Shown in pieces: positions 1-64,000 of a stretch of DNA of 64,000 nt. Made by a program: the position numbers and the translations under genes. Under the pieces are notes generated by a model. The model searched no databases. It was not told the origin of the DNA and was given only the letters and a program-made list of their open reading frames with translations. The stretch is from Lineus longissimus. Its lineage: Eukaryota; Nemertea; Pilidiophora; Heteronemertea; Lineidae. The DNA lies in NCBI RefSeq assembly GCF_910592395.1, contig NC_088312.1:5704001-5768000 (forward strand), written 5' to 3'. Each line of letters opens with the position of its first letter. Within the stretch, counting starts at the first letter, position 1.

Positions 1-520
1 ATAGACATGATTGAGGCAAATCATCGCGTTATTGTGTCTATGTAGTCCATTTCAACGGATTCCATTATTACCTCATCGACAACCTGTACCATGAGGCCAT
101 CCAATACTGTGCAATCCTCGGGACCACCTAAAGTTTTCCATGACAAAGAGCTACAATTCGAATGAATGAACTACTCGTAAATGAATCATTGGAGTCAGAC
201 CAGTCATGAAAAGTTCTTAATCCTAATCTGTAAACTTAAGTTTTCAGCTTTGTCAGTAATTAGAAAGTTGTAACATTAGAAATGACTCCCCATCCAAATC
301 TGAGCCAAAGCAATTGAACTGTCACCATCTTTCAGTTATGCTTTAATCAGCTGTTTGAGATTGTGCCAGAGTGTCCACAATAGAGTGGTGTCAGACTGAC
401 AGAGGTGTCCACTATATAGATGCTAATGAGTTAATATAGGGGATATAATGTATACATAGTCGAGAGATACGAAGCGAGACACTGCCACAGGTGGCAGCAC
501 TGGTAAGAATGTTTGATTAC
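1..520. other. Synaptotagmin intron, left edge of window
   Basis: Intron sequence on the 3' side of the first C2A exon of the minus-strand synaptotagmin gene. I see no coding exon here. The exons for the second half of C2A and for C2B must lie to the left of the window. Confidence 0.6.
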
Positions 521-688
521 CTTGAAGACAAATGTCTCATTGAAGACTGGATTCAGCGTCTTTCTGTGGACCTTAGTTTCGAATTTCTTTTTCTTCTCGG
601 GCATTATGTAGACCTTGACGTACGGATCTGACGTTCCTGACATGTCCATACCGGGCAGATCCGAGGCCTGAATTACTCCGACCGCCAA
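521..688 (-). CDS. Syt1: Synaptotagmin-1, exon 4 (first half of C2A), partial gene
   Basis: A 168-nt phase 0/0 exon (56 codons, residues 182-237 of the predicted protein). The acceptor AG is at 690-689 and the donor GT at 520-519. It encodes the C2A strand with the [10 protein letters not shown] motif, a KKKK polybasic patch and the [11 protein letters not shown] motif, all typical of synaptotagmin-1. Asp196 and Asp202 match the first two calcium-binding aspartates of the C2A top loop; the other three would be in the next exon, outside the window. Synaptotagmin-1 is a synaptic-vesicle calcium sensor that binds phospholipid and SNARE complexes. The assignment to the Syt1/2 type rests on the near-identity of this segment with that family and is strong; the exact paralogue is less certain. 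Confidence 0.95.
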
Positions 689-2513
689 CTAGAATTTTGA
701 AAAGAATATGATTAGAGATATAGAATAGAATATATAGGACCAGAAAAAGCAAAAATATCTTAAAAGTGTGATCAAAATATAAACTTACTTTTCTCAAATA
801 TTCATCTTACCATGTGTCCATTGATTGTGAATATCAAAGAAGAGTACATGGTTTACAATCTTACAATCAATGCTAAAAGGGGTGTGCAGGTCTTTTATAA
901 ACCATCCTCTACAGTTTGAAACCTTAGATCTAAAAGGGGAAAGAACTGCCAGTTGTTGTTGGTTCATGTTACTATACATATCACAATACTGCAGGCACAC
1001 CCAACAATCAAGAAGTACGCAACCTTATAATGCGTAAACCTGATTTATTTGACATTTTCACCGGCACATGTTGAGTGACACTTTCGTACTGACACATGCC
1101 AATAACGGCTGTAGGCAACCATCCTATATTGATTTCAAAAGCATCAAACTATAGGGGAAATGTACAACACTATTCTCTGTACATTTAGCATGATATGCCA
1201 TCTCTTTCTCTTGATATTATGTGTGTTTCGTTTTGCAAAACACTCAATTTGATACAATTGGTGCTGATATTTGTTTGCCTTCTGAGCTTAACCTTGTTTA
1301 TCTAATATAAATGTCTCCAGGGTTTTTTCAGCACAGTTGGGTCCACAATCTTGAGAAATTAATTACAATTCTATTGAAGAAGCCCTCCAGAGCACGCCAA
1401 TCAAACCAGGCATATAAACGGAATGGAATCTCATCAGCAACGATTACCTTGACCCACAACAAGAGATATGGCAACGCCCAGAATCATGCTACGTCAAATA
1501 AGCATTTGTAAGCAATAGTCAAAGTTAGCCATCATGGTTACCAGGACTTTGCCATGAAACTCAAGTCAGTCAGACCAGGATTCGAACCGCAATCATCAGA
1601 GGGTGATAGTCAGGCATGTGTTAATTCTGAACTAAGGTTGTAGATCATATCAAACATGCTGCTCTTGTGGCCTCTCCCCAACTAATTGAGGGTATTGTTT
1701 AAAGGAACATGCAGCCTAGTTGCTCCTTTGCCAGCAATTTACAATATTCTTGATCTCTCATCAATGGGCCATGAAACGGAGATATTTCCATTAATTGGCA
1801 ACAAGAGTCGCCCATTTGCCACTGTCAGTTATTCAAGTTGTCATAGTAACATGTCTAATGATATTATTTTGCCCGTTCCCCAGTGAAGTCAACTGTATTT
1901 TATAGCGGATAATACTTAAAGGTCAGGTAATGAGAAACACGACCATGTACAGTTCTTTACATTAATTATGGTTGTCAACAACAAATTCAGCTTGGTGATT
2001 TTTCCAGTTCTATACCATGATGCGGGAGAATACTACCAACGCAGAGAGAGCCGAGCCCAATGACAGAGGTTTGAAGCACCTGTGACGAACCCCCCCCCCC
2101 CCTCATCTCAATCTTACCACCTTATGACCACTGTCATGTAGTGTCAGAGCTGAAGAGTTACCCTCTCTATAATCACAGGAATTCATCACATGAGCTGCGA
2201 TTCCACAACCTTAAGGGAGGATAGGCACTAATGTCAATTTTTTACCTGCTGAGCCACTCTGACAGTTGTAGAGAGTCTCCTGGCCACAGAGGATCGACTG
2301 TCTAAACCACCATCAGCTCTCTTAAACCACTTACTATACTTTAACCACCATCGATACGTAATCACGATTGTATCAAACTTCCTGGTGTAAGAGATGTCCA
2401 ACACTGTGATGGGGGCCGAGTACGTCGACTACAACGCCTTCACAGAGTGGATGGCTGGGCGTATCTTATACATTGGAGTACCACCAATACTTGATGGACA
2501 CATTATACCTTAC
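689..2513. other. Synaptotagmin intron 3
   Basis: Intron between the linker exon and the first C2A exon. It holds a run of C at about 2,090-2,102. I see no gene, RNA or clear repeat in it. Confidence 0.6.
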
Positions 2514-2639
2514 CTCGCCTTTCTGGAAGTCATAGTCCATGGAGAATTGTAATTTCCCAAGTTTCACTTCTGATTTTGTGCTCTCCGCATCCTCGTTGTC
2601 CTCCATGTTGACCTCTAGCTCCTCAAGGTCAGGCTGTAC
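2514..2639 (-). CDS. Syt1: Synaptotagmin-1, exon 3 (linker and start of C2A)
   Basis: A 126-nt phase 0/0 exon (42 codons, residues 140-181). The acceptor AG is at 2641-2640 and the donor GT at 2513-2512. It opens with VQPDLEEL, which follows directly on SYKEK of the previous exon, as in invertebrate synaptotagmin-1. An acidic linker (EDNEDAES) follows, then the first C2A strand with LGKLQFSMDYDFQKGE. The methionine in FSMDYDF replaces the more usual leucine. The exon continues in frame into the C2A exon at 688. Confidence 0.95.
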
Positions 2640-5600
2640 CTGAATTAGTAGAAACTTTTGAGTCCTTAGGCCCGATCGATTTATGCTATTGTTTAATGGC
2701 AAGGCATTTATGATCAATACGGGAAATAAGGGGTTTGATCATCATACACCTGGTATTTGGGGTTGCATTTAAGTCTGATAACAGAAGGAGAGAGATATTT
2801 TGTACCTTGATACTTTGTATGAACTTAGTACGAAAAAGAATTCACCAACAACAATTCACATTTTGACTGAAAAAAATTAGCTGGAACAGTTTTTCTTGCT
2901 TGCTCCTAGTACACTGGAATTCAATACAATAGGAGTACACATTGGTTTCAACAAGACAAGACAGTTTCTACAGTGCACTGACATACATCATTTATTAAAA
3001 ACATCATGTATCAAGTTAGGTGGGACAGACCACAAAACTGGAGGTGTGCATATCATGCAAGGTTCAAGGTCATCAAACTCAGATGGAGTAATTCTGGAAA
3101 AAATGATTCTAATCTAATGATGTTTTTCACCATTTTTATGATCAGGAAGCGATGTGAAAAGGACTTTTGTACTGCAACACAAGCAAGATATACCACCACC
3201 AATGAATGCACCAATGTCAGTGATAAGCAGCTAGGTACTGGGAATTGTTAGTTAATGATGGAAAAGGGGGATAACCCATTCCAGATGCAGGGAAGCTATA
3301 TGACCCCATTCGTTTGATAGATGTACAAAAAATCGGTTCAAATATTTCGTTGGTCAATTTGACTAGTCTGGAATAGGTCAGTGATTGTGTGGACTTATCC
3401 CAGGTGTACTGTAATCAAGCCTATTTCCTCTTGTGACCAAGAGGCCGAGCTCATGAAACAAAGACATGAATTGATCTGACCAAGCTTGCCTAGGACAACA
3501 GGGTTGGAAGAGAAAAAGAGTAGAAAATCTAAGAAAAACCTCATCATATGATAATAGGGCTTCTTCTGATGCAAAGCAATTAAATTTGATGTTGATGTCA
3601 TCATAAACTTGCCTGAAGCACCTCTACGTTTCAACAGGAAATTGTTCAGTATCCTACCGGTAGTTTCAGGCAAGCTCATGTTGAAAGCAATGACATACTT
3701 TATGGAAATTGTGGACACACATGCAGACACTACAAAGACACACTTCACTGCTAAGGTGAGGACCACAAGACGATGGGGAATTGAACGAGGGATATATTGT
3801 TATATCGGACATGGTATGGTATATGGTATGATTATCCTCCATGGTATTTGTAGATATGGAACAATTTCTAAAAATTGAGTACCCATTTCCAAACAAGACA
3901 AAGAACCATAATAAGATTTATCTAATTTTTCACACTTCTTTTAAATTTTTAGTTTTTTTATTAATCTTATTATTCATTTGGTCAAATATGAAACCACAGC
4001 AATCCTTTTTATCCATCTCTGTGCTTGAAAATGAGTACTTATATTTCACACAGGGACAGGGCAGCTGAATCTCTCATTGTGAAAGATCGGGACATTTTGA
4101 GCCTCCAATCTTCTTATTTAAGGGTTAAAAGTATCTATTTGAATAAAGCAGGGTGCCTTCCCACGTCCCAACTACACACATATGACTCGAAGCGTACTTG
4201 GAATAACATTTTAAACAGATGCCACGAACCGAAATCAATAGACACAATTATTTGTATTAGTTTTTATGTCTTTGTACCACGTATATAGGTATGTTTGATT
4301 GGTTTAATGTACAATACAGCATGATATAGAACTTTAAAATGGTTGGACAATTTCAAAATGTGAGGGTGTGTACAGTACTATACTTCGATAATATTTTAAT
4401 GATACGTAAGGTAACATGGGGTAAAGTTAGCCCTGCCATTGCTATCTATCCACACAACAACTGGGAAGTGTGAATAAAAAAAAAACAATGGAAAGGCAAA
4501 CATTCCCCTGTGGCCGATCAACTTCCCCCCATTAACCTTTACATGATGATTTGCAATCACATTAGAGAGGAGGATGAATCTAAAGGAATATTGTTTAAAA
4601 TTATAACTAAGGTTAAATTTAAGAAATAAAAAAATAAGAAATAAGAAAGATTATTGTAACATTGTCAATGTTTGTTTTAAAGAACAATAAAAACTAAATG
4701 GATATTAAAACAAATAATTTAATCAATAGACAGAATAGGAATTGTGATAATGATAAAAAACTATTCAACAAGAAATAATTTGATCAATCTTGCAAGAACA
4801 TACAGTGCATCCCAAAACTTTTGTTTACAAAACAGAGAATACAAAAATGAACTTCTTTGGGATGCTCTGTACTCTGAACAAGATCAATACATTATTGGTG
4901 TAAATTGTGAGGAGTGTTTCAGCAGATTATTGAAAGACCCGTTGCCCAAACTGCCAGCATGAACCTGCAAGGTCCATAGACCTATCAAGGCCTTGGTACA
5001 TATAAAAATTGTACCCCAAATGTGTCCAGAAAAGGATGAGAAAATGATCTTATCGCAAATAGAAATTGATATAATTTTTGAATAAAAGTTATCATGATTT
5101 CACTAACGTCATCCTCGTCCTTTTGAGGGTGGTATCCAACATAAAGTTCAAAATCAATTGTCATTGGCGGTTGAGGGTGGTATCCAACATAAAGTTCAAA
5201 ATCAATGGAGGTCGAGGGTGTGTCCAACATAAGTTCAATATCAATTGTCATTGGAGGTCCATAGTGGTATCCAACATAAAGTTCAAAATGACTGGCCATT
5301 ATTGAATAATTGGTGCTACATGGATTCCACCAAGCAATTGAATTCTGCTAACTCACAAGAGGTTTCATCCTTATCTAAATGTCAACGCGATTGAAAGAAC
5401 GAGTGTTTTTTTGTAAGATACATGTAGTTCATAAAAAACGTTGGAAATGAAAAAGTAATTGTGAATGCGCACCTCTTCTCCCTGTGGTTGTTGAGGAAAT
5501 AAAACAGATGATTTGAATCTTAAAATTGATGTAATTTTAGATAAAATTTGAAAAAATGTTTTTGAGAATTTTTAGTGTAGGTAGATTGGCAAGATGACAA

Positions 5601-7303
5601 AAGTTGTCGCAAATGTGTAATGTGTAATATTTTGATAAAGAGAGAGAGATGTTAGCGGCAAGGTGGGAGAAAAGTTATCCAAATAAATTTGGGTAAAAAT
5701 GAGGAAAAAGATTCCTATAAACTATTTTTCAACAACATTTCAAGACCAGACTAATCATTTTCAAGACAAGGCTTGGCCGGTGTTCTTTTTTTGATTTTGA
5801 GTATTTGTCATTTCTGGTTACTGTTTGTCCGTTCTACCTAGCGGTTAGAGTGTACAAATCCTTCTTTGAACTTTCCTCTTTCCAGTTAATCTGTATTTAA
5901 ATTTGTTAGAGTGTACAACTACTGTTTTATAGTTTCCATATTCTACACTGCAGTTTCATCTGTAGTTACTGTAGTTAATCGGCTATTTATTCTATCATCT
6001 ATTTCTCACCAGAGTTCCTCTCAAGTGTTTGTAACCATAGTCTGGCTTTTTACCAACCACTGGACAAAAATTATAAAACAAAAGCTTCAAGAGAACGTTG
6101 CGCTAGAAGAATTTTTCTTTTGACTATACTAATTGTCTAACACGAAAGTTCTAAATTGGGGCAGTAAGCTTACCATTGGGAGCAATTTGTATCGTAATCA
6201 CCTTTTCCCACCGTAATAGTTTTGATATCAAATTGAACTCATAAATCATAAATCATAAACATGCATCGACCAGGCAAGTTTGGATCTTTTATAACATGAA
6301 CGTGTCAAAAATAGGGTGGAAACGCCAACTAACTGAAGCAGAGAATTTCAGCAAAACATAATCGGAACATGTTATATTGTAAACAGAGGTATTGATATTT
6401 TGTTTTTTATCTAAACAAGACCCCCTAAGATGGATTTTGAACATCATCATGGTTGGTCAAAAGCCAGATAAGGTGAAAATGACTCGAGCCTTAAAAGAAA
6501 GACAAGTCAGAACTATCAATCATAACCATTTCTGTCCAGGTTATGAGAGCTACCGGGTTCCACTATATAATGAAAGCCTTGCAAACTTCAGTCACAATAG
6601 TTCGATCTCAGTTGAGTAATATGAACCAATGAACATCTTAGTCGCTTTCGAGTAACTTATAAACTTCCAAAGAACATACACATTGCAAAGAGTTGATGAG
6701 AGGATAAAGTTTTGTTATGAGACACAAACACTGGACAACTGCAGAGATTTTATATTACCTTGGAAAGCCCAAGGAGAAATCAAGAGAAGCAGAAGAGAGT
6801 AAAGCAAGAGAAACAGAAAACTCCCACCAAACTTTCACTTATGATGTGATCTTCAAAAACAGTTTGATCCACTTCCATCTTAGAAAATTTCAATTTGATA
6901 TTTCAACCACCTGACTTGTTCTACACAGAAATGTTGACGTCAAAGAACAAGACAGTTCTATAAACTTCTTGGTTTTGTTGATTAGCCCCATCGGTTACCC
7001 TCGCTGTTCTTCAAAGATGGGATGGGAAAAATTCTTAATTGTGATTCCAATTAGAAGTATTAAGTGAAAACTTGGTTGGGAAACACTACCAACTGCCGCA
7101 TGGAGTGACTGGTGTCAATCATTTGATATTTTGATATTTGATATTCTGATATCTGGATCATTTGTGATACTTTCACAAGCTGGATCCTCTACTCATTGGT
7201 ATTGTTGATGCTTTGATATTTGATATTTGATATTTTTACACCACTCCACCAGTCACCTAAGCAGCAGGAAACATGCCCTGTCTTAGCATGTTAAGGCACT
7301 TAC
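2640..7303. other. Synaptotagmin intron 2
   Basis: A 4.7-kb intron. It contains a four-copy tandem repeat at 5,125-5,290 and a TTTGATAT-rich patch at about 7,125-7,240. The patch is bracketed by short inverted segments (GTGACTGGTG near 7,105 and its complement near 7,248). I see no other gene. Confidence 0.6.
5125..5290. repeat. Four-copy tandem repeat, period about 41-48 bp
   Basis: The phrase GGTATCCAACATAAAGTTCA recurs four times, with units starting near 5,125, 5,173, 5,214 and 5,259. Copies differ by small deletions. The minus strand is open through the repeat and would read a repeated FELYVGYH peptide, but this is an intron and I treat the open frame as a by-product of the repeat. Confidence 0.85.
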
Positions 7304-7485
7304 CTTTTCTTTATATGAATTTCCAAGGAGCTGTACACTCTTGAGATCAACCGCACCTTTAAGGCCTTTCTTTTTGCCCTTGTCTCCCTTCTTCCTCTTA
7401 CAGCATTTCTTACATATACACACGCAACAGCATATGATGAGAAGCAATGCCACAATGCCAATCACAATGATCGCCCACATGGGCA
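7304..7485 (-). CDS. Syt1: Synaptotagmin-1, exon 2 (membrane anchor)
   Basis: A 182-nt exon. The acceptor AG is at 7487-7486; it receives one nucleotide of a split leucine codon from exon 1 and ends in phase 0 at the donor GT at 7303-7302. It encodes residues 79-139: the LPMW entry to the membrane, a hydrophobic segment at about 83-101, and a cysteine-rich boundary (ICCCVCICKKCC) that in this family is palmitoylated. A lysine-rich cytosolic stretch and the conserved DLKSVQLLGNSYKEK motif follow. This is the vesicle-membrane anchor and the start of the juxtamembrane linker. Confidence 0.95.
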
Positions 7486-10400
7486 CTGAAAAGATGAGGA
7501 AATGGTGATTAGAATTTGAGGAAATTTCTGCACAGGGTTATGCGAATTTGTTGCATTACAAACGGCATTGTCCAGAATGACTCCACAGCCCCTCCCCCTG
7601 CCTTTGACATCGCAAGAGGTCCTGCACGATCCTCCTCCTTTACATTATGAATTATAAGTGGAGCCTGGATGGGACATCTACCTTATTCCTACGAGTTTGA
7701 GAAATGGCTGCATCTTGGGGCATCCCCATTCTCTATATTGGGAAGGAAATCGACTACTGGCACAAAAATTTCTCAAAATATAATGTAACTCGGCTTATCA
7801 CTCACAGCAAATAAATAGCTCTGAACCATGAGGCAGCAAAGGCACTGAATAATTAGTCTGCATTGTAATTGAATAATTAGGCAGCAAAGATACTTAAGAT
7901 CAAGGCTGCATTGCTTCCATGATCCAAAGCAGTCAATATTCATAACATGCTGTGTAATTTAGCCAGTTTTGGTGCATCTGTTTCACATAGGCCCAGCTAC
8001 TACACGTAAAATAGGCCTTTTGTTCAGGCGCCTCTCAACCGGCTAAATATTGTCTACACAGTATTCGATGACACCCAATCTTACAGGGTTAGTATTGATC
8101 AGTCGCCAGTGACCATCCTCTCAATACCCATCACAGGGCATGTTGCATAAGCATAATATTTGTGATGTCATCAAACTTAAAAGCATAACCTGTGTATGCA
8201 CTGTTTTCAACATAACAAAAGGAAAATGACCAGACTTTTCACTGACAGCATCATTAAGCCCTTAATCAACTTTCATGTCATTGCAAAGTCAAACATCAGG
8301 ATCAGAGGAAGGTGATGGTAAATTCTAAAAATTACAGTTATATCTTTGAAGTGTTTGGAACTAAACACCTGTGGGTCAACAGTCTGGCACTTTTTGCCAA
8401 TATCATTGATGTTTAATCACATTTATCAGCAATATAATGATTTAAGTGCATCAAATTATATGACAGGTGCAAGCTAAGGCATGTGAACAAATAAAGATAT
8501 TAAATGGTATGCGTCATATTAAATGTGATATTTTCCAGCTGGACTTCCCACATTGTTCGGCCTGAAAAGATTATAGTGTACGTATTTTGTAATTTAATAA
8601 AGGAAGGAATTCAATTGATAATATCATTTCATACAATAGGCCTGAAGAGTGACCCAAAAACATGAAACTAGCTTAACCAAATACAGTTAAAGGCTGTGTG
8701 TCTTGAGATCAATTTATTGTAATGACAGATTTCACAAGTAGATGGCACTGAATATGTCCAAAATTACCCATTAAGAACTCCAAAAACCTCCCGTACTATG
8801 CACCTCAAACAGCTTTTAAGAACACACAGGATATCGCCTTTTATCATAGGATGCACAGCCATCAAAAATGTATCCATCTTCTGGGGATATAATTGTACCA
8901 CCTGACCTTACTTTTCCAAACACATTATCTTGTCAACTTGCCAAAAGAGGTGATGTTTCATTCAGCGGTAGCGCAGTGGAAGAGAGTTGGCCTCATGATC
9001 AGGAGGTCGTGGGTTCGACTCCCGGCTGAGTCACTGCTTAGTTCCCCTACTGGTCGAGTTCAAGTGAGCACCTTCTGGTTGCTCCTTGAAACCCCTGATT
9101 GATTTCTGTGGAGACCGGGGTAATAATATGATATCCCAAAGCGCTTTGAGCGAGAACTATAGTGTCACGGAATTGCGCTATATAAAAGACTTGCACATAA
9201 CACTTACTTGCTAAGTTGCATGAGTATATCCCAAAATGTTTAGAAAATTAATTTCCATGTGAAGATTCTCAATTTGAGCAGCCTTTTGAGCAACACAGCC
9301 AAATATTTACAGACACGCCCAAGTAATATTCTTTGGGTCATGGTTCAAAATTCATGCGGCCAAAATTATACATTTGAGATTATATCTTAAAAGTCTCAGG
9401 ACATCAACAAAGACAACATAAGAAGAGTCGGAGTCAATAGCCTTTAGCGTATTGAAAGTGTGGCCTTAAACGTTTTTACTATCTTGTCATGCGAACTATA
9501 TACTGATCGACTTGAATTGTATATAAGATGTTTTAGTCATTATGTGGAATAGTGTTTTGGTTAGAACAGATTACCACTTTTTTTTAATCTCGATATAAAA
9601 TAGGGACAGTTGTTGTACAGCACCCGAGATAGACCTTGATATGTAGTTTAAAAGCGCTAAAGAAAAACCCATCATTATACTCTTGCTGTACAGCTAGCGC
9701 CTCAGACAGACGGGCTGGTCAGTATAAAAGCACTACAGGAAAACTCTTCACTTCAATAATTACTTACATGGCCCAACTTTTTGGTTCATATCCACCATTT
9801 TGCACGATACTCTTTGTACTTCCCACTTCCAAAGACACTTGTTGTTATCTCCTTTTTTGTCGTTTTGACATCCAAAAGCTAACACCTGACATTTTGGCAT
9901 CTACCACCCAAAAACATCCACGTTTTATCGTCCTCTACACACGCAGCAGTTAGACCATAATCGAGACCTTGGAAGGGACAAGCCATGGTGGCCGCTAAGT
10001 TTTCCCTGATCAATTTATGACGAGACTTCAAAATGTGGTGACGGTTTTAAATATTGGATCGATAACAGATCAAAGTCATCAACCATATGGATGTCCACTA
10101 CACAATTATTTTTTGTCAATTAATTCTTCTTCAACAATTTCAATAATCTCAAGACTGCAAGACAGTATTGCTAAAATCACAGGTCGTGAATTGTCTGCAG
10201 TGATTAATTCCAGCAATCGTTCTCGATATCAAACGTTCCTAGCAAAGCGGCCACTTTGAATCCCCATCACATGTAAGAATCCATGCTTCTTGTGGATAGT
10301 TCACTGACAAATTTTGTTTTAAAATCCAACAGATTGAAACAGTTTTCGTAATTCAAAAATTAGAGTTTGTAATATCAGAGTTGTTCACTCGAAGTCCTCT

Positions 10401-11654
10401 GCCTATGATATAAATATAAATCAGATGTTCCTACACATACATATATATTAAACCAACTGAACGGTTCACCTGTCACGCAAGCTGTTTACTGAAGGCTGTA
10501 GGCCTATTCAGCCGAGTTCACACCGGCTTGTAATAACCCAAGCTTTCTCATGTGTGCAATATCGATTGTCCTGTCATTCATGATATATGCCCTCAATTCC
10601 AATGGTTTCAATAATATTCATGGGAATGCCATTGAAATATAGCGTGTATCAAAATGTTTTTATCTTTTCTGTGTGGGTCAAATCAGTTCTTACTGGTAGT
10701 ACCACATTATACTTATCTTATGTATATTGATGCTTTACAGCTTTCTACCAGACTCCTCCATTTTGTCACCTTATCTTTATGATGCTTATACCAGATGAGA
10801 GTTGACAAATGTTTGAATTGGCTAATGGAAATTGCTCATTTATCACAGTCCCTATCATATACATAATTATGAAGCGTTATTCAATTCATTATCTACTACT
10901 TTCTACTATATTACTTGTGCAAGCTGGAGCATACTGCCCTCCTAAAACATTTAATGAAGCCAAACAGCTCCTTTGTGGATTGTCTTTACTAGCACAACCT
11001 CATCACCAACTCATTTCATATCGGACACCAATACATGTAAAGCTGAGGACCATGCAGTAACGAATAATTCAAGCATACTCGTCACACAGTGTATTCCAGC
11101 AGTGTATTTGATATATGCGCCACTGTGTGTATTGATCTCCCTTTTAGGCGGCAGCATATAGCAGAGGGGCATCAGTACTCCTGAGACCTCAGATCAATAA
11201 CAGCAACTCTCGCTAATACTCATTGAATGCAGCAATATTTAGGAAGTATCTCCAATACTTTAACAGATATGACCGTGGCATTCTGTCAGAAGTATAAATC
11301 TCATAGAGACTTCGCTCAGCTTCAATACATCCTTTAGCTGCGATAGCAAGAGATGACCGGCGTAGCTGCAATCAGGCCTTTACTTCCATTTTTGGCCACC
11401 TGTGTTTTGCCACCTGGCCTAGCATGTTGCTAAGGTTTTGGAGCTGTCTATCTGATGTTTTTCATTGTTTTGTGATGAAATATCCCTAAAAGACAGTCCG
11501 GGAGATAGGGTCCCCAAATCAACCTTAATCGACTTGTTATGCTTTTCTTTTGTGTGACCAGGGAGACTATAGAGCCATCTGGGACTATATTGATGAACTG
11601 ACAGATTGGCGTCTGGCATATTTAAATCTCTAGCAGAACTACCTGCATACTTAC
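7486..11654. other. Synaptotagmin intron 1
   Basis: A 4.2-kb intron. It contains a tRNA-derived SINE at about 8,960-9,205. I recognise nothing else; the short open frames here show no family features. Confidence 0.6.
8960..9205 (+). mobile_element. tRNA-Met-derived SINE
   Basis: The head (about 8,962-9,033) reads as a tRNA with an A box (TAGCGCAGTGG), a CAT anticodon in the expected place (CTCATGATC) and a perfect B box (GGGTTCGACTCCC). It is closest in form to elongator tRNA-Met. The 3' body contains AGCGCTTTGAG and GCGCTATATAAA, a tail common in SINEs of marine animals. The acceptor stem does not pair well, so I call it a SINE, not a working tRNA gene. I could not define target-site duplications. 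Confidence 0.8.
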
Positions 11655-11910
11655 AAGGTAATTTTCCCAACTCTTTCATGATGGTATCCTTAACTTTATC
11701 GAATCCACTTGGGGCTTCAGTACCAGTTGGCCCCGTCCCCGTTCCCCCAGCACCGGTTCCATCTGGGATAGGTGCTGCCGGTGTGGTTCCGCCTCCAGCA
11801 CCCGATGAGGCAACTGAGGCTGAGGCTGTGGGCTCGGGTGGCGCCCTCTTGACCCGCCGTATCAGAGGCTCCATGGCTAATGCTGGCATCAGTGGAGTTT
11901 ATCTCTTATC
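11655..11910 (-). CDS. Syt1: Synaptotagmin-1, first coding exon (luminal N-terminus)
   Basis: Coding runs from ATG at 11889 to the donor GT at 11654-11653 (78 codons plus one nucleotide). The exon begins at 11910, after an acceptor AG at 11912-11911 with a pyrimidine-rich tract, so 21 nt of 5' UTR lie in this exon and more must be spliced in from the right. The first ATG (MPALAMEPL) is chosen because it is the first in the exon; a second ATG five codons on is possible. The luminal tail is rich in G, A, P and T. The end, FDKVKDTIMKELGKLP, matches the position of the amphipathic segment just before the membrane span in synaptotagmins. I see no N-glycosylation sequon. Confidence 0.85.
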
Positions 11911-14756
11911 CTGTAAAGATAGAAAGGACAAAGACATTAAGATGACTGTCAAATGATACCTCATCTATCGGATAGCATGTCAAAGTTAATTTTATCGATA
12001 CTATTAGCAATGATATTAATGCAATCAACCTGCTACATGTGGCAGAGCTTCACTCTTTCTGCCTGGAGACGTCCAGAGGACCGAAAACCACACTAATGCC
12101 ACAGAGAACTCAATAAAATATTGACTCATTCCCAAGATCCTATCAAATGACATAAAAGTTATCTTTCAATTTATCAGTCCTTTATTGGCAAATGCTACAT
12201 TGAACCAGGAAGGTACTCTTAATTGTGCTCTTCCAACAAATAACAGCACCCTGGAGTTCACCAATGCAAAGCGATGACTGAAACTGGTATTGGTGCAAGG
12301 GTGATAAAGTATCGCTGCTTGGATGAAACAGTCACTTTACATCGTCACCAATGCATTTCTTGATTAAGACACTCTTGCAGGTGTTAGTCACATCTGCATG
12401 CTGCCTGTCTCAGATTTGTTTGGGGCACAATGCCAGCAGAAGGTATCATGTTTACCTTGTGTATTCATTAAAGGGGGGGGGGGGGCTATAGCTAGGAGCT
12501 AGGAGCTAGTAGAGGGTCAAACTGGCTGGTGAAACTGTGATATTAGGTCTGTGTTGTTAGGCTATCCTGTGGTAGTGTGTTTCAATATGTGGCAAACTGT
12601 GACGCTATATAATTCACAACAAGGAACTTAATGATTCTAGATAAGGGTGATACAAAATACTTCTAAGGAATTGACTCATCAATTATCCACTCATGTGCAA
12701 ATTGCTCCAAATAGGCCATCCTTGATGGGTTAACTGGTTCAATTGGGGGAACTCTTGAGGAAGTGTATTTGATGACCGGTGCTTAGAAGCTCCAGTCAAC
12801 AGGGTTCGGCTCAAGATCAATGGCTAGGCGAATAGCATATTGATTAGTTTCAGATACTGCTCAGAAGATAAATGGTTGCCATGCAACGATGTTGGAAGTA
12901 GTGCAGCTAATGAGACAGTCAGTAGACGCCAGTAACGGATCAGTGGGTGCTGGTTTAGGACCGCTTGGGTATTCCATAACTAAGCCTCTGTTGCCATTAA
13001 TGCTCCTGTGGACATGGTAGTAACTGATGGCAACAGGTTTTACTCATGAAGTACAATATGGCCTAACACCTTGGGAATGCCCGTGCCCTTACATCTTGAC
13101 CAACACGCACTTGACACTTCCCACATTTAAAAAGGCAGACATTTGATACAAGAAATGAAGAAAAAAAGGATACAATGCTAGCAAAAGACTGCAAAGTGCA
13201 AATAAATGAAACTTGCAGCCACTTCTTTTTTTAATCCTGCAAAGACGCATAACGTTTAATCCCAATAGCATCATCCAACTCTTAGCCGACACAAGACTCC
13301 AGTGAGGTGATCTCAAGACTGCATCCAACAAATTGATAAGTTTGAGTGCATTCAATTGATTATATCCATTTGTGTGATTGCTTGTCACAACTAGCACAAT
13401 TCATCCAACAAAAAGAATCTCATTCGGAAAAAGAGATTTTAAAAGAGTAACTCACTCAGGCTATGTGTATTGATCACGCAATAGGTTGGTATTCTAGAAA
13501 TGCAAGTCAAGGTTGGTAATATCAACTAAGATGCTTTAGAAACGTTGTTTATTGTAAAATGGACATAACACAACAGCAAGTGGGTATCAATGTTTTTTGT
13601 AACTCTCGGGGCAGAAACTGTTTTGCGTATAATACACACAAACGCATTGTATGGGAGACTGCATGGAAAGAACCCTCCATAGGCAGCCTACAGTAGACCT
13701 ATTTTCAACAACTACAGAAGCTGTTTGGCAGTACAACAACAGAAATAGTTCACAGCCACCAGCTTGATCATGTGATGGCCATGACTTTCAAAACAACAGT
13801 GTGAGAAATCAAAGCATCAATCCATCTTCCATGAGATTGTGAAATATTAGATAAAACATCGAAGATCAAGCATTAAAATCCCATCCGTCATGTAACATAT
13901 TGTTTACAAATGCCACTTGAGCAATTAGAATTTCAAATGAGTCACAGACATCAAATCAAAGATGTCCCATTCATTTTGTATGGATTAATCATGTACTGGC
14001 AACCAAACTCAGGATCAGTAATGAAACTGATTCGGTAGAGGAAAGATGATGCTTCTTTGCTTCAGAGACTAATTTTAAATTCAAATGATGTCAGGAAACG
14101 TTCCAAGGATTTCAAGTTCTTTCTCCGGCTTTGCACAATCAGATGATGATTGAAAGGCTGCCCTTGAAGTCTGATCCTGAATGACTGTCTAAATGAAAAC
14201 ATTATTCAGTCCGTCCTGTGTCAAGTCATGGGAATCACCATGAATTGGCAGCATATTTCCTGCCTCCGCAACGCAATGCCGCCTCTCTCATGAGATTGGT
14301 CTGCCTTTGGCCGGAGAGAGACTGTCAGCTTGGATGGGTCTTTTGTTTCACTTAGGCATAGGCACCAGGTATAAGGAATATTGAAATGAACAAACCAATG
14401 CAGAGCTAGGTGTCTTGCTCAAGGATGCGGAGAAGAAAGAGCAGTGATCATTCTGCCTGTCACAACCTTCTGATTATGAGCCTGGGGTGTTTGGTAACTG
14501 CGGCTGTTTAACATTGTCAAAGTAACTGAACTCCAGAGGTGAAACCTGAAAAATAGTGTTCAGCAGCATCAACAGATTCAAAAAGAACCACATGGCCATG
14601 TGGTATTAATGACAAATCATTAATTTCAAAGCTTCCCATACTCTGAGATGTGATGAAACTGTAAAATATCATTGTCAAAGCTTTTATTCAACACTGTGCG
14701 TGAAACCAGAGCAACACATCCAAGAGCTCATCAGATCTGAATCTACTTCACATCTT

Positions 14757-14885
14757 TGACTCCAAAGCCTCGGGTACTGCTCACTAATGGAACTACATTA
14801 AGGCAATTATTGTTTGTCAAGAATTCATCAGAAAACTGGCAACAGGATGTGACTAGGCTATTTTTCTTATAAATGCTAGAGCTGA
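14757..14885. repeat. Direct repeat copy 1 of about 125 bp
   Basis: This segment (CTCCAAAGCCTCGGGTACT through CTTATAAATG) recurs, diverged, at 15,163-15,290. Shared landmarks in order are the GGGTACT phrase, a GTTTGTC phrase, AAGAATTCAT/GAGAATTCAT and TTCTTATAAATG/TGCTTATAAATG. It could be a local duplication or two copies of one dispersed repeat. Confidence 0.7.
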
Positions 14886-15162
14886 ACGGCACAGCAGTAA
14901 AACCAACGTGGGTGACAACCCGCGTCTCCAAGAGTAAACTGGTTCCAGGGTATGTACCTCTCCAGTGCTGTAGTCAAAGTTTCCAAGGCATTCAGTGGTA
15001 TCCTTCTGTGTTCCCACCAGCTCAGCAACACTAATTTTGAGTGTTCCCAATTGTTGACAGTAAAGGTCATGTCAAGAACCTATAGCTCTTTCCAGATGAA
15101 CACCGCTGTCACTAACAAGAGATGTGTGCGATGATATCAGCGACATTTTCTTTAGCAAGATG

Positions 15163-15290
15163 TCATTCCAAAGCCTCTGGGTACTCCTTGCTAATAGAAT
15201 TACAACAACGCAACGGTTTGTCGAGAATTCATAAGAAAATTCCTGGTATGATGTGATAAATTTTGCTTATAAATGGATGTGAGGAGCACA
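15163..15290. repeat. Direct repeat copy 2 of about 125 bp
   Basis: Second copy of the repeat at 14,757-14,885, in the same orientation and about 405 bp downstream. It differs by several substitutions and small indels. Confidence 0.7.
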
Positions 15291-18200
15291 AAAGGGAATG
15301 CTTCAAGGTTAAATTGTAGGAGGGCTCCTGATGCCCCTGCGTAATCCTTATTATTATTTTGATACAATTATGGGATGGTTCCGCAGAATCACAAATAGCC
15401 AATTAACAAACTCAAAGTTTGAATAATCAATTATGCATGTCATGTTTCTTTGAAGATGATATTCAAAGACACGCTATAGACATAGTGATCAACATGATAA
15501 GTGTAAACAAACCAGTTTACTCCTCTGGTTGTTCTCTGTACTATACGGTAATAGTATTGTTGTGAAGAAAACCAGTTGCCTGGTTACTGTAGTACTATTT
15601 TAGTATCATCATCTGAGAAGTGACGCATTTGGTACTTTATCATCCAAACATTACGCTAAGGAAAAGTACCTCATGCTTGCGGCAATAACAAAGATGCCAT
15701 AAAAATATGATAAAACGGATATACGGTAATGTGTACACCCACACATGGGAATACTCATCAATTTTTAAATATGACAATAAAGAAACTAAAGATAATGCCA
15801 CTAGTTTTCGCAGAAGACATTTTCATAAACATCACGGAAGATTATAGTCCTGTGGTTAGCAATACCTAAGGGATATGTGCACTGAAGAATTATGTCAGAA
15901 GTGTCTAAAACATACTGCTTGCTTCCTATAGGACACAAAACAAAGATAAAGGGCAAAGCCAAATTTTGGTATTCAAAAGATCCTTCATTCACGTATGACT
16001 GCATAGCACGAAAATGTTCTGCTCAGATGAGAATTTGATTCCATTTTTGCGAAAAAAGTCAAACATCTTCTTGCTAATTCCTTTTTGTGAATCAATCACA
16101 ATTTCTGAGAAATACTATTTTTTCTGAACTAACTGTATTGGAAAAAAATTATCCTGAAATTAGCAATTTGAATACTGGCCCTGGCCTATTTATGCCACTG
16201 ACTCTCAAATTTCCTGAGATACGATATTTTCTCTCCAATAATCTGACATTGGAAATTGTGTCGGTGGAGTTTGTCAAGTAGCAAAGTATGTGCAAGCACT
16301 ATCTGCTATGCTATTGGTAAGCATGTACACTACAGCAACAGCAACTTGGAGGTTATAACTAAAGGAAATCAATATAGCAAGCTAAATGCGATGTACAGAA
16401 GCACGATATGTATGTTTGGAAATGCATATAGGAGATAGGACAGGTCAATAGCATGGCTGTTTGGAAACCCATGAGAGGTGACTGAACCATAACCTATACT
16501 GAAGCAGGGATCGGGTCAATAAAATGGACATTTCGCAATACCCAAAGAGCAACTCAATGATAGGATTATTTTGTATTATGACGCTTAGTTTTCTCACAAT
16601 CATCACTCAAAGCAGTCAAGAGGAAATGACTTTTGTTTACATTGAGGACAATTGGAGCGATTAATTGATTCAGCAACCACAAGTAGGGGTACTTACCAGT
16701 CCAAATGATTATATCATGAATAACTGAGGATGATAGTCATGATTTCAGGCAATTTTCAGTAATAGCTTATGATGGCAATCATTTCAAAGAATAAATAATG
16801 TACCGTAGTAATATCACCGATTGACACACATTTGGCAAGTAAAAAACCAAAACAACTAAAATCATAACAATCCAAAGTGAATGTCATCGGAAATCAAGAA
16901 AAACAACCATCTTTACACATCGTCAATGCCAGCCAAAAGTCACCAAGACATACCAATCACCAAAGCATCCGTATAAGTCACCAAGCCGTCCCAAGATCAC
17001 TAAGTCTTCCAAGTGGGCACAGTCTCTTAAGTTAGGGAACACGAGTCAAGCAATTATTCTTCAAAGACCAAGAAGTCTAGTACAATACTTGAGTACTTTG
17101 TAACCAGCAAAGGTTGTATTACCACCAGGATGTCTATAAGAATGTTATTGATGATCATGATGTTTGCATTGCCAGACCACCAGGCCATCCGACCATTATC
17201 AACACATTCAATCAGAACCTCAAACTACATCCGCCAAAACATTCCATCTTCCCACTCACTCAGTCATACAAGATGAACAAATTTACCAATGACTTCTCCA
17301 GTTCTATTAGACCCCTGGACAGAGCTTCTGGCACAAACAAGGCTGAAAATTGGACTTCTCAAAGGTCTTAGTGTAGGACATAGACTCATGTGGAAAAAAT
17401 TATGAGAGATTACAAATGACAACACTTACTAGTTCATTCCAAACTTTCCACTTCTGTTCCTTCCTTCTTCTAAAGCATATCTTTTCTGACTTTACCACTC
17501 ACCACTGTTTTTAACAATTATCCTGATAATATTCATACAGTGTGACAGAACCTGTTAGGAGATATAAAACTAAATCCAAGTCCTTCTTCTGTGTTTATAA
17601 TTCTACTATTCCCTTAGATAAGGGGATCCGTCCAAGTCAGTCCAGGATGCAATATTATTGTAAGTTAGCAAATCCCAAGGTAATCAAGTTGATCAACGAT
17701 TCCAATGCTTTATTCCACGGCTTAACAAGACAGTCCAACTGATCCCTTTAATTTCAAGCTGATCACACACTCAAAGAAACCTTCTGTCCAATGTTTCATC
17801 AGCAGAGTACAAGTCAGTGAGAGGTGAAAGCAAAACAGTTATTTTCAAAGTTATCCAATCACACGAAAAAATCAATATTTTAAAGCTCATCCGAACACAC
17901 AAATGTGTAGTGTACTCCAGTGTTTCGGTCCTCATAATGGCACTCAATTTGACAATCAAAATTGTTCTAACCCAATTTCTCACTGAGTAAATTAGCCCAG
18001 TTTATCTTTATCACTGCTGTCTGTGGACATATAGACTGACACATTGTTGACATTAAAAGGGATTTCGATAAAAATGTCTAATAAAATGCCATTATCACAA
18101 TAGGCAGTGCAACTCCCCAGGCAGCAGAGGGTTTGATGTTAAGGCTCAAATGAACTAAACAAAACACCAGACACAGATATTGGTTTGAACTTTCTTCAGA

Positions 18201-21200
18201 GCATTCCTACAACCTCTTCATTCTTTGATTCCCGCACATCGATCAAGTACTCAGCAATGCCCCTTAGTACCATTTAAGTCAGGTTGCACTGTTGTTCTCG
18301 CTTCTTTTCTCCTGCCATCCTTGTGTTCTTTTGCAACCATGACAACTCACAAATTCATGCAGCAGTAGAAAATGCCAAATGTCATCCACAGAATTTGTTC
18401 CCATCGTAAATATCAACACATGATGACCAGGAGGTTCCAGATTGCAAAAGTGATGGATGACGGAGGAAGCGTTTGTTCAAAATGTCAACATTTTTAAAGA
18501 AGGAATGGTGGTTTTTAGATTATGTCTCAGTGAGTGGCTTGATCACTGTACCAAATGTGCATTGATATAAAGGATGAGGTTGTATCTAATTCAGGAATGA
18601 GACTTATAGATATGGTCGGCATGCAAAAGCATTTGAAACATTGTTCTTTAGAGAATTGTTCCTTAGATTTAATGTTTGCATCTCTTCGGAGAATTCATGG
18701 ATATCAAATCTCCAGCATCTCATCAAATATGTCCAAGTATCATCTGCTGATGTTAATGAAATAGATCACAATAATGAGACTGAGGCAGCCTCGCCAAATG
18801 CTCGTGTGGTCCAGATTAATACAGCATTACGCCAGCGGCCCACAAGACAGATTGATACATCTGTCATTCTACATAAACCAATGTTGTTACTTCAAGTAGA
18901 AAGCGCATCATCGTAACATCTATCTAGGCAGTTGTCATGGTTACCATAACTTGTCGCGGAGCCAAAAGAATATATGTCCCTATAACTGATACACAGAGTG
19001 TAACAGGTTTAGAAGAGTGTCCTTCATGAATACCAACATAAAATACATTCTGATTACATAATTATTTCAAAACAATTGATTTGACAAGCATTTCTCATGA
19101 GAGTGTTCTCCACAAATGAAACCTTTCTTCTTCTAGTTGGCTGTATGAGAGTAGCATCAAGAGTGGGATGTCTTGGTGGGAGACTATCATGTCTTGAGAG
19201 TATCGGAGCTAAGCAGAAGTTTGAGAAAAACTCAAAAACAGTAACGATGCGTGCTTATGATATATACTCATGTCAAATGATGCATAATTTCTTAACCCAC
19301 CTAGTGCTAAAATGATCGACGCCAACTAATCACTTGGGCAGGATATTAATAAATGGAAATCGGCTTAAGGAAAGGAAGTAATTTGTTCAACACAGCGCTA
19401 AAACCAGGTGTTTTTTTCCGATGACGTTGCATTGATTGACTCTCACTAGGGCATACAACATCCACAGGATGCGATGTAGTGTAACGTCATATCTGCCATC
19501 CAAATAAATTCGAACCCTCTTTCTCCATCAGAGAAGTGCAAGCACAACACATTTTTCCACCATCAACCATCAGCAAAAACTGAACAAAAATCAATAGTAT
19601 GCTTTTACAGACATTAGTATGATGGCGGTTGCCATGTTACGTTTAAACTAATCATGACAAATGATGTAAGTTGAAATTGCAATGTCCTGTGATGTGGTGC
19701 CATGTTAAACATTCTATGACATTTTAATAATGGGTTCTCATGCAATCGCTTTCTCCGCCAACATGGGGAACTTTTAAAGGACTCTTAATTTGTTGCTATG
19801 TGTGTTGTCATCATTTCTATTTCAGACTGTAAAAACATGATAAAGTACCAAACATCAATTAAAATCCCTGAATTCAAAAGCGATGATTTCGTACCCGACT
19901 GTATTGACATGACACTGTAGACCTCGATCCTAGATCAATTAACACACTCTTCCATGAGCATGACCAGTGACAGAATATCATAACCATGTTACAAATGAGA
20001 CCAGAAATGACAATGGCTTGTTAACATTACCCTTCTTCCCATTTAATTCTTCAGTGATATAACACAAACATTGACTTGAGGTGGCCAATCCAAAATGTAT
20101 TATCATTTCTATTTTTGTCACCTTTATGATGAATTCGCACTGATTTTTATACAACTCCCATCATTCAGTGCCAACACCACGGCAACCTCTCCAGCAAAGT
20201 ACGTCATTGCAACCACAGCACGATTGTTATTTACCCTTTCATGAACAACAGGAAGGAACAGGATCAGGAGCTAAATACGTGACTGGTATAGTGCAGGCAA
20301 TTGGTTGCTATGTAACGGGAAGTCACCGGTTTCATCATCAGATCATTTCAGTTCACTGCTACTGTCAGAATTCACCAAAAATATATGTGATAGAGTGCTA
20401 TTTTGACAGGACATTGTCGTCATGTTCCACTCTTAGCGGTATGTGACTTAATGCCATATAGGGTTCAATCAAGATAATACTCATGTGATAGACAACTCGA
20501 TGCCTGTGATTTTCACCAGGACAAATGTTTGGAACTACACCTTGGAAAGGAAAGAACCTCACTTCAGTGACATAGACCTGTATGAGGCTTCCCAGTCTCC
20601 CTACCTGTGGCTGCCCAGTATTTGAGGAACAGTCTTCCTATACCTCCAAAGGTCAACTTATCAGAAGAAACCCCTCCAGCCATTTGGAATTGAGCATCTG
20701 AAATCGTTACTGTACTAGTTCAAACAGATATTTGTAGCATCAGAAACTGAAGCAGGAGTGCGATTGAAATGGAGAATATCGTATGGGTTATTTTGAGATA
20801 AAAGCCAATCAGTTCAATTGAAGATTGGTATTTTTAAACTGAGGCGGAAAGGAAATTAACATACAGTGAATTGGCAATATAGCGTACTAGTAATACAAAA
20901 CCAAGATCTATAACCATCACAAACATTTGAAGGAATTGTTTTTCAATTCAATTATGCATTGCAGCTAGCTCTTTATTTAAAATCAACATTAGAGGTCATT
21001 CAAATGACCTAATGGCCATATCAAGTCCTCTTGCGTTAAACTGGGTCTCCTATAACATTCCAATGAAGTCATTAATGATTTTCCTCAATTGAATTGGACA
21101 TATCATCTGATATGAGGCCATATGCTTTTTACGCTTCGTTTATGAGATCTATGCCATGGATAGGATTTTGTGATTTCAGAAAAACTCGGTTCCTTATATG

Positions 21201-24200
21201 CATTCCTAATTGAAATTTGGAAAATTAAGATATTGAGCTTTCTGGTTGGCTTATAATCCCTGGCTTGGAATGCCCATTAGGTAGTTCTGCACATCATTTG
21301 CAGCAATCAACTCTACAGTGCTTTGACGACCTTTTGTGAAAGAAAGTTTTCATTTTTCACTTTACTGTGATGATAAACACTGAAAAAATGATCTGTGATA
21401 TTTGAAGACAGACCCACCATGTGACCTAACTCTTATATTCTGACAACCATATAGTCTCATCATTATCTTTGTTTGTAAATCATTGACATACATCTAGCAA
21501 AACTCCCAGTATAATCATAAATGAGACCTAATTTAGTATATGATAATCTTTGATCACACCAGCTTCCTCCAATATCCATTCTGCAGAATGATGGAAACAT
21601 CAAAGCCGCTCATAGCTGCTATCATTGGTATCACTACACTTGATCGAAAGGAAAGGGGCTGGGTGCACAGGGAATCCCTTGGATAGCAATGCCATCAAAA
21701 ACTACCAGGACAGATTTTCAGAAACTTGCATGAATGGCCCTTATGGCCCATGAATAAGGGTCAAACTATCATCCCTCAAATCATGGTTGGCACTTTTAAG
21801 CAAACTGGCCGGCCACATCCATAGCTGACATCCTGCTCCTGAGGAATGTTCCTGATCCATCCCCATTCAGAATGGCATCCGATCAATAGCCGCCACATAA
21901 CCAACATCAATATAGATTACTCTGCGGCAACTGATGGAAGTTTATTCTGCTGAATTATTGATAGCTGCGGCCGCTGTAATCCAGTATGGGACCATGCTAT
22001 GTAGCGTTACATTCTACTACATCATGTAAGAGCTAGTCTTTGTTAGCATTACATAGCCGGAACTGCAAGCTGACCCATTACCTCTGGGAAATTTAAAGGT
22101 ATTATTCAGTTACTGCCATTAGATGTTACATTCGAATGATTCATAATGAATAATGAACAGACAAAAAATGATTTACAATACCAAATGAAGGTCCCAAGCA
22201 AACCTGATGTAAGGAGGCCATATGTGTCCAAGAAAAGTTGTGACGCAGTAAATTGTTTCATTATCTTCTGGCTTGGCTATAGGGGCACTGCAACCATTTT
22301 CATGAAAAAGATAAACTTGCGGCGCAGGGTTATAACATTGTCCATCACAGATATTGAAATGACTCTGAAAGGTTGACCATGACATGGTGGTTAGATAAGG
22401 GGGAATGTAATGCTGATAAATAAAGGGAACATGACACTTAAGATTATCAAGGGAGTACATACAGCAGATACAGATACAGGAGGAAGTTCCCCACTCTCGA
22501 TCTGAGCCCTGTTTCTTCAATCACATGCATTAGTTCCTCCGACTTCCTCTGTACAATTCTTTTTTTGTTTATTTCACAAAATGAAGTTTTTGTATTCTGC
22601 ACAGAAAACAATTCAAAACAAACCATGTGCATTTCAGTGGGTGACATGTCTCTGTCTCTTTAGATGGCAACATGTGGCTATCTGTATGCATACATTTCCT
22701 GTTGCAATACACCCACTAATAAATTGAATATGAAATATCTCTAGGGAAAATAAATATAAAGCTAAATGCTTTGACTGAGAACTGAATTATTCATGACATT
22801 TTGTACTGGTGCATGTGTGTATATACCACAGAGTGACAGTGACTGAATCTGGGCATATAATAATTCAAAGGCATTGTAAACATTGTCTGGAAGTTGGAAA
22901 ACGCACAGAGTATACATTTCATGAAGGGAGCCAAATTGGCACATGCTGGTAGTAGTCAGTACCAAAATGACAAGTGGTCACGACCCAGTCTGACCTTGAA
23001 AACAAGCTTGACCATTCCAATGACCAATTTGATGTAATCAGTAATGACATGAGGATGAGGGTTGCGTCTGACATGCGCAAAACATATCGTGTTGACCTTG
23101 ATCTTGATTACAAGAATAGAACGCTGGAACCCAATGATCAAGACACCATGCATAAGAGTCTAAAAAGCAGTTATAGAACTATTTCTAATGAACAGAGACC
23201 TTTTAATGCAGTGGCAGAAATGAAATATTTCACCCTTCAAATGTACCCACAAAAAATATTTTGCCTGTATAAGGCTACCCCTTGATGGAAAACCTCCAGC
23301 GATGAAGAACCTCTCTGATGTCGGATTGCCTGAGAAGAGAACTCTCTGAACCTGAGCTAGGCTGAAAAGGCTGAGTCAACTGAAGTCATCTAGCTGGGTC
23401 CAATGGTGGCTCAAAAACAGAGTTCCACAAACTACCATAAACTACACCGCATATGAGGAAAAAAGTAGGGGCGAATATTGACAAAACATGGCTAACGAAA
23501 AAAACTTACCAATTCAGTAGTAAAACACGAGTGAACACAGAAGTAGAGCTTAGTCCTAAATATTAGGACTAAAAGTGGACAGAGATTATGGCACAATCTT
23601 GATCAACTAAAACCCGGCTTTAGATTTAAATGGCAGTTCCACAGTGTCAAGTTATTTCACAAATGATCACTGATATGGTCGTCTCCAGTGTCTCTAGCTT
23701 CTCCTTCAAACACCTATTCCACTCCATCAGTTTGCTGACATTATCATGCTTTTTTTCAAGTCTCAAGAACATAAAAACCTCACAATGGCTACACTTTTGT
23801 CACAAAAGTAATAAAAAATCGACCACATAGATAGAAACATGATCGTCACGCAGAAGTTTCTCAGTGCTGGATTTTTCCATCACAGTGAATATAAATAAAA
23901 GGTCAAATGCTACCCGCACATCATCATTTGACTTGACATTGAAAATGCCACGCTCCCACAACACGTGAACTAAAATGACACTTTGGCCTTCAGGACCAGC
24001 AATCATGAGAAAGTATCACCCAATCAACTGGGGTATTTATTACATAACAAAAAGCTCCTGACCTTTAGGCAGGCCCGAACTGAACTTGATTTCGGTCCAT
24101 CTCCGCATAAGCTAAGACATCTGAAGAGGTCGAAATCCTTTAAAATTTCGCTCAGTCTGAATGTGATCATTTATAAAACATGCTTCAGGCACACTGTTTT

Positions 24201-27200
24201 ACCCAATCCAAAGCATCTAATTAGGAGCTAATGAGGTATTGTCTGACGGCTGTGACGTCAGAGGAAGAAGCATGTTGTCCTTCCATTAGTTAATATAGAA
24301 AGGTAATGATACCATGTACTCTTATGTAAGAGCTAAGATATTATTTTGCTGTAATTATCAGATGTGCTTACATAAACATGGTCCTGTTGGTGACATTCAT
24401 CGAGAGAAAGTTTCATTGTGCCTTCAACTAGCTTTCACTTTATATCTTTCTGGCACTGTAAAAATGTTCTCCATAATGTCATTTCTCCATGTCATGTCAC
24501 CTTTCATTTTAAAAAGATATTTTATAAACGAAAGTAAAGGAGATTCCAAAAACATAGGCAAACAGGAGACCCAAATTCTCAGAATATGATCCACTTAAAG
24601 TCACTTCTCTGAAAAACGGAAGACAAAATTGTAAGACTCCAAGCAAAGAGGCAAAGACAAGTTACCCAGTGACTGTAAAATGGCATTATTTTTTTTACTT
24701 TCCAGTTTCCAGTTGAACTTTTAGCAATGTTTTATCAATGGGTCATTCTGAACCATACAATCATGATTACAAAGGACATAAACATGATAAAGATGCCTGC
24801 TGCTTTCAAATGAAAGATACAACTGTCAGATAAAGTGACATGATAATAATGTAACATGCAGTAAAACACATATCACCAACAGTCAAAATCACATTTTCGT
24901 CAAATACAGTATTTTTGCAAGGGTTCCAGATGTCGGCTTATCCTCTGGTGATTTCTATGGGTATAAGGACTGGCTTCGCAAAATGGACACCAATCGATAC
25001 CTCCACATAGCAGAATGTATGAGATATTCCTGAAGGATGATTTCAAATTTCCTACCTTAAGTCTTTAAGGGAACCCGAAGTTATCTGAGATATCCACTGG
25101 ACTAATTGGTAATCCTCCCTGCGTAATTCCAAAAATCTTGCTTTGACACAGTTGTTGAAAATACGACGAAATCCTCGTCAACTTGTGCTATCCATCCGTC
25201 ACATCACTACAGCTAGCTACAGACACCACAATAGTGAGCTCATAGCTAGCTACAGGAATTCTGGGTACAAAAATCAATAATCCGCGCACAGGGTGGTGTG
25301 TATTGAATAGAATATCCAAATAGGGCTGAATAACTTAAGATAGCATTAGCTATTGGGAACTTAGTGGGAAATCTTTTCGAGTTTAATCACGCAATATCGT
25401 ATCCAACACACATATGACAACCTTATGATAATAGTGATCTCAGTATACCCAGATGTAAATTCACTAGGCCTACATATCAGACACCCTTACTCACGAATTA
25501 TACATATGTATGCGCTTTACCTGATATTCAGGGAACTAGAACAGGCGTAGATTAATATTAAATAAGGTAATACCTCAATATATAGGAACAATCAACATGT
25601 ATCCTGCTGGTGTGTGTTCATTTCCTATGCATCTTTCATGTCACCAGGTTAACACTCTGAGCAAATGGCAATCTCTCAAATATTTTATGAAATGAATCAC
25701 TTGTATTTTACAGCCAATTATTAGAATGATAGTCGAGTATATCCATCATAATCACAAACATTAGGTTCATTGGCCAGGGTGATTCAGTAAACAATCTCTA
25801 ATAACAACTACACGGTCACACAGTATCGAGCAATCTCCCACCCACTAATCCTTCTTCCTTAAGACAACGTAAAAGGGCTCACGTTGTACCTCACAACGTT
25901 GTAAACAAGATAACCCTGACTGTCCCTGTTGCCATGGTTATATTAAGATGTTTGGAGTCTGGTGTCCATTTTTATATTGCCTTGAGTATGATGCCATATT
26001 ATTGACATCGCATATGGACATCCTTTATAATAGGCATCATCAAATACAGAAACAAACTGATTCAAATGTCCCAATAGCAATACTCTGAGGAGTTCTAAAA
26101 ACGATTGGAGCAAAGCCGGATATTTTAGCAATAAAGGCAACACAGCTCTATTCTACAAGGAGTCATAGTAGCAGATTGCTTAACCTAAATGGTCATCTAG
26201 CTCCATCAGCATCAGCAATGTCACAATCAATGATCCTAACATCCCAATAGCTTTGCACACGAATGGCATAATCAATCAAAAATACTGTTTACAATGCTTC
26301 GAAGTGAAAAGCGATGAACACAACTTTGATGAGGCAGTTGGTGGGGGTGCAAGCATTTGACGTATTATCGCTAGCTGAAATCAGTGTAACATATGATAGC
26401 ATTATGCTAATGCTAGTTGAGCTAGTGACGTTAGCGTCGCCTAGCAACTTGTTCATTCTTCCTGACTTCTGGTTGTTGTCACAGAGAGCTGACAAATAGA
26501 TCGGTGAAAATCGATGAATTAAGGGAACCGGAACTTCCTGTACAGCATGTTTGTCATAAAGATTTTAGATGGGGGTTAATTTCATGAAAAAACTTTTGTC
26601 TAATCAATTCAAACAAAGTGATATACACATACCAATTATTGTTAACTGAAATTTTACCCAGGTACTGGTATACTACACATACATGAAGCCAATGGCTCTC
26701 TGTTTGAGTCATTACCAAATTTCTTTACCAATATTTTTGTTTCATTTACTAAATACAAAGTCATCGACTATAGAGGAGTACTCGCAACATTCATATAAAT
26801 ATCATTATGTAACTGGTCCATGGCAATACATCAATTATTTGTGGATAAGAATGTTGCAACCCTCAGGCTAACAGTAAATCTATGGAAAATTATTGATTTA
26901 TTTAAAAGCCATCATTGCATTAACGGCTAAATATAGCATGATAGGATTAAAAGAGATACTATAGAGCTCATTCTTTGTCCATAGTGTTTTCCTTAAGATC
27001 TACCAACTATGACCAGGGGCTGAACTTTATCAGCTGCCAAGGAACTTGTACCGTTTTGTAAGACACAAGTGAAGAAATGCACAAAATCTTAGGCAAACCT
27101 GCAGCATTTGGAATAAATCAGAAAGTAACATCAGGTATGGGAGGAAAATACCTCATGGGTATGAGGAGAGTGGATTGTGGACAGTCCTGGCTAACAAAAA

Positions 27201-28153
27201 AATACTGGTAATCCCGTCACTGCTGCTCTTTGAAGGCCTGCTGATGTCAATCCATTAAGACCATAAACCTAATGACAAAACGTATGTTGCATCATGTTGC
27301 ACAAGGGTATTAGCAAAGCAGTGATAAAAGAAGATATGGAGTTAACCCTTCTCCTTTTGGAGGCTCAGGAAAGCAACATGTGATGAAAATAAGAATTTGT
27401 ATTTAGTCTCTTTAAAAAATGGCACAGTTCTCATGGTAAATTTAGACAACCACGATCTCACTGCATTTAAACAATGGGCCCGATTGGATTGTTATGATAT
27501 TAAAAAACGACCAAAGCTAGCATGGATTGCACAATGGATCTCAACCTTGACTAAACTAAAATTGTCAGTTAGCGCTTTGTGAACAAGAACTATCATAAAA
27601 CAAAGGGCATAGTGAGAGGAAATCTTATCCTCGTAATATCATGAGACCCATCCATGCACTGGAACCCTCCCTTCGACTGAGGACACCTTCTTAGAATGTT
27701 TTGCCCCTTCCAAAAATTGGAAAAGACACATACTTTTGTTACCTAACGACTTCCTTTATTTGAACATCTTCCAAAGGTCAAAGGTCACTCATATAAGAAA
27801 CAAAATGGCTGCTATCACTTATTTATATGAAATGTTCTTCACAGGGCTAAAAACACAATAGGGGTTAAAATAGGGACAACTTGTCACCATTATCAAGGAT
27901 TTGCAGCCAAAATCAAGACGAATGTAATTTGATGGAAACCTATGTATAATTTTCATATATCTTGCCAGACATATGTCAGGATTACAAATTTTCACAGAGA
28001 TTAATTATAACGATAAGGAAGAAGATAAGGAGGTGAAACCAAACATATATATCACAATTCAACAAAAGTCATATTGGGGATGTATCAGAATCAGTTTTAC
28101 TAATAACAATTGAGGAGATGATAAGGTCACGAAGTGAAATCAAAAGTACCTAC

Positions 28154-28255
28154 CTCGTAAGAGGGTTTGATGCGTTGCTAGCTGCCGATCTTGTCCTCAC
28201 TTTAAACCAGCCTCAGTTCATGATAGCATTCAAGATGGCGTCAGGTACCCTGCGT
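28154..28255 (-). promoter_or_regulatory. Candidate 5' UTR exon / promoter of synaptotagmin
   Basis: On the minus strand the sequence ...CTTACGAG is followed at 28,153 by a strong donor (GTAGGTAC). About 80 bp upstream on that strand lies CGCCATCTTG, the complement of a YY1-type motif often found near metazoan start sites. Joining this exon to the acceptor at 11910 would make a spliced 5' UTR. The end near 28,255 is arbitrary. This is inference and weak. Confidence 0.25.
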
Positions 28256-29700
28256 AGAAACCAAAATTGATTCAGCTATTGATCTGTAGTGTTATATCAT
28301 TCACCGCCCAATTTCTGTTGAATATCGGGGAAAAATATGTCAAGGAAAACAAATTATTACGTCGATTATCTGACCAAATCTCTCAAATACAGATGGCTGC
28401 CTTCTCAGTGACTTATTTCAGTTGCTTAAACGGTTATGTCATAAATCTAGGGATTGGCTGGAAGCAACGAGACACAAATTGTACAAGTTATGTAAACCAA
28501 TGAAATGGCTAGTATCAAGCACTACATCGGAACTAGCAAAGAAAATCAATAATGCCGCATAGCTGATGAGGACCGACACTAGCTTGCGCTAATGTTAGCC
28601 ATGGCTTAATAATACCACGACAACCATCAATTAATTGGTTTTTAGTTTTGCGTGTTTTTTTAGCCTTTACCTTATACCTCTGGTGTTTATTGATGGCATT
28701 ACCTTGATCATATACCATGGAACCCCGGCTGAGTAACATGACCACCCATGGGACCGAGGTTGAATGGTAGCTAATTCTAATGCTTTCATAAGTTCAAAAT
28801 TTTGAAAAATTTTCAGAGTCAAAAAAGTTTTAGAACTGATGATTCTGGTTCATTTTGAGCAGAAAAAAAGTGAAAAAAATATTTGGACTTAATAGAGAAG
28901 AGAGATTCTACAGTATATCATTAAAAAAAACAACCCCAGCAATATCATGAGATACAGCGGAACCTCCCTTAGCAGACACCTCTCTATTGAGGACAACCTC
29001 TCTATCAAGGACACTAGTTTTGGTCCCAAAGTGGTTTTGTCTCCATTCAATTTGACATCAGGACACAAGGACAGCACTTGTCAGTCCCGAGGGTGTCCTT
29101 AATAGAGAGATTCTACTGTAGGCCTATATATATATATATTCAAGTTTAATCTGGCCAGTCTCCCCTATCACGATGGAGCTTTCTACAATAATCATCAATG
29201 GGCATATTATAATGGTCAATGTGGCCTAGGCTTACCGCAGTACAGTTAGGCCTGAAAGATCCAGTAACCATAGAAACAAAGCATGCAGCTCTAAAAACAC
29301 TAATTTCAGTCTACATTGATAAATTTGATGTAAAATTTGACTCTGATCCCATAATCACAAAAAGTTGCATTGGAAAAGAGCCAAAATTGCACTAAAATTG
29401 AATTGAAAATTAACATGGAAGAGGGCGTGGTGAGTAGTGAATAAGCCTCAACTCCGACTCCCTCGCGGTTCTCACCCAACCGAAAATGGCGCCGGTCTTG
29501 TCTTGTCTGGCTGGTCTTTTCATATTTTCATTATAGATTTATTCCATTCTTCAAAACGCATACGTGTCAAAGATATAAAAAAATTATTATTGAAATAAGG
29601 AAGCTCATGTAGGTTAGTATTGTTCATACTCGTCATACCGAAAACTGTGTGAAAAAGTGTCCCGAATTTGGGGACAAATGCACAACCAGTTACCAGGCTC
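28256..29700. other. Intergenic stretch between synaptotagmin and the first finger locus
   Basis: No coding region seen. It holds a MITE-like repeat at about 28,893-29,125, a short TA microsatellite at about 29,128-29,140, and an AAAATGGCGCC motif at 29,483-29,493 that resembles a YY1/core-promoter site and could mark the start of the plus-strand locus. Confidence 0.5.
28893..29125. repeat. MITE-like repeat with AATAGAGAGATTCTACTGTA-type ends
   Basis: TTAATAGAGAAGAGAGATTC near 28,888 and TTAATAGAGAGATTCTACTG near 29,098 are two near-copies of one phrase. Between them, CAGCGGAACCTCCCTTAGCA and the CTCTCTATTGAGGAC / CTCTCTATCAAGGAC phrases are related to the complement of the same phrase. Part of the motif (GGAACCT...TTAGCAGACACCTCT) reappears near 36,530. 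The limits are approximate. Confidence 0.5.
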
Positions 29701-29769
29701 GGGAGCTGAGGAGGGACAGCATTCATGTCTTTGTTTCATACGTGCATATTGTCGTTAAGAAGTCACAGC

Positions 29770-30022
29770 CCCAATAGCAACAGTCTTGTGATGATGACTG
29801 ATTGATTGATTAGTTGATTGAGATGGCAAGAGCCTGTAAATTGCTGATAGATGAGAGGGATGGACAATTTTGACGAAGGCTGTTGTACCAGTGGAGACAG
29901 ACCGAGGTAGAGCCCAAACAGGATGCGTGTATTGTACGCGCCAGTCACTGATCCAAAGGTTGACCGCCTTCAACGTTGCTTAACTTCCACTCTGGGGCCA
30001 ACGCGCCAACCACTGGGCCATA
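29770..30022 (-). mobile_element. Composite tRNA-like / 5S-rRNA-like SINE, copy 1
   Basis: Read on the minus strand, 30,022-29,993 contains a tRNA A box (GGCCCAGTGGTTGGCGCG). Next, 29,989-29,941 matches the 3' half of 5S rRNA: GAAGTTAAGCAACGT, then CGGT, then TTGGATCGGTGACCG (5S has TTGGATGGGTGACCG). A body follows, then a tail of (ATCA)n-type repeats near 29,800-29,825. The 5S box A and box C regions are both recognisable. I call it a SINE with a chimeric polymerase III head. Confidence 0.7.
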
Positions 30023-30198
30023 AAGGAATTCCCTCATGGCCGGCGGGTTAAGCCGTGCCATATACCTGGGCCAGGCTGGGGGTAATCATTCCCCCCTTCG
30101 GACAGAGATGGATCGTCCTCGATCCTACTTAGCGCTTCATGCGTCTCAGTACCGAACTACAAATCCAGAGCTCGCATCGCGTGGGAAGGTCTGCCAGA

Positions 30199-30323
30199 TG
30201 TATTGTACGCGCCGGTCACCGATCCAAAGGTTGACCGCGCTCAACGTTGCTTAACTTCCACTCTGGGGCCAACGCGCCAACCACTGGGCCATAAAGGGTT
30301 AAGCCGTGCCATATACCTGGGGG
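30199..30323 (-). mobile_element. Composite tRNA-like / 5S-rRNA-like SINE head, copy 2
   Basis: This is nearly identical to 29,928-30,069 except for a 20-bp deletion between the head and GGTTAAGCCGTGCCATATAC. The 5S-like part is 30,259-30,212 and the tRNA-like part 30,292-30,263 on the minus strand. The shared flank GGTTAAGCCGTGCCATATAC follows both copies, so a local duplication is more likely than two insertions. It lies about 120 bp upstream of the coiled-coil exon. Confidence 0.7.
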
Positions 30324-30442
30324 TACTATACTATGCGCATGTCACTAGCTAGCAACTACGGTATAAAAATTATGTTTAGGTTGATTACATTCGTGTTCTC
30401 TTCTTAAAACTACCCCTCCTAAATTTCTCATTTCGTTTGCAG

Positions 30443-31108
30443 AAATGTCTTACTGATGTCTCACTTATAATGAAGGACGGTACGATGTCGATGCCGGAGT
30501 CCCAAGAAGAAGAGAGCAGCCCATCGGAAAATATGCAGATGGAGCTGCACAGCAAAGGTGCTGTTCTGACCAAAGCCTGGTCAGACTTGTTTAGCTTTAT
30601 AACGAAATATCAGGCAGAGCTGACGGTGAAGGAAAATGCTGTTGAAATTGCTGATCGGGAAATCTCCATGCGGAGAAAGCAGTTGGAGGAGATGAAACCG
30701 ATGGTGGAAGCAGGGAATGATGAGATATCCAGATTACAGGACGAGATTCAAACAAAGGAAAGACTGCTGAATAAGTCGCAAACTGAACTGTCTATGAAAG
30801 TACGAATGTTACAACAGGTGCAAACAGACTTATCTTGTAACATGGAACTTTTAGAAAAAGCCAGGTCTGAGCTCTTGGATAGACAGTCGGAACACGTGCG
30901 TGATACAAGTGATTTAGAACGCTTGAAATCCGAGCTGATCATTAAGCAGGAACAGATACTGATTAAAGACAATCTGCTGAAAAAGTTACAAAATCAGTTG
31001 ATGAAAGAAAACACTGAGCTTAGGGATCAGTTAGAACTTGAAAGAAGAGCCCTTGAATTGGAACGAAGGTCTCATGAACTGACTAAGAAAAGCCTTAGAG
31101 AAAAATCG
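30443..31108 (+). CDS. Locus 1 shared exon A: coiled-coil N-terminus
   Basis: The acceptor AG is at 30,441-30,442 after a pyrimidine tract. Coding starts at ATG 30,470 (MKDGTMSMPESQ), the first ATG not followed at once by a stop, and conserved in locus 2. Coding ends in phase 0 at the donor GTGAGT (31,109). It gives 213 residues. Residues 1-39 are acidic/serine-rich and then conserved (MELHSKGAVLTKAWSD). Residues 40-207 form twelve exact 14-residue repeats, such as KERLLNKSQTELSM, with a hydrophobic residue at position 5 and E/D-L/I at 11-12. That is an uninterrupted two-heptad coiled coil, so it is likely a homo- or heterodimerisation part. I do not recognise the family. It is not a BTB, KRAB, SCAN or ZAD domain. 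Confidence 0.9.
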
Positions 31109-31366
31109 GTGAGTCTCTTAAAATACATGTAGGTTGAGTGACAATAAAGATCGTTCACACCCATCGTGAGAGAGAATTTAACTTGATAAGAATCCGATAC
31201 CTTGTGTGCATATTTGGTGAAATCTGTGATGGCAACCGCCGAACAACATGATCACGACAGTCGACATAACACCATTTTGGGACATTACAAATTAAACTAA
31301 AATCTCTAGATGGGTCTTCATAAACACTGCCATTCTTGAACAATCCCAATGTTTTTTTCATTTCAG

Positions 31367-32008
31367 AAACCATCCCATGGTCTGTCCAGCAGTCACTCTG
31401 GCAATGTGATTGAGATCCCAGACTCCCCTCCAACTCTCGATCTTTCCGTCGAACAAGCAGATGATTTCGGCCTCTCAAACATCATATCTGAAGCCGAGTC
31501 CCAATCTCAACAAACGTCTCAACTTCGCTATTCCCAATCGCAGGAGTCTGCACCATCTCACATTGGATTTAGGTCTTCAGAGACATTTAGTACGCATTCT
31601 TCTTCATCCATGACAACCATGCCTGTAAAACGACATTGGCCCTCACAATCACAATCGCCCTCCACCTCATCAGCACAAAAATTTGCAAAGTTTTCACACA
31701 CACCAGTGGCCGATTCAGAATTCCCGCAACCAGGTGATAGTTATAATGAAGGCACTGCCACTCAGTCTGATGTGTTCTTTCCCTTGAGTGTCGATCCTGA
31801 TACAGACAGTAAAGCAGGTATCATTGACACCTCCGCTAGTGTTATGTATACAGACTCTGAAGTGCTGGGTGAGGGACAATATTCAGGTACCATGCCCGGT
31901 ACGCCTAGTTCAGAAACAAGTGACAGTAATCAGGGACCCCAAGTGTCAATGTCGGGGGCCGTTTCCAGTGCGGGATTGTCACCAGGACAAGTCGGACCTG
32001 ATGGAAAG
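31367..32008 (+). CDS. Locus 1 shared exon B: S/P/Q-rich segment with SIM-like motif
   Basis: The exon starts after TTTCAG at 31,361-31,366 and ends in phase 0 at the donor GTAGGG (32,009): 642 nt, 214 codons. It opens KPSHGLSSS. Conserved blocks shared with locus 2 are NVIEIPDSPPTLDLS, DFGLS.IIS.AES, FFPLSV and TSDSNQGP. The rest is low-complexity S, Q, P and T. VIEIPDS resembles a SUMO-interaction motif (hydrophobic core followed by acidic and phosphorylatable residues). The segment looks disordered and is likely an effector or partner-binding region. No enzyme domain is visible. With exon A it makes a 427-residue common part. Confidence 0.88.
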
Positions 32009-35000
32009 GTAGGGATCAGTTTGAAATACTCTTCCTGTAGTTTTAGATGTGTTGGAGGTCTTTATTTCGTTGGCAATCAGTCAGTGAGTCTGAGATGTTT
32101 TTATATTTATTCATTAGAATAGTGAATAAAAAGGGGAACTTTTTAAGTTGGTTGTTCATGATCTCATTGTCATGAATTTGTGTCAGTTTGAGAAATAATC
32201 TTGAAAGTTGAAAGCCAACTTCATATTCCTCTGAAGTTCTGAGATCAAACCTTTGAGTCTGAGGTGAAATTTCTTCCTGCTTGAAAGTTTTTGAAGTCTT
32301 TTCAGAGAGAGGAATCAAGAACATCTCACAGTCTGTTTGCCGTGTGATAAAGGGCTTCCAATAGAGGGTATGATATGGTAATGAAACAAGTGTCAAAGAT
32401 TGTCCAGCAATGTCTTGTCAAAAGATCGAATAAACTTTGAGATCTACATTTAAACAGCTTATTGAAAATACTGATTTTAGGCTAGTGGTATACTATGCAA
32501 AGACGGTTACAGGAAAATTCGTCCCTGGATAATTCGTCCCCCAGGAAAATTCGTCCCCGGAAAATTCGTTCCTGAGGATAATTCGTCCCCGGAAAATTTG
32601 TCCCCGAGGATAATTCGTCCCCGGAAAATTTGTCCCCGAGGATAATTCGTCCCCAGAATATTTTACAAAGTTGAAAGTTTCTGACTTTACTTTCTAAGAC
32701 TCTTAAGTCTTGTCAAATGGACTGTAGTAATAACTAATACTTTCGATTTTTCTCATTCAGTGTAACATCCCTCTTTACTACCATACTAGCCAGTTACCTA
32801 CCCCACTATTTTTATAGTAGGTAGAAGTAGGCAGGCGAAATATTTTATTGAAGAATTTAGAGCTTTTCTTTCATTCTGACCAGTAAAAATACTTATTTGA
32901 AAAAAAAATTTATTTAGCCTGCCTACTTCTACCTACTATGAAAAGAGTGGAGTAGGTAACTAGCTAGTAGGGTAGTAAAGAGAGATATAATGAATGAGAA
33001 AAGTCGAAAGTAGTAAGTAGTAGTTATTACTGGAAAGTAATGTCAGAAACTTTCAACTTTTGTTTAATTTTCCGGGGACGAATTATCTTAGAGGACGAAT
33101 TTCCCAGGGATGAATTATCCTAGTGGACATATTTTCCGGGGATGAAATTTTCCTCGGGGACGAATTTTCCAGGGACGAATTATCCTCGGGGACGAATTCT
33201 CCAGGGACGAATTATCCTCGGGGACGAATTTTCCTAGGGGACGAATTTTCCGGGGACAAGTTTTCCGGGGACGAATTTTCCTAGAGCCGCAAAGACCTGT
33301 GTGGTCACACACAGCCACATTGTTCATTGTGATCTACCCTGGACATTGCATATCATACCCTCTTATCACAACACATCACATCTCTTCGACTTGAGTACTT
33401 GTTCGCTTGCACTGAGCTTTCTTGGAAATAAGAGATTTGTGTACATCTGTAAAAAGTGAAGGATTGCTCTTCAAATTTTCAAATGTATTTAGAAGTGTTT
33501 AAAGAAAGGCCCTCCTCATCCTAAAAAACCGCCTATGAAGTTGATAACATGAACTAATTACTGTACATTTTGTACAAATCAGTGTCTGCCAACTTTTGAG
33601 TGCAGGACCTGGAAGTAATTTCCAAGTTTTTCGAGAAGTTTTGTGCAGACTGCAAGTGTGCGTGATCTAGTCAGTGTTGCTGATATGTTGAAGCAGTTGG
33701 TACAGTGTCATAAAAAACAAGATTAATCATATTGTCTCTATATCAAATGTGAGAAGATTTAGAAATGTATTCAATGGCTATTTTGATGATAGGTTTGTAT
33801 CAGGACACTGTGTACTCTGCTTTGACATGTCGCTATCCGGTTGCTTTCCTTGTGCCTTGACAAATAGATTCTATCAACTGATATATCTTGTCTGTATCCA
33901 TCTCTAGTACAGCTTTTAAAGAAACAATTCATGTCTGCACGGTATTGACCAGTATTGGCTGGAGTTTGTCAGCTGTACAAGTGAAAGTCTAGGTGAGCAG
34001 ATTTGAAGTTTAGGTGACTTGTCGGGAAAGACTTTCAACAAATCGGACAATCTGTTCCAGTTGGACTTGCAGATCATAGATATTCATTGATACACCTTGA
34101 AAATAGAATTTACCCCACTGCACTTCCTTCCATTTTAGGTTCAGAGATACTTCAATTTGTTTACATTTTCAGCAGAAGTTCTATCTTTCAGGATGCTTCT
34201 GTTTGTCCATGATTGACTTATAACATCCATTCAGATTATGTTACTTATTTTCAATACATGTAGCACTGAAAAAAGCCTTTTATTAACTGCCCTCTGGCTC
34301 TGACAGATATTCATATAGTATTGCAGAATCATTGCTCTCTCTACTTGTCGAGGATACACAAATGGAATACCACTGCAGAAATGTTGGAAATCCTGGATTC
34401 TGGGCGAACTGGATGCACGATAGGATAAAAACTGAGGTGCTTTGCCTTGCCATTTTCAGCAAAGAGTGTGATGTATACTGATGACAATAAAAGGGATGTG
34501 TGAATTTCAATAATAATGCATCGTACTTCAAGTCGTACAATAGAGCCCGAACTCATTCGGACTTGCAGTCATTGCCTTCAAAACCCATTGGGAATATCTG
34601 CTGAACAGTCCAATGCTCAGGCTCTTCAATTTTGTTTTGCACTTGCACCTTGGACAAAGGAAAGATCCTTTCACCTGTAAATGGTACAACAAACAGTTTC
34701 AAAGATGAAAAACCATGTGATTGTCACACAATGAAAGGGTGGTGCATTCATGAAAGAAAGGCCATGTGTGCAGACATGGCGTGAGGTGTTTTGGTTCTCG
34801 CACAGATGTGAAGAAGCATCTTACTTGTCATTTGGAATGCATGGCAAGTTATTATCAAGCAACGAATTAGAAGATCTAACTTGAAGCCCCATATCCCATT
34901 GGGTTTACAACACTGATGATCCACCATGCACAAGAGTTGGAGGAGAACCAAGCCAAAGCTTTGTGTCTGCAATTTGCAGTCCATCAAATGAGACCTAAAA

Positions 35001-35301
35001 CCAAAGTGGTTATGCGGCCACCACTGGCAGGAAGGGCACAATATCTCATATGGGTGGTCATTCTTCTTTGGAGTCAGTTATTCGTGCATGGCTAGAACGA
35101 CTAGCATCATGCGGGCTTTGCATCCTACTCTCCGTGGACTGACTTAATATACTTCCTGTTGGGTTTTAAAATATATACAAATAAAGTTTTTTGCAGCAAC
35201 TTCAGGGGACGCGTTTCATTTATGGCAAATTTATTGCCTGCCTTGAAATATTACTTATACAGTCCATAAACTAGTCTAAGACTATGTCTCTTATTTTGCA
35301 G
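32009..35301. other. Intron between exon B and first finger exon
   Basis: A 3.3-kb intron holding the foldback element at 32,505-33,288. I see no coding exon. A minus-strand open frame near 34,750-35,040 has one degenerate CPSC...H segment that might be a relic, but I cannot support it. A hexamer AATAAA occurs at 35,180. Confidence 0.6.
32505..33288. mobile_element. Foldback transposon with tandem-repeat arms
   Basis: The two ends are inverted: GGTTACAGGAAAATTCGTCC on the left, and the complement of the right end reads GGCTCTAGGAAAATTCGTCC. The direct flank GCAAAGAC occurs at 32,497-32,504 and 33,289-33,296, an 8-bp target-site duplication. Each arm has a tandem array of TTCGTCCCC units (32,513-32,655; complement at 33,070-33,285) and an inner inverted part (about 32,680-32,850 against 32,915-33,060). 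The whole is a near-palindrome of 784 bp with a short central spacer. There is no transposase, so it is non-autonomous. Confidence 0.9.
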
Positions 35302-35664
35302 TTTAGAACCCCAGATCGGGTGAGATCAGGAAAAATAATCAGCAGACACACACGAGAACCTCGTTCAGACATCACTGCATACAGATGTCCTGTTTGTGGG
35401 CTACACTGCCCGACACCTAGCACACTATCCAGACACATGGTGCAGCACACAGGGGAACGACCTCACATGTGTCAAATTTGCCATAAAAGCTTTACGCGGA
35501 GCTTTAGTTTGAAAGTGCATTACCGTGTCCATACTGGTGAAAGACCATACAAATGTGATATATGTGGGCGGCAGTTTGCCGTCAAGTCAAATCGAGAAGC
35601 ACACATGATGGTGCACAAGTCGAAAGAAATCCATTCTATGATATTACAAGACAAGGCAACATAG
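35302..35664 (+). CDS. Locus 1 terminal exon 1: three C2H2 fingers
   Basis: The acceptor TTTTGCAG ends at 35,301 and the frame opens in phase 0 with FRTPDRV, giving 120 residues and a 547-residue isoform. A 30-residue basic spacer leads to three fingers at about residues 32-54, 60-82 and 88-110. Recognition residues (-1,2,3,6) are T,S,T,R; R,F,S,V; V,S,N,A. Finger 1 has Cys where the core Phe normally sits. In finger 3 the core Leu of the helix is Arg (SNREAH), also seen in the exon at 39,815. Linkers are TGERP. The tail after the last His is 10 residues. Confidence 0.92.
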   Translation, partial: FRTPDRVRSGKIISRHTREPRSDITAYRCPVCGLHCPTPSTLSRHMVQHTGERPHMCQICHKSFTRSFSLKVHYRVHTGERPYKCDICGRQFAVKSNREAHMMVHKSKEIHSMILQDKAT

Positions 35665-36221
35665 GAAAAAACCAAGACAAAGGACTTTAGAAAATGGTCA
35701 CTCTCTCTGAATGCCATTATACCATCTTGGTTGTCATTATAAGGCGGAGGACTGATTGAGTTGTCATGATCTCAGTTCAAGACCCGGAAATGGGATTTTT
35801 GGGTTTTTGGACCACTGTTGGGTTCTTGCTTGTCCTTCCAGGTTCAGCTCAAGTGATGCACTGTATGAGCAGCTCCTTGATACACTATCATGTCTCATTG
35901 GTGGTCTGTAGACTGTTTATGTACCAGTGACAGTACTAGTTTTCTCCACGATAGTACAATTACAATGCCTGTTGAGGTTGTGAAAATGTGAACAAAATTC
36001 TGAAAACAGCCGTGTGTACAAAGATGTAATGTCTGTAAACTGAAGTAGCACAGTCGTTTTTCAGCTCCTGAATCTTCCTCTACTATGTGGAGGCTGGAAA
36101 TGGCTTGATCAATTTGACAAATGTGTCACATACCCATTTTCAGTGTTCAGATTTTCTGTCCAGAGCTTTCGAATCCAGTGTTCTCAGCATGGCAATAAAG
36201 TTTCCCCTCCTCTACTTACAG
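35665..36221. promoter_or_regulatory. Interval between terminal exons 1 and 2, with poly(A) signal
   Basis: Probable 3' UTR of terminal exon 1, then the acceptor region of exon 2. AATAAA at 36,194-36,199 lies only 22 bp before the AG of exon 2 (36,220-36,221), so the 3'-end signal of exon 1 and the acceptor tract of exon 2 are interleaved. Confidence 0.5.
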
Positions 36222-36512
36222 CCTGCGCAAGCTTTGCCCGGAAAAGGTTTCGTATGTCAAATATGTGGCGCCATCTCTGCCCATCGTATGAATTACGAAG
36301 TCCACATGAGGACCCATACAGGAGAGAGACCTTTCAAATGTAACATTTGTGGAAAGACATGTCGCTCTAAAGGAAATCTTCAGATTCATACACGGATTCA
36401 TACAGGAGAAAAACCATATTCTTGTGACATTTGCAGGAAGGCATTCTCTCAGTCGGGCCATTTGCGGAGTCATAAGTTGACCCATATGTCGACAGATTTT
36501 CAAATGTTATGA
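36222..36512 (+). CDS. Locus 1 terminal exon 2: three C2H2 fingers, HR-NY type
   Basis: The exon opens at PAQALPGKG after CTACTTACAG and encodes 96 residues. Fingers lie at about 11-33, 39-61 and 67-89. Finger 1 ([17 protein letters not shown]) lacks the usual core Phe and has Tyr for the core Leu. The same odd finger recurs in the exons at 37,606 and 47,702 and in the relic at 38,200, marking one duplication lineage. Recognition residues are H,M,N,V; S,G,N,I; Q,G,H,S. The tail is HMSTDFQML. Confidence 0.92.
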
Positions 36513-36965
36513 TATGGACAGACTGTGGAACCTTGATTAGCAGACACCTCTGGTACTGTATTCAGGCCATCCTCTTAAGGAATGACCCAGATTTAGTTAC
36601 AATACCTGTCTAACCTGACAGGTCATTTCCATTAGATTTGACCTCTAGTAGTATCTCCTCTCTATGTTGGGGGGGGGGGGGCAAGGTTCTCCTTTCTGGT
36701 AGAGATGTTCTGTATGTTTGAACTGGTTTCAAATTTCAAGGAACTTCGCTCCAATATCATATCAAGGCACCGAAATGAATACTTTTGGAAGCGTACTAGC
36801 ACACATGTTATCCTACCTATTGGAGTTTTCATGTTCTGTCTACTTTTCAGTCAACTGGCAAGTTACAAGATATTCTCTCTTAAAATTGCTTGTACTCTTC
36901 CAGGTTTAGAGCCCCCTCTCATCCCTGTTTACATCAGTGACACAAATATCTTCTCTTACTTTCAG
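36513..36965. other. Interval between terminal exons 2 and 3
   Basis: No coding. A fragment related to the MITE-like repeat of 28.9 kb begins near 36,530 (GGAACCTTGATTAGCAGACA), and a run of G lies at about 36,669-36,681. The open frame that runs from 36,705 into exon 3 is intron read-through before the acceptor. Confidence 0.5.
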
Positions 36966-37274
36966 TTGCAACGCAACCAACAAAATTCCAATCCTGCAAG
37001 GCGGCCGAATTTCATGTGTCTAATCTGTGATGTCCAGTTCCCAGAAAAACAAACCCTGGCCAGCCATATGCAGCAGCACGTGGGAGACTCACGGCCATAC
37101 AGCTGCACCTATTGTGAAAAAACCTTCCGCCAGAAACACCATCTTGGGGAACATTTACGTATCCATACGGGAGAGAAACCATTTGTTTGTAGCATCTGTG
37201 GGAAACGCTTTGCCAAGAAGTTTAATATGAGAGCGCACCATGTTACACATATCAGGAAAACACATTTGCACTGA
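36966..37274 (+). CDS. Locus 1 terminal exon 3: three C2H2 fingers
   Basis: The exon follows TTACTTTCAG (AG at 36,964-36,965) and opens LQRNQQNSN; 102 residues. Fingers lie at about 17-39, 46-68 and 74-96. Finger 1 ([17 protein letters not shown]) is joined to finger 2 by the long linker VGDSRP, in place of TGEKP. Recognition residues are E,Q,T,S; Q,H,H,E; K,F,N,A. ATTAAA at 37,290-37,295, just after the stop, is a possible weak poly(A) signal. Confidence 0.92.
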
Positions 37275-37605
37275 ACTTGATGGTCTCAAATTAAAAGAAA
37301 CTGAAGTTCCACCGTTCTACAACGAGCATAAGGTGATTTTGTATTTTAAAAGAAGTTGTGGCCTGCAGTCATCCCTTGCAGCTTGTGCTAGAGAAAATTT
37401 GGAGTCCGTTTTAATTCATTTGTGATGTTTTCTTCAGGTTTGCAGTTTTTGATAGATTTGTCAAGTATGTTAAAAGAAGAGATCAAGAGGCACCCTTATT
37501 TCTCAAGTACAGAAAAATTGAGATCGTCATGATTGTCTTTCTTCATATGGGAACTATTAATGTAATTCGGACAATACATCAATAATGTTTTCCTTTTACT
37601 TACAG
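37275..37605. other. Interval between terminal exons 3 and 4
   Basis: Probable 3' UTR and intron; apart from the ATTAAA near its start I see nothing coding. Confidence 0.5.
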
Positions 37606-37932
37606 GCGGCCCCTGTCTCAAGGGATGGACGCCCTCCCTCAAAAAGCATTTGGAACAGACTGGTTAATTCTAGCAATTTGAAGTGTGAAATATGTGGAGC
37701 TGTTGCAAAACATCGCATAAACTATGAAATACACATGAGGACTCACACAGGAGAAAAACCTTTTAAATGTAACAACTGCGGTAAAGCGTTTGGCTCGAGG
37801 AATAATCTTGTGATTCATAATAGGTTGCATACTGGTGAGAAGCCATATGTTTGTAATGTTTGTGGGAAGACCTTCACCCAGTTGGGACACCTGAAGTGTC
37901 ATAAGTTAAGCCACACGATTTTTAAGTTCTAA
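37606..37932 (+). CDS. Locus 1 terminal exon 4: three C2H2 fingers, HR-NY type
   Basis: The exon follows TTTTACTTACAG and opens AAPVSRDGRPP; 108 residues. A 24-residue spacer leads to fingers at about 25-47, 53-75 and 81-103. Finger 1 (CEICGAVAKHRINYEIH) is the non-canonical type of exons 36,222 and 47,702. Recognition residues are H,I,N,I; S,N,N,I; Q,G,H,C. Linkers are canonical TGEKP. The tail is only TIFKF. Confidence 0.93.
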   Translation, partial: AAPVSRDGRPPSKSIWNRLVNSSNLKCEICGAVAKHRINYEIHMRTHTGEKPFKCNNCGKAFGSRNNLVIHNRLHTGEKPYVCNVCGKTFTQLGHLKCHKLSHTIFKF

Positions 37933-38199
37933 TGATGCCACTGGGCTAACGGTGAATATGCAACTAACTTTTGAAACAATGGTGACTGTGGTCTTCAAGT
38001 ACAGTGTGGGCATTGGTGTGGTTTTCTTCAGTTTTCGGGTTTTGTTTTTGGTTTGCCCGCATCTATTCCTTTGGCCATAGTCATTGGTATTTCATTTCAG
38101 ATCGATATGTTACTTATCTTTGGACATGTTCTTAACAGTCAAGTTTGTTCCTTATCTTACAACTACCTGATGAGTCAGTAGATTTTTTCTATTTTACAG

Positions 38200-38475
38200 T
38201 TTGTGTCTTCAAGAAATAGAACAAAAGTTGTTGAAATCCAACAGGGCAGTTCCAGATTTTGCTGTCACATTTGCTGAGCAGTTTCTTCCCATTGGTTAAA
38301 CCATGTTATTCACATGAGAAAACGTTCAGGGGAAAGTCCCTTTAAATGATTCCGTTCGAAGGGGAATCTGCATGTTCAATGCGCACACAGACTGGAGAGA
38401 AACCGTTTGCTTGTGATACCTGTGGAAGTGTTTCAATCAGAGAAGCAGTGTGAGGAGGCATGGCATGATTCAGAT
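38200..38475 (+). pseudogene. Decayed terminal finger exon (HR-NY lineage)
   Basis: A good acceptor (TTCTATTTTACAG) ends at 38,199 and is followed in phase 0 by FVSSRNRTKV, then a finger start (CCHIC) interrupted by a stop, then NHVIHMRKRSGESPFK and a second stop. Further on, in shifted frames, the relics SKGNLHV and TGEKPFACDTCG can be traced. It is a dead copy of the exon type at 36,222/37,606. Confidence 0.85.
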
Positions 38476-38567
38476 GTTGCAGTGTGGACAGCCTTAACCC
38501 AAGTCCTCATGTGTCTGTCTAGTTTTTGCTTTCTTTTCTAAGGAGTGCTTCTTATTTTATATTACAG

Positions 38568-38852
38568 AATGCACATCGGATCCAAAAGCGAGTACCGATA
38601 GTTCCTGCTAGTGTTAGGGAAACTAGCGTTCGCCATGACCTGCACCATCACAAATCATGTGAACGGCAACACACCTGTCCAAGTTGTGCGAAATCGTTCA
38701 CCCGCCCGAATCATTTGAGAGAACATATGCGTATTCACACAGGAGAAAGACCATATGCATGCAATATTTGTGGCAAGAGGTTTAACAACAAGGGAAATAT
38801 GAGAGCACATCAGATAGTACATTTAGGTGCTGATGGATTTAAACCAAAATAG
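38568..38852 (+). CDS. Locus 1 terminal exon 5: two C2H2 fingers
   Basis: The exon follows TTATATTACAG and opens NAHRIQKRVP; 94 residues. A 32-residue basic/His-rich spacer precedes fingers at about 34-56 and 62-84. Recognition residues are R,N,H,E and N,G,N,A. Finger 1 has the ...NHLREH helix shared with several exons to the right. The tail is LGADGFKPK. Confidence 0.92.
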   Translation, partial: NAHRIQKRVPIVPASVRETSVRHDLHHHKSCERQHTCPSCAKSFTRPNHLREHMRIHTGERPYACNICGKRFNNKGNMRAHQIVHLGADGFKPK

Positions 38853-39489
38853 GTGCCATAGACTCATATCTGTGAGGACTATAGTTTCGAGGAGCTTTTT
38901 GTCAGTGGCATACAAAGTATCCAACCTTATTGTAAAAGACGTTACCGTAGTCAAATCTGGCCAAATCGGATTCGAATTTGAATCGTCATAAAGTCACTCA
39001 TTTGAAGTTATACATGTTCAAGACTTAAGAGTTGAAGTATAGGCATAAGTGTGTGCAGTTTGGAGGGAACCTAAAAGACCAAGAAATTACAATCAGGAGC
39101 TGGTGGATTTAACTATAAAGGACCATGTGGTTTGAGCATTATAACTTTCTACATGTTAGATTGATCCATACTTGGCTTCTATTATATCACTTCATTGACT
39201 ACTGTTAGTTTTATCTTCAGATCTTCAGCCATGAAAACTCAATTAGTTCTTGATTTTATAACCATTTGCAGAGGGCTACTTCAAACTGTCCACGAAAATG
39301 GTTTGTCTTTCAAGATGCTTCCTTCGTTTCTTGCAGACTCCAGGTTTCATGTCCACATAAGCTATTTAGAGAGGGTTTCTTGCCTGAGGTCTTTGTTATG
39401 TTATGCATTGTTCCTCGGTGATGAAAGTTCTATTGTTCATCTGGCGCTTTGAAGTATTTCTAACAGCTTCTTCTTGTTTTACATTGCAG
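38853..39489. other. Interval between terminal exons 5 and 6
   Basis: Non-coding apart from the finger relic at 38,972-39,007. No poly(A) hexamer seen. Confidence 0.5.
38972..39007 (+). pseudogene. Relic of a C-terminal finger
   Basis: Twelve codons read SNLNRHKVTHLK, the exact form of a last-finger helix and tail in this cluster, with no intact finger upstream. It is a remnant of a lost terminal exon. No acceptor or open frame remains. Confidence 0.6.
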
Positions 39490-39696
39490 ACTTACACTCC
39501 TGGCAATCGGTCTCGACCTCATCGATGTCAGTTTTGTAAAAAATCATTCAGCTGGTTGAGTGTCTTGCAAGAGCATGAGAGGATTCATACAGGAGAGAAA
39601 CCATTTCCTTGTGATTCTTGTGGGAAAAGATTTAAAAGGAAAGCGCATCTGAAAACTCACCAGATTACCCATCTGAAGCAAAACTTGATGCAGTAG
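39490..39696 (+). CDS. Locus 1 terminal exon 6: two C2H2 fingers
   Basis: The exon follows TTTACATTGCAG and opens [11 protein letters not shown]; 68 residues, one of the two shortest intact exons. Fingers lie at about 12-34 and 40-62. It belongs to the RHRCQFCxKSF group with the exons at 39,815, 40,517 and 40,835, a recent local expansion. Recognition residues are W,S,V,E and R,A,H,T. The tail is LKQNLMQ. Confidence 0.93.
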
Positions 39697-39814
39697 TTTT
39701 CTTCTTCTGGTCTCTCGACATATCTTCACCTTTTGCAAATAAGGTGCCCCAAAATGTTCAAAAAATCGGAGGCTGGTGTCTTTCTCAAGAAGCTTCTTGT
39801 GATATATTTTTCAG

Positions 39815-40021
39815 ACTTTCGCTCCCAGTTATCAGCCTCCTCCGCGACGTCATCGATGTCAGTTTTGTACAAAATCTTTCCACCAGGTGGGCCACCTGAG
39901 AGAACACGAAAGGACTCATACAGGAGAGAAACCATTTGCTTGTGAAATCTGTGGAAGAAGATTTGCTACAAAATCTAATCGGAAAGCGCACCAAGTCATC
40001 CATATGACGTTTAATACTTGA
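39815..40021 (+). CDS. Locus 1 terminal exon 7: two C2H2 fingers, no start codon of its own
   Basis: The exon follows ATATTTTTCAG (AG at 39,813-39,814) and opens TFAPSYQPPPRR; 68 residues ending in HMTFNT. Fingers lie at about 16-38 and 44-66, shown by CQFCTKSF...LREHERTH and CEICGRRF...RKAHQVIH. The only ATG in frame is after the last finger His, so it cannot be translated alone. Recognition residues are Q,G,H,E and T,S,N,A; the core Leu of finger 2 is Arg (SNRKAH). Confidence 0.92.
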   Translation, partial: TFAPSYQPPPRRHRCQFCTKSFHQVGHLREHERTHTGEKPFACEICGRRFATKSNRKAHQVIHMTFNT

Positions 40022-40260
40022 GACTTGGTAAAGTCTTCATTTGATTGTGAGGTCATCAAGACTAGGCAAGAATTCTATTTTTTGGTCCTGGAGACTGAAT
40101 ACTCTCAGAACAAATTGAATGACTCTGCTGCTCGTTTACATTACAGATAATTTGTCTTAGACAAGGACACCTAGCGATGCTTTCGGGTACCAAGAATCCA
40201 GCCAATCACTGTTCAACTTTGGCGTCTTTTCTACAGATTACTTCTTGTTTTCTATTACAG

Positions 40261-40479
40261 ACTCGGAGTAATCTGCCGAAAAGTCTTCAAACATCCCATG
40301 TTCGACGCAGGCAATGTCCGTTTTGTCCGAAAACGTTCAGGAATTCCGGTCACTTGAAAGAACACTTAAGAATTCACACAGGAGAAAAACCGTTTATTTG
40401 TGAAATCTGCGGCCAGCGATTTACTCGGAAATCAAATTTGCGAAGACATAGAATCAATCATTTGGAAGAAGAGTTTTGA
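40261..40479 (+). CDS. Locus 1 terminal exon 8: two C2H2 fingers
   Basis: The exon follows TTTTCTATTACAG and opens [10 protein letters not shown]; 72 residues. Fingers lie at about 19-41 and 47-69. Recognition residues are N,G,H,E and R,S,N,R. The last finger has two arginines in the contact positions, unlike its neighbours. Its stop is only 37 bp from the start of the next terminal exon, so there is almost no room for its own 3' UTR. Confidence 0.93.
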
Positions 40480-40516
40480 GACTGTCTAAACAGTGCTTTA
40501 TTATTTTACATTGCAG

Positions 40517-40726
40517 GCGACTCATCGTAGTCCGCTGCCTGGGCGACGTCGTCAATGTCGATTTTGTGCGAAATCTTTTGGCCAGTTGGGTCATCTGCGA
40601 GAACACGAAAGGATTCATACAGGAGAAAAACCTTTTCAGTGTGATACCTGTGGAAAGAGATTTACAAGGAAATCTCATTTAAAAAGTCACCAAGTTTCCC
40701 ACGTCAATCGGAACTGGATGCGGTAG
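40517..40726 (+). CDS. Locus 1 terminal exon 9: two C2H2 fingers
   Basis: The exon follows TTTTACATTGCAG and opens [12 protein letters not shown]; 69 residues. Fingers lie at about 14-36 and 42-64. Recognition residues are Q,G,H,E and R,S,H,S. Finger 1 has the same contact residues as exon 39,815. The tail is VNRNWMR. Confidence 0.93.
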
Positions 40727-40834
40727 CAATTTTCTTTGGCAATGAAACTGGCATTAGACAAAGTAGTCGCTGCAGAATGTTCACATGTGTAAAGTGGTGT
40801 TTGTTTCAAAAGTGCTTCTTATTCTATATTACAG

Positions 40835-41068
40835 ACTTGCGTTCCGTGTGATCTGCCTCATGGTCGTCAAACATTTCCTGGCCGATGTCATCACTGTCAG
40901 TTTTGTATGAAATCATTCAGGCGTTTGGGTCATTTGACAGAGCATGTCCGGATTCATACAGGAGAGAGACCATTTGAGTGTGATGTGTGCAAAAAACGAT
41001 TTACAACGAAATCACACCTGAAAAGTCATCGGATTACTCACATGAATCGAACCAGCAAGCTGTGGTAG
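40835..41068 (+). CDS. Locus 1 terminal exon 10: two C2H2 fingers, no usable start codon
   Basis: The exon follows TTCTATATTACAG (AG at 40,833-40,834) and opens [11 protein letters not shown]; 77 residues. Fingers begin [11 protein letters not shown] and CDVCKKRF. The first in-frame ATG falls inside finger 1, so the exon depends on splicing. Two extra Cys/His pairs before finger 1 (CVPC and CHHC) make the first zinc site ambiguous, but CQFC fits the finger spacing. Recognition residues are R,G,H,E and T,S,H,S. Confidence 0.92.
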
Positions 41069-41302
41069 TTTTCTTGATCAGCAAAGGAGAAACATTTTAT
41101 AGTGTAATGCCTCTTTCTTGTCCCATACTACCTACAAACCTACACATGGTATACCACATTTTGTTTGTATTAGGCTACCAGAAGAGTTTCAGGAAACTTG
41201 AATCCTTTCAGCAGCACCATGTTCTCTTTGAATGAAGAATTTGTATAACTTGGGATAAAAGTTCAGCTGGTTTTAAAGGGTACTTCTGATTTTATATTGC
41301 AG

Positions 41303-41620
41303 ACTTTTGACCTGAGGAGCAATCACTTCAAAGCCACTTTAGGGACCAACATTCGAAAATTTCCTAGTAGCGCGACGTTACCTAAGTTGCCAGTCTCTTC
41401 TTCAACAGTATGCCGTAGTCTGAGGGATTCGAGTCTGGGCCATCCAGGTTTTCAGTGTCCAGTTTGCACAAAACTATTCGTGCGGAGGAATCATCTGAGA
41501 GATCATATGAATATTCATACAGGAGAGAAACCGTATGCATGTGATATTTGTGGGAAAGGATTTACGCAGAAATCTAACTTGAATTCACATCAGATTACTC
41601 ACATGCAGTTCAAGCCTTGA
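41303..41620 (+). CDS. Locus 1 terminal exon 11: two C2H2 fingers with long spacer
   Basis: The exon follows TTTATATTGCAG and opens TFDLRSNHFK; 105 residues. A 48-residue serine-rich spacer precedes fingers at about 51-73 and 79-101. Recognition residues are R,N,H,D and Q,S,N,S. The tail is MQFKP. The spacer is the longest among the two-finger exons of this locus. Confidence 0.93.
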   Translation, partial: TFDLRSNHFKATLGTNIRKFPSSATLPKLPVSSSTVCRSLRDSSLGHPGFQCPVCTKLFVRRNHLRDHMNIHTGEKPYACDICGKGFTQKSNLNSHQITHMQFKP

Positions 41621-42020
41621 ACATACAGAACAGATTGTCATACAATGTGGGTGTACATGTATTGTCACAACATGGGAATACTAAATATCACTTCAAGATC
41701 GCTATTACTTTGTATCCAGCAGTTTGACTTAACTACCAGAGACTGAGTGAACATAAATGCAGATGCTGTCTACAGGACCGAATTGGAACTTGTGGTCAGA
41801 GATGGAAAGTGTTTGACACAAGCAGTGTTCCAAATGTTATCAGTTCATTTTGGCCTTATATCTGACTGTGCTTATTGAAGGATTATGAAGATATGATCTT
41901 CAAAGTTCATGAACTCTTCACTTTTTATGGTCCCCAGGTAATCCATCTTACTTGAAGATAATTGCCCAAGATGAGCTGCAGGCCTCACTTAAATGTGCTC
42001 TTTCGTTTTGTATATTGCAG
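41621..42020. other. Interval between terminal exons 11 and 12
   Basis: Non-coding intron or 3' UTR. I see no poly(A) hexamer. Confidence 0.5.
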
Positions 42021-42323
42021 ACGGCTTTTCCTATTCAGCCTCCAGATGCAACAACTTCTCAACCTAGGAACCAGATATGTCCAGTTTGCCAGAAAGTCTA
42101 CATCAATCCTTCTGATTTACGCCAACACATCCAAAGACATTTCGGTCGTCAATACGCATGTACAATATGTACAAAGTCGTTTAGCCGCCCCAGCCACCTG
42201 GAAGAGCATATTCGGACTCACACAGGAGAGAAGCCGTTCTCTTGTGATATTTGTGGGAAGCGATTTTGTAAGAAAGGAAATCTAAAAACGCATAAAATGG
42301 TTCATGTGCAATTCAATTGTTGA
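42021..42323 (+). CDS. Locus 1 terminal exon 12: three C2H2 fingers
   Basis: The exon follows TTGTATATTGCAG and opens TAFPIQPPDA; 100 residues. Finger 1 (CPVCQKVYINPSDLRQH) is joined to finger 2 by FGRQ, one of the few non-TGEKP linkers. Fingers 2 and 3 carry R,S,H,E and K,G,N,T; finger 1 carries N,S,D,Q. The tail is VQFNC. Confidence 0.93.
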   Translation, partial: TAFPIQPPDATTSQPRNQICPVCQKVYINPSDLRQHIQRHFGRQYACTICTKSFSRPSHLEEHIRTHTGEKPFSCDICGKRFCKKGNLKTHKMVHVQFNC

Positions 42324-42558
42324 TTCACCTGGAAGGGAGAGTTTGGGTGAGCTTGCTTCAGTGAACTAGGCTGTTTCTCTTGAACTTTATCTTCCTTTGG
42401 GAATGCTTCATCATTTTTCATCTAAGACTGCTTTGTTTTCAGCAAACGTTGCCTATACAAGATGTATGGTTGTTTGTTGCAATTTATAGTGCTTCTGCCA
42501 GGTATTTGTGATGTCATCACCTTTACTCAAGTCATGACAATATTTTGTCTATTTGCAG

Positions 42559-43548
42559 GACATGCATACAAGCAGACGACAAAATTCGGCTGTTGAGTTA
42601 ACAGGTCATCCTTTAGTATGTAAAATTTGTGGACTGATCTTTTCATGTCCGTCCTCACTGAAGGATCATAGCACGAAACACACATGTGAAAAGCTGTACA
42701 AGTGCTCTGTTTGTGATAAAGCATTCTCTACAAGCGCGTATCTTCTCATTCATGAACAAAATCATACTGGTGACAGACCATTCCAATGCTCTCATTGTGA
42801 AAAAGCATTTGTAACACCAGGCATTTTGAAACAACATGAAAAAATTCACACGGCAAAGAAATGTTTCAAATGCTCTGTTTGTGAGCGTGCATTCTTGAGG
42901 TTTGCAGATTTAAGATATCATCTCCATGTTCATACTGGAAAAAAAGCATTTCCTTGTAGTCAGTGTGGGAGAAGATACACGCACAAACGTGATATGATGA
43001 GACATGAACGTGAACACTCTACTGGTCCAATTTCATATGAATGCGATCAGTGTGATAAAACGTATACATCCAGACCAATTTTGATTAGACATAAGCGTAC
43101 TCACACAGGAGAAAGACCTTTCAAATGTTCAGATTGTAACAAAGCGTTTCTTTCTCGGAGCGAGCTGACAGTCCATAGCAAATGTGTTCACTCAGATGAA
43201 ACACCATTTCAATGTTCACATTGCATCAAAGCGTTCAAAACTCGAGCAAAGTTGGTGAAACATACTCGCACTCATACGGGAGAAAAACCATTTAGCTGTT
43301 CACATTGTGATCAAGCATTTGCATGTACAAGCACTTTAAAGCTTCACACTCAGCGGATTCACACAGGGGTGAAAAGATTCAAATGTCCAAATTGTGAGAA
43401 AATGTTTTCAACACCTGGTGATGTAAAAATTCATGCGAGTGTTCATTCTGAAGATCGACCATACCAATGTTCTCAGTGTGGGATCAAGTTCAAAAACAAG
43501 AGAGACTGCAGATCGCATGAACTTAGACACCTGCGAGAAAAAGAATGA
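42559..43548 (+). CDS. Locus 1 terminal exon 13: eleven C2H2 fingers
   Basis: The exon follows TCTATTTGCAG and opens DMHTSRRQNS; 329 residues, giving an isoform of about 756. Eleven fingers run almost without gap from about residue 18 to the end, most starting CSxC and with linkers of the HTGERPFKC type. Some linkers are altered (HTAKKC, HTGKKA, HSDETP, HTGVKR). Fingers 7 and 9 have H-X4-H ends. With this many fingers it could bind a long site, or RNA or protein. It differs in style from its neighbours and may have joined the locus from another finger gene. Confidence 0.93.
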   Translation, partial: DMHTSRRQNSAVELTGHPLVCKICGLIFSCPSSLKDHSTKHTCEKLYKCSVCDKAFSTSAYLLIHEQNHTGDRPFQCSHCEKAFVTPGILKQHEKIHTAKKCFKCSVCERAFLRFADLRYHLHVHTGKKAFPCSQCGRRYTHKRDMMRHEREHSTGPISYECDQCDKTYTSRPILIRHKRTHTGERPFKCSDCNKAFLSRSELTVHSKCVHSDETPFQCSHCIKAFKTRAKLVKHTRTHTGEKPFSCSHCDQAFACTSTLKLHTQRIHTGVKRFKCPNCEKMFSTPGDVKIHASVHSEDRPYQCSQCGIKFKNKRDCRSHELRHLREKE

Positions 43549-44736
43549 AATTTTTGATAATGAGTTAAAGTATGTTTTATAATCTGAAGAAAAGAGTTTC
43601 TTACTATCTGATGTTGCTGATTAATGCTTATGTCTGTATTTCGCATCAGGGCCATCCATCTAGTATGTACACATGGGGGGGGGATGTTCGTAATCTATTC
43701 CCATCCCCTCAATTACAGATGTACATGATTTTGTGCCTGACAAAACATTCAAAATTGTATGTTGTGTTTTTGTTTGGTGACATGTATAAAATGTAAATTC
43801 AATTGATGAAGATTTAAATGATAATAAATGAAAATAAAAGATAAAATTTAAAAGATAATAAATGATAATTTGTTTGAAAAATATTCTCATTACTTTTCTT
43901 TTTGATGACAGCACCATGAAAAGAAGTTCTGACTGTCAACTTCTTCTTGGGCCATGCCTAGCAACACTGAAAGGTCACATAAGTGAGGATGAAGCGTCCC
44001 TTGCTCCTCATCAAGGGCGAATCTTGTGGGATCCTCATTGTATGGAAGAAGCATCATAATGATGCAGTTATTGCCCACAGGCTGTAATATTGACAATTCA
44101 GTCATGGAACAGGATAAAATGGTGTTTGAGAGAGAGAGCCATCTCTCAATAAATCGCAGTCTTTTTGACCAACCAACCTTTGAAGGATTGGGAAGGATAC
44201 AAGTATAGTAATAGACTCCTAGTACACATCCTCATCTCCTTCACTCCAGTCAGAAAAGAGTAGTGTAAGGTGCTGATGACTGATGTGTTACAGGGCTCCA
44301 TTAGTTTGGGATGCTGGCACTGATCCTCTTTTAAAATGGCTGCAAATTCATAATAGCCCAGCCCCTCGGATAGAAGGAGAATAGACCAGTGTGATCATGA
44401 TCTGTTCTCTTCAGGGATCGATATTTCGGTCCGATGTACTTTGGGACTAAAATGTATGGCATGAAATGCATCTAGACACCGTAAATCGCACCGATAAATG
44501 CTCATGGAGGATCTACCATGATAAAGGGCATTAAATATGTATTTGATTATAAGTGGTTCAGTAGATCAGTCGTTCTTTTTTGCAGGACAAAACGGGGACA
44601 TGAAACCATTGACTCAATACCAACTTCAGAGTTTCTACCTCCTTGAAGAACTTGGGCAGATTTGGTTTTCACAAAAAAATTTTCAGACGCTTGACTTTCG
44701 CTTTCTGGATTTCATGTCCTTGTTTCTCTCTTGCAG
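43549..44736. other. Interval after the eleven-finger exon, with poly(A) signals
   Basis: AATAAA occurs at 43,823-43,828 and 43,833-43,838, fitting the 3' end of terminal exon 13. A run of G lies at about 43,674-43,683. The open frame near 43,915-44,059 has a weak resemblance to a decayed finger that I cannot support. Confidence 0.55.
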
Positions 44737-45051
44737 ACAACCTCACAGATGCTCTCGAGAGAAGCCTGGAGAACAGTTGCGTCATCATTTGACCGATTCC
44801 GATGTCACATCTGTGGTGTCATCACCAGCTGCCGTGGTAATCTAGACGTTCATATTCGTAGCCACACTGGAGAAAAGCCATTCAAGTGTGAATTTCCTAT
44901 GTGCGAATACCGTTGCAATAAAAAATCCAACTTAAAAGTTCACATGAGGATTCACACAGGAGAGAAACCATATACTTGTGATATTTGTGGGAAAAGCTTT
45001 ACTTGGTTGGATCAGATGAAGATGCATAGGACTGAACATAGAGGAAAATAA
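44737..45051 (+). CDS. Locus 1 terminal exon 14: three C2H2 fingers
   Basis: The exon follows TTTCTCTCTTGCAG and opens TTSQMLSREAW; 104 residues. Finger 1 (CHICGVITSCRGNLDVH) lacks the core Phe. Finger 2 has a C-X4-C pair (CEFPMC) and again Cys where Phe is usual. Finger 3 is canonical. Recognition residues are C,G,N,V; K,S,N,V; W,D,Q,M. The exon ends EHRGK. Confidence 0.93.
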   Translation, partial: TTSQMLSREAWRTVASSFDRFRCHICGVITSCRGNLDVHIRSHTGEKPFKCEFPMCEYRCNKKSNLKVHMRIHTGEKPYTCDICGKSFTWLDQMKMHRTEHRGK

Positions 45052-45408
45052 TTCAGTGAACCTTCAGACTCAACACAAACAATAATTCATTCATAGGGAA
45101 ATGTTAGCTAATGATTTACTTGGCCTAATGACCCTCCTGGAAGGAGTTGCTGTGCATCTTCATATTGGGCACTGCAGGTCTGCATTCTTCTGTGCAATAG
45201 GAATTGAAAGTTCATTTTTGTGGGTGGTGCAAATGTTGAAGTAGTCTAAAAAACTTATGGTACAAAATTCACTTTCATGACTTGATACTTTATTACACTT
45301 TAGTTCCTTTTCAGAACACTTCAGGAATTATCATCACTGTTCACATTGTACAGACGTTTGCTTGTCTTGCTTCACTTACTTACACCAAGTTATCCTTTGT
45401 TTTTACAG
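45052..45408. other. Interval between terminal exons 14 and 15
   Basis: Non-coding; ends with the acceptor tract TTTGTTTTTACAG of the next exon. Confidence 0.5.
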
Positions 45409-46527
45409 TTAATTGCGCCAATTGATTTCCCAAGAAGAAAGAGCAGGGAACGACTGACTTGTGAACACTGTGGATACTTTACAATGTCACCTTGGAGTCT
45501 AAGACAACATGTCCTTCGTCATACAGGGGAAAGGCGGTTTGCATGTCCGATATGTACCAAGCGTTTCAATAGGGAGCGTAACCTTAGAGCTCACTTGAAG
45601 ATTCATTCGAGGGATCCAATTAAGTGCGATACCTGTGGTAATGTTTACATGACTGAAGGCCTCTTGAAGCGGCACCAAGCGAGCCATCTCACTGATCCTG
45701 AAAAAAAGAAAAAGAGCCGGAAAAAATATTCTTGCGAATATTGTGGATATTTTACTATTTCACCGGCTCTTCTACGAGAGCATGAGAGACGTCACACTGG
45801 CGAATACTTTAACTGTGAAAAATGTGATTCCGTGTTTCGGAAAAAGTCTTCCTTAAAGACGCACATGCTCACTCATGAAGTAGATAAGCTATTCCCTTGT
45901 GAAACTTGTGGGAAAAAGTTCCTGCAAGAGGCGGATGCAGTAGCTCATCAGAAAAAACACACAGAGCCGCAGAAAGAGACGCCACAGAAGAAGAAAAAAG
46001 TTACTTGTGAATATTGTGGATATTTTACCACTATACCATATCGCCTCCGTGATCACATAAGGCGTCACATTGGAGACACCGTCAAATGTGAAAAATGTGA
46101 TTCAGTGTTTCGTAACAAGTCTACTCTAAAGAAGCACATGCTGACTCATGAAGAAGGTCGGCAGTTCTTGTGCGATCTTTGTGGCAAAAGTTTCCCAAAA
46201 GAGGCGGATGCGATTGCTCATCAGAAAAAGCATACAGAGCCACAAGGAGATGAAGCTGAGGAGGATAACAAGTCAAACAGAATCGCTTGCCATATGTGTG
46301 ACTTAGTCTTGAAGAAGTCGTATTTTAAGACTCACATGCTGATCCACACTGGGGAAAAGCCAATCCCGTGTCCATTGTGCGACAAACGGTTTAGGGCTAA
46401 GAACAATCTCAAACGCCATATGGAGACACATGCCCCCCGTGATCCATTTAAATGTGGTGTCTGTGGTAATGTTTACATGACCGAGGGTCACTTGAAGAGA
46501 CATGAGTTAACACATTTAACAGAATAG
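45409..46527 (+). CDS. Locus 1 terminal exon 15: twelve C2H2 fingers in modular repeats
   Basis: The exon opens LIAPIDFPRRK in phase 0 and encodes 372 residues, an isoform of about 799. Twelve fingers fall in a modular order A-B-C, A-D-E, A-D-E, D'-B-C. A is CEYCGYF..., B is C..C.KRF..., C is CGNVYMTEG..., D is CEKCDSVF..., E is C..CGK.F..EADA.AH. Finger 10 (D') is one residue short between the second Cys and the first His (CDLVLKKSYFKTH). Lysine-rich spacers, such as EKKKKSRKK and QKKKK, separate the modules and could act as nuclear-localisation signals. Confidence 0.93.
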   Translation, partial: LIAPIDFPRRKSRERLTCEHCGYFTMSPWSLRQHVLRHTGERRFACPICTKRFNRERNLRAHLKIHSRDPIKCDTCGNVYMTEGLLKRHQASHLTDPEKKKKSRKKYSCEYCGYFTISPALLREHERRHTGEYFNCEKCDSVFRKKSSLKTHMLTHEVDKLFPCETCGKKFLQEADAVAHQKKHTEPQKETPQKKKKVTCEYCGYFTTIPYRLRDHIRRHIGDTVKCEKCDSVFRNKSTLKKHMLTHEEGRQFLCDLCGKSFPKEADAIAHQKKHTEPQGDEAEEDNKSNRIACHMCDLVLKKSYFKTHMLIHTGEKPIPCPLCDKRFRAKNNLKRHMETHAPRDPFKCGVCGNVYMTEGHLKRHELTHLTE

Positions 46528-47004
46528 ATAGATTATAAGTTTACAGTAAAAAGTTCTTCTGTTAACAGCAGCAATGAATGTGTTAATTCTGGTGATACAT
46601 TTATCTGATATTTCCAAAAATTTATTAAGGTTGCCTCTATGTCGTATTTGTGGATGCATATGAAAACTCATGAAAGAGATAAACCTTTCCTTCGTGATAT
46701 CTGTGGCAAAGGTTAATTAAGTGATTCATTGGTAATGCTGCATGAACAATCAGTTGTTTGGCAGTGGACAAAATGCAAATGACTTCCCTCTCTTGTAAGT
46801 GCATATATCTTTGCAAGCCTTTCAATAACATGAGTTATCTAGTCTGTTTCAGCTCAAGATTGCATGTGAAACTCCTTGTTACAAGATGAATAAGTAAAAC
46901 TGATACGTAAACAAATTAGGTACAAGATAACATAAAACAAAACTGAAATATAAACTATTACAACTATAATTTTACTAATGGTTGCTATTTTTATTTCTTT
47001 GCAG
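46528..47004. other. Interval between terminal exons 15 and 16
   Basis: Contains a decayed finger at about 46,640-46,715. Otherwise nothing coding. Confidence 0.5.
46640..46715 (+). pseudogene. Relic of a finger exon
   Basis: The frame SYLWMHMKTHERDKPF followed by RDICGKG and a stop preserves the end of one finger, a linker and the start of another, with a Cys of the second finger replaced by Arg. It is a dead fragment. Confidence 0.6.
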
Positions 47005-47313
47005 TTCTTGAACTTAGCAATGAGACAAGCACCTGGGAATTGGGCAACCACAAACAACACTTTGAGATGTCAGCTCTGTGGCGTGGTCTCGGAAACTTAT
47101 GCAAGTTTTGAGACCCATTTGAAAACACATGACAAGCAGAGACAGTTTAAATGTGACGTTTGTCAGAAATTTTTCACAAGGAAAGATAATCTTCGAACTC
47201 ACAAGAGGATCCACACAGGAGAGAAGCCATACTGTTGTAAAATTTGTGGAAAACGCTTTTCTGATAATAGCGGCCTGAGACAGCATATTGTGGTTCATGC
47301 ATCAGTTATATAA
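47005..47313 (+). CDS. Locus 1 terminal exon 16: three C2H2 fingers
   Basis: The exon follows TATTTCTTTGCAG and opens FLNLAMRQAPG; 102 residues. Finger 1 (CQLCGVVSETYASFETH) lacks the core Phe, and Phe takes the place of the core Leu. The linker to finger 2 is DKQRQ. Recognition residues are T,A,S,T; R,D,N,T; D,S,G,Q. The tail is ASVI. Confidence 0.92.
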   Translation, partial: FLNLAMRQAPGNWATTNNTLRCQLCGVVSETYASFETHLKTHDKQRQFKCDVCQKFFTRKDNLRTHKRIHTGEKPYCCKICGKRFSDNSGLRQHIVVHASVI

Positions 47314-47701
47314 ACTTATAAAGAGCTCATCCATTATGACATAGAACATTTCTGTTGCATTAGATTTCATTCCTTCTTGTCGTCTTGCACGTCTAAAATC
47401 ATGGTTGTGAAGAATCTAGAAGGCTTCCATTAAATTTTGTTGGAATCTGGATATCAAACTTTTTCCTTTTATATTTATGGTGATGGATGTTGACATGTGT
47501 AGAAATAGTGTTCTCTTCTCTATACCAGTTTATCTCCATTTCTTTCAGGATAAAGCCTATCGAAACACATGCAGCTGATCGGGAGATTCAGATGAGCATG
47601 ATCTCATTAATGCCTTTACTTGCTTTTGGGAAATATGAAAGGTGACAGTATCACCGGATTTTTTGAAAGTCTTTAAATTCATGGCCTCTTTCTATTTACA
47701 G
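47314..47701. other. Interval between terminal exons 16 and 17
   Basis: Non-coding. A second acceptor-like tract (CCATTTCTTTCAG, ending about 47,549) opens only ten codons in phase 0 before a stop, so I do not call an exon. Confidence 0.45.
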
Positions 47702-48016
47702 CCAGGAAGCATGTCGCTTGGACTGAAACACAGCCAATCTGAAGTCCAAATCTCCAACAACCCTTTGCAGTGTCAGATCTGTGGCGCCCTCTCCAAACAT
47801 CGTACCAACTATGAAAGCCATATGAGAAGACATACGGGTGAACGACCATTCAAGTGTCCCACGTGTAACAAGGCATTCAACACTAAAGGCAGCCTCAATT
47901 TACATCTGCGCATTCACACAGGAGAAAAACCATATGCTTGTGAAATTTGCGGAAAGTGTTTCTCGGATCGGAGGAACTTGAAGACACACTCTTTTATACA
48001 TATGCAAAGATATTAG
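47702..48016 (+). CDS. Locus 1 terminal exon 17: three C2H2 fingers, HR-NY type
   Basis: The exon follows TTTCTATTTACAG and opens PGSMSLGLKHS; 104 residues. Finger 1 (CQICGALSKHRTNYESH) is the non-canonical type of 36,222 and 37,606, about 10 kb away, so this lineage is dispersed through the locus. Recognition residues are H,T,N,S; T,G,S,L; D,R,N,T. The tail is MQRY. Confidence 0.93.
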   Translation, partial: PGSMSLGLKHSQSEVQISNNPLQCQICGALSKHRTNYESHMRRHTGERPFKCPTCNKAFNTKGSLNLHLRIHTGEKPYACEICGKCFSDRRNLKTHSFIHMQRY

Positions 48017-48715
48017 AAAAGATGTAGGCTCACTGTCTGAGAAGCTTATGCCTTTAGAAGTGGTTTGAAGTTTCGGCCTAAATTGTGTTGTTGGAGCTGA
48101 GACACTTGTGAAGTGACGGTGATGAAGCAGTCTTACTTCTTTTTTCTTCTTCTGTGTTTGTGTAGAAAGGTCTTTTGCTGCACGTCATTCTGTGTTCTAG
48201 CATAGGGACCAAATTTAGATTCCACGCGAAACTGGCAGGTCCATTCCAAGTAGGGTGGCTTGGTTGGATTTCGGAGTCTATTTCTTCTAGGTGTCTTGGC
48301 ACCCAAGGCTGAAGAGCACGTGTTCTTCTCCTAGACTGGTTGCCGGCAAAGGCTAAGGAGACCAGTCTCCACGTGGTCTTACTTCAAATTGCATGTACAG
48401 TTCAATTTGTGTTGCCTCTGGCACCAGGCTTCTTGTCATGTGTCGTGACAATTGTCATCCAGAGGATTTTATCCTCTATATGTATTAAGCTTGCTCTTTT
48501 TGCTTAGAGTTAACAATATTTCAGCTTTAACCTTTTTACTGTGCATGACGCGCATTGCATGTCTTGTCACATGTCCCTATCGCGTGCTGGTGATGTGAAC
48601 TACTAACTTTTTAATTCATCAGCACTTGGCCTCAGCCACTGTTTGTGGGTAAATTTTACAAATAGTTTATTGATATACTGGTATTACAACATCATATCCA
48701 CCATTTTCTTTGCAG
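48017..48715. other. Interval between terminal exons 17 and 18
   Basis: About 700 bp of non-coding sequence with no recognised repeat. It ends in the acceptor tract of the next exon. Confidence 0.5.
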
Positions 48716-49015
48716 TTTATTCAGACAGCTGGAGAATGGGTTAATCACTTGGATATGCTCACAGAATGTCCAATCTGTGCTGCGACCTTCACCAGACCAT
48801 CCAGCCTCAAGGTTCACTTCAGAAAACATACCGGTGAAAGACCCTATAAGTGTAACTACTGCCCTAAAGCTTTCATTTCAGGGAGCCATCTGAAAATACA
48901 TGAACGTATTCATACTGGTGATAAACCATATGTGTGTAAGGTATGTAGTAGAGCTTTTAACCAGCGAAGTAACTTGAGGGGCCACCAGGTTACTCATTTC
49001 AAACCAGTTGAGTAG
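48716..49015 (+). CDS. Locus 1 terminal exon 18: three C2H2 fingers (last intact exon)
   Basis: The exon follows TTTTCTTTGCAG and opens FIQTAGEWVNH; 99 residues. Fingers lie at about 19-41, 47-69 and 75-97. Recognition residues are R,S,S,V; S,S,H,I; Q,S,N,G. The second linker is HTGDKPY. AATAAA at 49,596 and 49,725 are candidate poly(A) signals for the 3' end of the locus. Confidence 0.93.
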   Translation, partial: FIQTAGEWVNHLDMLTECPICAATFTRPSSLKVHFRKHTGERPYKCNYCPKAFISGSHLKIHERIHTGDKPYVCKVCSRAFNQRSNLRGHQVTHFKPVE

Positions 49016-49017
49016 AA

Positions 49018-49270
49018 ATGTACTCATTCATACTGGTGATAAACCATAAGATATTCATGTGATATTGTAGCGAAGCCTGCAACCAATAGAGTAAATTTAG
49101 GGCTTGACAACTACTAGAGAATAAGGAAGAAGCCATTTGGAAAGTAATGTTCGCGTCGTCACCAGCAATCTGAAACTAAGAGTAGAGGATAACCATTACA
49201 AATACATGTATGAATAATATTAGTGATAAACCATAAGTTGGTTGTAAGACCATAGCATCTGGTCTTGGAG
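49018..49270 (+). pseudogene. Two decayed finger repeats after exon 18
   Basis: ATTCATACTGGTGATAAACC, which encodes the linker of exon 18, recurs at about 49,027, followed by a decayed copy of the last finger. TAGTGATAAACCATAAG recurs at about 49,221. Stops and frameshifts break both. They are internal finger duplications that have lost coding capacity. Confidence 0.65.
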
Positions 49271-49969
49271 ATTGGTCTGTGGGTTTTCGCAGCAATAGAG
49301 GTTTTAGGCTGTAGAATTAAGGGGACAGATACACCATTTGAAATCAAAAGTTATAGAAGTGCAGTAGCTGTATGTCAATATGTTAACTATTTGCTGTACT
49401 TGACATGTAAACATGATGAGACATCTCTGTAACAATGTAAATATTCTATTACACTGCCATAATAATTTGTATGTTGATTGCTTTGTATCTTTGTCATATG
49501 CCATGCACTTGTAGCATGGCATTTATCAACAGTTCACTTCCTAAATACTTACATGTAGTTTGTGAATCATGCATACCAGAATTGGATATATTAATAATAA
49601 AGTGACGTGATTTTGCTAAATATTCAGTTTTGTTTTCATCAATACATTTTGACAGAGTGGGAAAACTTGTTAGACTGTGGATATTTGCAAGACCAACCCC
49701 CAGATTGTGAACAAATGTTAATGCAATAAATACAAGATCACCTGCGCTTTGTCCCTTGTGTTCATCAGTGAAAGTACCTGTGATAAAATGTACTGGAAAG
49801 TTTGAAGTCTGTATCACCAAACCTCACTGCAGGTAGATTGCACAAATCTTAAAACGAGCGTAAATGTATTTCTTGAACAAGTGTAAAGAATAAAAAAAAA
49901 TTGGTTCAATGTATTTAGCCTCTTGTTTCCCTCTCCTGCCATGCCTGCAGACTGTAGTTCAGCCCATGT
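49271..49969. other. Non-coding 3' flank of locus 1
   Basis: Contains AATAAA at 49,596-49,601 and 49,725-49,730 on the plus strand. No coding region seen. Confidence 0.5.
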
Positions 49970-51650
49970 TGCCAAGCTGTGAAATTTGCTGCACCACCAG
50001 ACCATTTTGTCTCAGTCACAGCCTAAGACACACTTCTGTCTCAACCTTGGACAAACTCACCCATGCCCTGCTGTGAAATGACCATACTGTCTCAGTCACA
50101 GCATTGGTCCAGGACGTGTATCAGACAAAGCCACACTTCTGTCACAACCTTGGACTAACTCGCTCCGTGATGCCTAGCTCGGACCCTTGGTGCACTACCT
50201 GACCATTCTGTCTCAGTCACAGTCTGGGCCAGGACATGTATTAGTCAAAGACACACTTCTGTCACAACCTTGGACTAACTCGCTCCGTGATGCCTAGCTC
50301 GGACCCTTGGTGCACTACCTGACCATTCTGTCTCAGTTACAGTCTGGGCCAGGACATGTATTAGTCAAAGATACACTTCTGTCACAACCTTGGACTAACT
50401 CGTTCCGTGATGCCTAGCTCGGACCCTTGGTGCACTACCTGACCATTCTGTCTCAGTTACAGTCTGGGCCAGGACATGTATTAGTCAAAGACACACTTCT
50501 GTCACAACCTTGGACTAACTCGCTCCGTGATGCCTAGCTCGGACCCTTGGTGCACTATCTGACTATTCTGTCTCAGTCACAGTCTGGGACCAGGACATGT
50601 ATTAGTCAAAGACACACTTCTGTCACAACCTTGGACTAACTCGCTCCGTGATGCCTAGCTCGGACCCTTGGTGCACTACCTGACCATTCTGTCTCACTCA
50701 CAGCATTGGTCCAGGACGTGTATCAGACAAAGACACACTTCTATCACAACCTTGGACTAACTCGCTCCGTGATGCCTAGCTCGGACCCTTGGTGCACTAC
50801 CTGACCATTCTGTCTCAGTCAGAGCATTGGTCCAGGACATGTATTAGTCAAAGACACACTTCTGTCACAACCTTGGACTAACTCGCTCCGTGATGCCTAG
50901 CTCGGACCCTTTGTGCACTACCTGACCATTCTGTCTCAGTCACAGTCTGGGCCAGGACATGTATTAGTCAAAGACACACTTCTGTCACAACCTTGGACTA
51001 ACTCGCTCCGTGATGCCTAGCTCGGACTCTTGGTGCACTACCTGACCATTCTGTCTCAGTTACAGTCTGGGCCAGGACATGTATTAGTCAAAGATACACT
51101 TCTGTCACAACCTTGGACTAACTCGCTCCGTGATGCCTAGCTCGGACCCTTGGTGCACTACCTGACCATTCTGTCTCAGTCACAGTCTGGGCCAGGACAT
51201 GTATTAATCAAAGACACACTTCTATCACAACCTTGGACTAACTCGCTCCGTGATGCCTAGCTCGGACCCTTGGTGCACTACCTGACCATTCTGTCTCAGT
51301 TACAGTCTGGGCCAGGACATTTATTAGTTAAAGATACACTTCTGTCACAACCTTGGACTAACTCGCTCCGTGATGCCTAGCTCGGAACCTTGGTGCACTA
51401 CCTGACCATTCAGTCTCAGTCACAGTCTGGGCCTGGACATGTATTAGTCAAAGATACACTTCTGTCACAACCTTGGACTAACTCGCTCCGCGATGCCCAG
51501 CTCGGACCCTTGGTGCACTACCTGACCATTCTGTCTCAGTCACAGTCTGGGCCAGGACATGTATTAGTCAAAGATACACTTCTGTCACAACCTTTGACTA
51601 ACTCGCTCCGTGATGCCTAGCTCGGAACCTTGGTGCACTACCTGACCATC
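49970..51650. repeat. 120-bp minisatellite, about 13-14 copies
   Basis: The unit contains CTTGGACTAACTCGCTCCGT, ATGCCTAGCTCGGACCCTTG and TGGTGCACTACCTGACCATT, then a CTCAGT(C/T)ACAG phrase, and repeats at exactly 120 bp through most of the array. The left end (to about 50,140) is degenerate and shorter. Two unit variants (CAGTCACAG...AGACACACTT and CAGTTACAG...AGATACACTT) are intermixed. Some units are open in one frame, but most have a stop in GATGCCTAG, so it is not coding. It separates the two finger loci. Confidence 0.97.
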
Positions 51651-53904
51651 AATATAGAAGAAATATAGAAGAAAATTGTAAAAGATTATTCTTGCCATTG
51701 CTTTTCTGTGTTGTCTTCAGTTGTAAGAGTTCTGTCAGGGGGAGGAGGTTGTGACAACTTCACAACTGATTACACAACCAAAGTGTCATGGTCTTTCTGA
51801 GGACAAGTAGCACAGAGGCAGAATTAGCTCTGTGACAGTCACAACCAGGGAGGAGACCTTACAAATTGTATTGCCCATTCAAATACCCATATTGGGCCCA
51901 CATTCTTTGCTATCTGGGCTAATTCAAAAGGACACTTGTGGTAAGAAATAAAGAAAAAGTTTTTAAAAAACATGATACTATTTACTAGTAATCAAGTATG
52001 CTGTATGAGATGATCCCCATCCCGACAGACGTCCGTTCATAGCATCCCGTGCGCAATGACCCCAAGATCCTGCCACTGATGAGGGCAATGATTTTGACAG
52101 GACTCAGCTGGCGCCATCTGAGCTAAAAGAAGGAACTACCCGATTACTTAAAATTAAAAATGACCCCGCTTGAGGAGACTGGTGAAAGAGTCTACCGAAT
52201 ATTGGGGACAAATACAGACTGCAGTGACCCTGTGGGAGAGGTCGGGTTTACAGGATGTCATCAGCTGGTTGGTCACTGTCACTAGTGTCGCTGGTTGTGA
52301 CAGTTGAGAAGACGGGCTAGATTTGTGTACATTCCCTCCTGCGGTGTCTCAGAAAAAGTACCCAACACGCCACAGGGGCGCTGCTGTTGCCCATTGGTTT
52401 TTGAAAGGCGTTATCACCCGGGAAAGACGCACCAAACTTTGTCCTGGCTCAGGAATAGACCCTTCTGACGGTAGTACAAAGAACAACACTGATTGTGAAA
52501 CTATCATTCTTTATTTGATATGTTTAGGACAAATTTAGATATTCAACGTCCTGATACATTGGTCAAGTATCATGAAAAGGTTTTACAAAAAGATATATTC
52601 TAAAGACAATCTGTACGTGGGCACCACATGTGGGAACAGGTGGCGCTACAGTTAGGTAGGATTTCTATTCCAGTGGAGTTGTAGGAAATGTCCCTCTGGC
52701 AACAAGTCCTCCCCTGTTGGTTGGTGTACATCAACACCTAAGAGATTAATGCGCATAATATATTCATCAGTCCCCAGAACACTATATCTTAGGGTATTTA
52801 AAACTGTTACATGTACACTCATTCATCCTGGATTGTCCCTACTCTTTTGCGAAAACTCTCTACGGAATACTCTATCCTTGTTCATTTCTGTTACATCTAT
52901 ACATCCTGATTTATAAGCACTGTCCAGAGTTACTGTTCGTCACCATGGAGGACTAGTCACGATGCCGGTAGAAGTAGGACAGGTGGCTTGTATACATCGA
53001 TGGTAGGATGCCGGGTTCAGCCGCGGGAAGGGAGTCGGTCCATCCCTCTGAAGATGAAAGAAAATATATCGATATAAGGGTTATGGATAGTTAGTTCAAA
53101 ACTTATTCTAGCGCAACTGGGAGCAGACTTGCAGATTTGGGAGAATAGAAACAATTATTCAATCGTCATTTGTATTTGGTATGCCCCAACGATCAGTCTC
53201 CCCATCTAATATGTGAATTTGTTCTGCAGTACGTTATTTGCGTGGCCAAATGATTGTACACGGATTGCATTTATCAGCCTGATGAGTCTATCGAACAGAC
53301 CATCACTAGACACCCCTGTTTCTCATTTGGCTAGCTGTTTCTTTTGCTTGCACGGCGAAATACCATTAACTGCATCAGGGGGACTTTTTCTCATTCTAGC
53401 AGAAGTTGTTTTCTATGTACGGATTCTACCTATTCCTACCGGTTTGAGCTGCTGGCCTAGGACTGCTGGGCACTCATCCTCTCACATCTCGTGGATCGGA
53501 CTCATCCTTGGACTAAGCCTCTGAAATTATGAGACAGATCAAGGTTAAGGTGGATTTCAGGGTCATGTTTATAAAAATCAAGATTTCCTTACCATACTTT
53601 CCAACAAGGCCAAAGTTTCAGTTAGCAAATCACAATCCAAGTTTGAATAGAATTACCGAATCTACTTCCTTGGCAATAACATGCTGACCGCTTTTGGTAT
53701 GCCTCCTTACCATTAAATCACAAGAGGCGCTATGCTAGCAAACAATAGACTAGAATGATCGCCAACCGCCTCAAAGTATGTTGGATCAAACATCCCACAG
53801 GCATGGGTCACCCAGTAAAAAGTATCATCATGGTTACATTTGATATTGTTTGAATGATTAACTCACTGTATTCAACCTGCGTTCATTTCGCAGTTAATGT
53901 ATTA

Positions 53905-53970
53905 GTTACCACTCTATGCCTTAGAGGCGGCAGAATGGTACTGTTTTGACAAGAAGTCTCACCAACAGCC
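53905..53970. repeat. Direct repeat copy 1 of about 65 bp
   Basis: GTTACCACTCTATGCCTTAG through AGTCTCACCAACAGCC. It recurs at 54,108-54,173 with a few substitutions. Confidence 0.8.
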
Positions 53971-54107
53971 ACAAGTATCTCTTCGAAAACATCACAGTAA
54001 CACGTTCGACCCAGGGAATCTGTCAGCTGGCTGACGAGTAGGTTGGGAATTGTGTATGATCAGCTCTCTCAAAGACACCCGAGACAGGGATTAAAATATT
54101 GTGTATA

Positions 54108-54173
54108 AGTTACCATTGTATGCCTTAGAGGGGGCGGAATGGTACTGTTTAGACAAGAAGTCTCTCCAACAGC
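54108..54173. repeat. Direct repeat copy 2 of about 65 bp
   Basis: GTTACCATTGTATGCCTTAG through AGTCTCTCCAACAGCC, in the same orientation about 204 bp after copy 1. GGATCAA phrases follow in the flanks of related sequence at 53,782 and 54,187. Confidence 0.8.
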
Positions 54174-55869
54174 CTCAATGAATATTGGATCAACGGCACA
54201 CAGGGCCTCCCAGAGATACCGTCAATGACGAAATATGACTGGGCCTTCTGTAAGATTAGTTTCTCCGCCAAACACGGGACTGAAGGATTAAAATCTTGTG
54301 TTTATAGGCTAACAAATGCAAACACTTTCAATAAACCCCCTACAAGAGACGAGTGGCTCTTCGTCTCCCCGACTTTGACACCCTACTACGAACATATCAA
54401 TAGATCAGCCAGCGGTCCTTGGTGTCGCCGTGTGGGTTACGTCCAGTGTGAAATTGTTTGCAATTGTCAAGGAACCACGATCTGACATCCATAACCAGCG
54501 TATTCCCTATTCATGCCAGTTACAGTCGGGTGCTACACCACAGTCGGGATAGTGGAGCCAAGTGAATGATTGTTTAAATTTAAAGCATTTTTGAAAAATC
54601 ATATGACAAGGTTTGGAGGTCAAAAGCCTTCCAGTTATGCACATAAGTCCTGCCTTACCGTGAATTTGCGACTGAAATTTCTAACCTGCGCAGGTCATTC
54701 TCGGCTCGACTGCATGACTTTTAGTACAGCAATAAAAACCTGTTGAAACCAATTCAAACAATTATTAATCATAGATACTGGGCCCTACCTTCTGCTGCAG
54801 CTCTTTTAACTTGATTTCCGAAATGTTGAAGGGAATTTTACCTTTGAAATCGGAAAAAAGTTTTCCAGCGATGTTCTGCGCAGTTCACTCACACACCAAC
54901 TGACTTGCGTTCAAATCAACCGAGACCGATCATGGCCAAAGACAATACATTTGACGTTACACCATCCGGGCACTATTCCTCTACCCCGCGAAAGACAGGC
55001 CGGCGGCTTTTAGCGCCAACTTGTATTGTTATGTCATTAGACCAATTGGATGGTATTGTCAAATGTGGGTCTGGGCTATTGCATAACATGCACATGAACG
55101 GAGCTATATGGCCATAGAAATATATACAAGCCAGGTTTCGCAAGCGTTACGAAGAACTGGGAAGGGCAAAGTTTGTAAATGCATACATGTGGTGCAAATT
55201 CTCTCGGCATTACTCCCATGGGTTTGACCCTACTTAGGTCTCAGTAGGGAGGTTTTTCTGTATTCATGCGCGGCCAAGCCCTAACCGTAGTTCCTAAAAT
55301 CATTGATTTCTCGGTCCTCACAGTAGTTGTCTCGGCAAAGACATGTTTTTTTTGAGTTTCTGAAACCTATAGAGCGCTACTCAATAGGCGGCTAACAAGA
55401 AACAACGCATTTACTGTTGTTGCCGACGTATGTGTACTACTGTACACTGAACTTGGGATGTGCGTTGCCCCGTGTTGAAATGCCGTCCAGTGCCAGTTGG
55501 TGCGTTTTTCGCTGATTTGTGCAAACTTCAACATATCTCAAAAGTTCAATGGTTGACCCTCGTTTTTTTTTTGATTTTTGTGTAGCGTAACCAACTGTCG
55601 TTCATGGGAGAATGGTCACTGTAAGAATTATTTAGGAAGAAATGTATAGTATTTGGGGGTTTTCGTGATTGTCCGGCCCAATTGGCAATATTATTGCCAT
55701 TTGGGATGGTGAACAGAGCTTGGAGCAAATGCGACGCTTATGATTTATTTAAAGAAATAAAATGCCCGGTTTAACATCCTGCAGAATCAGGGGAATCGGG
55801 CGTTTCCAGTGATATACGATACAAATGGGTTGTCCTCATGCATTCACTTTGGTAACGCATTTTAAAATA

Positions 55870-56060
55870 TGTTACGTCCTGTTAATGGGGCACGTCATCA
55901 TCGCGCACATTTGGGAAAAACTCCCTAACGAGACCTTACGTTTCAGGCGCGTGCGATCGCCAGGTGCGTTGCAGGTCAAATGTCTATGCTGCCACCTATT
56001 AGGTCTTGGGAGGACAAGTTCGTCAACGCATGCGCCATGAACACTACCACTTACCGCAGA
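55870..56060. promoter_or_regulatory. CpG-rich patch, candidate locus 2 promoter
   Basis: This stretch has many CpG dinucleotides (for example GCGCGTGCGATCGCC and AACGCATGCGCC) against a CpG-poor background. It lies about 600 bp before the acceptor of exon A of locus 2, where a spliced 5' UTR exon would be expected. No TATA box or initiator was identified. Confidence 0.3.
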
Positions 56061-56629
56061 ATTGGGGGACCAGTGATGATCAGCCAATAAGCCCGAAATG
56101 GGCAAAATTGCAAATGTTGCATTACAAAACCGTTATTTCGGCGTATTCTTGCATTCTTTAAAGCCAATGAACACGCCACTAAATACTTCAGGCCTTTCTT
56201 CAAAGTAATCGGTAAGATAATAGTTTATTTTTGTGTGAAAAGTGGTGAACGTGCCTTGGCTTTGTTTCTGAGCAAAGGCAGGATTTATATAATATGAGGC
56301 CTACCCGCCACCCACTTGCACTATAGTAGGCCTATACATACTAGTACCGGCTAGGGCTAGGCTAGGCTATTACATTACTAATACTATATTAGGTATTGTA
56401 CTTGAGGATCAGATGGACACATGTACATGGTCCAGACGGGGGATTGTATTGTTTTAATACCTTACCGACAACCGAGACTACAGTTCAGACAATTGGCCAC
56501 GACGTCGTTTTCGATCAATTCCCTCACCAAGAAGACTTTGATGTCCACTGACGCAGTTCGATGTTGGACAGTTTGTGTCGAAGCGCTATTATTTGAGTGC
56601 CTGACTATGATTTTGGTATTATTTTTTAG

Positions 56630-57303
56630 GTCAAATTGTTGATGTTGCGTTGATAATGAAGGACACGGATGGTACATGTACAATGTCGATGCCAGAATCT
56701 CAAGAAGAGAGCAGCCCATCGGAAATTATGCAGATGGAGCTGCACAGCAAAGGTGCTGTTCTGACCAAAGCCTGGTCAGACTTGTTTAGCTTCATAACAA
56801 AGTATCAGGCAGAGCTGACGGTGAAGGAAAATGCTGTTGAAATAGCTGAACGGGAGATTGATGTGCGTAAAAGACAATTAGAGGAAATGAAACCAATGGT
56901 GGAAGCAGGGAATGAGGAGGTAGAAAAATTACAAGAAGAGATTCGAACCAAGGAAAGACTGCTGAGCAAATCACAATCAGAACTTTCTGTGAAAGAGCAG
57001 TTGTTAAGAAGGGTGCAGTCAGACTTGAACTGCAACATGGAACTTTTAGAAAAAGCCAGATGTGATCTTTTAGATAGACAATCAGAACTTGTGCGCAACA
57101 GGGGTGACTTAGAACGCTTAAAATCTGAACTGACTATAAAACAGGAACAAATTCAAATAAAAGACAATTTATTGAGAAAGTTACAAAATCAGTTGATGAA
57201 AGAAAATGCTGAACTGAAGGAGCAGTTGGAGCTGAAGGAAAGAACCCTTGAAATAGAACGAAGGTCCCATGAACTCACCAAGAGAACACTCCGTGAAAAA
57301 TTA
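56630..57303 (+). CDS. Locus 2 shared exon A: coiled-coil N-terminus
   Basis: The acceptor TATTTTTTAG ends at 56,629, and 26 nt of 5' UTR precede ATG 56,656 (27 nt in locus 1). Coding ends at the donor GTAAGT (57,304), phase 0, 216 residues. The twelve 14-residue coiled-coil repeats of locus 1 are kept in register, with no indel inside them. The only length changes are near the N-terminus (MKDTDGTCTMSMPESQEESS). The stretch encoding MELHSKGAVLTKAWSDLFSF to KENAVEI is nearly identical to locus 1 in DNA as well as protein, while the rest of the exon has diverged. Confidence 0.9.
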
Positions 57304-57456
57304 GTAAGTATACAAGTCCACTCATAATGCAGAATGTAGATTTTACAATTTCAATCGAGATCTGTACTGAACTTGAGCAGGAATTTAGTAAACTAGCCCA
57401 GCTGTGATCTTTACCAATGATTCATCACACTGAGTGGTATCTTTGTTGTTTTTCAG

Positions 57457-58155
57457 AAACCATCTGCCAGTGCTGTGCAAACTGTGATAGAGATTCCAGA
57501 TTCCCCTCCAACTTTAGATCTTTCTGACGAGCAAACAGATTTTGGCCTTTCCAGGATAATTTCTGTAGCTGAGAGTCGAGGCAAACGTCCGTCTGGAATG
57601 GATTTAGACTTGCCAGCCAAACGATTTCATTCCACCACCCAGGATAGTGCTATGCCTTGCTTATCAGCTGTAAGTTCTGACACTTTCCCAGACCTTTCAA
57701 GAAGTTCTCAACCAATGCCAACTGCTACAAAACCACAGCAACAATGGTCTATGCCATCTCCCTCTGCCATTTCACCTCGCCAGGTTCCACAGCCACGAAC
57801 ACCTACTCAGTTGCCTCCTAGTCCTACCTTCCAAGAATCGTACGCACAGAGTGACAATTTCAATGTTACTGCCACATCTGCCAGTGCCAGTGATACCTTC
57901 TTTCCATTAAGTGTCTCACAAGGTGAGGAGGACTCAAAAGCATGCATTGACACATCTGCTGGTGCTATGTACCACTCGGATGCTGAAATGCAGGGATCAG
58001 GACTATATATGCCTGAAACAGCTGGAAGTTCTGGGACAAGTGACAGTAATCAGGGGCCCCCTGTGCCCATATCAGGGCCTATTCCAAGTACGGGAATGTC
58101 ACCTGGTGGCAGCATGTCACCTGGGGGATCAACACAAGAAGGAGCTGAAGGAAAG
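57457..58155 (+). CDS. Locus 2 shared exon B: S/P/Q-rich segment with SIM-like motif
   Basis: The exon follows TTGTTTTTCAG and opens KPSASAVQTVIEIPDS; it ends at the donor GTAGGG (58,156), phase 0, 233 codons. Blocks shared with locus 1 are VIEIPDSPPTLDLS, DFGLS.IIS.AES, FFPLSV, IDTSA..MY and SDSNQGP. The P-rich middle is longer than in locus 1, and MSPGGS is duplicated near the end. The combined common part is 449 residues. Confidence 0.88.
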
Positions 58156-59820
58156 GTAGGGATCAGTTAAGAATTTCCACCTTAAATTAAGTAGGTATTG
58201 GAAGTCTTGGTTGTAATGAGAATCAGTGATTTGATGTCTTGGATATAAGGTTCTTTCAATCATTCAAAAGATGCATTTTATAGGTGAAAAAGTTGCCTTA
58301 TAAACTAACTTTGAAGATAGGCATAATTTAAAAAAAGCTTTGTCATATCGGTAAGACATGTAAGAGGTAAAAAAATGTGCTAAGAAATGTTTGAAACTTA
58401 TGATATCAAATCATTTGAAATTTGCACCATGTTTTGGTGTAGTGACATTCAATGAAACTTAGCTCTATCGACTACGAATTTTCAGATTGTCACAGTGACA
58501 TTCTCCAACTTCCCTCAAAACATCATCATCAGCTGATTATCGTAGAGACCTAGACTTCCAATATAAAGAAGGGTGGTATACAGCATGTCAAACAGGTCTC
58601 CAAGAATCTAGGCCTCATCCATTTAGCCAAGCTTGATCTACTAGCTGGGGGTCCTCCATTGGTTTTTTTTAAATGTTAGCTTGATTTATGGAACATGCAT
58701 TGATGAAAAATGCAGCCTTTTTGGCTGTCTGCTCCATAAAAAAGCGACTGGGTGCCCATTGATCAGCTCCCTTCCTTCGCACCAAAAGGCTAAGCTTCTT
58801 GTTCTTTTAAGAGAACCTTGAATAAAAAGTTCATGGTCTCCCTTCAGAATTCTATTAATAGAGTTGTGACTTTGTACAAAAGACAGTGAATTTCCAGAAT
58901 ACATGTACTCATACTTCCTAACAAAAGGTCATGTAGGTATTGTCACGCCAGAGACATTTGAGTCTTTGTTTCCAAACACACAGTTTGTTCCATCTTTTCC
59001 ATGATGCATGTTTTGAGATATATGATATGATCAGATGAAATGTAACATAAATGTAGCTGATTTGTGATATTTGCCGATATGAGATATTTGCCATTCGCCT
59101 TAGTGTGACCAGTATCAAATTATCGCATGGCCATTTTTGGCCACATGTGATTTCAAAAACATTTGTTTGCAGGGGAAAAAAAGAAAGATACAGTCATATT
59201 GTAGACATTGTACTTAGGCAGTGCTACAGGAATTGAGTCTCGTGGCAATACTCCTACAGTAGCTTGTACTGCAAGGTACATGTATCATTCTGTAGAGTAC
59301 ACACATTGCAGAAAACCCATCTTATTGGAACCAGTAAAGAACGATGCATCATTGCAGAAAAGAAAAGCTGTTATTAAGTTTGAGGACAGGCCACATGCAC
59401 GTCTTTGTTCGCATTTGGGTAGCACTAGCAGACAGATCAGGCGAAATTCAGTTGTACGCTATAAGATTTGAAGGATGAGTTGGTAAATGTCGACTTCTCC
59501 ACATGAATTTGATAGTCTTGGAGTGTCTTTTAGTTGAAAAGGATTGAACTCGTGAAGATTTGTCAGTTTCTTTCTGCAGTGGATGTGCTGCCTCAATATT
59601 GACTCTTATTGGGCTTATGACCTCTTTTGACCACCCTATGGACTGAGTGGGGTTGATGTTTTTTGACTATAACTCATTCTTGGATCATATTCATAGGAAT
59701 CACACTACATTTCTTTGTTTCAGCCTCGACCAGTAGAATACATAACTCAACATGCCAACATCTGTTGAACGAAATTATTCTGTGATCTCTGTTCTTAAAG
59801 AACTATTCTGTGTTTTCCAG
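58156..59820. other. Intron between exon B and first finger exon of locus 2
   Basis: No finger exon seen. Acceptor-like tracts at about 59,172 (TTTGTTTGCAG) and about 59,724 (TTTCTTTGTTTCAG) are followed in phase 0 by only 14 codons each before a stop. They could be fingerless alternative ends or relics, but I cannot support either. Confidence 0.5.
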
Positions 59821-60174
59821 ACTGCAGTGCCTCATCCTTTCATACAGAGATCTGGCCAGTTCAACACTGCAACTGCTCTTCAACAGCACATGCTATCTGA
59901 TAGCCTTAAAAAGCGTTTGAAGTGTTCTTACTGTTCCAAGTTATTCTCTGGGACCACTGCCTTAAAGCATCATACCCGAACCCACACTGGTGAGAAGCCA
60001 TTCGTTTGTAAAGAATGTGGTAAAGGTTTCATTCAGAAAATCTCACTCTCAAACCACATAAAAACCCACACTGGAGAGAGACCTTATGCTTGCAATATTT
60101 GTTCGAAAACGTTTGTGCACGAATGTAACCTTCGTATCCATAAAATCACTCATATGAATGTACAGTTTGTATGA
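59821..60174 (+). CDS. Locus 2 terminal exon 1: three C2H2 fingers
   Basis: The exon follows TGTGTTTTCCAG and opens TAVPHPFIQRS; 117 residues. A 37-residue spacer with His and Gln precedes fingers at about 38-60, 66-88 and 94-116. Recognition residues are G,T,A,H; Q,I,S,N; H,C,N,I. Linkers are TGEKP and TGERP. The last finger ends in HKITHMNVQFV. Confidence 0.93.
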   Translation, partial: TAVPHPFIQRSGQFNTATALQQHMLSDSLKKRLKCSYCSKLFSGTTALKHHTRTHTGEKPFVCKECGKGFIQKISLSNHIKTHTGERPYACNICSKTFVHECNLRIHKITHMNVQFV

Positions 60175-61023
60175 TTTGGACATAAGTGGTATCTTTAGGT
60201 GACAATACACATAAGTGACGTGTGTTTTCACAAATCTCTCTCAAGCGTATATGTCAACAAAGGAGTCCTATGATTTCACAAGAGGTGCCATACAGGAGAA
60301 CACACATGACTGAATATCTCTTCACTAATATCAATTTTGTACTTGCATTGTATCTTACAAGGTGGCCTCAATTATTTTCAGGCACCAAAGATATTAACAT
60401 TTAGTTGTAGAACATGTATTGCAATCGTTATCTCATTTTGTAGTGAAATTAAAGTAGAATTTTAACTACCTTAGTCTGTAAAACACTATACTAAATCATG
60501 CAAATAAGTTTTAGTTCATTTTCTTTAAATTGTAGATCTTGTTCTATGGTCATCATGCCACTGCTGTAAACAGAGAACTTTCTGGGCGTTTTTTCTATGA
60601 TTTTCCAAGTGCTTGTCAAGCCCCAGTTTAAGACTCAAGAAAAATTTCATCTCAATTAACAAACATTATCAACTTTGGCATCAAATACAGAATTTGTCGA
60701 CCACCAATTGATAATGAGCAAATTTTCCAATTACCTACGGATTTACGACCTCTTGCACATGTATCTAGAATTATTTTTAGTTAGAATTTTAACCATTGTT
60801 TTTTTTGTATTATGACTTGTATTGAAATCTGTAAACTGACTGAAAACTGAAAACCAATTAAAAAGTGATTTTATAATAATTCACCTCTTGCTTTTCTTCA
60901 TTTTAGAGCTTGTCTTTGGAGCATTGAACAAGAGTGTACAGTTTAGTTGACAGCCCCACTGATTTAATAGTATGCTGGTGAAATATGTTTGCTGATAGAG
61001 TTTTCTTTGTTTTTTGTTTGCAG
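60175..61023. other. Interval between locus 2 terminal exons 1 and 2
   Basis: About 850 bp of non-coding AT-rich sequence. A ...ATACAGGAGAACACACATGAC segment near 60,292 recalls a finger linker but nothing around it supports an exon. Confidence 0.5.
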
Positions 61024-61308
61024 TTGGACCAGTTGAAGACAGCAAGGAATTATCAGACATTCTTTAACTCTGGAGCAGCTTTTCCCAATCCAGACAACCT
61101 AAAAGCACAGGGCTCACTAAAAAATCAGTGTTTAATATGTAAAAAGGTCTTTAAATATAAAAAGGATCTCACTCGACATTTCCGTATTCATACAGGAGAG
61201 AAACCATTTTCATGCAATACTTGTGGAAAGAAGTTTACAACCAATGGAAACTTGAAGTCACATCAAGTAACACATCTGCAGCACAAATTCCTTGGATTAT
61301 TGAACTAA
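61024..61308 (+). CDS. Locus 2 terminal exon 2: two C2H2 fingers
   Basis: The exon follows TTTTTTGTTTGCAG and opens [11 protein letters not shown]; 94 residues. A 35-residue spacer precedes fingers beginning CLICKKVF and CNTCGKKF. Recognition residues are Y,K,D,R and T,G,N,S. The tail is [10 protein letters not shown]. Confidence 0.93.
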
Positions 61309-61610
61309 TCTCAAAGTTTTTGCATGTGTTAGGGAACTATTTTGGCATTTATTGGAAGCGTATATACTGTCATAGTCCACCTCTTGGTCTTAATTCTGAT
61401 TCCATTCCTGGGCCTGGCTGACCACCATCATCCATGCATCCACGAAATAGCAAGCATGAACATTTGATCCTGCAACACACAACATCTATTTCACGCATGT
61501 GTCTTTTTTGCAGAATTATAAGATAACAAAGTTGTCTCCTTGACCTTTTGGAGTTCAGTTCTCAAGTTTTCCAGAAGTCTCATGAGTCATCTCTGCTTCT
61601 TCTCTTCCAG
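61309..61610. other. Interval between locus 2 terminal exons 2 and 3
   Basis: Non-coding; ends in the acceptor tract TTCTTCTCTTCCAG. Confidence 0.5.
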
Positions 61611-61997
61611 TTCGTACTGTCCCTGAATCCACTTAAGTGTATGGTTTGTGGCAAAACATCCCAGGACATCGCTGATTTAACCGTCCACTTGAACGAGCAT
61701 CCTGGCAGTCGAATGTGTCAGTGTGCTGCTTGCAACCAAATGTGTCACAAAAGTGTCTTTATCCAACACATTGAGGCTCATCTCAGGCGGCTTCACACTG
61801 ATCTTCTTCGGATTGATAAACGTCCTTACAAATGTCCGTCTTGCCCAAAGCGATTCGCACAGAAGGGTCACATGCAGCGGCATACTCTTCTCCATACCGG
61901 AGAGAAACCATTTGAGTGCAACACATGTGGGAAACGTTTTGCAAGGAAGGATGCGGTGGTTGGACACCAAGTGGTCCATATAAATCCAAAAACATAG
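61611..61997 (+). CDS. Locus 2 terminal exon 3: four C2H2 fingers, two of them irregular
   Basis: The exon opens FVLSLNPLKCM in phase 0 and encodes 128 residues. Finger 1 (CMVCGKTSQDIADLTVH) lacks the core Phe. Finger 2 (CAACNQMCHKSVFIQH) is one residue short between the cysteine pair and the first His. A long 17-residue linker containing LRRLHTDLLRIDKRP then separates this pair from the canonical fingers 3 and 4, whose contacts are Q,G,H,R and R,D,A,G. AATAAA at 62,339-62,344 is a likely poly(A) signal. Confidence 0.92.
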   Translation, partial: FVLSLNPLKCMVCGKTSQDIADLTVHLNEHPGSRMCQCAACNQMCHKSVFIQHIEAHLRRLHTDLLRIDKRPYKCPSCPKRFAQKGHMQRHTLLHTGEKPFECNTCGKRFARKDAVVGHQVVHINPKT

Positions 61998-62806
61998 GCA
62001 ATGTTGTAGAATAGGATCGATTGACAGATTTGATATGTTTTGGGAATAGAAAAGCAAGATATGGGGTCATTGATGGTGTGTCATTATATCATGATTGTGT
62101 CACTTGCCGTGATATTTGAGAGGTGTATAGGTGATGAAACTTTTCAGAGTTATTTGACTTTGTATATTTACAATAAGTTTGTATGACTTGTGTCGACTTT
62201 TAAAATATGTAAATGTTCATGTATCAACATGGCGCAGTATGTTTTATGCAGTGTGACTCCAGTTTGGAGTCACACTTTGTGTTGATGTATTGCATGATTG
62301 TTCTTCTTTTGAAATTTGTAAAATTTGAAAAAGCAGTCAATAAAAAATCACACAACTGAGTTCAAGATGTTTGTATGTCGCAGATTTCTCATTACAGTTC
62401 AGTGATATGAGGACGGCTTGAGGACTGGTGCTGCTGCGAAGTCCAAAGCAAATTTTGCTGCACATTGTGGATTCATTCTGGAAAGGATCCCTATCCGTGC
62501 TCACTTTGCGATCAAGGATTTGATACGAATTGGCTTCTGAAGCAACATATGTTGGTCTACACAGGAGATAAAACCAAACGAATGTGATATTTGTGGATAA
62601 AGATTTTCAAGCGAAAGCAATATATGAAGACACATTGACTCATATGAAACTTTAACTTTTAGGGCAGTGCTACAACATTGACTATTGTGTTCCTTCATAA
62701 AAAGATTTCGCATTGATAATTTCTCTTGAAACTTGTCAAAATGTTCGCTCAAAAGCATTTATGGCCAAAATCCCGGCACTGATTTCCATATCTTTATGTC
62801 TTGCAG
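61998..62806. other. Interval between locus 2 terminal exons 3 and 4
   Basis: Holds the poly(A) signal at 62,339-62,344 and the dead finger exon at 62,384-62,661. Confidence 0.6.
62384..62661 (+). pseudogene. Decayed terminal exon, sister of locus 2 exon 4
   Basis: A CAG acceptor ends at 62,383 and is followed by ATTTCTCATTACAG, nearly the same as the opening of exon 62,807 (ATTTCTCATAACAG). A stop occurs after about eight codons. Further on, SGKDPYPCSLCDQGFDTNW and then a stop in what was the third finger are visible. The end ACTTTTAG also matches the end of the intact exon. This is a recent, dead tandem duplicate. Confidence 0.9.
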
Positions 62807-63094
62807 ATTTCTCATAACAGTGAAACAGTAAGAGAACGGCTGCGATGTCCTGTGTGTGGTTTTGTAGCAAAATCTCTGGCCAGTCTCGCACCTCATGTTC
62901 GGATTCACTCTGGAAAAGATGCGTATCCGTGTCCGGTTTGCAATAAAGGATTTAATACTAGCTGGAATTTAACCCAACATCTACGTATCCATACTGGAGA
63001 GAAACCATATTCATGTGATTATTGTGGGAAAAGATTTTCAATCAAAAGCAACATGAAGTCACACTTGGTTACTCATATGAGACCTAACTTTTAG
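62807..63094 (+). CDS. Locus 2 terminal exon 4: three C2H2 fingers
   Basis: The exon follows TATGTCTTGCAG and opens ISHNSETVRER; 95 residues. Finger 1 (CPVCGFVAKSLASLAPH) lacks the core Phe. The linker SGKDAYP replaces TGEKP. Recognition residues are S,A,S,P; T,W,N,Q; I,S,N,S. The exon ends HMRPNF. It is a close relative of the dead exon before it and the intact exon after it. Confidence 0.93.
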   Translation: MSHNSETVRERLRCPVCGFVAKSLASLAPHVRIHSGKDAYPCPVCNKGFNTSWNLTQHLRIHTGEKPYSCDYCGKRFSIKSNMKSHLVTHMRPNF

Positions 63095-63322
63095 CATGGA
63101 ACAAGTTGAGCAAGGACTAGGATGTACTTTTCGGGGAGGATATTTAGTCACAAGCATTGCCCGTGGTTGATATATATGAGACAGAAGACGTAGGCACGAA
63201 AGATGGCAACTAAAGAAAATAAAATACATCTTCTTTTGCAGTTTTCTCTTCAGTAAAGAAATAGATGATGGGAGTGTTATGAGTATAACACAACTGATCT
63301 TTCGTATCATTATATCTTGCAG

Positions 63323-63610
63323 ATTTCTTTTAAGACTTCACAGAAACAATGGAAATGTCCACAGTGTGATTATCAGGCTAGATCTTCATGGAACCTTTCT
63401 CTGCATCATAATAGGATCCATCATTCAGGAGAACGACGTCATGTGTGTTCTGTATGCAATAAAGGATTTATGACTAACTGGGAGTTGAGACGACATTTGA
63501 GGGTCCACACAGGAGAGAAGCCATATGCTTGTGGAATTTGTGGAAAAAGATTTTCTGTTGAAAGTAGTCTCAACAGACATCAAATGACTCACATGAAACT
63601 TGACTTTTAA
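63323..63610 (+). CDS. Locus 2 terminal exon 5: three C2H2 fingers
   Basis: The exon follows TTATATCTTGCAG and opens ISFKTSQKQWK; 95 residues. Finger 1 (CPQCDYQARSSWNLSLH) lacks the core Phe and has an H-X4-H end (HHNRIH). Its linker is SGERRH. Recognition residues are S,W,N,L; T,W,E,R; V,S,S,R. The exon ends HMKLDF. AATAAA at 63,819-63,824 is a likely poly(A) signal. Confidence 0.93.
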   Translation: MSFKTSQKQWKCPQCDYQARSSWNLSLHHNRIHHSGERRHVCSVCNKGFMTNWELRRHLRVHTGEKPYACGICGKRFSVESSLNRHQMTHMKLDF

Positions 63611-64000
63611 AGGGAGAATGTGGTTATCTCTTATATTACTTGGGTAGTTCTAGTAGGTACATGTTTACTCTAATGGAACATTTTGAAATAATTCATATTT
63701 GAGTAGGATGGAATCATATGATTGAATTGGTGTGGACATTGTACATTTCACCTGCATCTTGTCAATTTCACTTGAGGTGACTCATTGAAACTTTGATTAT
63801 GTACATTTATCTAATATTAATAAACATTTAGAAGTAACGAATTCCTGCTGATTTTGTTTGTACAGTTTGAATGCAGCACCCACGTTTCATCTTTCCACCT
63901 ATGAGTCCTGGTAATGTTGAACTCTGCCTGTCAAATTTAGGAGGACCCCGTTTGGATGTCTGTTATGTGATTGATATAACTTGTTCGCAGAAAAGTAATC
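63611..64000. other. Right edge: 3' flank, possible further acceptors
   Basis: Contains AATAAA at 63,819-63,824. Acceptor-like tracts end at about 63,865 (TTTGTTTGTACAG; phase 0 stops after 12 codons) and 63,990 (CTTGTTCGCAG; the frame is open to the window end as KSN). The second could begin another terminal exon. Confidence 0.35.

Follow-up and report, generated by a model that had tools for sequence, protein, structure and literature searches.

Loci with a predicted coiled-coil front and alternative zinc-finger ends form a multi-locus family in the ribbon worm Lineus longissimus

Among loci that produce many transcription factors by swapping their 3' ends, insect BTB genes are the best known. 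The Drosophila locus lola combines common N-terminal exons with unique C-terminal exons and encodes at least 20 isoforms, most of them with zinc fingers and three without (PMC1947980). For mod(mdg4), also of Drosophila, more than 30 isoforms from one common part are described, with intronic motifs that matter for the joining (PMC12692577); the ends of this locus are trans-spliced and separately promoted, and some of them are on the opposite strand. We investigated loci that resemble these two in arrangement and carry a different common part.

The stretch of DNA analysed here (the window) comprises 64,000 nucleotides and corresponds to positions 5,704,001-5,768,000 of chromosome 5 of the nemertean Lineus longissimus. 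Locus 1 has two common coding exons (213 + 214 = 427 aa) and 18 zinc-finger ends, and locus 2 has two common coding exons (216 + 233 = 449 aa) and 5 ends inside the window. All junctions of both loci, from common exon to common exon and from there to the ends, are in phase 0. Scanning the whole window in all six frames for a single C2H2 pattern detected 23 finger ORFs, 18 after locus 1 and 5 after locus 2, and none elsewhere or on the minus strand. Thus the two common exons per locus with their phase-0 junctions, and the 18 and 5 finger exons, which had been proposed in the initial annotation, were borne out by the coordinates and translations of both loci and by the scan, respectively. RNA families and tRNAs were not found in the window, and Pfam searches with 7 of the 11 ORFs of at least 100 aa in its positions 1-30,380 gave one weak match (E 0.096), below the cut-off. 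The features, in window coordinates, are listed below.

30443..31108, +, locus 1 common exon 1: short part of 5' UTR, ATG at 30470, 213 aa, long predicted helix (coiled coil); based on translation, 100% match to RefSeq P0001-P0003, heptad test and AlphaFold helix 18-212
31367..32008, +, locus 1 common exon 2: 214 aa, predicted disordered, with VIEIPDSPPTLDLS and FFPLS motifs
32009..32021, +, locus 1 donor of the variable junction, GTAGGGATCAGTT, conserved between loci
35302..35664, +, locus 1 end 1, zinc fingers
36222..36512, +, locus 1 end 2, zinc fingers
36966..37274, +, locus 1 end 3, zinc fingers
37606..37932, +, locus 1 end 4, joined in RefSeq isoform X4 (P0002)
38568..38852, +, locus 1 end 5, zinc fingers
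39490..39696, +, locus 1 end 6, zinc fingers
39815..40021, +, locus 1 end 7, zinc fingers
40261..40479, +, locus 1 end 8, zinc fingers; exon start would be 40237 with another candidate acceptor, also in phase 0
40517..40726, +, locus 1 end 9, zinc fingers, 37 nt from the stop of end 8
40835..41068, +, locus 1 end 10, zinc fingers
41303..41620, +, locus 1 end 11, zinc fingers
42021..42323, +, locus 1 end 12, zinc fingers
42559..43548, +, locus 1 end 13, 11 fingers
44737..45051, +, locus 1 end 14, zinc fingers
45409..46527, +, locus 1 end 15, 11 fingers, joined in RefSeq isoform X1 (P0003)
47005..47313, +, locus 1 end 16, zinc fingers
47702..48016, +, locus 1 end 17, joined in RefSeq isoform X6 (P0001)
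48716..49015, +, locus 1 end 18, zinc fingers
56656..57303, +, locus 2 common exon 1, coding part: ATG at 56656, 216 aa, predicted coiled coil (heptad test)
57457..58155, +, locus 2 common exon 2: 233 aa tail
58156..58168, +, locus 2 donor of the variable junction, GTAGGGATCAGTT, same letters as in locus 1
59821..60174, +, locus 2 end 1, zinc fingers; alternative exon start 59848, phase unchanged
61024..61308, +, locus 2 end 2, zinc fingers
61611..61997, +, locus 2 end 3, zinc fingers
62807..63094, +, locus 2 end 4, zinc fingers
63323..63610, +, locus 2 end 5, zinc fingers; 5 more locus 2 ends lie past the window

As had been claimed, each of the 23 finger exons in the window has a phase-0 acceptor and its own stop, and the acceptor letters are TTNCAG at all 23 assigned ends. 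We scored the 260 nt before the first finger of each end with a frame-blind acceptor score (generic weights). The top-scoring AG was the assigned acceptor at 17 of 23 ends and was in phase 0 at 21 of 23; at three ends it lay upstream of the ORF, where phase is meaningless, and among the other 20 it was in phase 0 at 18. The finger exons of the window are duplicates, hence these counts are not independent trials, and animal introns are most often in phase 0. A wider test covered 101 multi-finger ORFs on 334 kb of chromosome 5; the top AG of 82 was in phase 0, as was that of 72 among the 81 ORFs with the top AG inside. The pattern NAGGTRAG had no match inside the 23 window ends.

The joining of the front to the ends is visible in RefSeq. 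Three proteins (P0001-P0003) are 100% identical to the common part of locus 1 and carry 3 of its 18 ends (X1 joined to 45409, X4 to 37606 and X6 to 47702), which supports the earlier claim that splicing links a BTB-less common part to finger ends; isoforms labelled "X" in RefSeq are models produced by computation. The P0001 cluster is made up of 11 sequences, and the number of locus 1 ends with a protein model is accordingly 3 to at most 13. We tested 19 RefSeq isoforms of seven loci, and located 18 of them (six loci), the remaining one being outside the DNA region examined. In all 18 the end starts directly after a phase-0 AG, and in 17 it lies downstream of the isoform's own common exons on the same strand (the common exons of P0047 were not located). 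One retrieved protein, P0021, is labelled isoform X19 of its own gene. Every end had been said to stop in its own exon; this held for the window, whereas elsewhere in the family 2 of the 18 located ends (P0007 and P0009) lose the match before their finish and run into a further exon. Single-exon ends are thus the rule, and not universal.

For locus 2 the splicing is suggested by sequence and by analogy. Among the best 8000 candidates scored, no protein carrying the locus 2 front was found, although this front was used as a search query. In exon 1 the retrieved proteins reached at best 91% identity with locus 2, 64% with locus 3 and 92% with a locus at 11.43 Mb. These three loci might therefore be silent.

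The loci had been annotated as a tandem pair. Both are present, and they belong to a triplet, in which locus 1 has 18 ends, locus 2 has 10 and locus 3 has 4 together with two common exons and a donor at 71141 in continued window numbering, within a family of at least 29 paralogous loci. All 32 triplet ends are on the strand of the common exons and none is on the minus strand; no match to the finger pattern was found in the 20 kb upstream of the window or in the 39 kb past the last triplet end. The number 29 is the sum of 24 common parts among the 66 Lineus matches of the locus 1 search, P0073 and P0074 from a second search, and locus 2, locus 3 and the 11.43-Mb locus, whose exon 1 had no retrieved protein at 95% identity or more. 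A DNA search, in which rows overlapping query positions 1-675 were counted, gave at least 22 places with exon 1, at least 21 of them on chromosome 5 and one on chromosome 11. Between 11.34 and 11.54 Mb we identified 69 more multi-finger ORFs (49 plus, 20 minus), of which 66 were placed by position in five arrays (7, 22, 13, 6 and 18 ends), each on the strand of its own common exons; the other three were the P0047 end and two ORFs, at 11,396,584 and 11,390,556, that did not fit clearly into any array. The same arrangement was observed in the eight arrays that we read.

Further, we analyzed the donor at which the end would be chosen and the spacing of the ends. The exon-2 donor is GTAGGGATCAGTT in both window loci, with no other copy in the window. 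Among 10 loci it was exactly the same in 6 and a close variant in 4. Its flank (+7 to +13) had a mean of 1.67 bits per position, compared with 0.74 bits for the mostly ordinary GTRAGT donors of exon 1, which served as a control since most of the 10 loci are close relatives and the conservation is partly shared descent (exon-1 donors from 7 of these loci; the other three were left out as not cleanly extracted). Five jgi ORFs read through the exon-2 boundary as KVGI, with the boundary between K and V. Because the donor match extends past the ordinary splice site, it suggests a dedicated element at this junction. Docking-type pairing of the donor flank with the acceptors was considered and rejected, as complements were hardly enriched upstream of 86 acceptors (AACTGAT 3 vs 1.7 expected, AACTGAC 3 vs 0.9, AACTGA 8 vs 5.4, CTGAT 21 vs 16.1). 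Between ends 4 and 13 of locus 1 there are nine gaps of 37-637 nt, 2,643 nt in total, in which AATAAA/ATTAAA occurred 0 times vs 3.4 expected (Poisson 0.033), a weak deficit in a stretch that was chosen after looking. These motifs do occur after ends 1, 3, 13, 16 and 18 of locus 1, with clusters after 13 and 18. Since the gaps are tight and poly(A) motifs sparse, the acceptors would be chosen on one pre-mRNA with shared poly(A) sites, expected near 43,823-44,148 and 49,596-49,889, and the ends would not each have a promoter.

We estimate at about 0.82 the probability that every locus constitutes a single transcription-factor gene, whose front is constant and whose end is taken from a menu. Common exon 1 (helix, self-association) would be spliced to common exon 2 (disordered effector tail), and the exon-2 donor would then take one of the phase-0 acceptors downstream, of which there are up to about 20; each acceptor would open a different DNA-binding end with its own stop. 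The unchosen downstream ends would remain in the mRNA as 3' UTR, because the tightest stretch of locus 1 is too small for separate promoters or poly(A) sites. The products would be coiled-coil, probably dimeric, zinc-finger proteins with common partners and effector motifs and different DNA targets.

Two other explanations have to be weighed. The front and the groups of ends could be separately promoted and joined in trans, as in mod(mdg4), possibly between loci. The locus mod(mdg4) trans-splices primarily via intronic motifs (PMC12692577) and lola uses both cis- and trans-splicing (PMC1947980). The phase and the donor-flank intron motif are common to the Lineus loci, and any front could in principle meet any end. 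Own promoters of the finger exons would also not contradict the joining, because mod(mdg4) trans-splices separately promoted 3' exons. Nevertheless, the gaps between ends go down to 37 nt, which is too short for promoters, the 32 triplet ends are all co-linear on one strand, and 17 of 18 located isoforms use ends downstream of their own common exons, so that we consider trans-splicing unlikely and splicing in cis the better reading.

Far less probable still is that each finger ORF is a zinc-finger gene of its own, or a degraded copy, and that the common exons form a separate coiled-coil gene. This is contradicted for locus 1 by the RefSeq joins; phase-0 top acceptors in 21 of 23 and 82 of 101 cases, the intact fingers and the repetition of the arrangement in eight arrays also speak against it. 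On its side are the absence of the locus 2 and locus 3 fronts from the retrieved proteins and the fact that clustered tandem zinc-finger genes are common in animals.

We then compared the constant front of the favoured one-gene reading with known domains. BTB had no match in the four common exons of loci 1 and 2 at E<=1, and KRAB and SCAN had no match in them either; the search gave just two weak matches below the cut-off, to other models and both in locus 2 exon 1. A BTB, KRAB or SCAN identity of the common part was thus rejected. The RefSeq name of P0001 is of the KRAB/SCAN type. No relatives of locus 2 exon 1 with a solved structure were found at E<=0.01. AlphaFold predicted for locus 1 exon 1 a single helix (residues 18-212, mostly pLDDT >90), which stops at the exon boundary, followed by residues 214-443 with nearly all pLDDT <50, read as disorder, and by three fingers; the model is of a single chain, from a 23-sequence alignment with pTM 0.28, and a dimer is beyond its reach. 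The heptad pattern was matched by 1 of 2000 shuffles for locus 1 and 0 of 2000 for locus 2, and by 0 to 7 of 2000 for five other members. The coiled coil is probably dimeric, and pairing within and between loci may occur. The proposal of a coiled coil with a disordered SIM-like tail in place of BTB therefore agrees with the domain search, AlphaFold and the heptad test. Between loci 1 and 2, dN/dS was 0.11 in exon 1 (dS 0.97) and 0.46 in exon 2, which points to strong constraint on exon 1 and weaker constraint on exon 2.

The disordered tail contains VIEIPDSPPTLDLS, which is SIM-like plus CtBP-like; VIEI is a putative SUMO-interaction motif. Among 27 common parts we counted VIEIPD in 18, [FY]FPL in 25, [VI]S[GEQ]P[IF] in 19 and [LMFI]DLS in 23. 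In two of these 23 (P0014 and P0057) the [LMFI]DLS match falls in the coiled coil; nonetheless, the tails carry TLDLS (P0014) and FDLS (P0058, same gene as P0057). P0039, P0062, P0073 and P0074 (4 of 27) are without a DLS match. PLDLS is the motif by which CtBP binds transcription factors (PMC9907507); the PPLDLS in the gene of P0042 includes it, and most other members have PTLDLS, which is not the exact motif. The common part may contact SUMO and CtBP and may act in repression.

The ends are diverse. Contact-residue codes were distinct in 80 of 81 canonical-finger ends (window and RefSeq representatives), as is expected of diverged fingers and by itself no sign of selection. Diversifying selection on DNA-contact residues was rejected, as there was only a slight excess of differences at these residues (0.59 vs 0.52 at other finger positions; 103 aligned fingers, 51 paralogous end pairs). 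The best match of 15 of the 18 locus 1 ends was another locus 1 end among 88 ends, a set that holds all locus 1 ends and only cluster representatives from elsewhere and so favours matches within the array. Locus 2 ends 62807 and 63323 had their best match in the gene of P0005 (P0006). Copying of whole arrays with later divergence would be expected to give such similarities. In two isoforms of other loci the ends are of Tc5/CENP-B type and not fingers: HTH_Tnp_Tc5 domains were detected in P0004 (E 2.9e-16) and P0007 (E 8.6e-9), residues 502-631 of P0004 match the CENP-B DNA-binding structure 1hlv (E 2.4e-10), and the P0007 join was traced in the DNA. No DNA-binding domain of Pfam was matched by P0046, P0058, P0065 or P0073, and the P0065 end had no solved-structure relative at E<=0.1.

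The search with a spliced locus 1 isoform (427 front residues scored) retrieved 67 proteins, 66 of them Lineus longissimus entries of RefSeq/UniRef and one a jgi metagenome ORF. In three protein searches, with the best 8000 candidates scored in each, no other named species was matched; Lineus made up 66/67, 66/78 and 46/54 of the matches and the rest were jgi or lgn ORFs. The exon 1 tree, with 37 rows, places five Lineus loci each beside a jgi metagenome sequence with starred support (P0032/P0070, P0047/P0071, P0054/P0072, P0057/P0081, P0074/P0075), and P0080, P0082 and P0083 form a distant clade. Because each of these five loci pairs with a jgi sequence, the family was probably multi-copy before Lineus and the source animal (or animals) of the jgi contigs separated. 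In the tree locus 2 falls beside P0004/P0005 (97/83) and then P0009 (98/93), and not beside locus 1, so that locus 2 as a simple local duplicate of locus 1 was rejected.

More tentatively, at rather less than even odds, these loci may constitute a chromosome-scale system of transcription-factor diversification: at least 29 loci with a dedicated donor element and up to about 20 ends each, giving several hundred coiled-coil proteins that could pair across loci, with menus growing by tandem exon duplication and by transposase DNA-binding domains, and fronts perhaps joined to the ends of neighbouring loci. The ribbon worm may thus have hundreds of related gene-control proteins of one design. The family offers a system for asking how one donor picks among about 20 acceptors, whether proteins of different loci pair, and how transposase domains turn into transcription-factor ends. 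The initial annotation knew of no described family with such a common part, and we likewise found no paper whose title or abstract start describes a coiled-coil-front family with swapped ends, in a literature search that covered few subscription journals.

Vertebrate KRAB/SCAN finger proteins form a large lineage-specific family that is clustered on chromosomes. The Lineus loci likewise encode many clustered finger proteins; unlike KRAB/SCAN genes, they have no match to these domains and hold their diversity in alternative ends as well as in gene copies. Transposase-capture fusions were reportedly described by Cosby et al. in 2021, and the Tc5-type DNA-binding ends behind the family front in P0004 and P0007 are similar to them, but here the captured domain is one item of a menu and not a single fusion. 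With mod(mdg4) the loci share the many isoforms from one common part, whereas in the Lineus triplet 0 of 32 ends lie on the opposite strand and some ends are 37-118 nt apart.

In lola as in the Lineus loci, common exons are joined to one of many C-terminal ends (seen in RefSeq for 3 of 18 ends of locus 1, suggested by sequence for locus 2). The front of lola holds a BTB domain, while that of Lineus is a long predicted helix with a disordered tail, and Lineus has at least 29 loci of this lola-like design. The coiled-coil-front loci work like lola and fall outside its BTB definition. Since the front is unrelated and the phylum is different, this suggests that the swap-end design evolved independently in a ribbon worm: the logic of lola is placed on an unrelated helical front and repeated in dozens of loci, nearly all of them on one chromosome.

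We found that the array of alternative ends of locus 2 continues beyond the window, where five more ends lie upstream of a third locus of the family.

Chromosome 5, 5,773,466 to about 5,778,940 (69466-74938 on the window scale): third locus, consisting of two common exons and four ends.

A tandem array (120-bp unit, 13 copies, 95% matches) lies at 50079-51649, between loci 1 and 2. A foldback-like inverted repeat, the arms of which are built from tandem 32-nt units, was observed at 32504-33289, in the intron between the common part of locus 1 and its first end. In the left part of the window (1-30400) no ORFs with the finger pattern, RNA families or tRNAs were found, and Pfam gave no match above the cut-off in the 7 of 11 ORFs of at least 100 aa that were scanned there.

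The interchangeable ends of P0004 and P0007, two RefSeq isoforms carrying a common part of the family, bear Tc5-type DNA-binding domains; that of P0004 also matches CENP-B.

Chromosome 5, 11,406,820 (L022): Tc5-type end of P0007.

In the ends of three other such isoforms, P0058, P0065 and P0073, Pfam recognised no DNA-binding domain. These ends may represent new domains, or the isoforms may be partners that lack fingers, like those of Drosophila lola.
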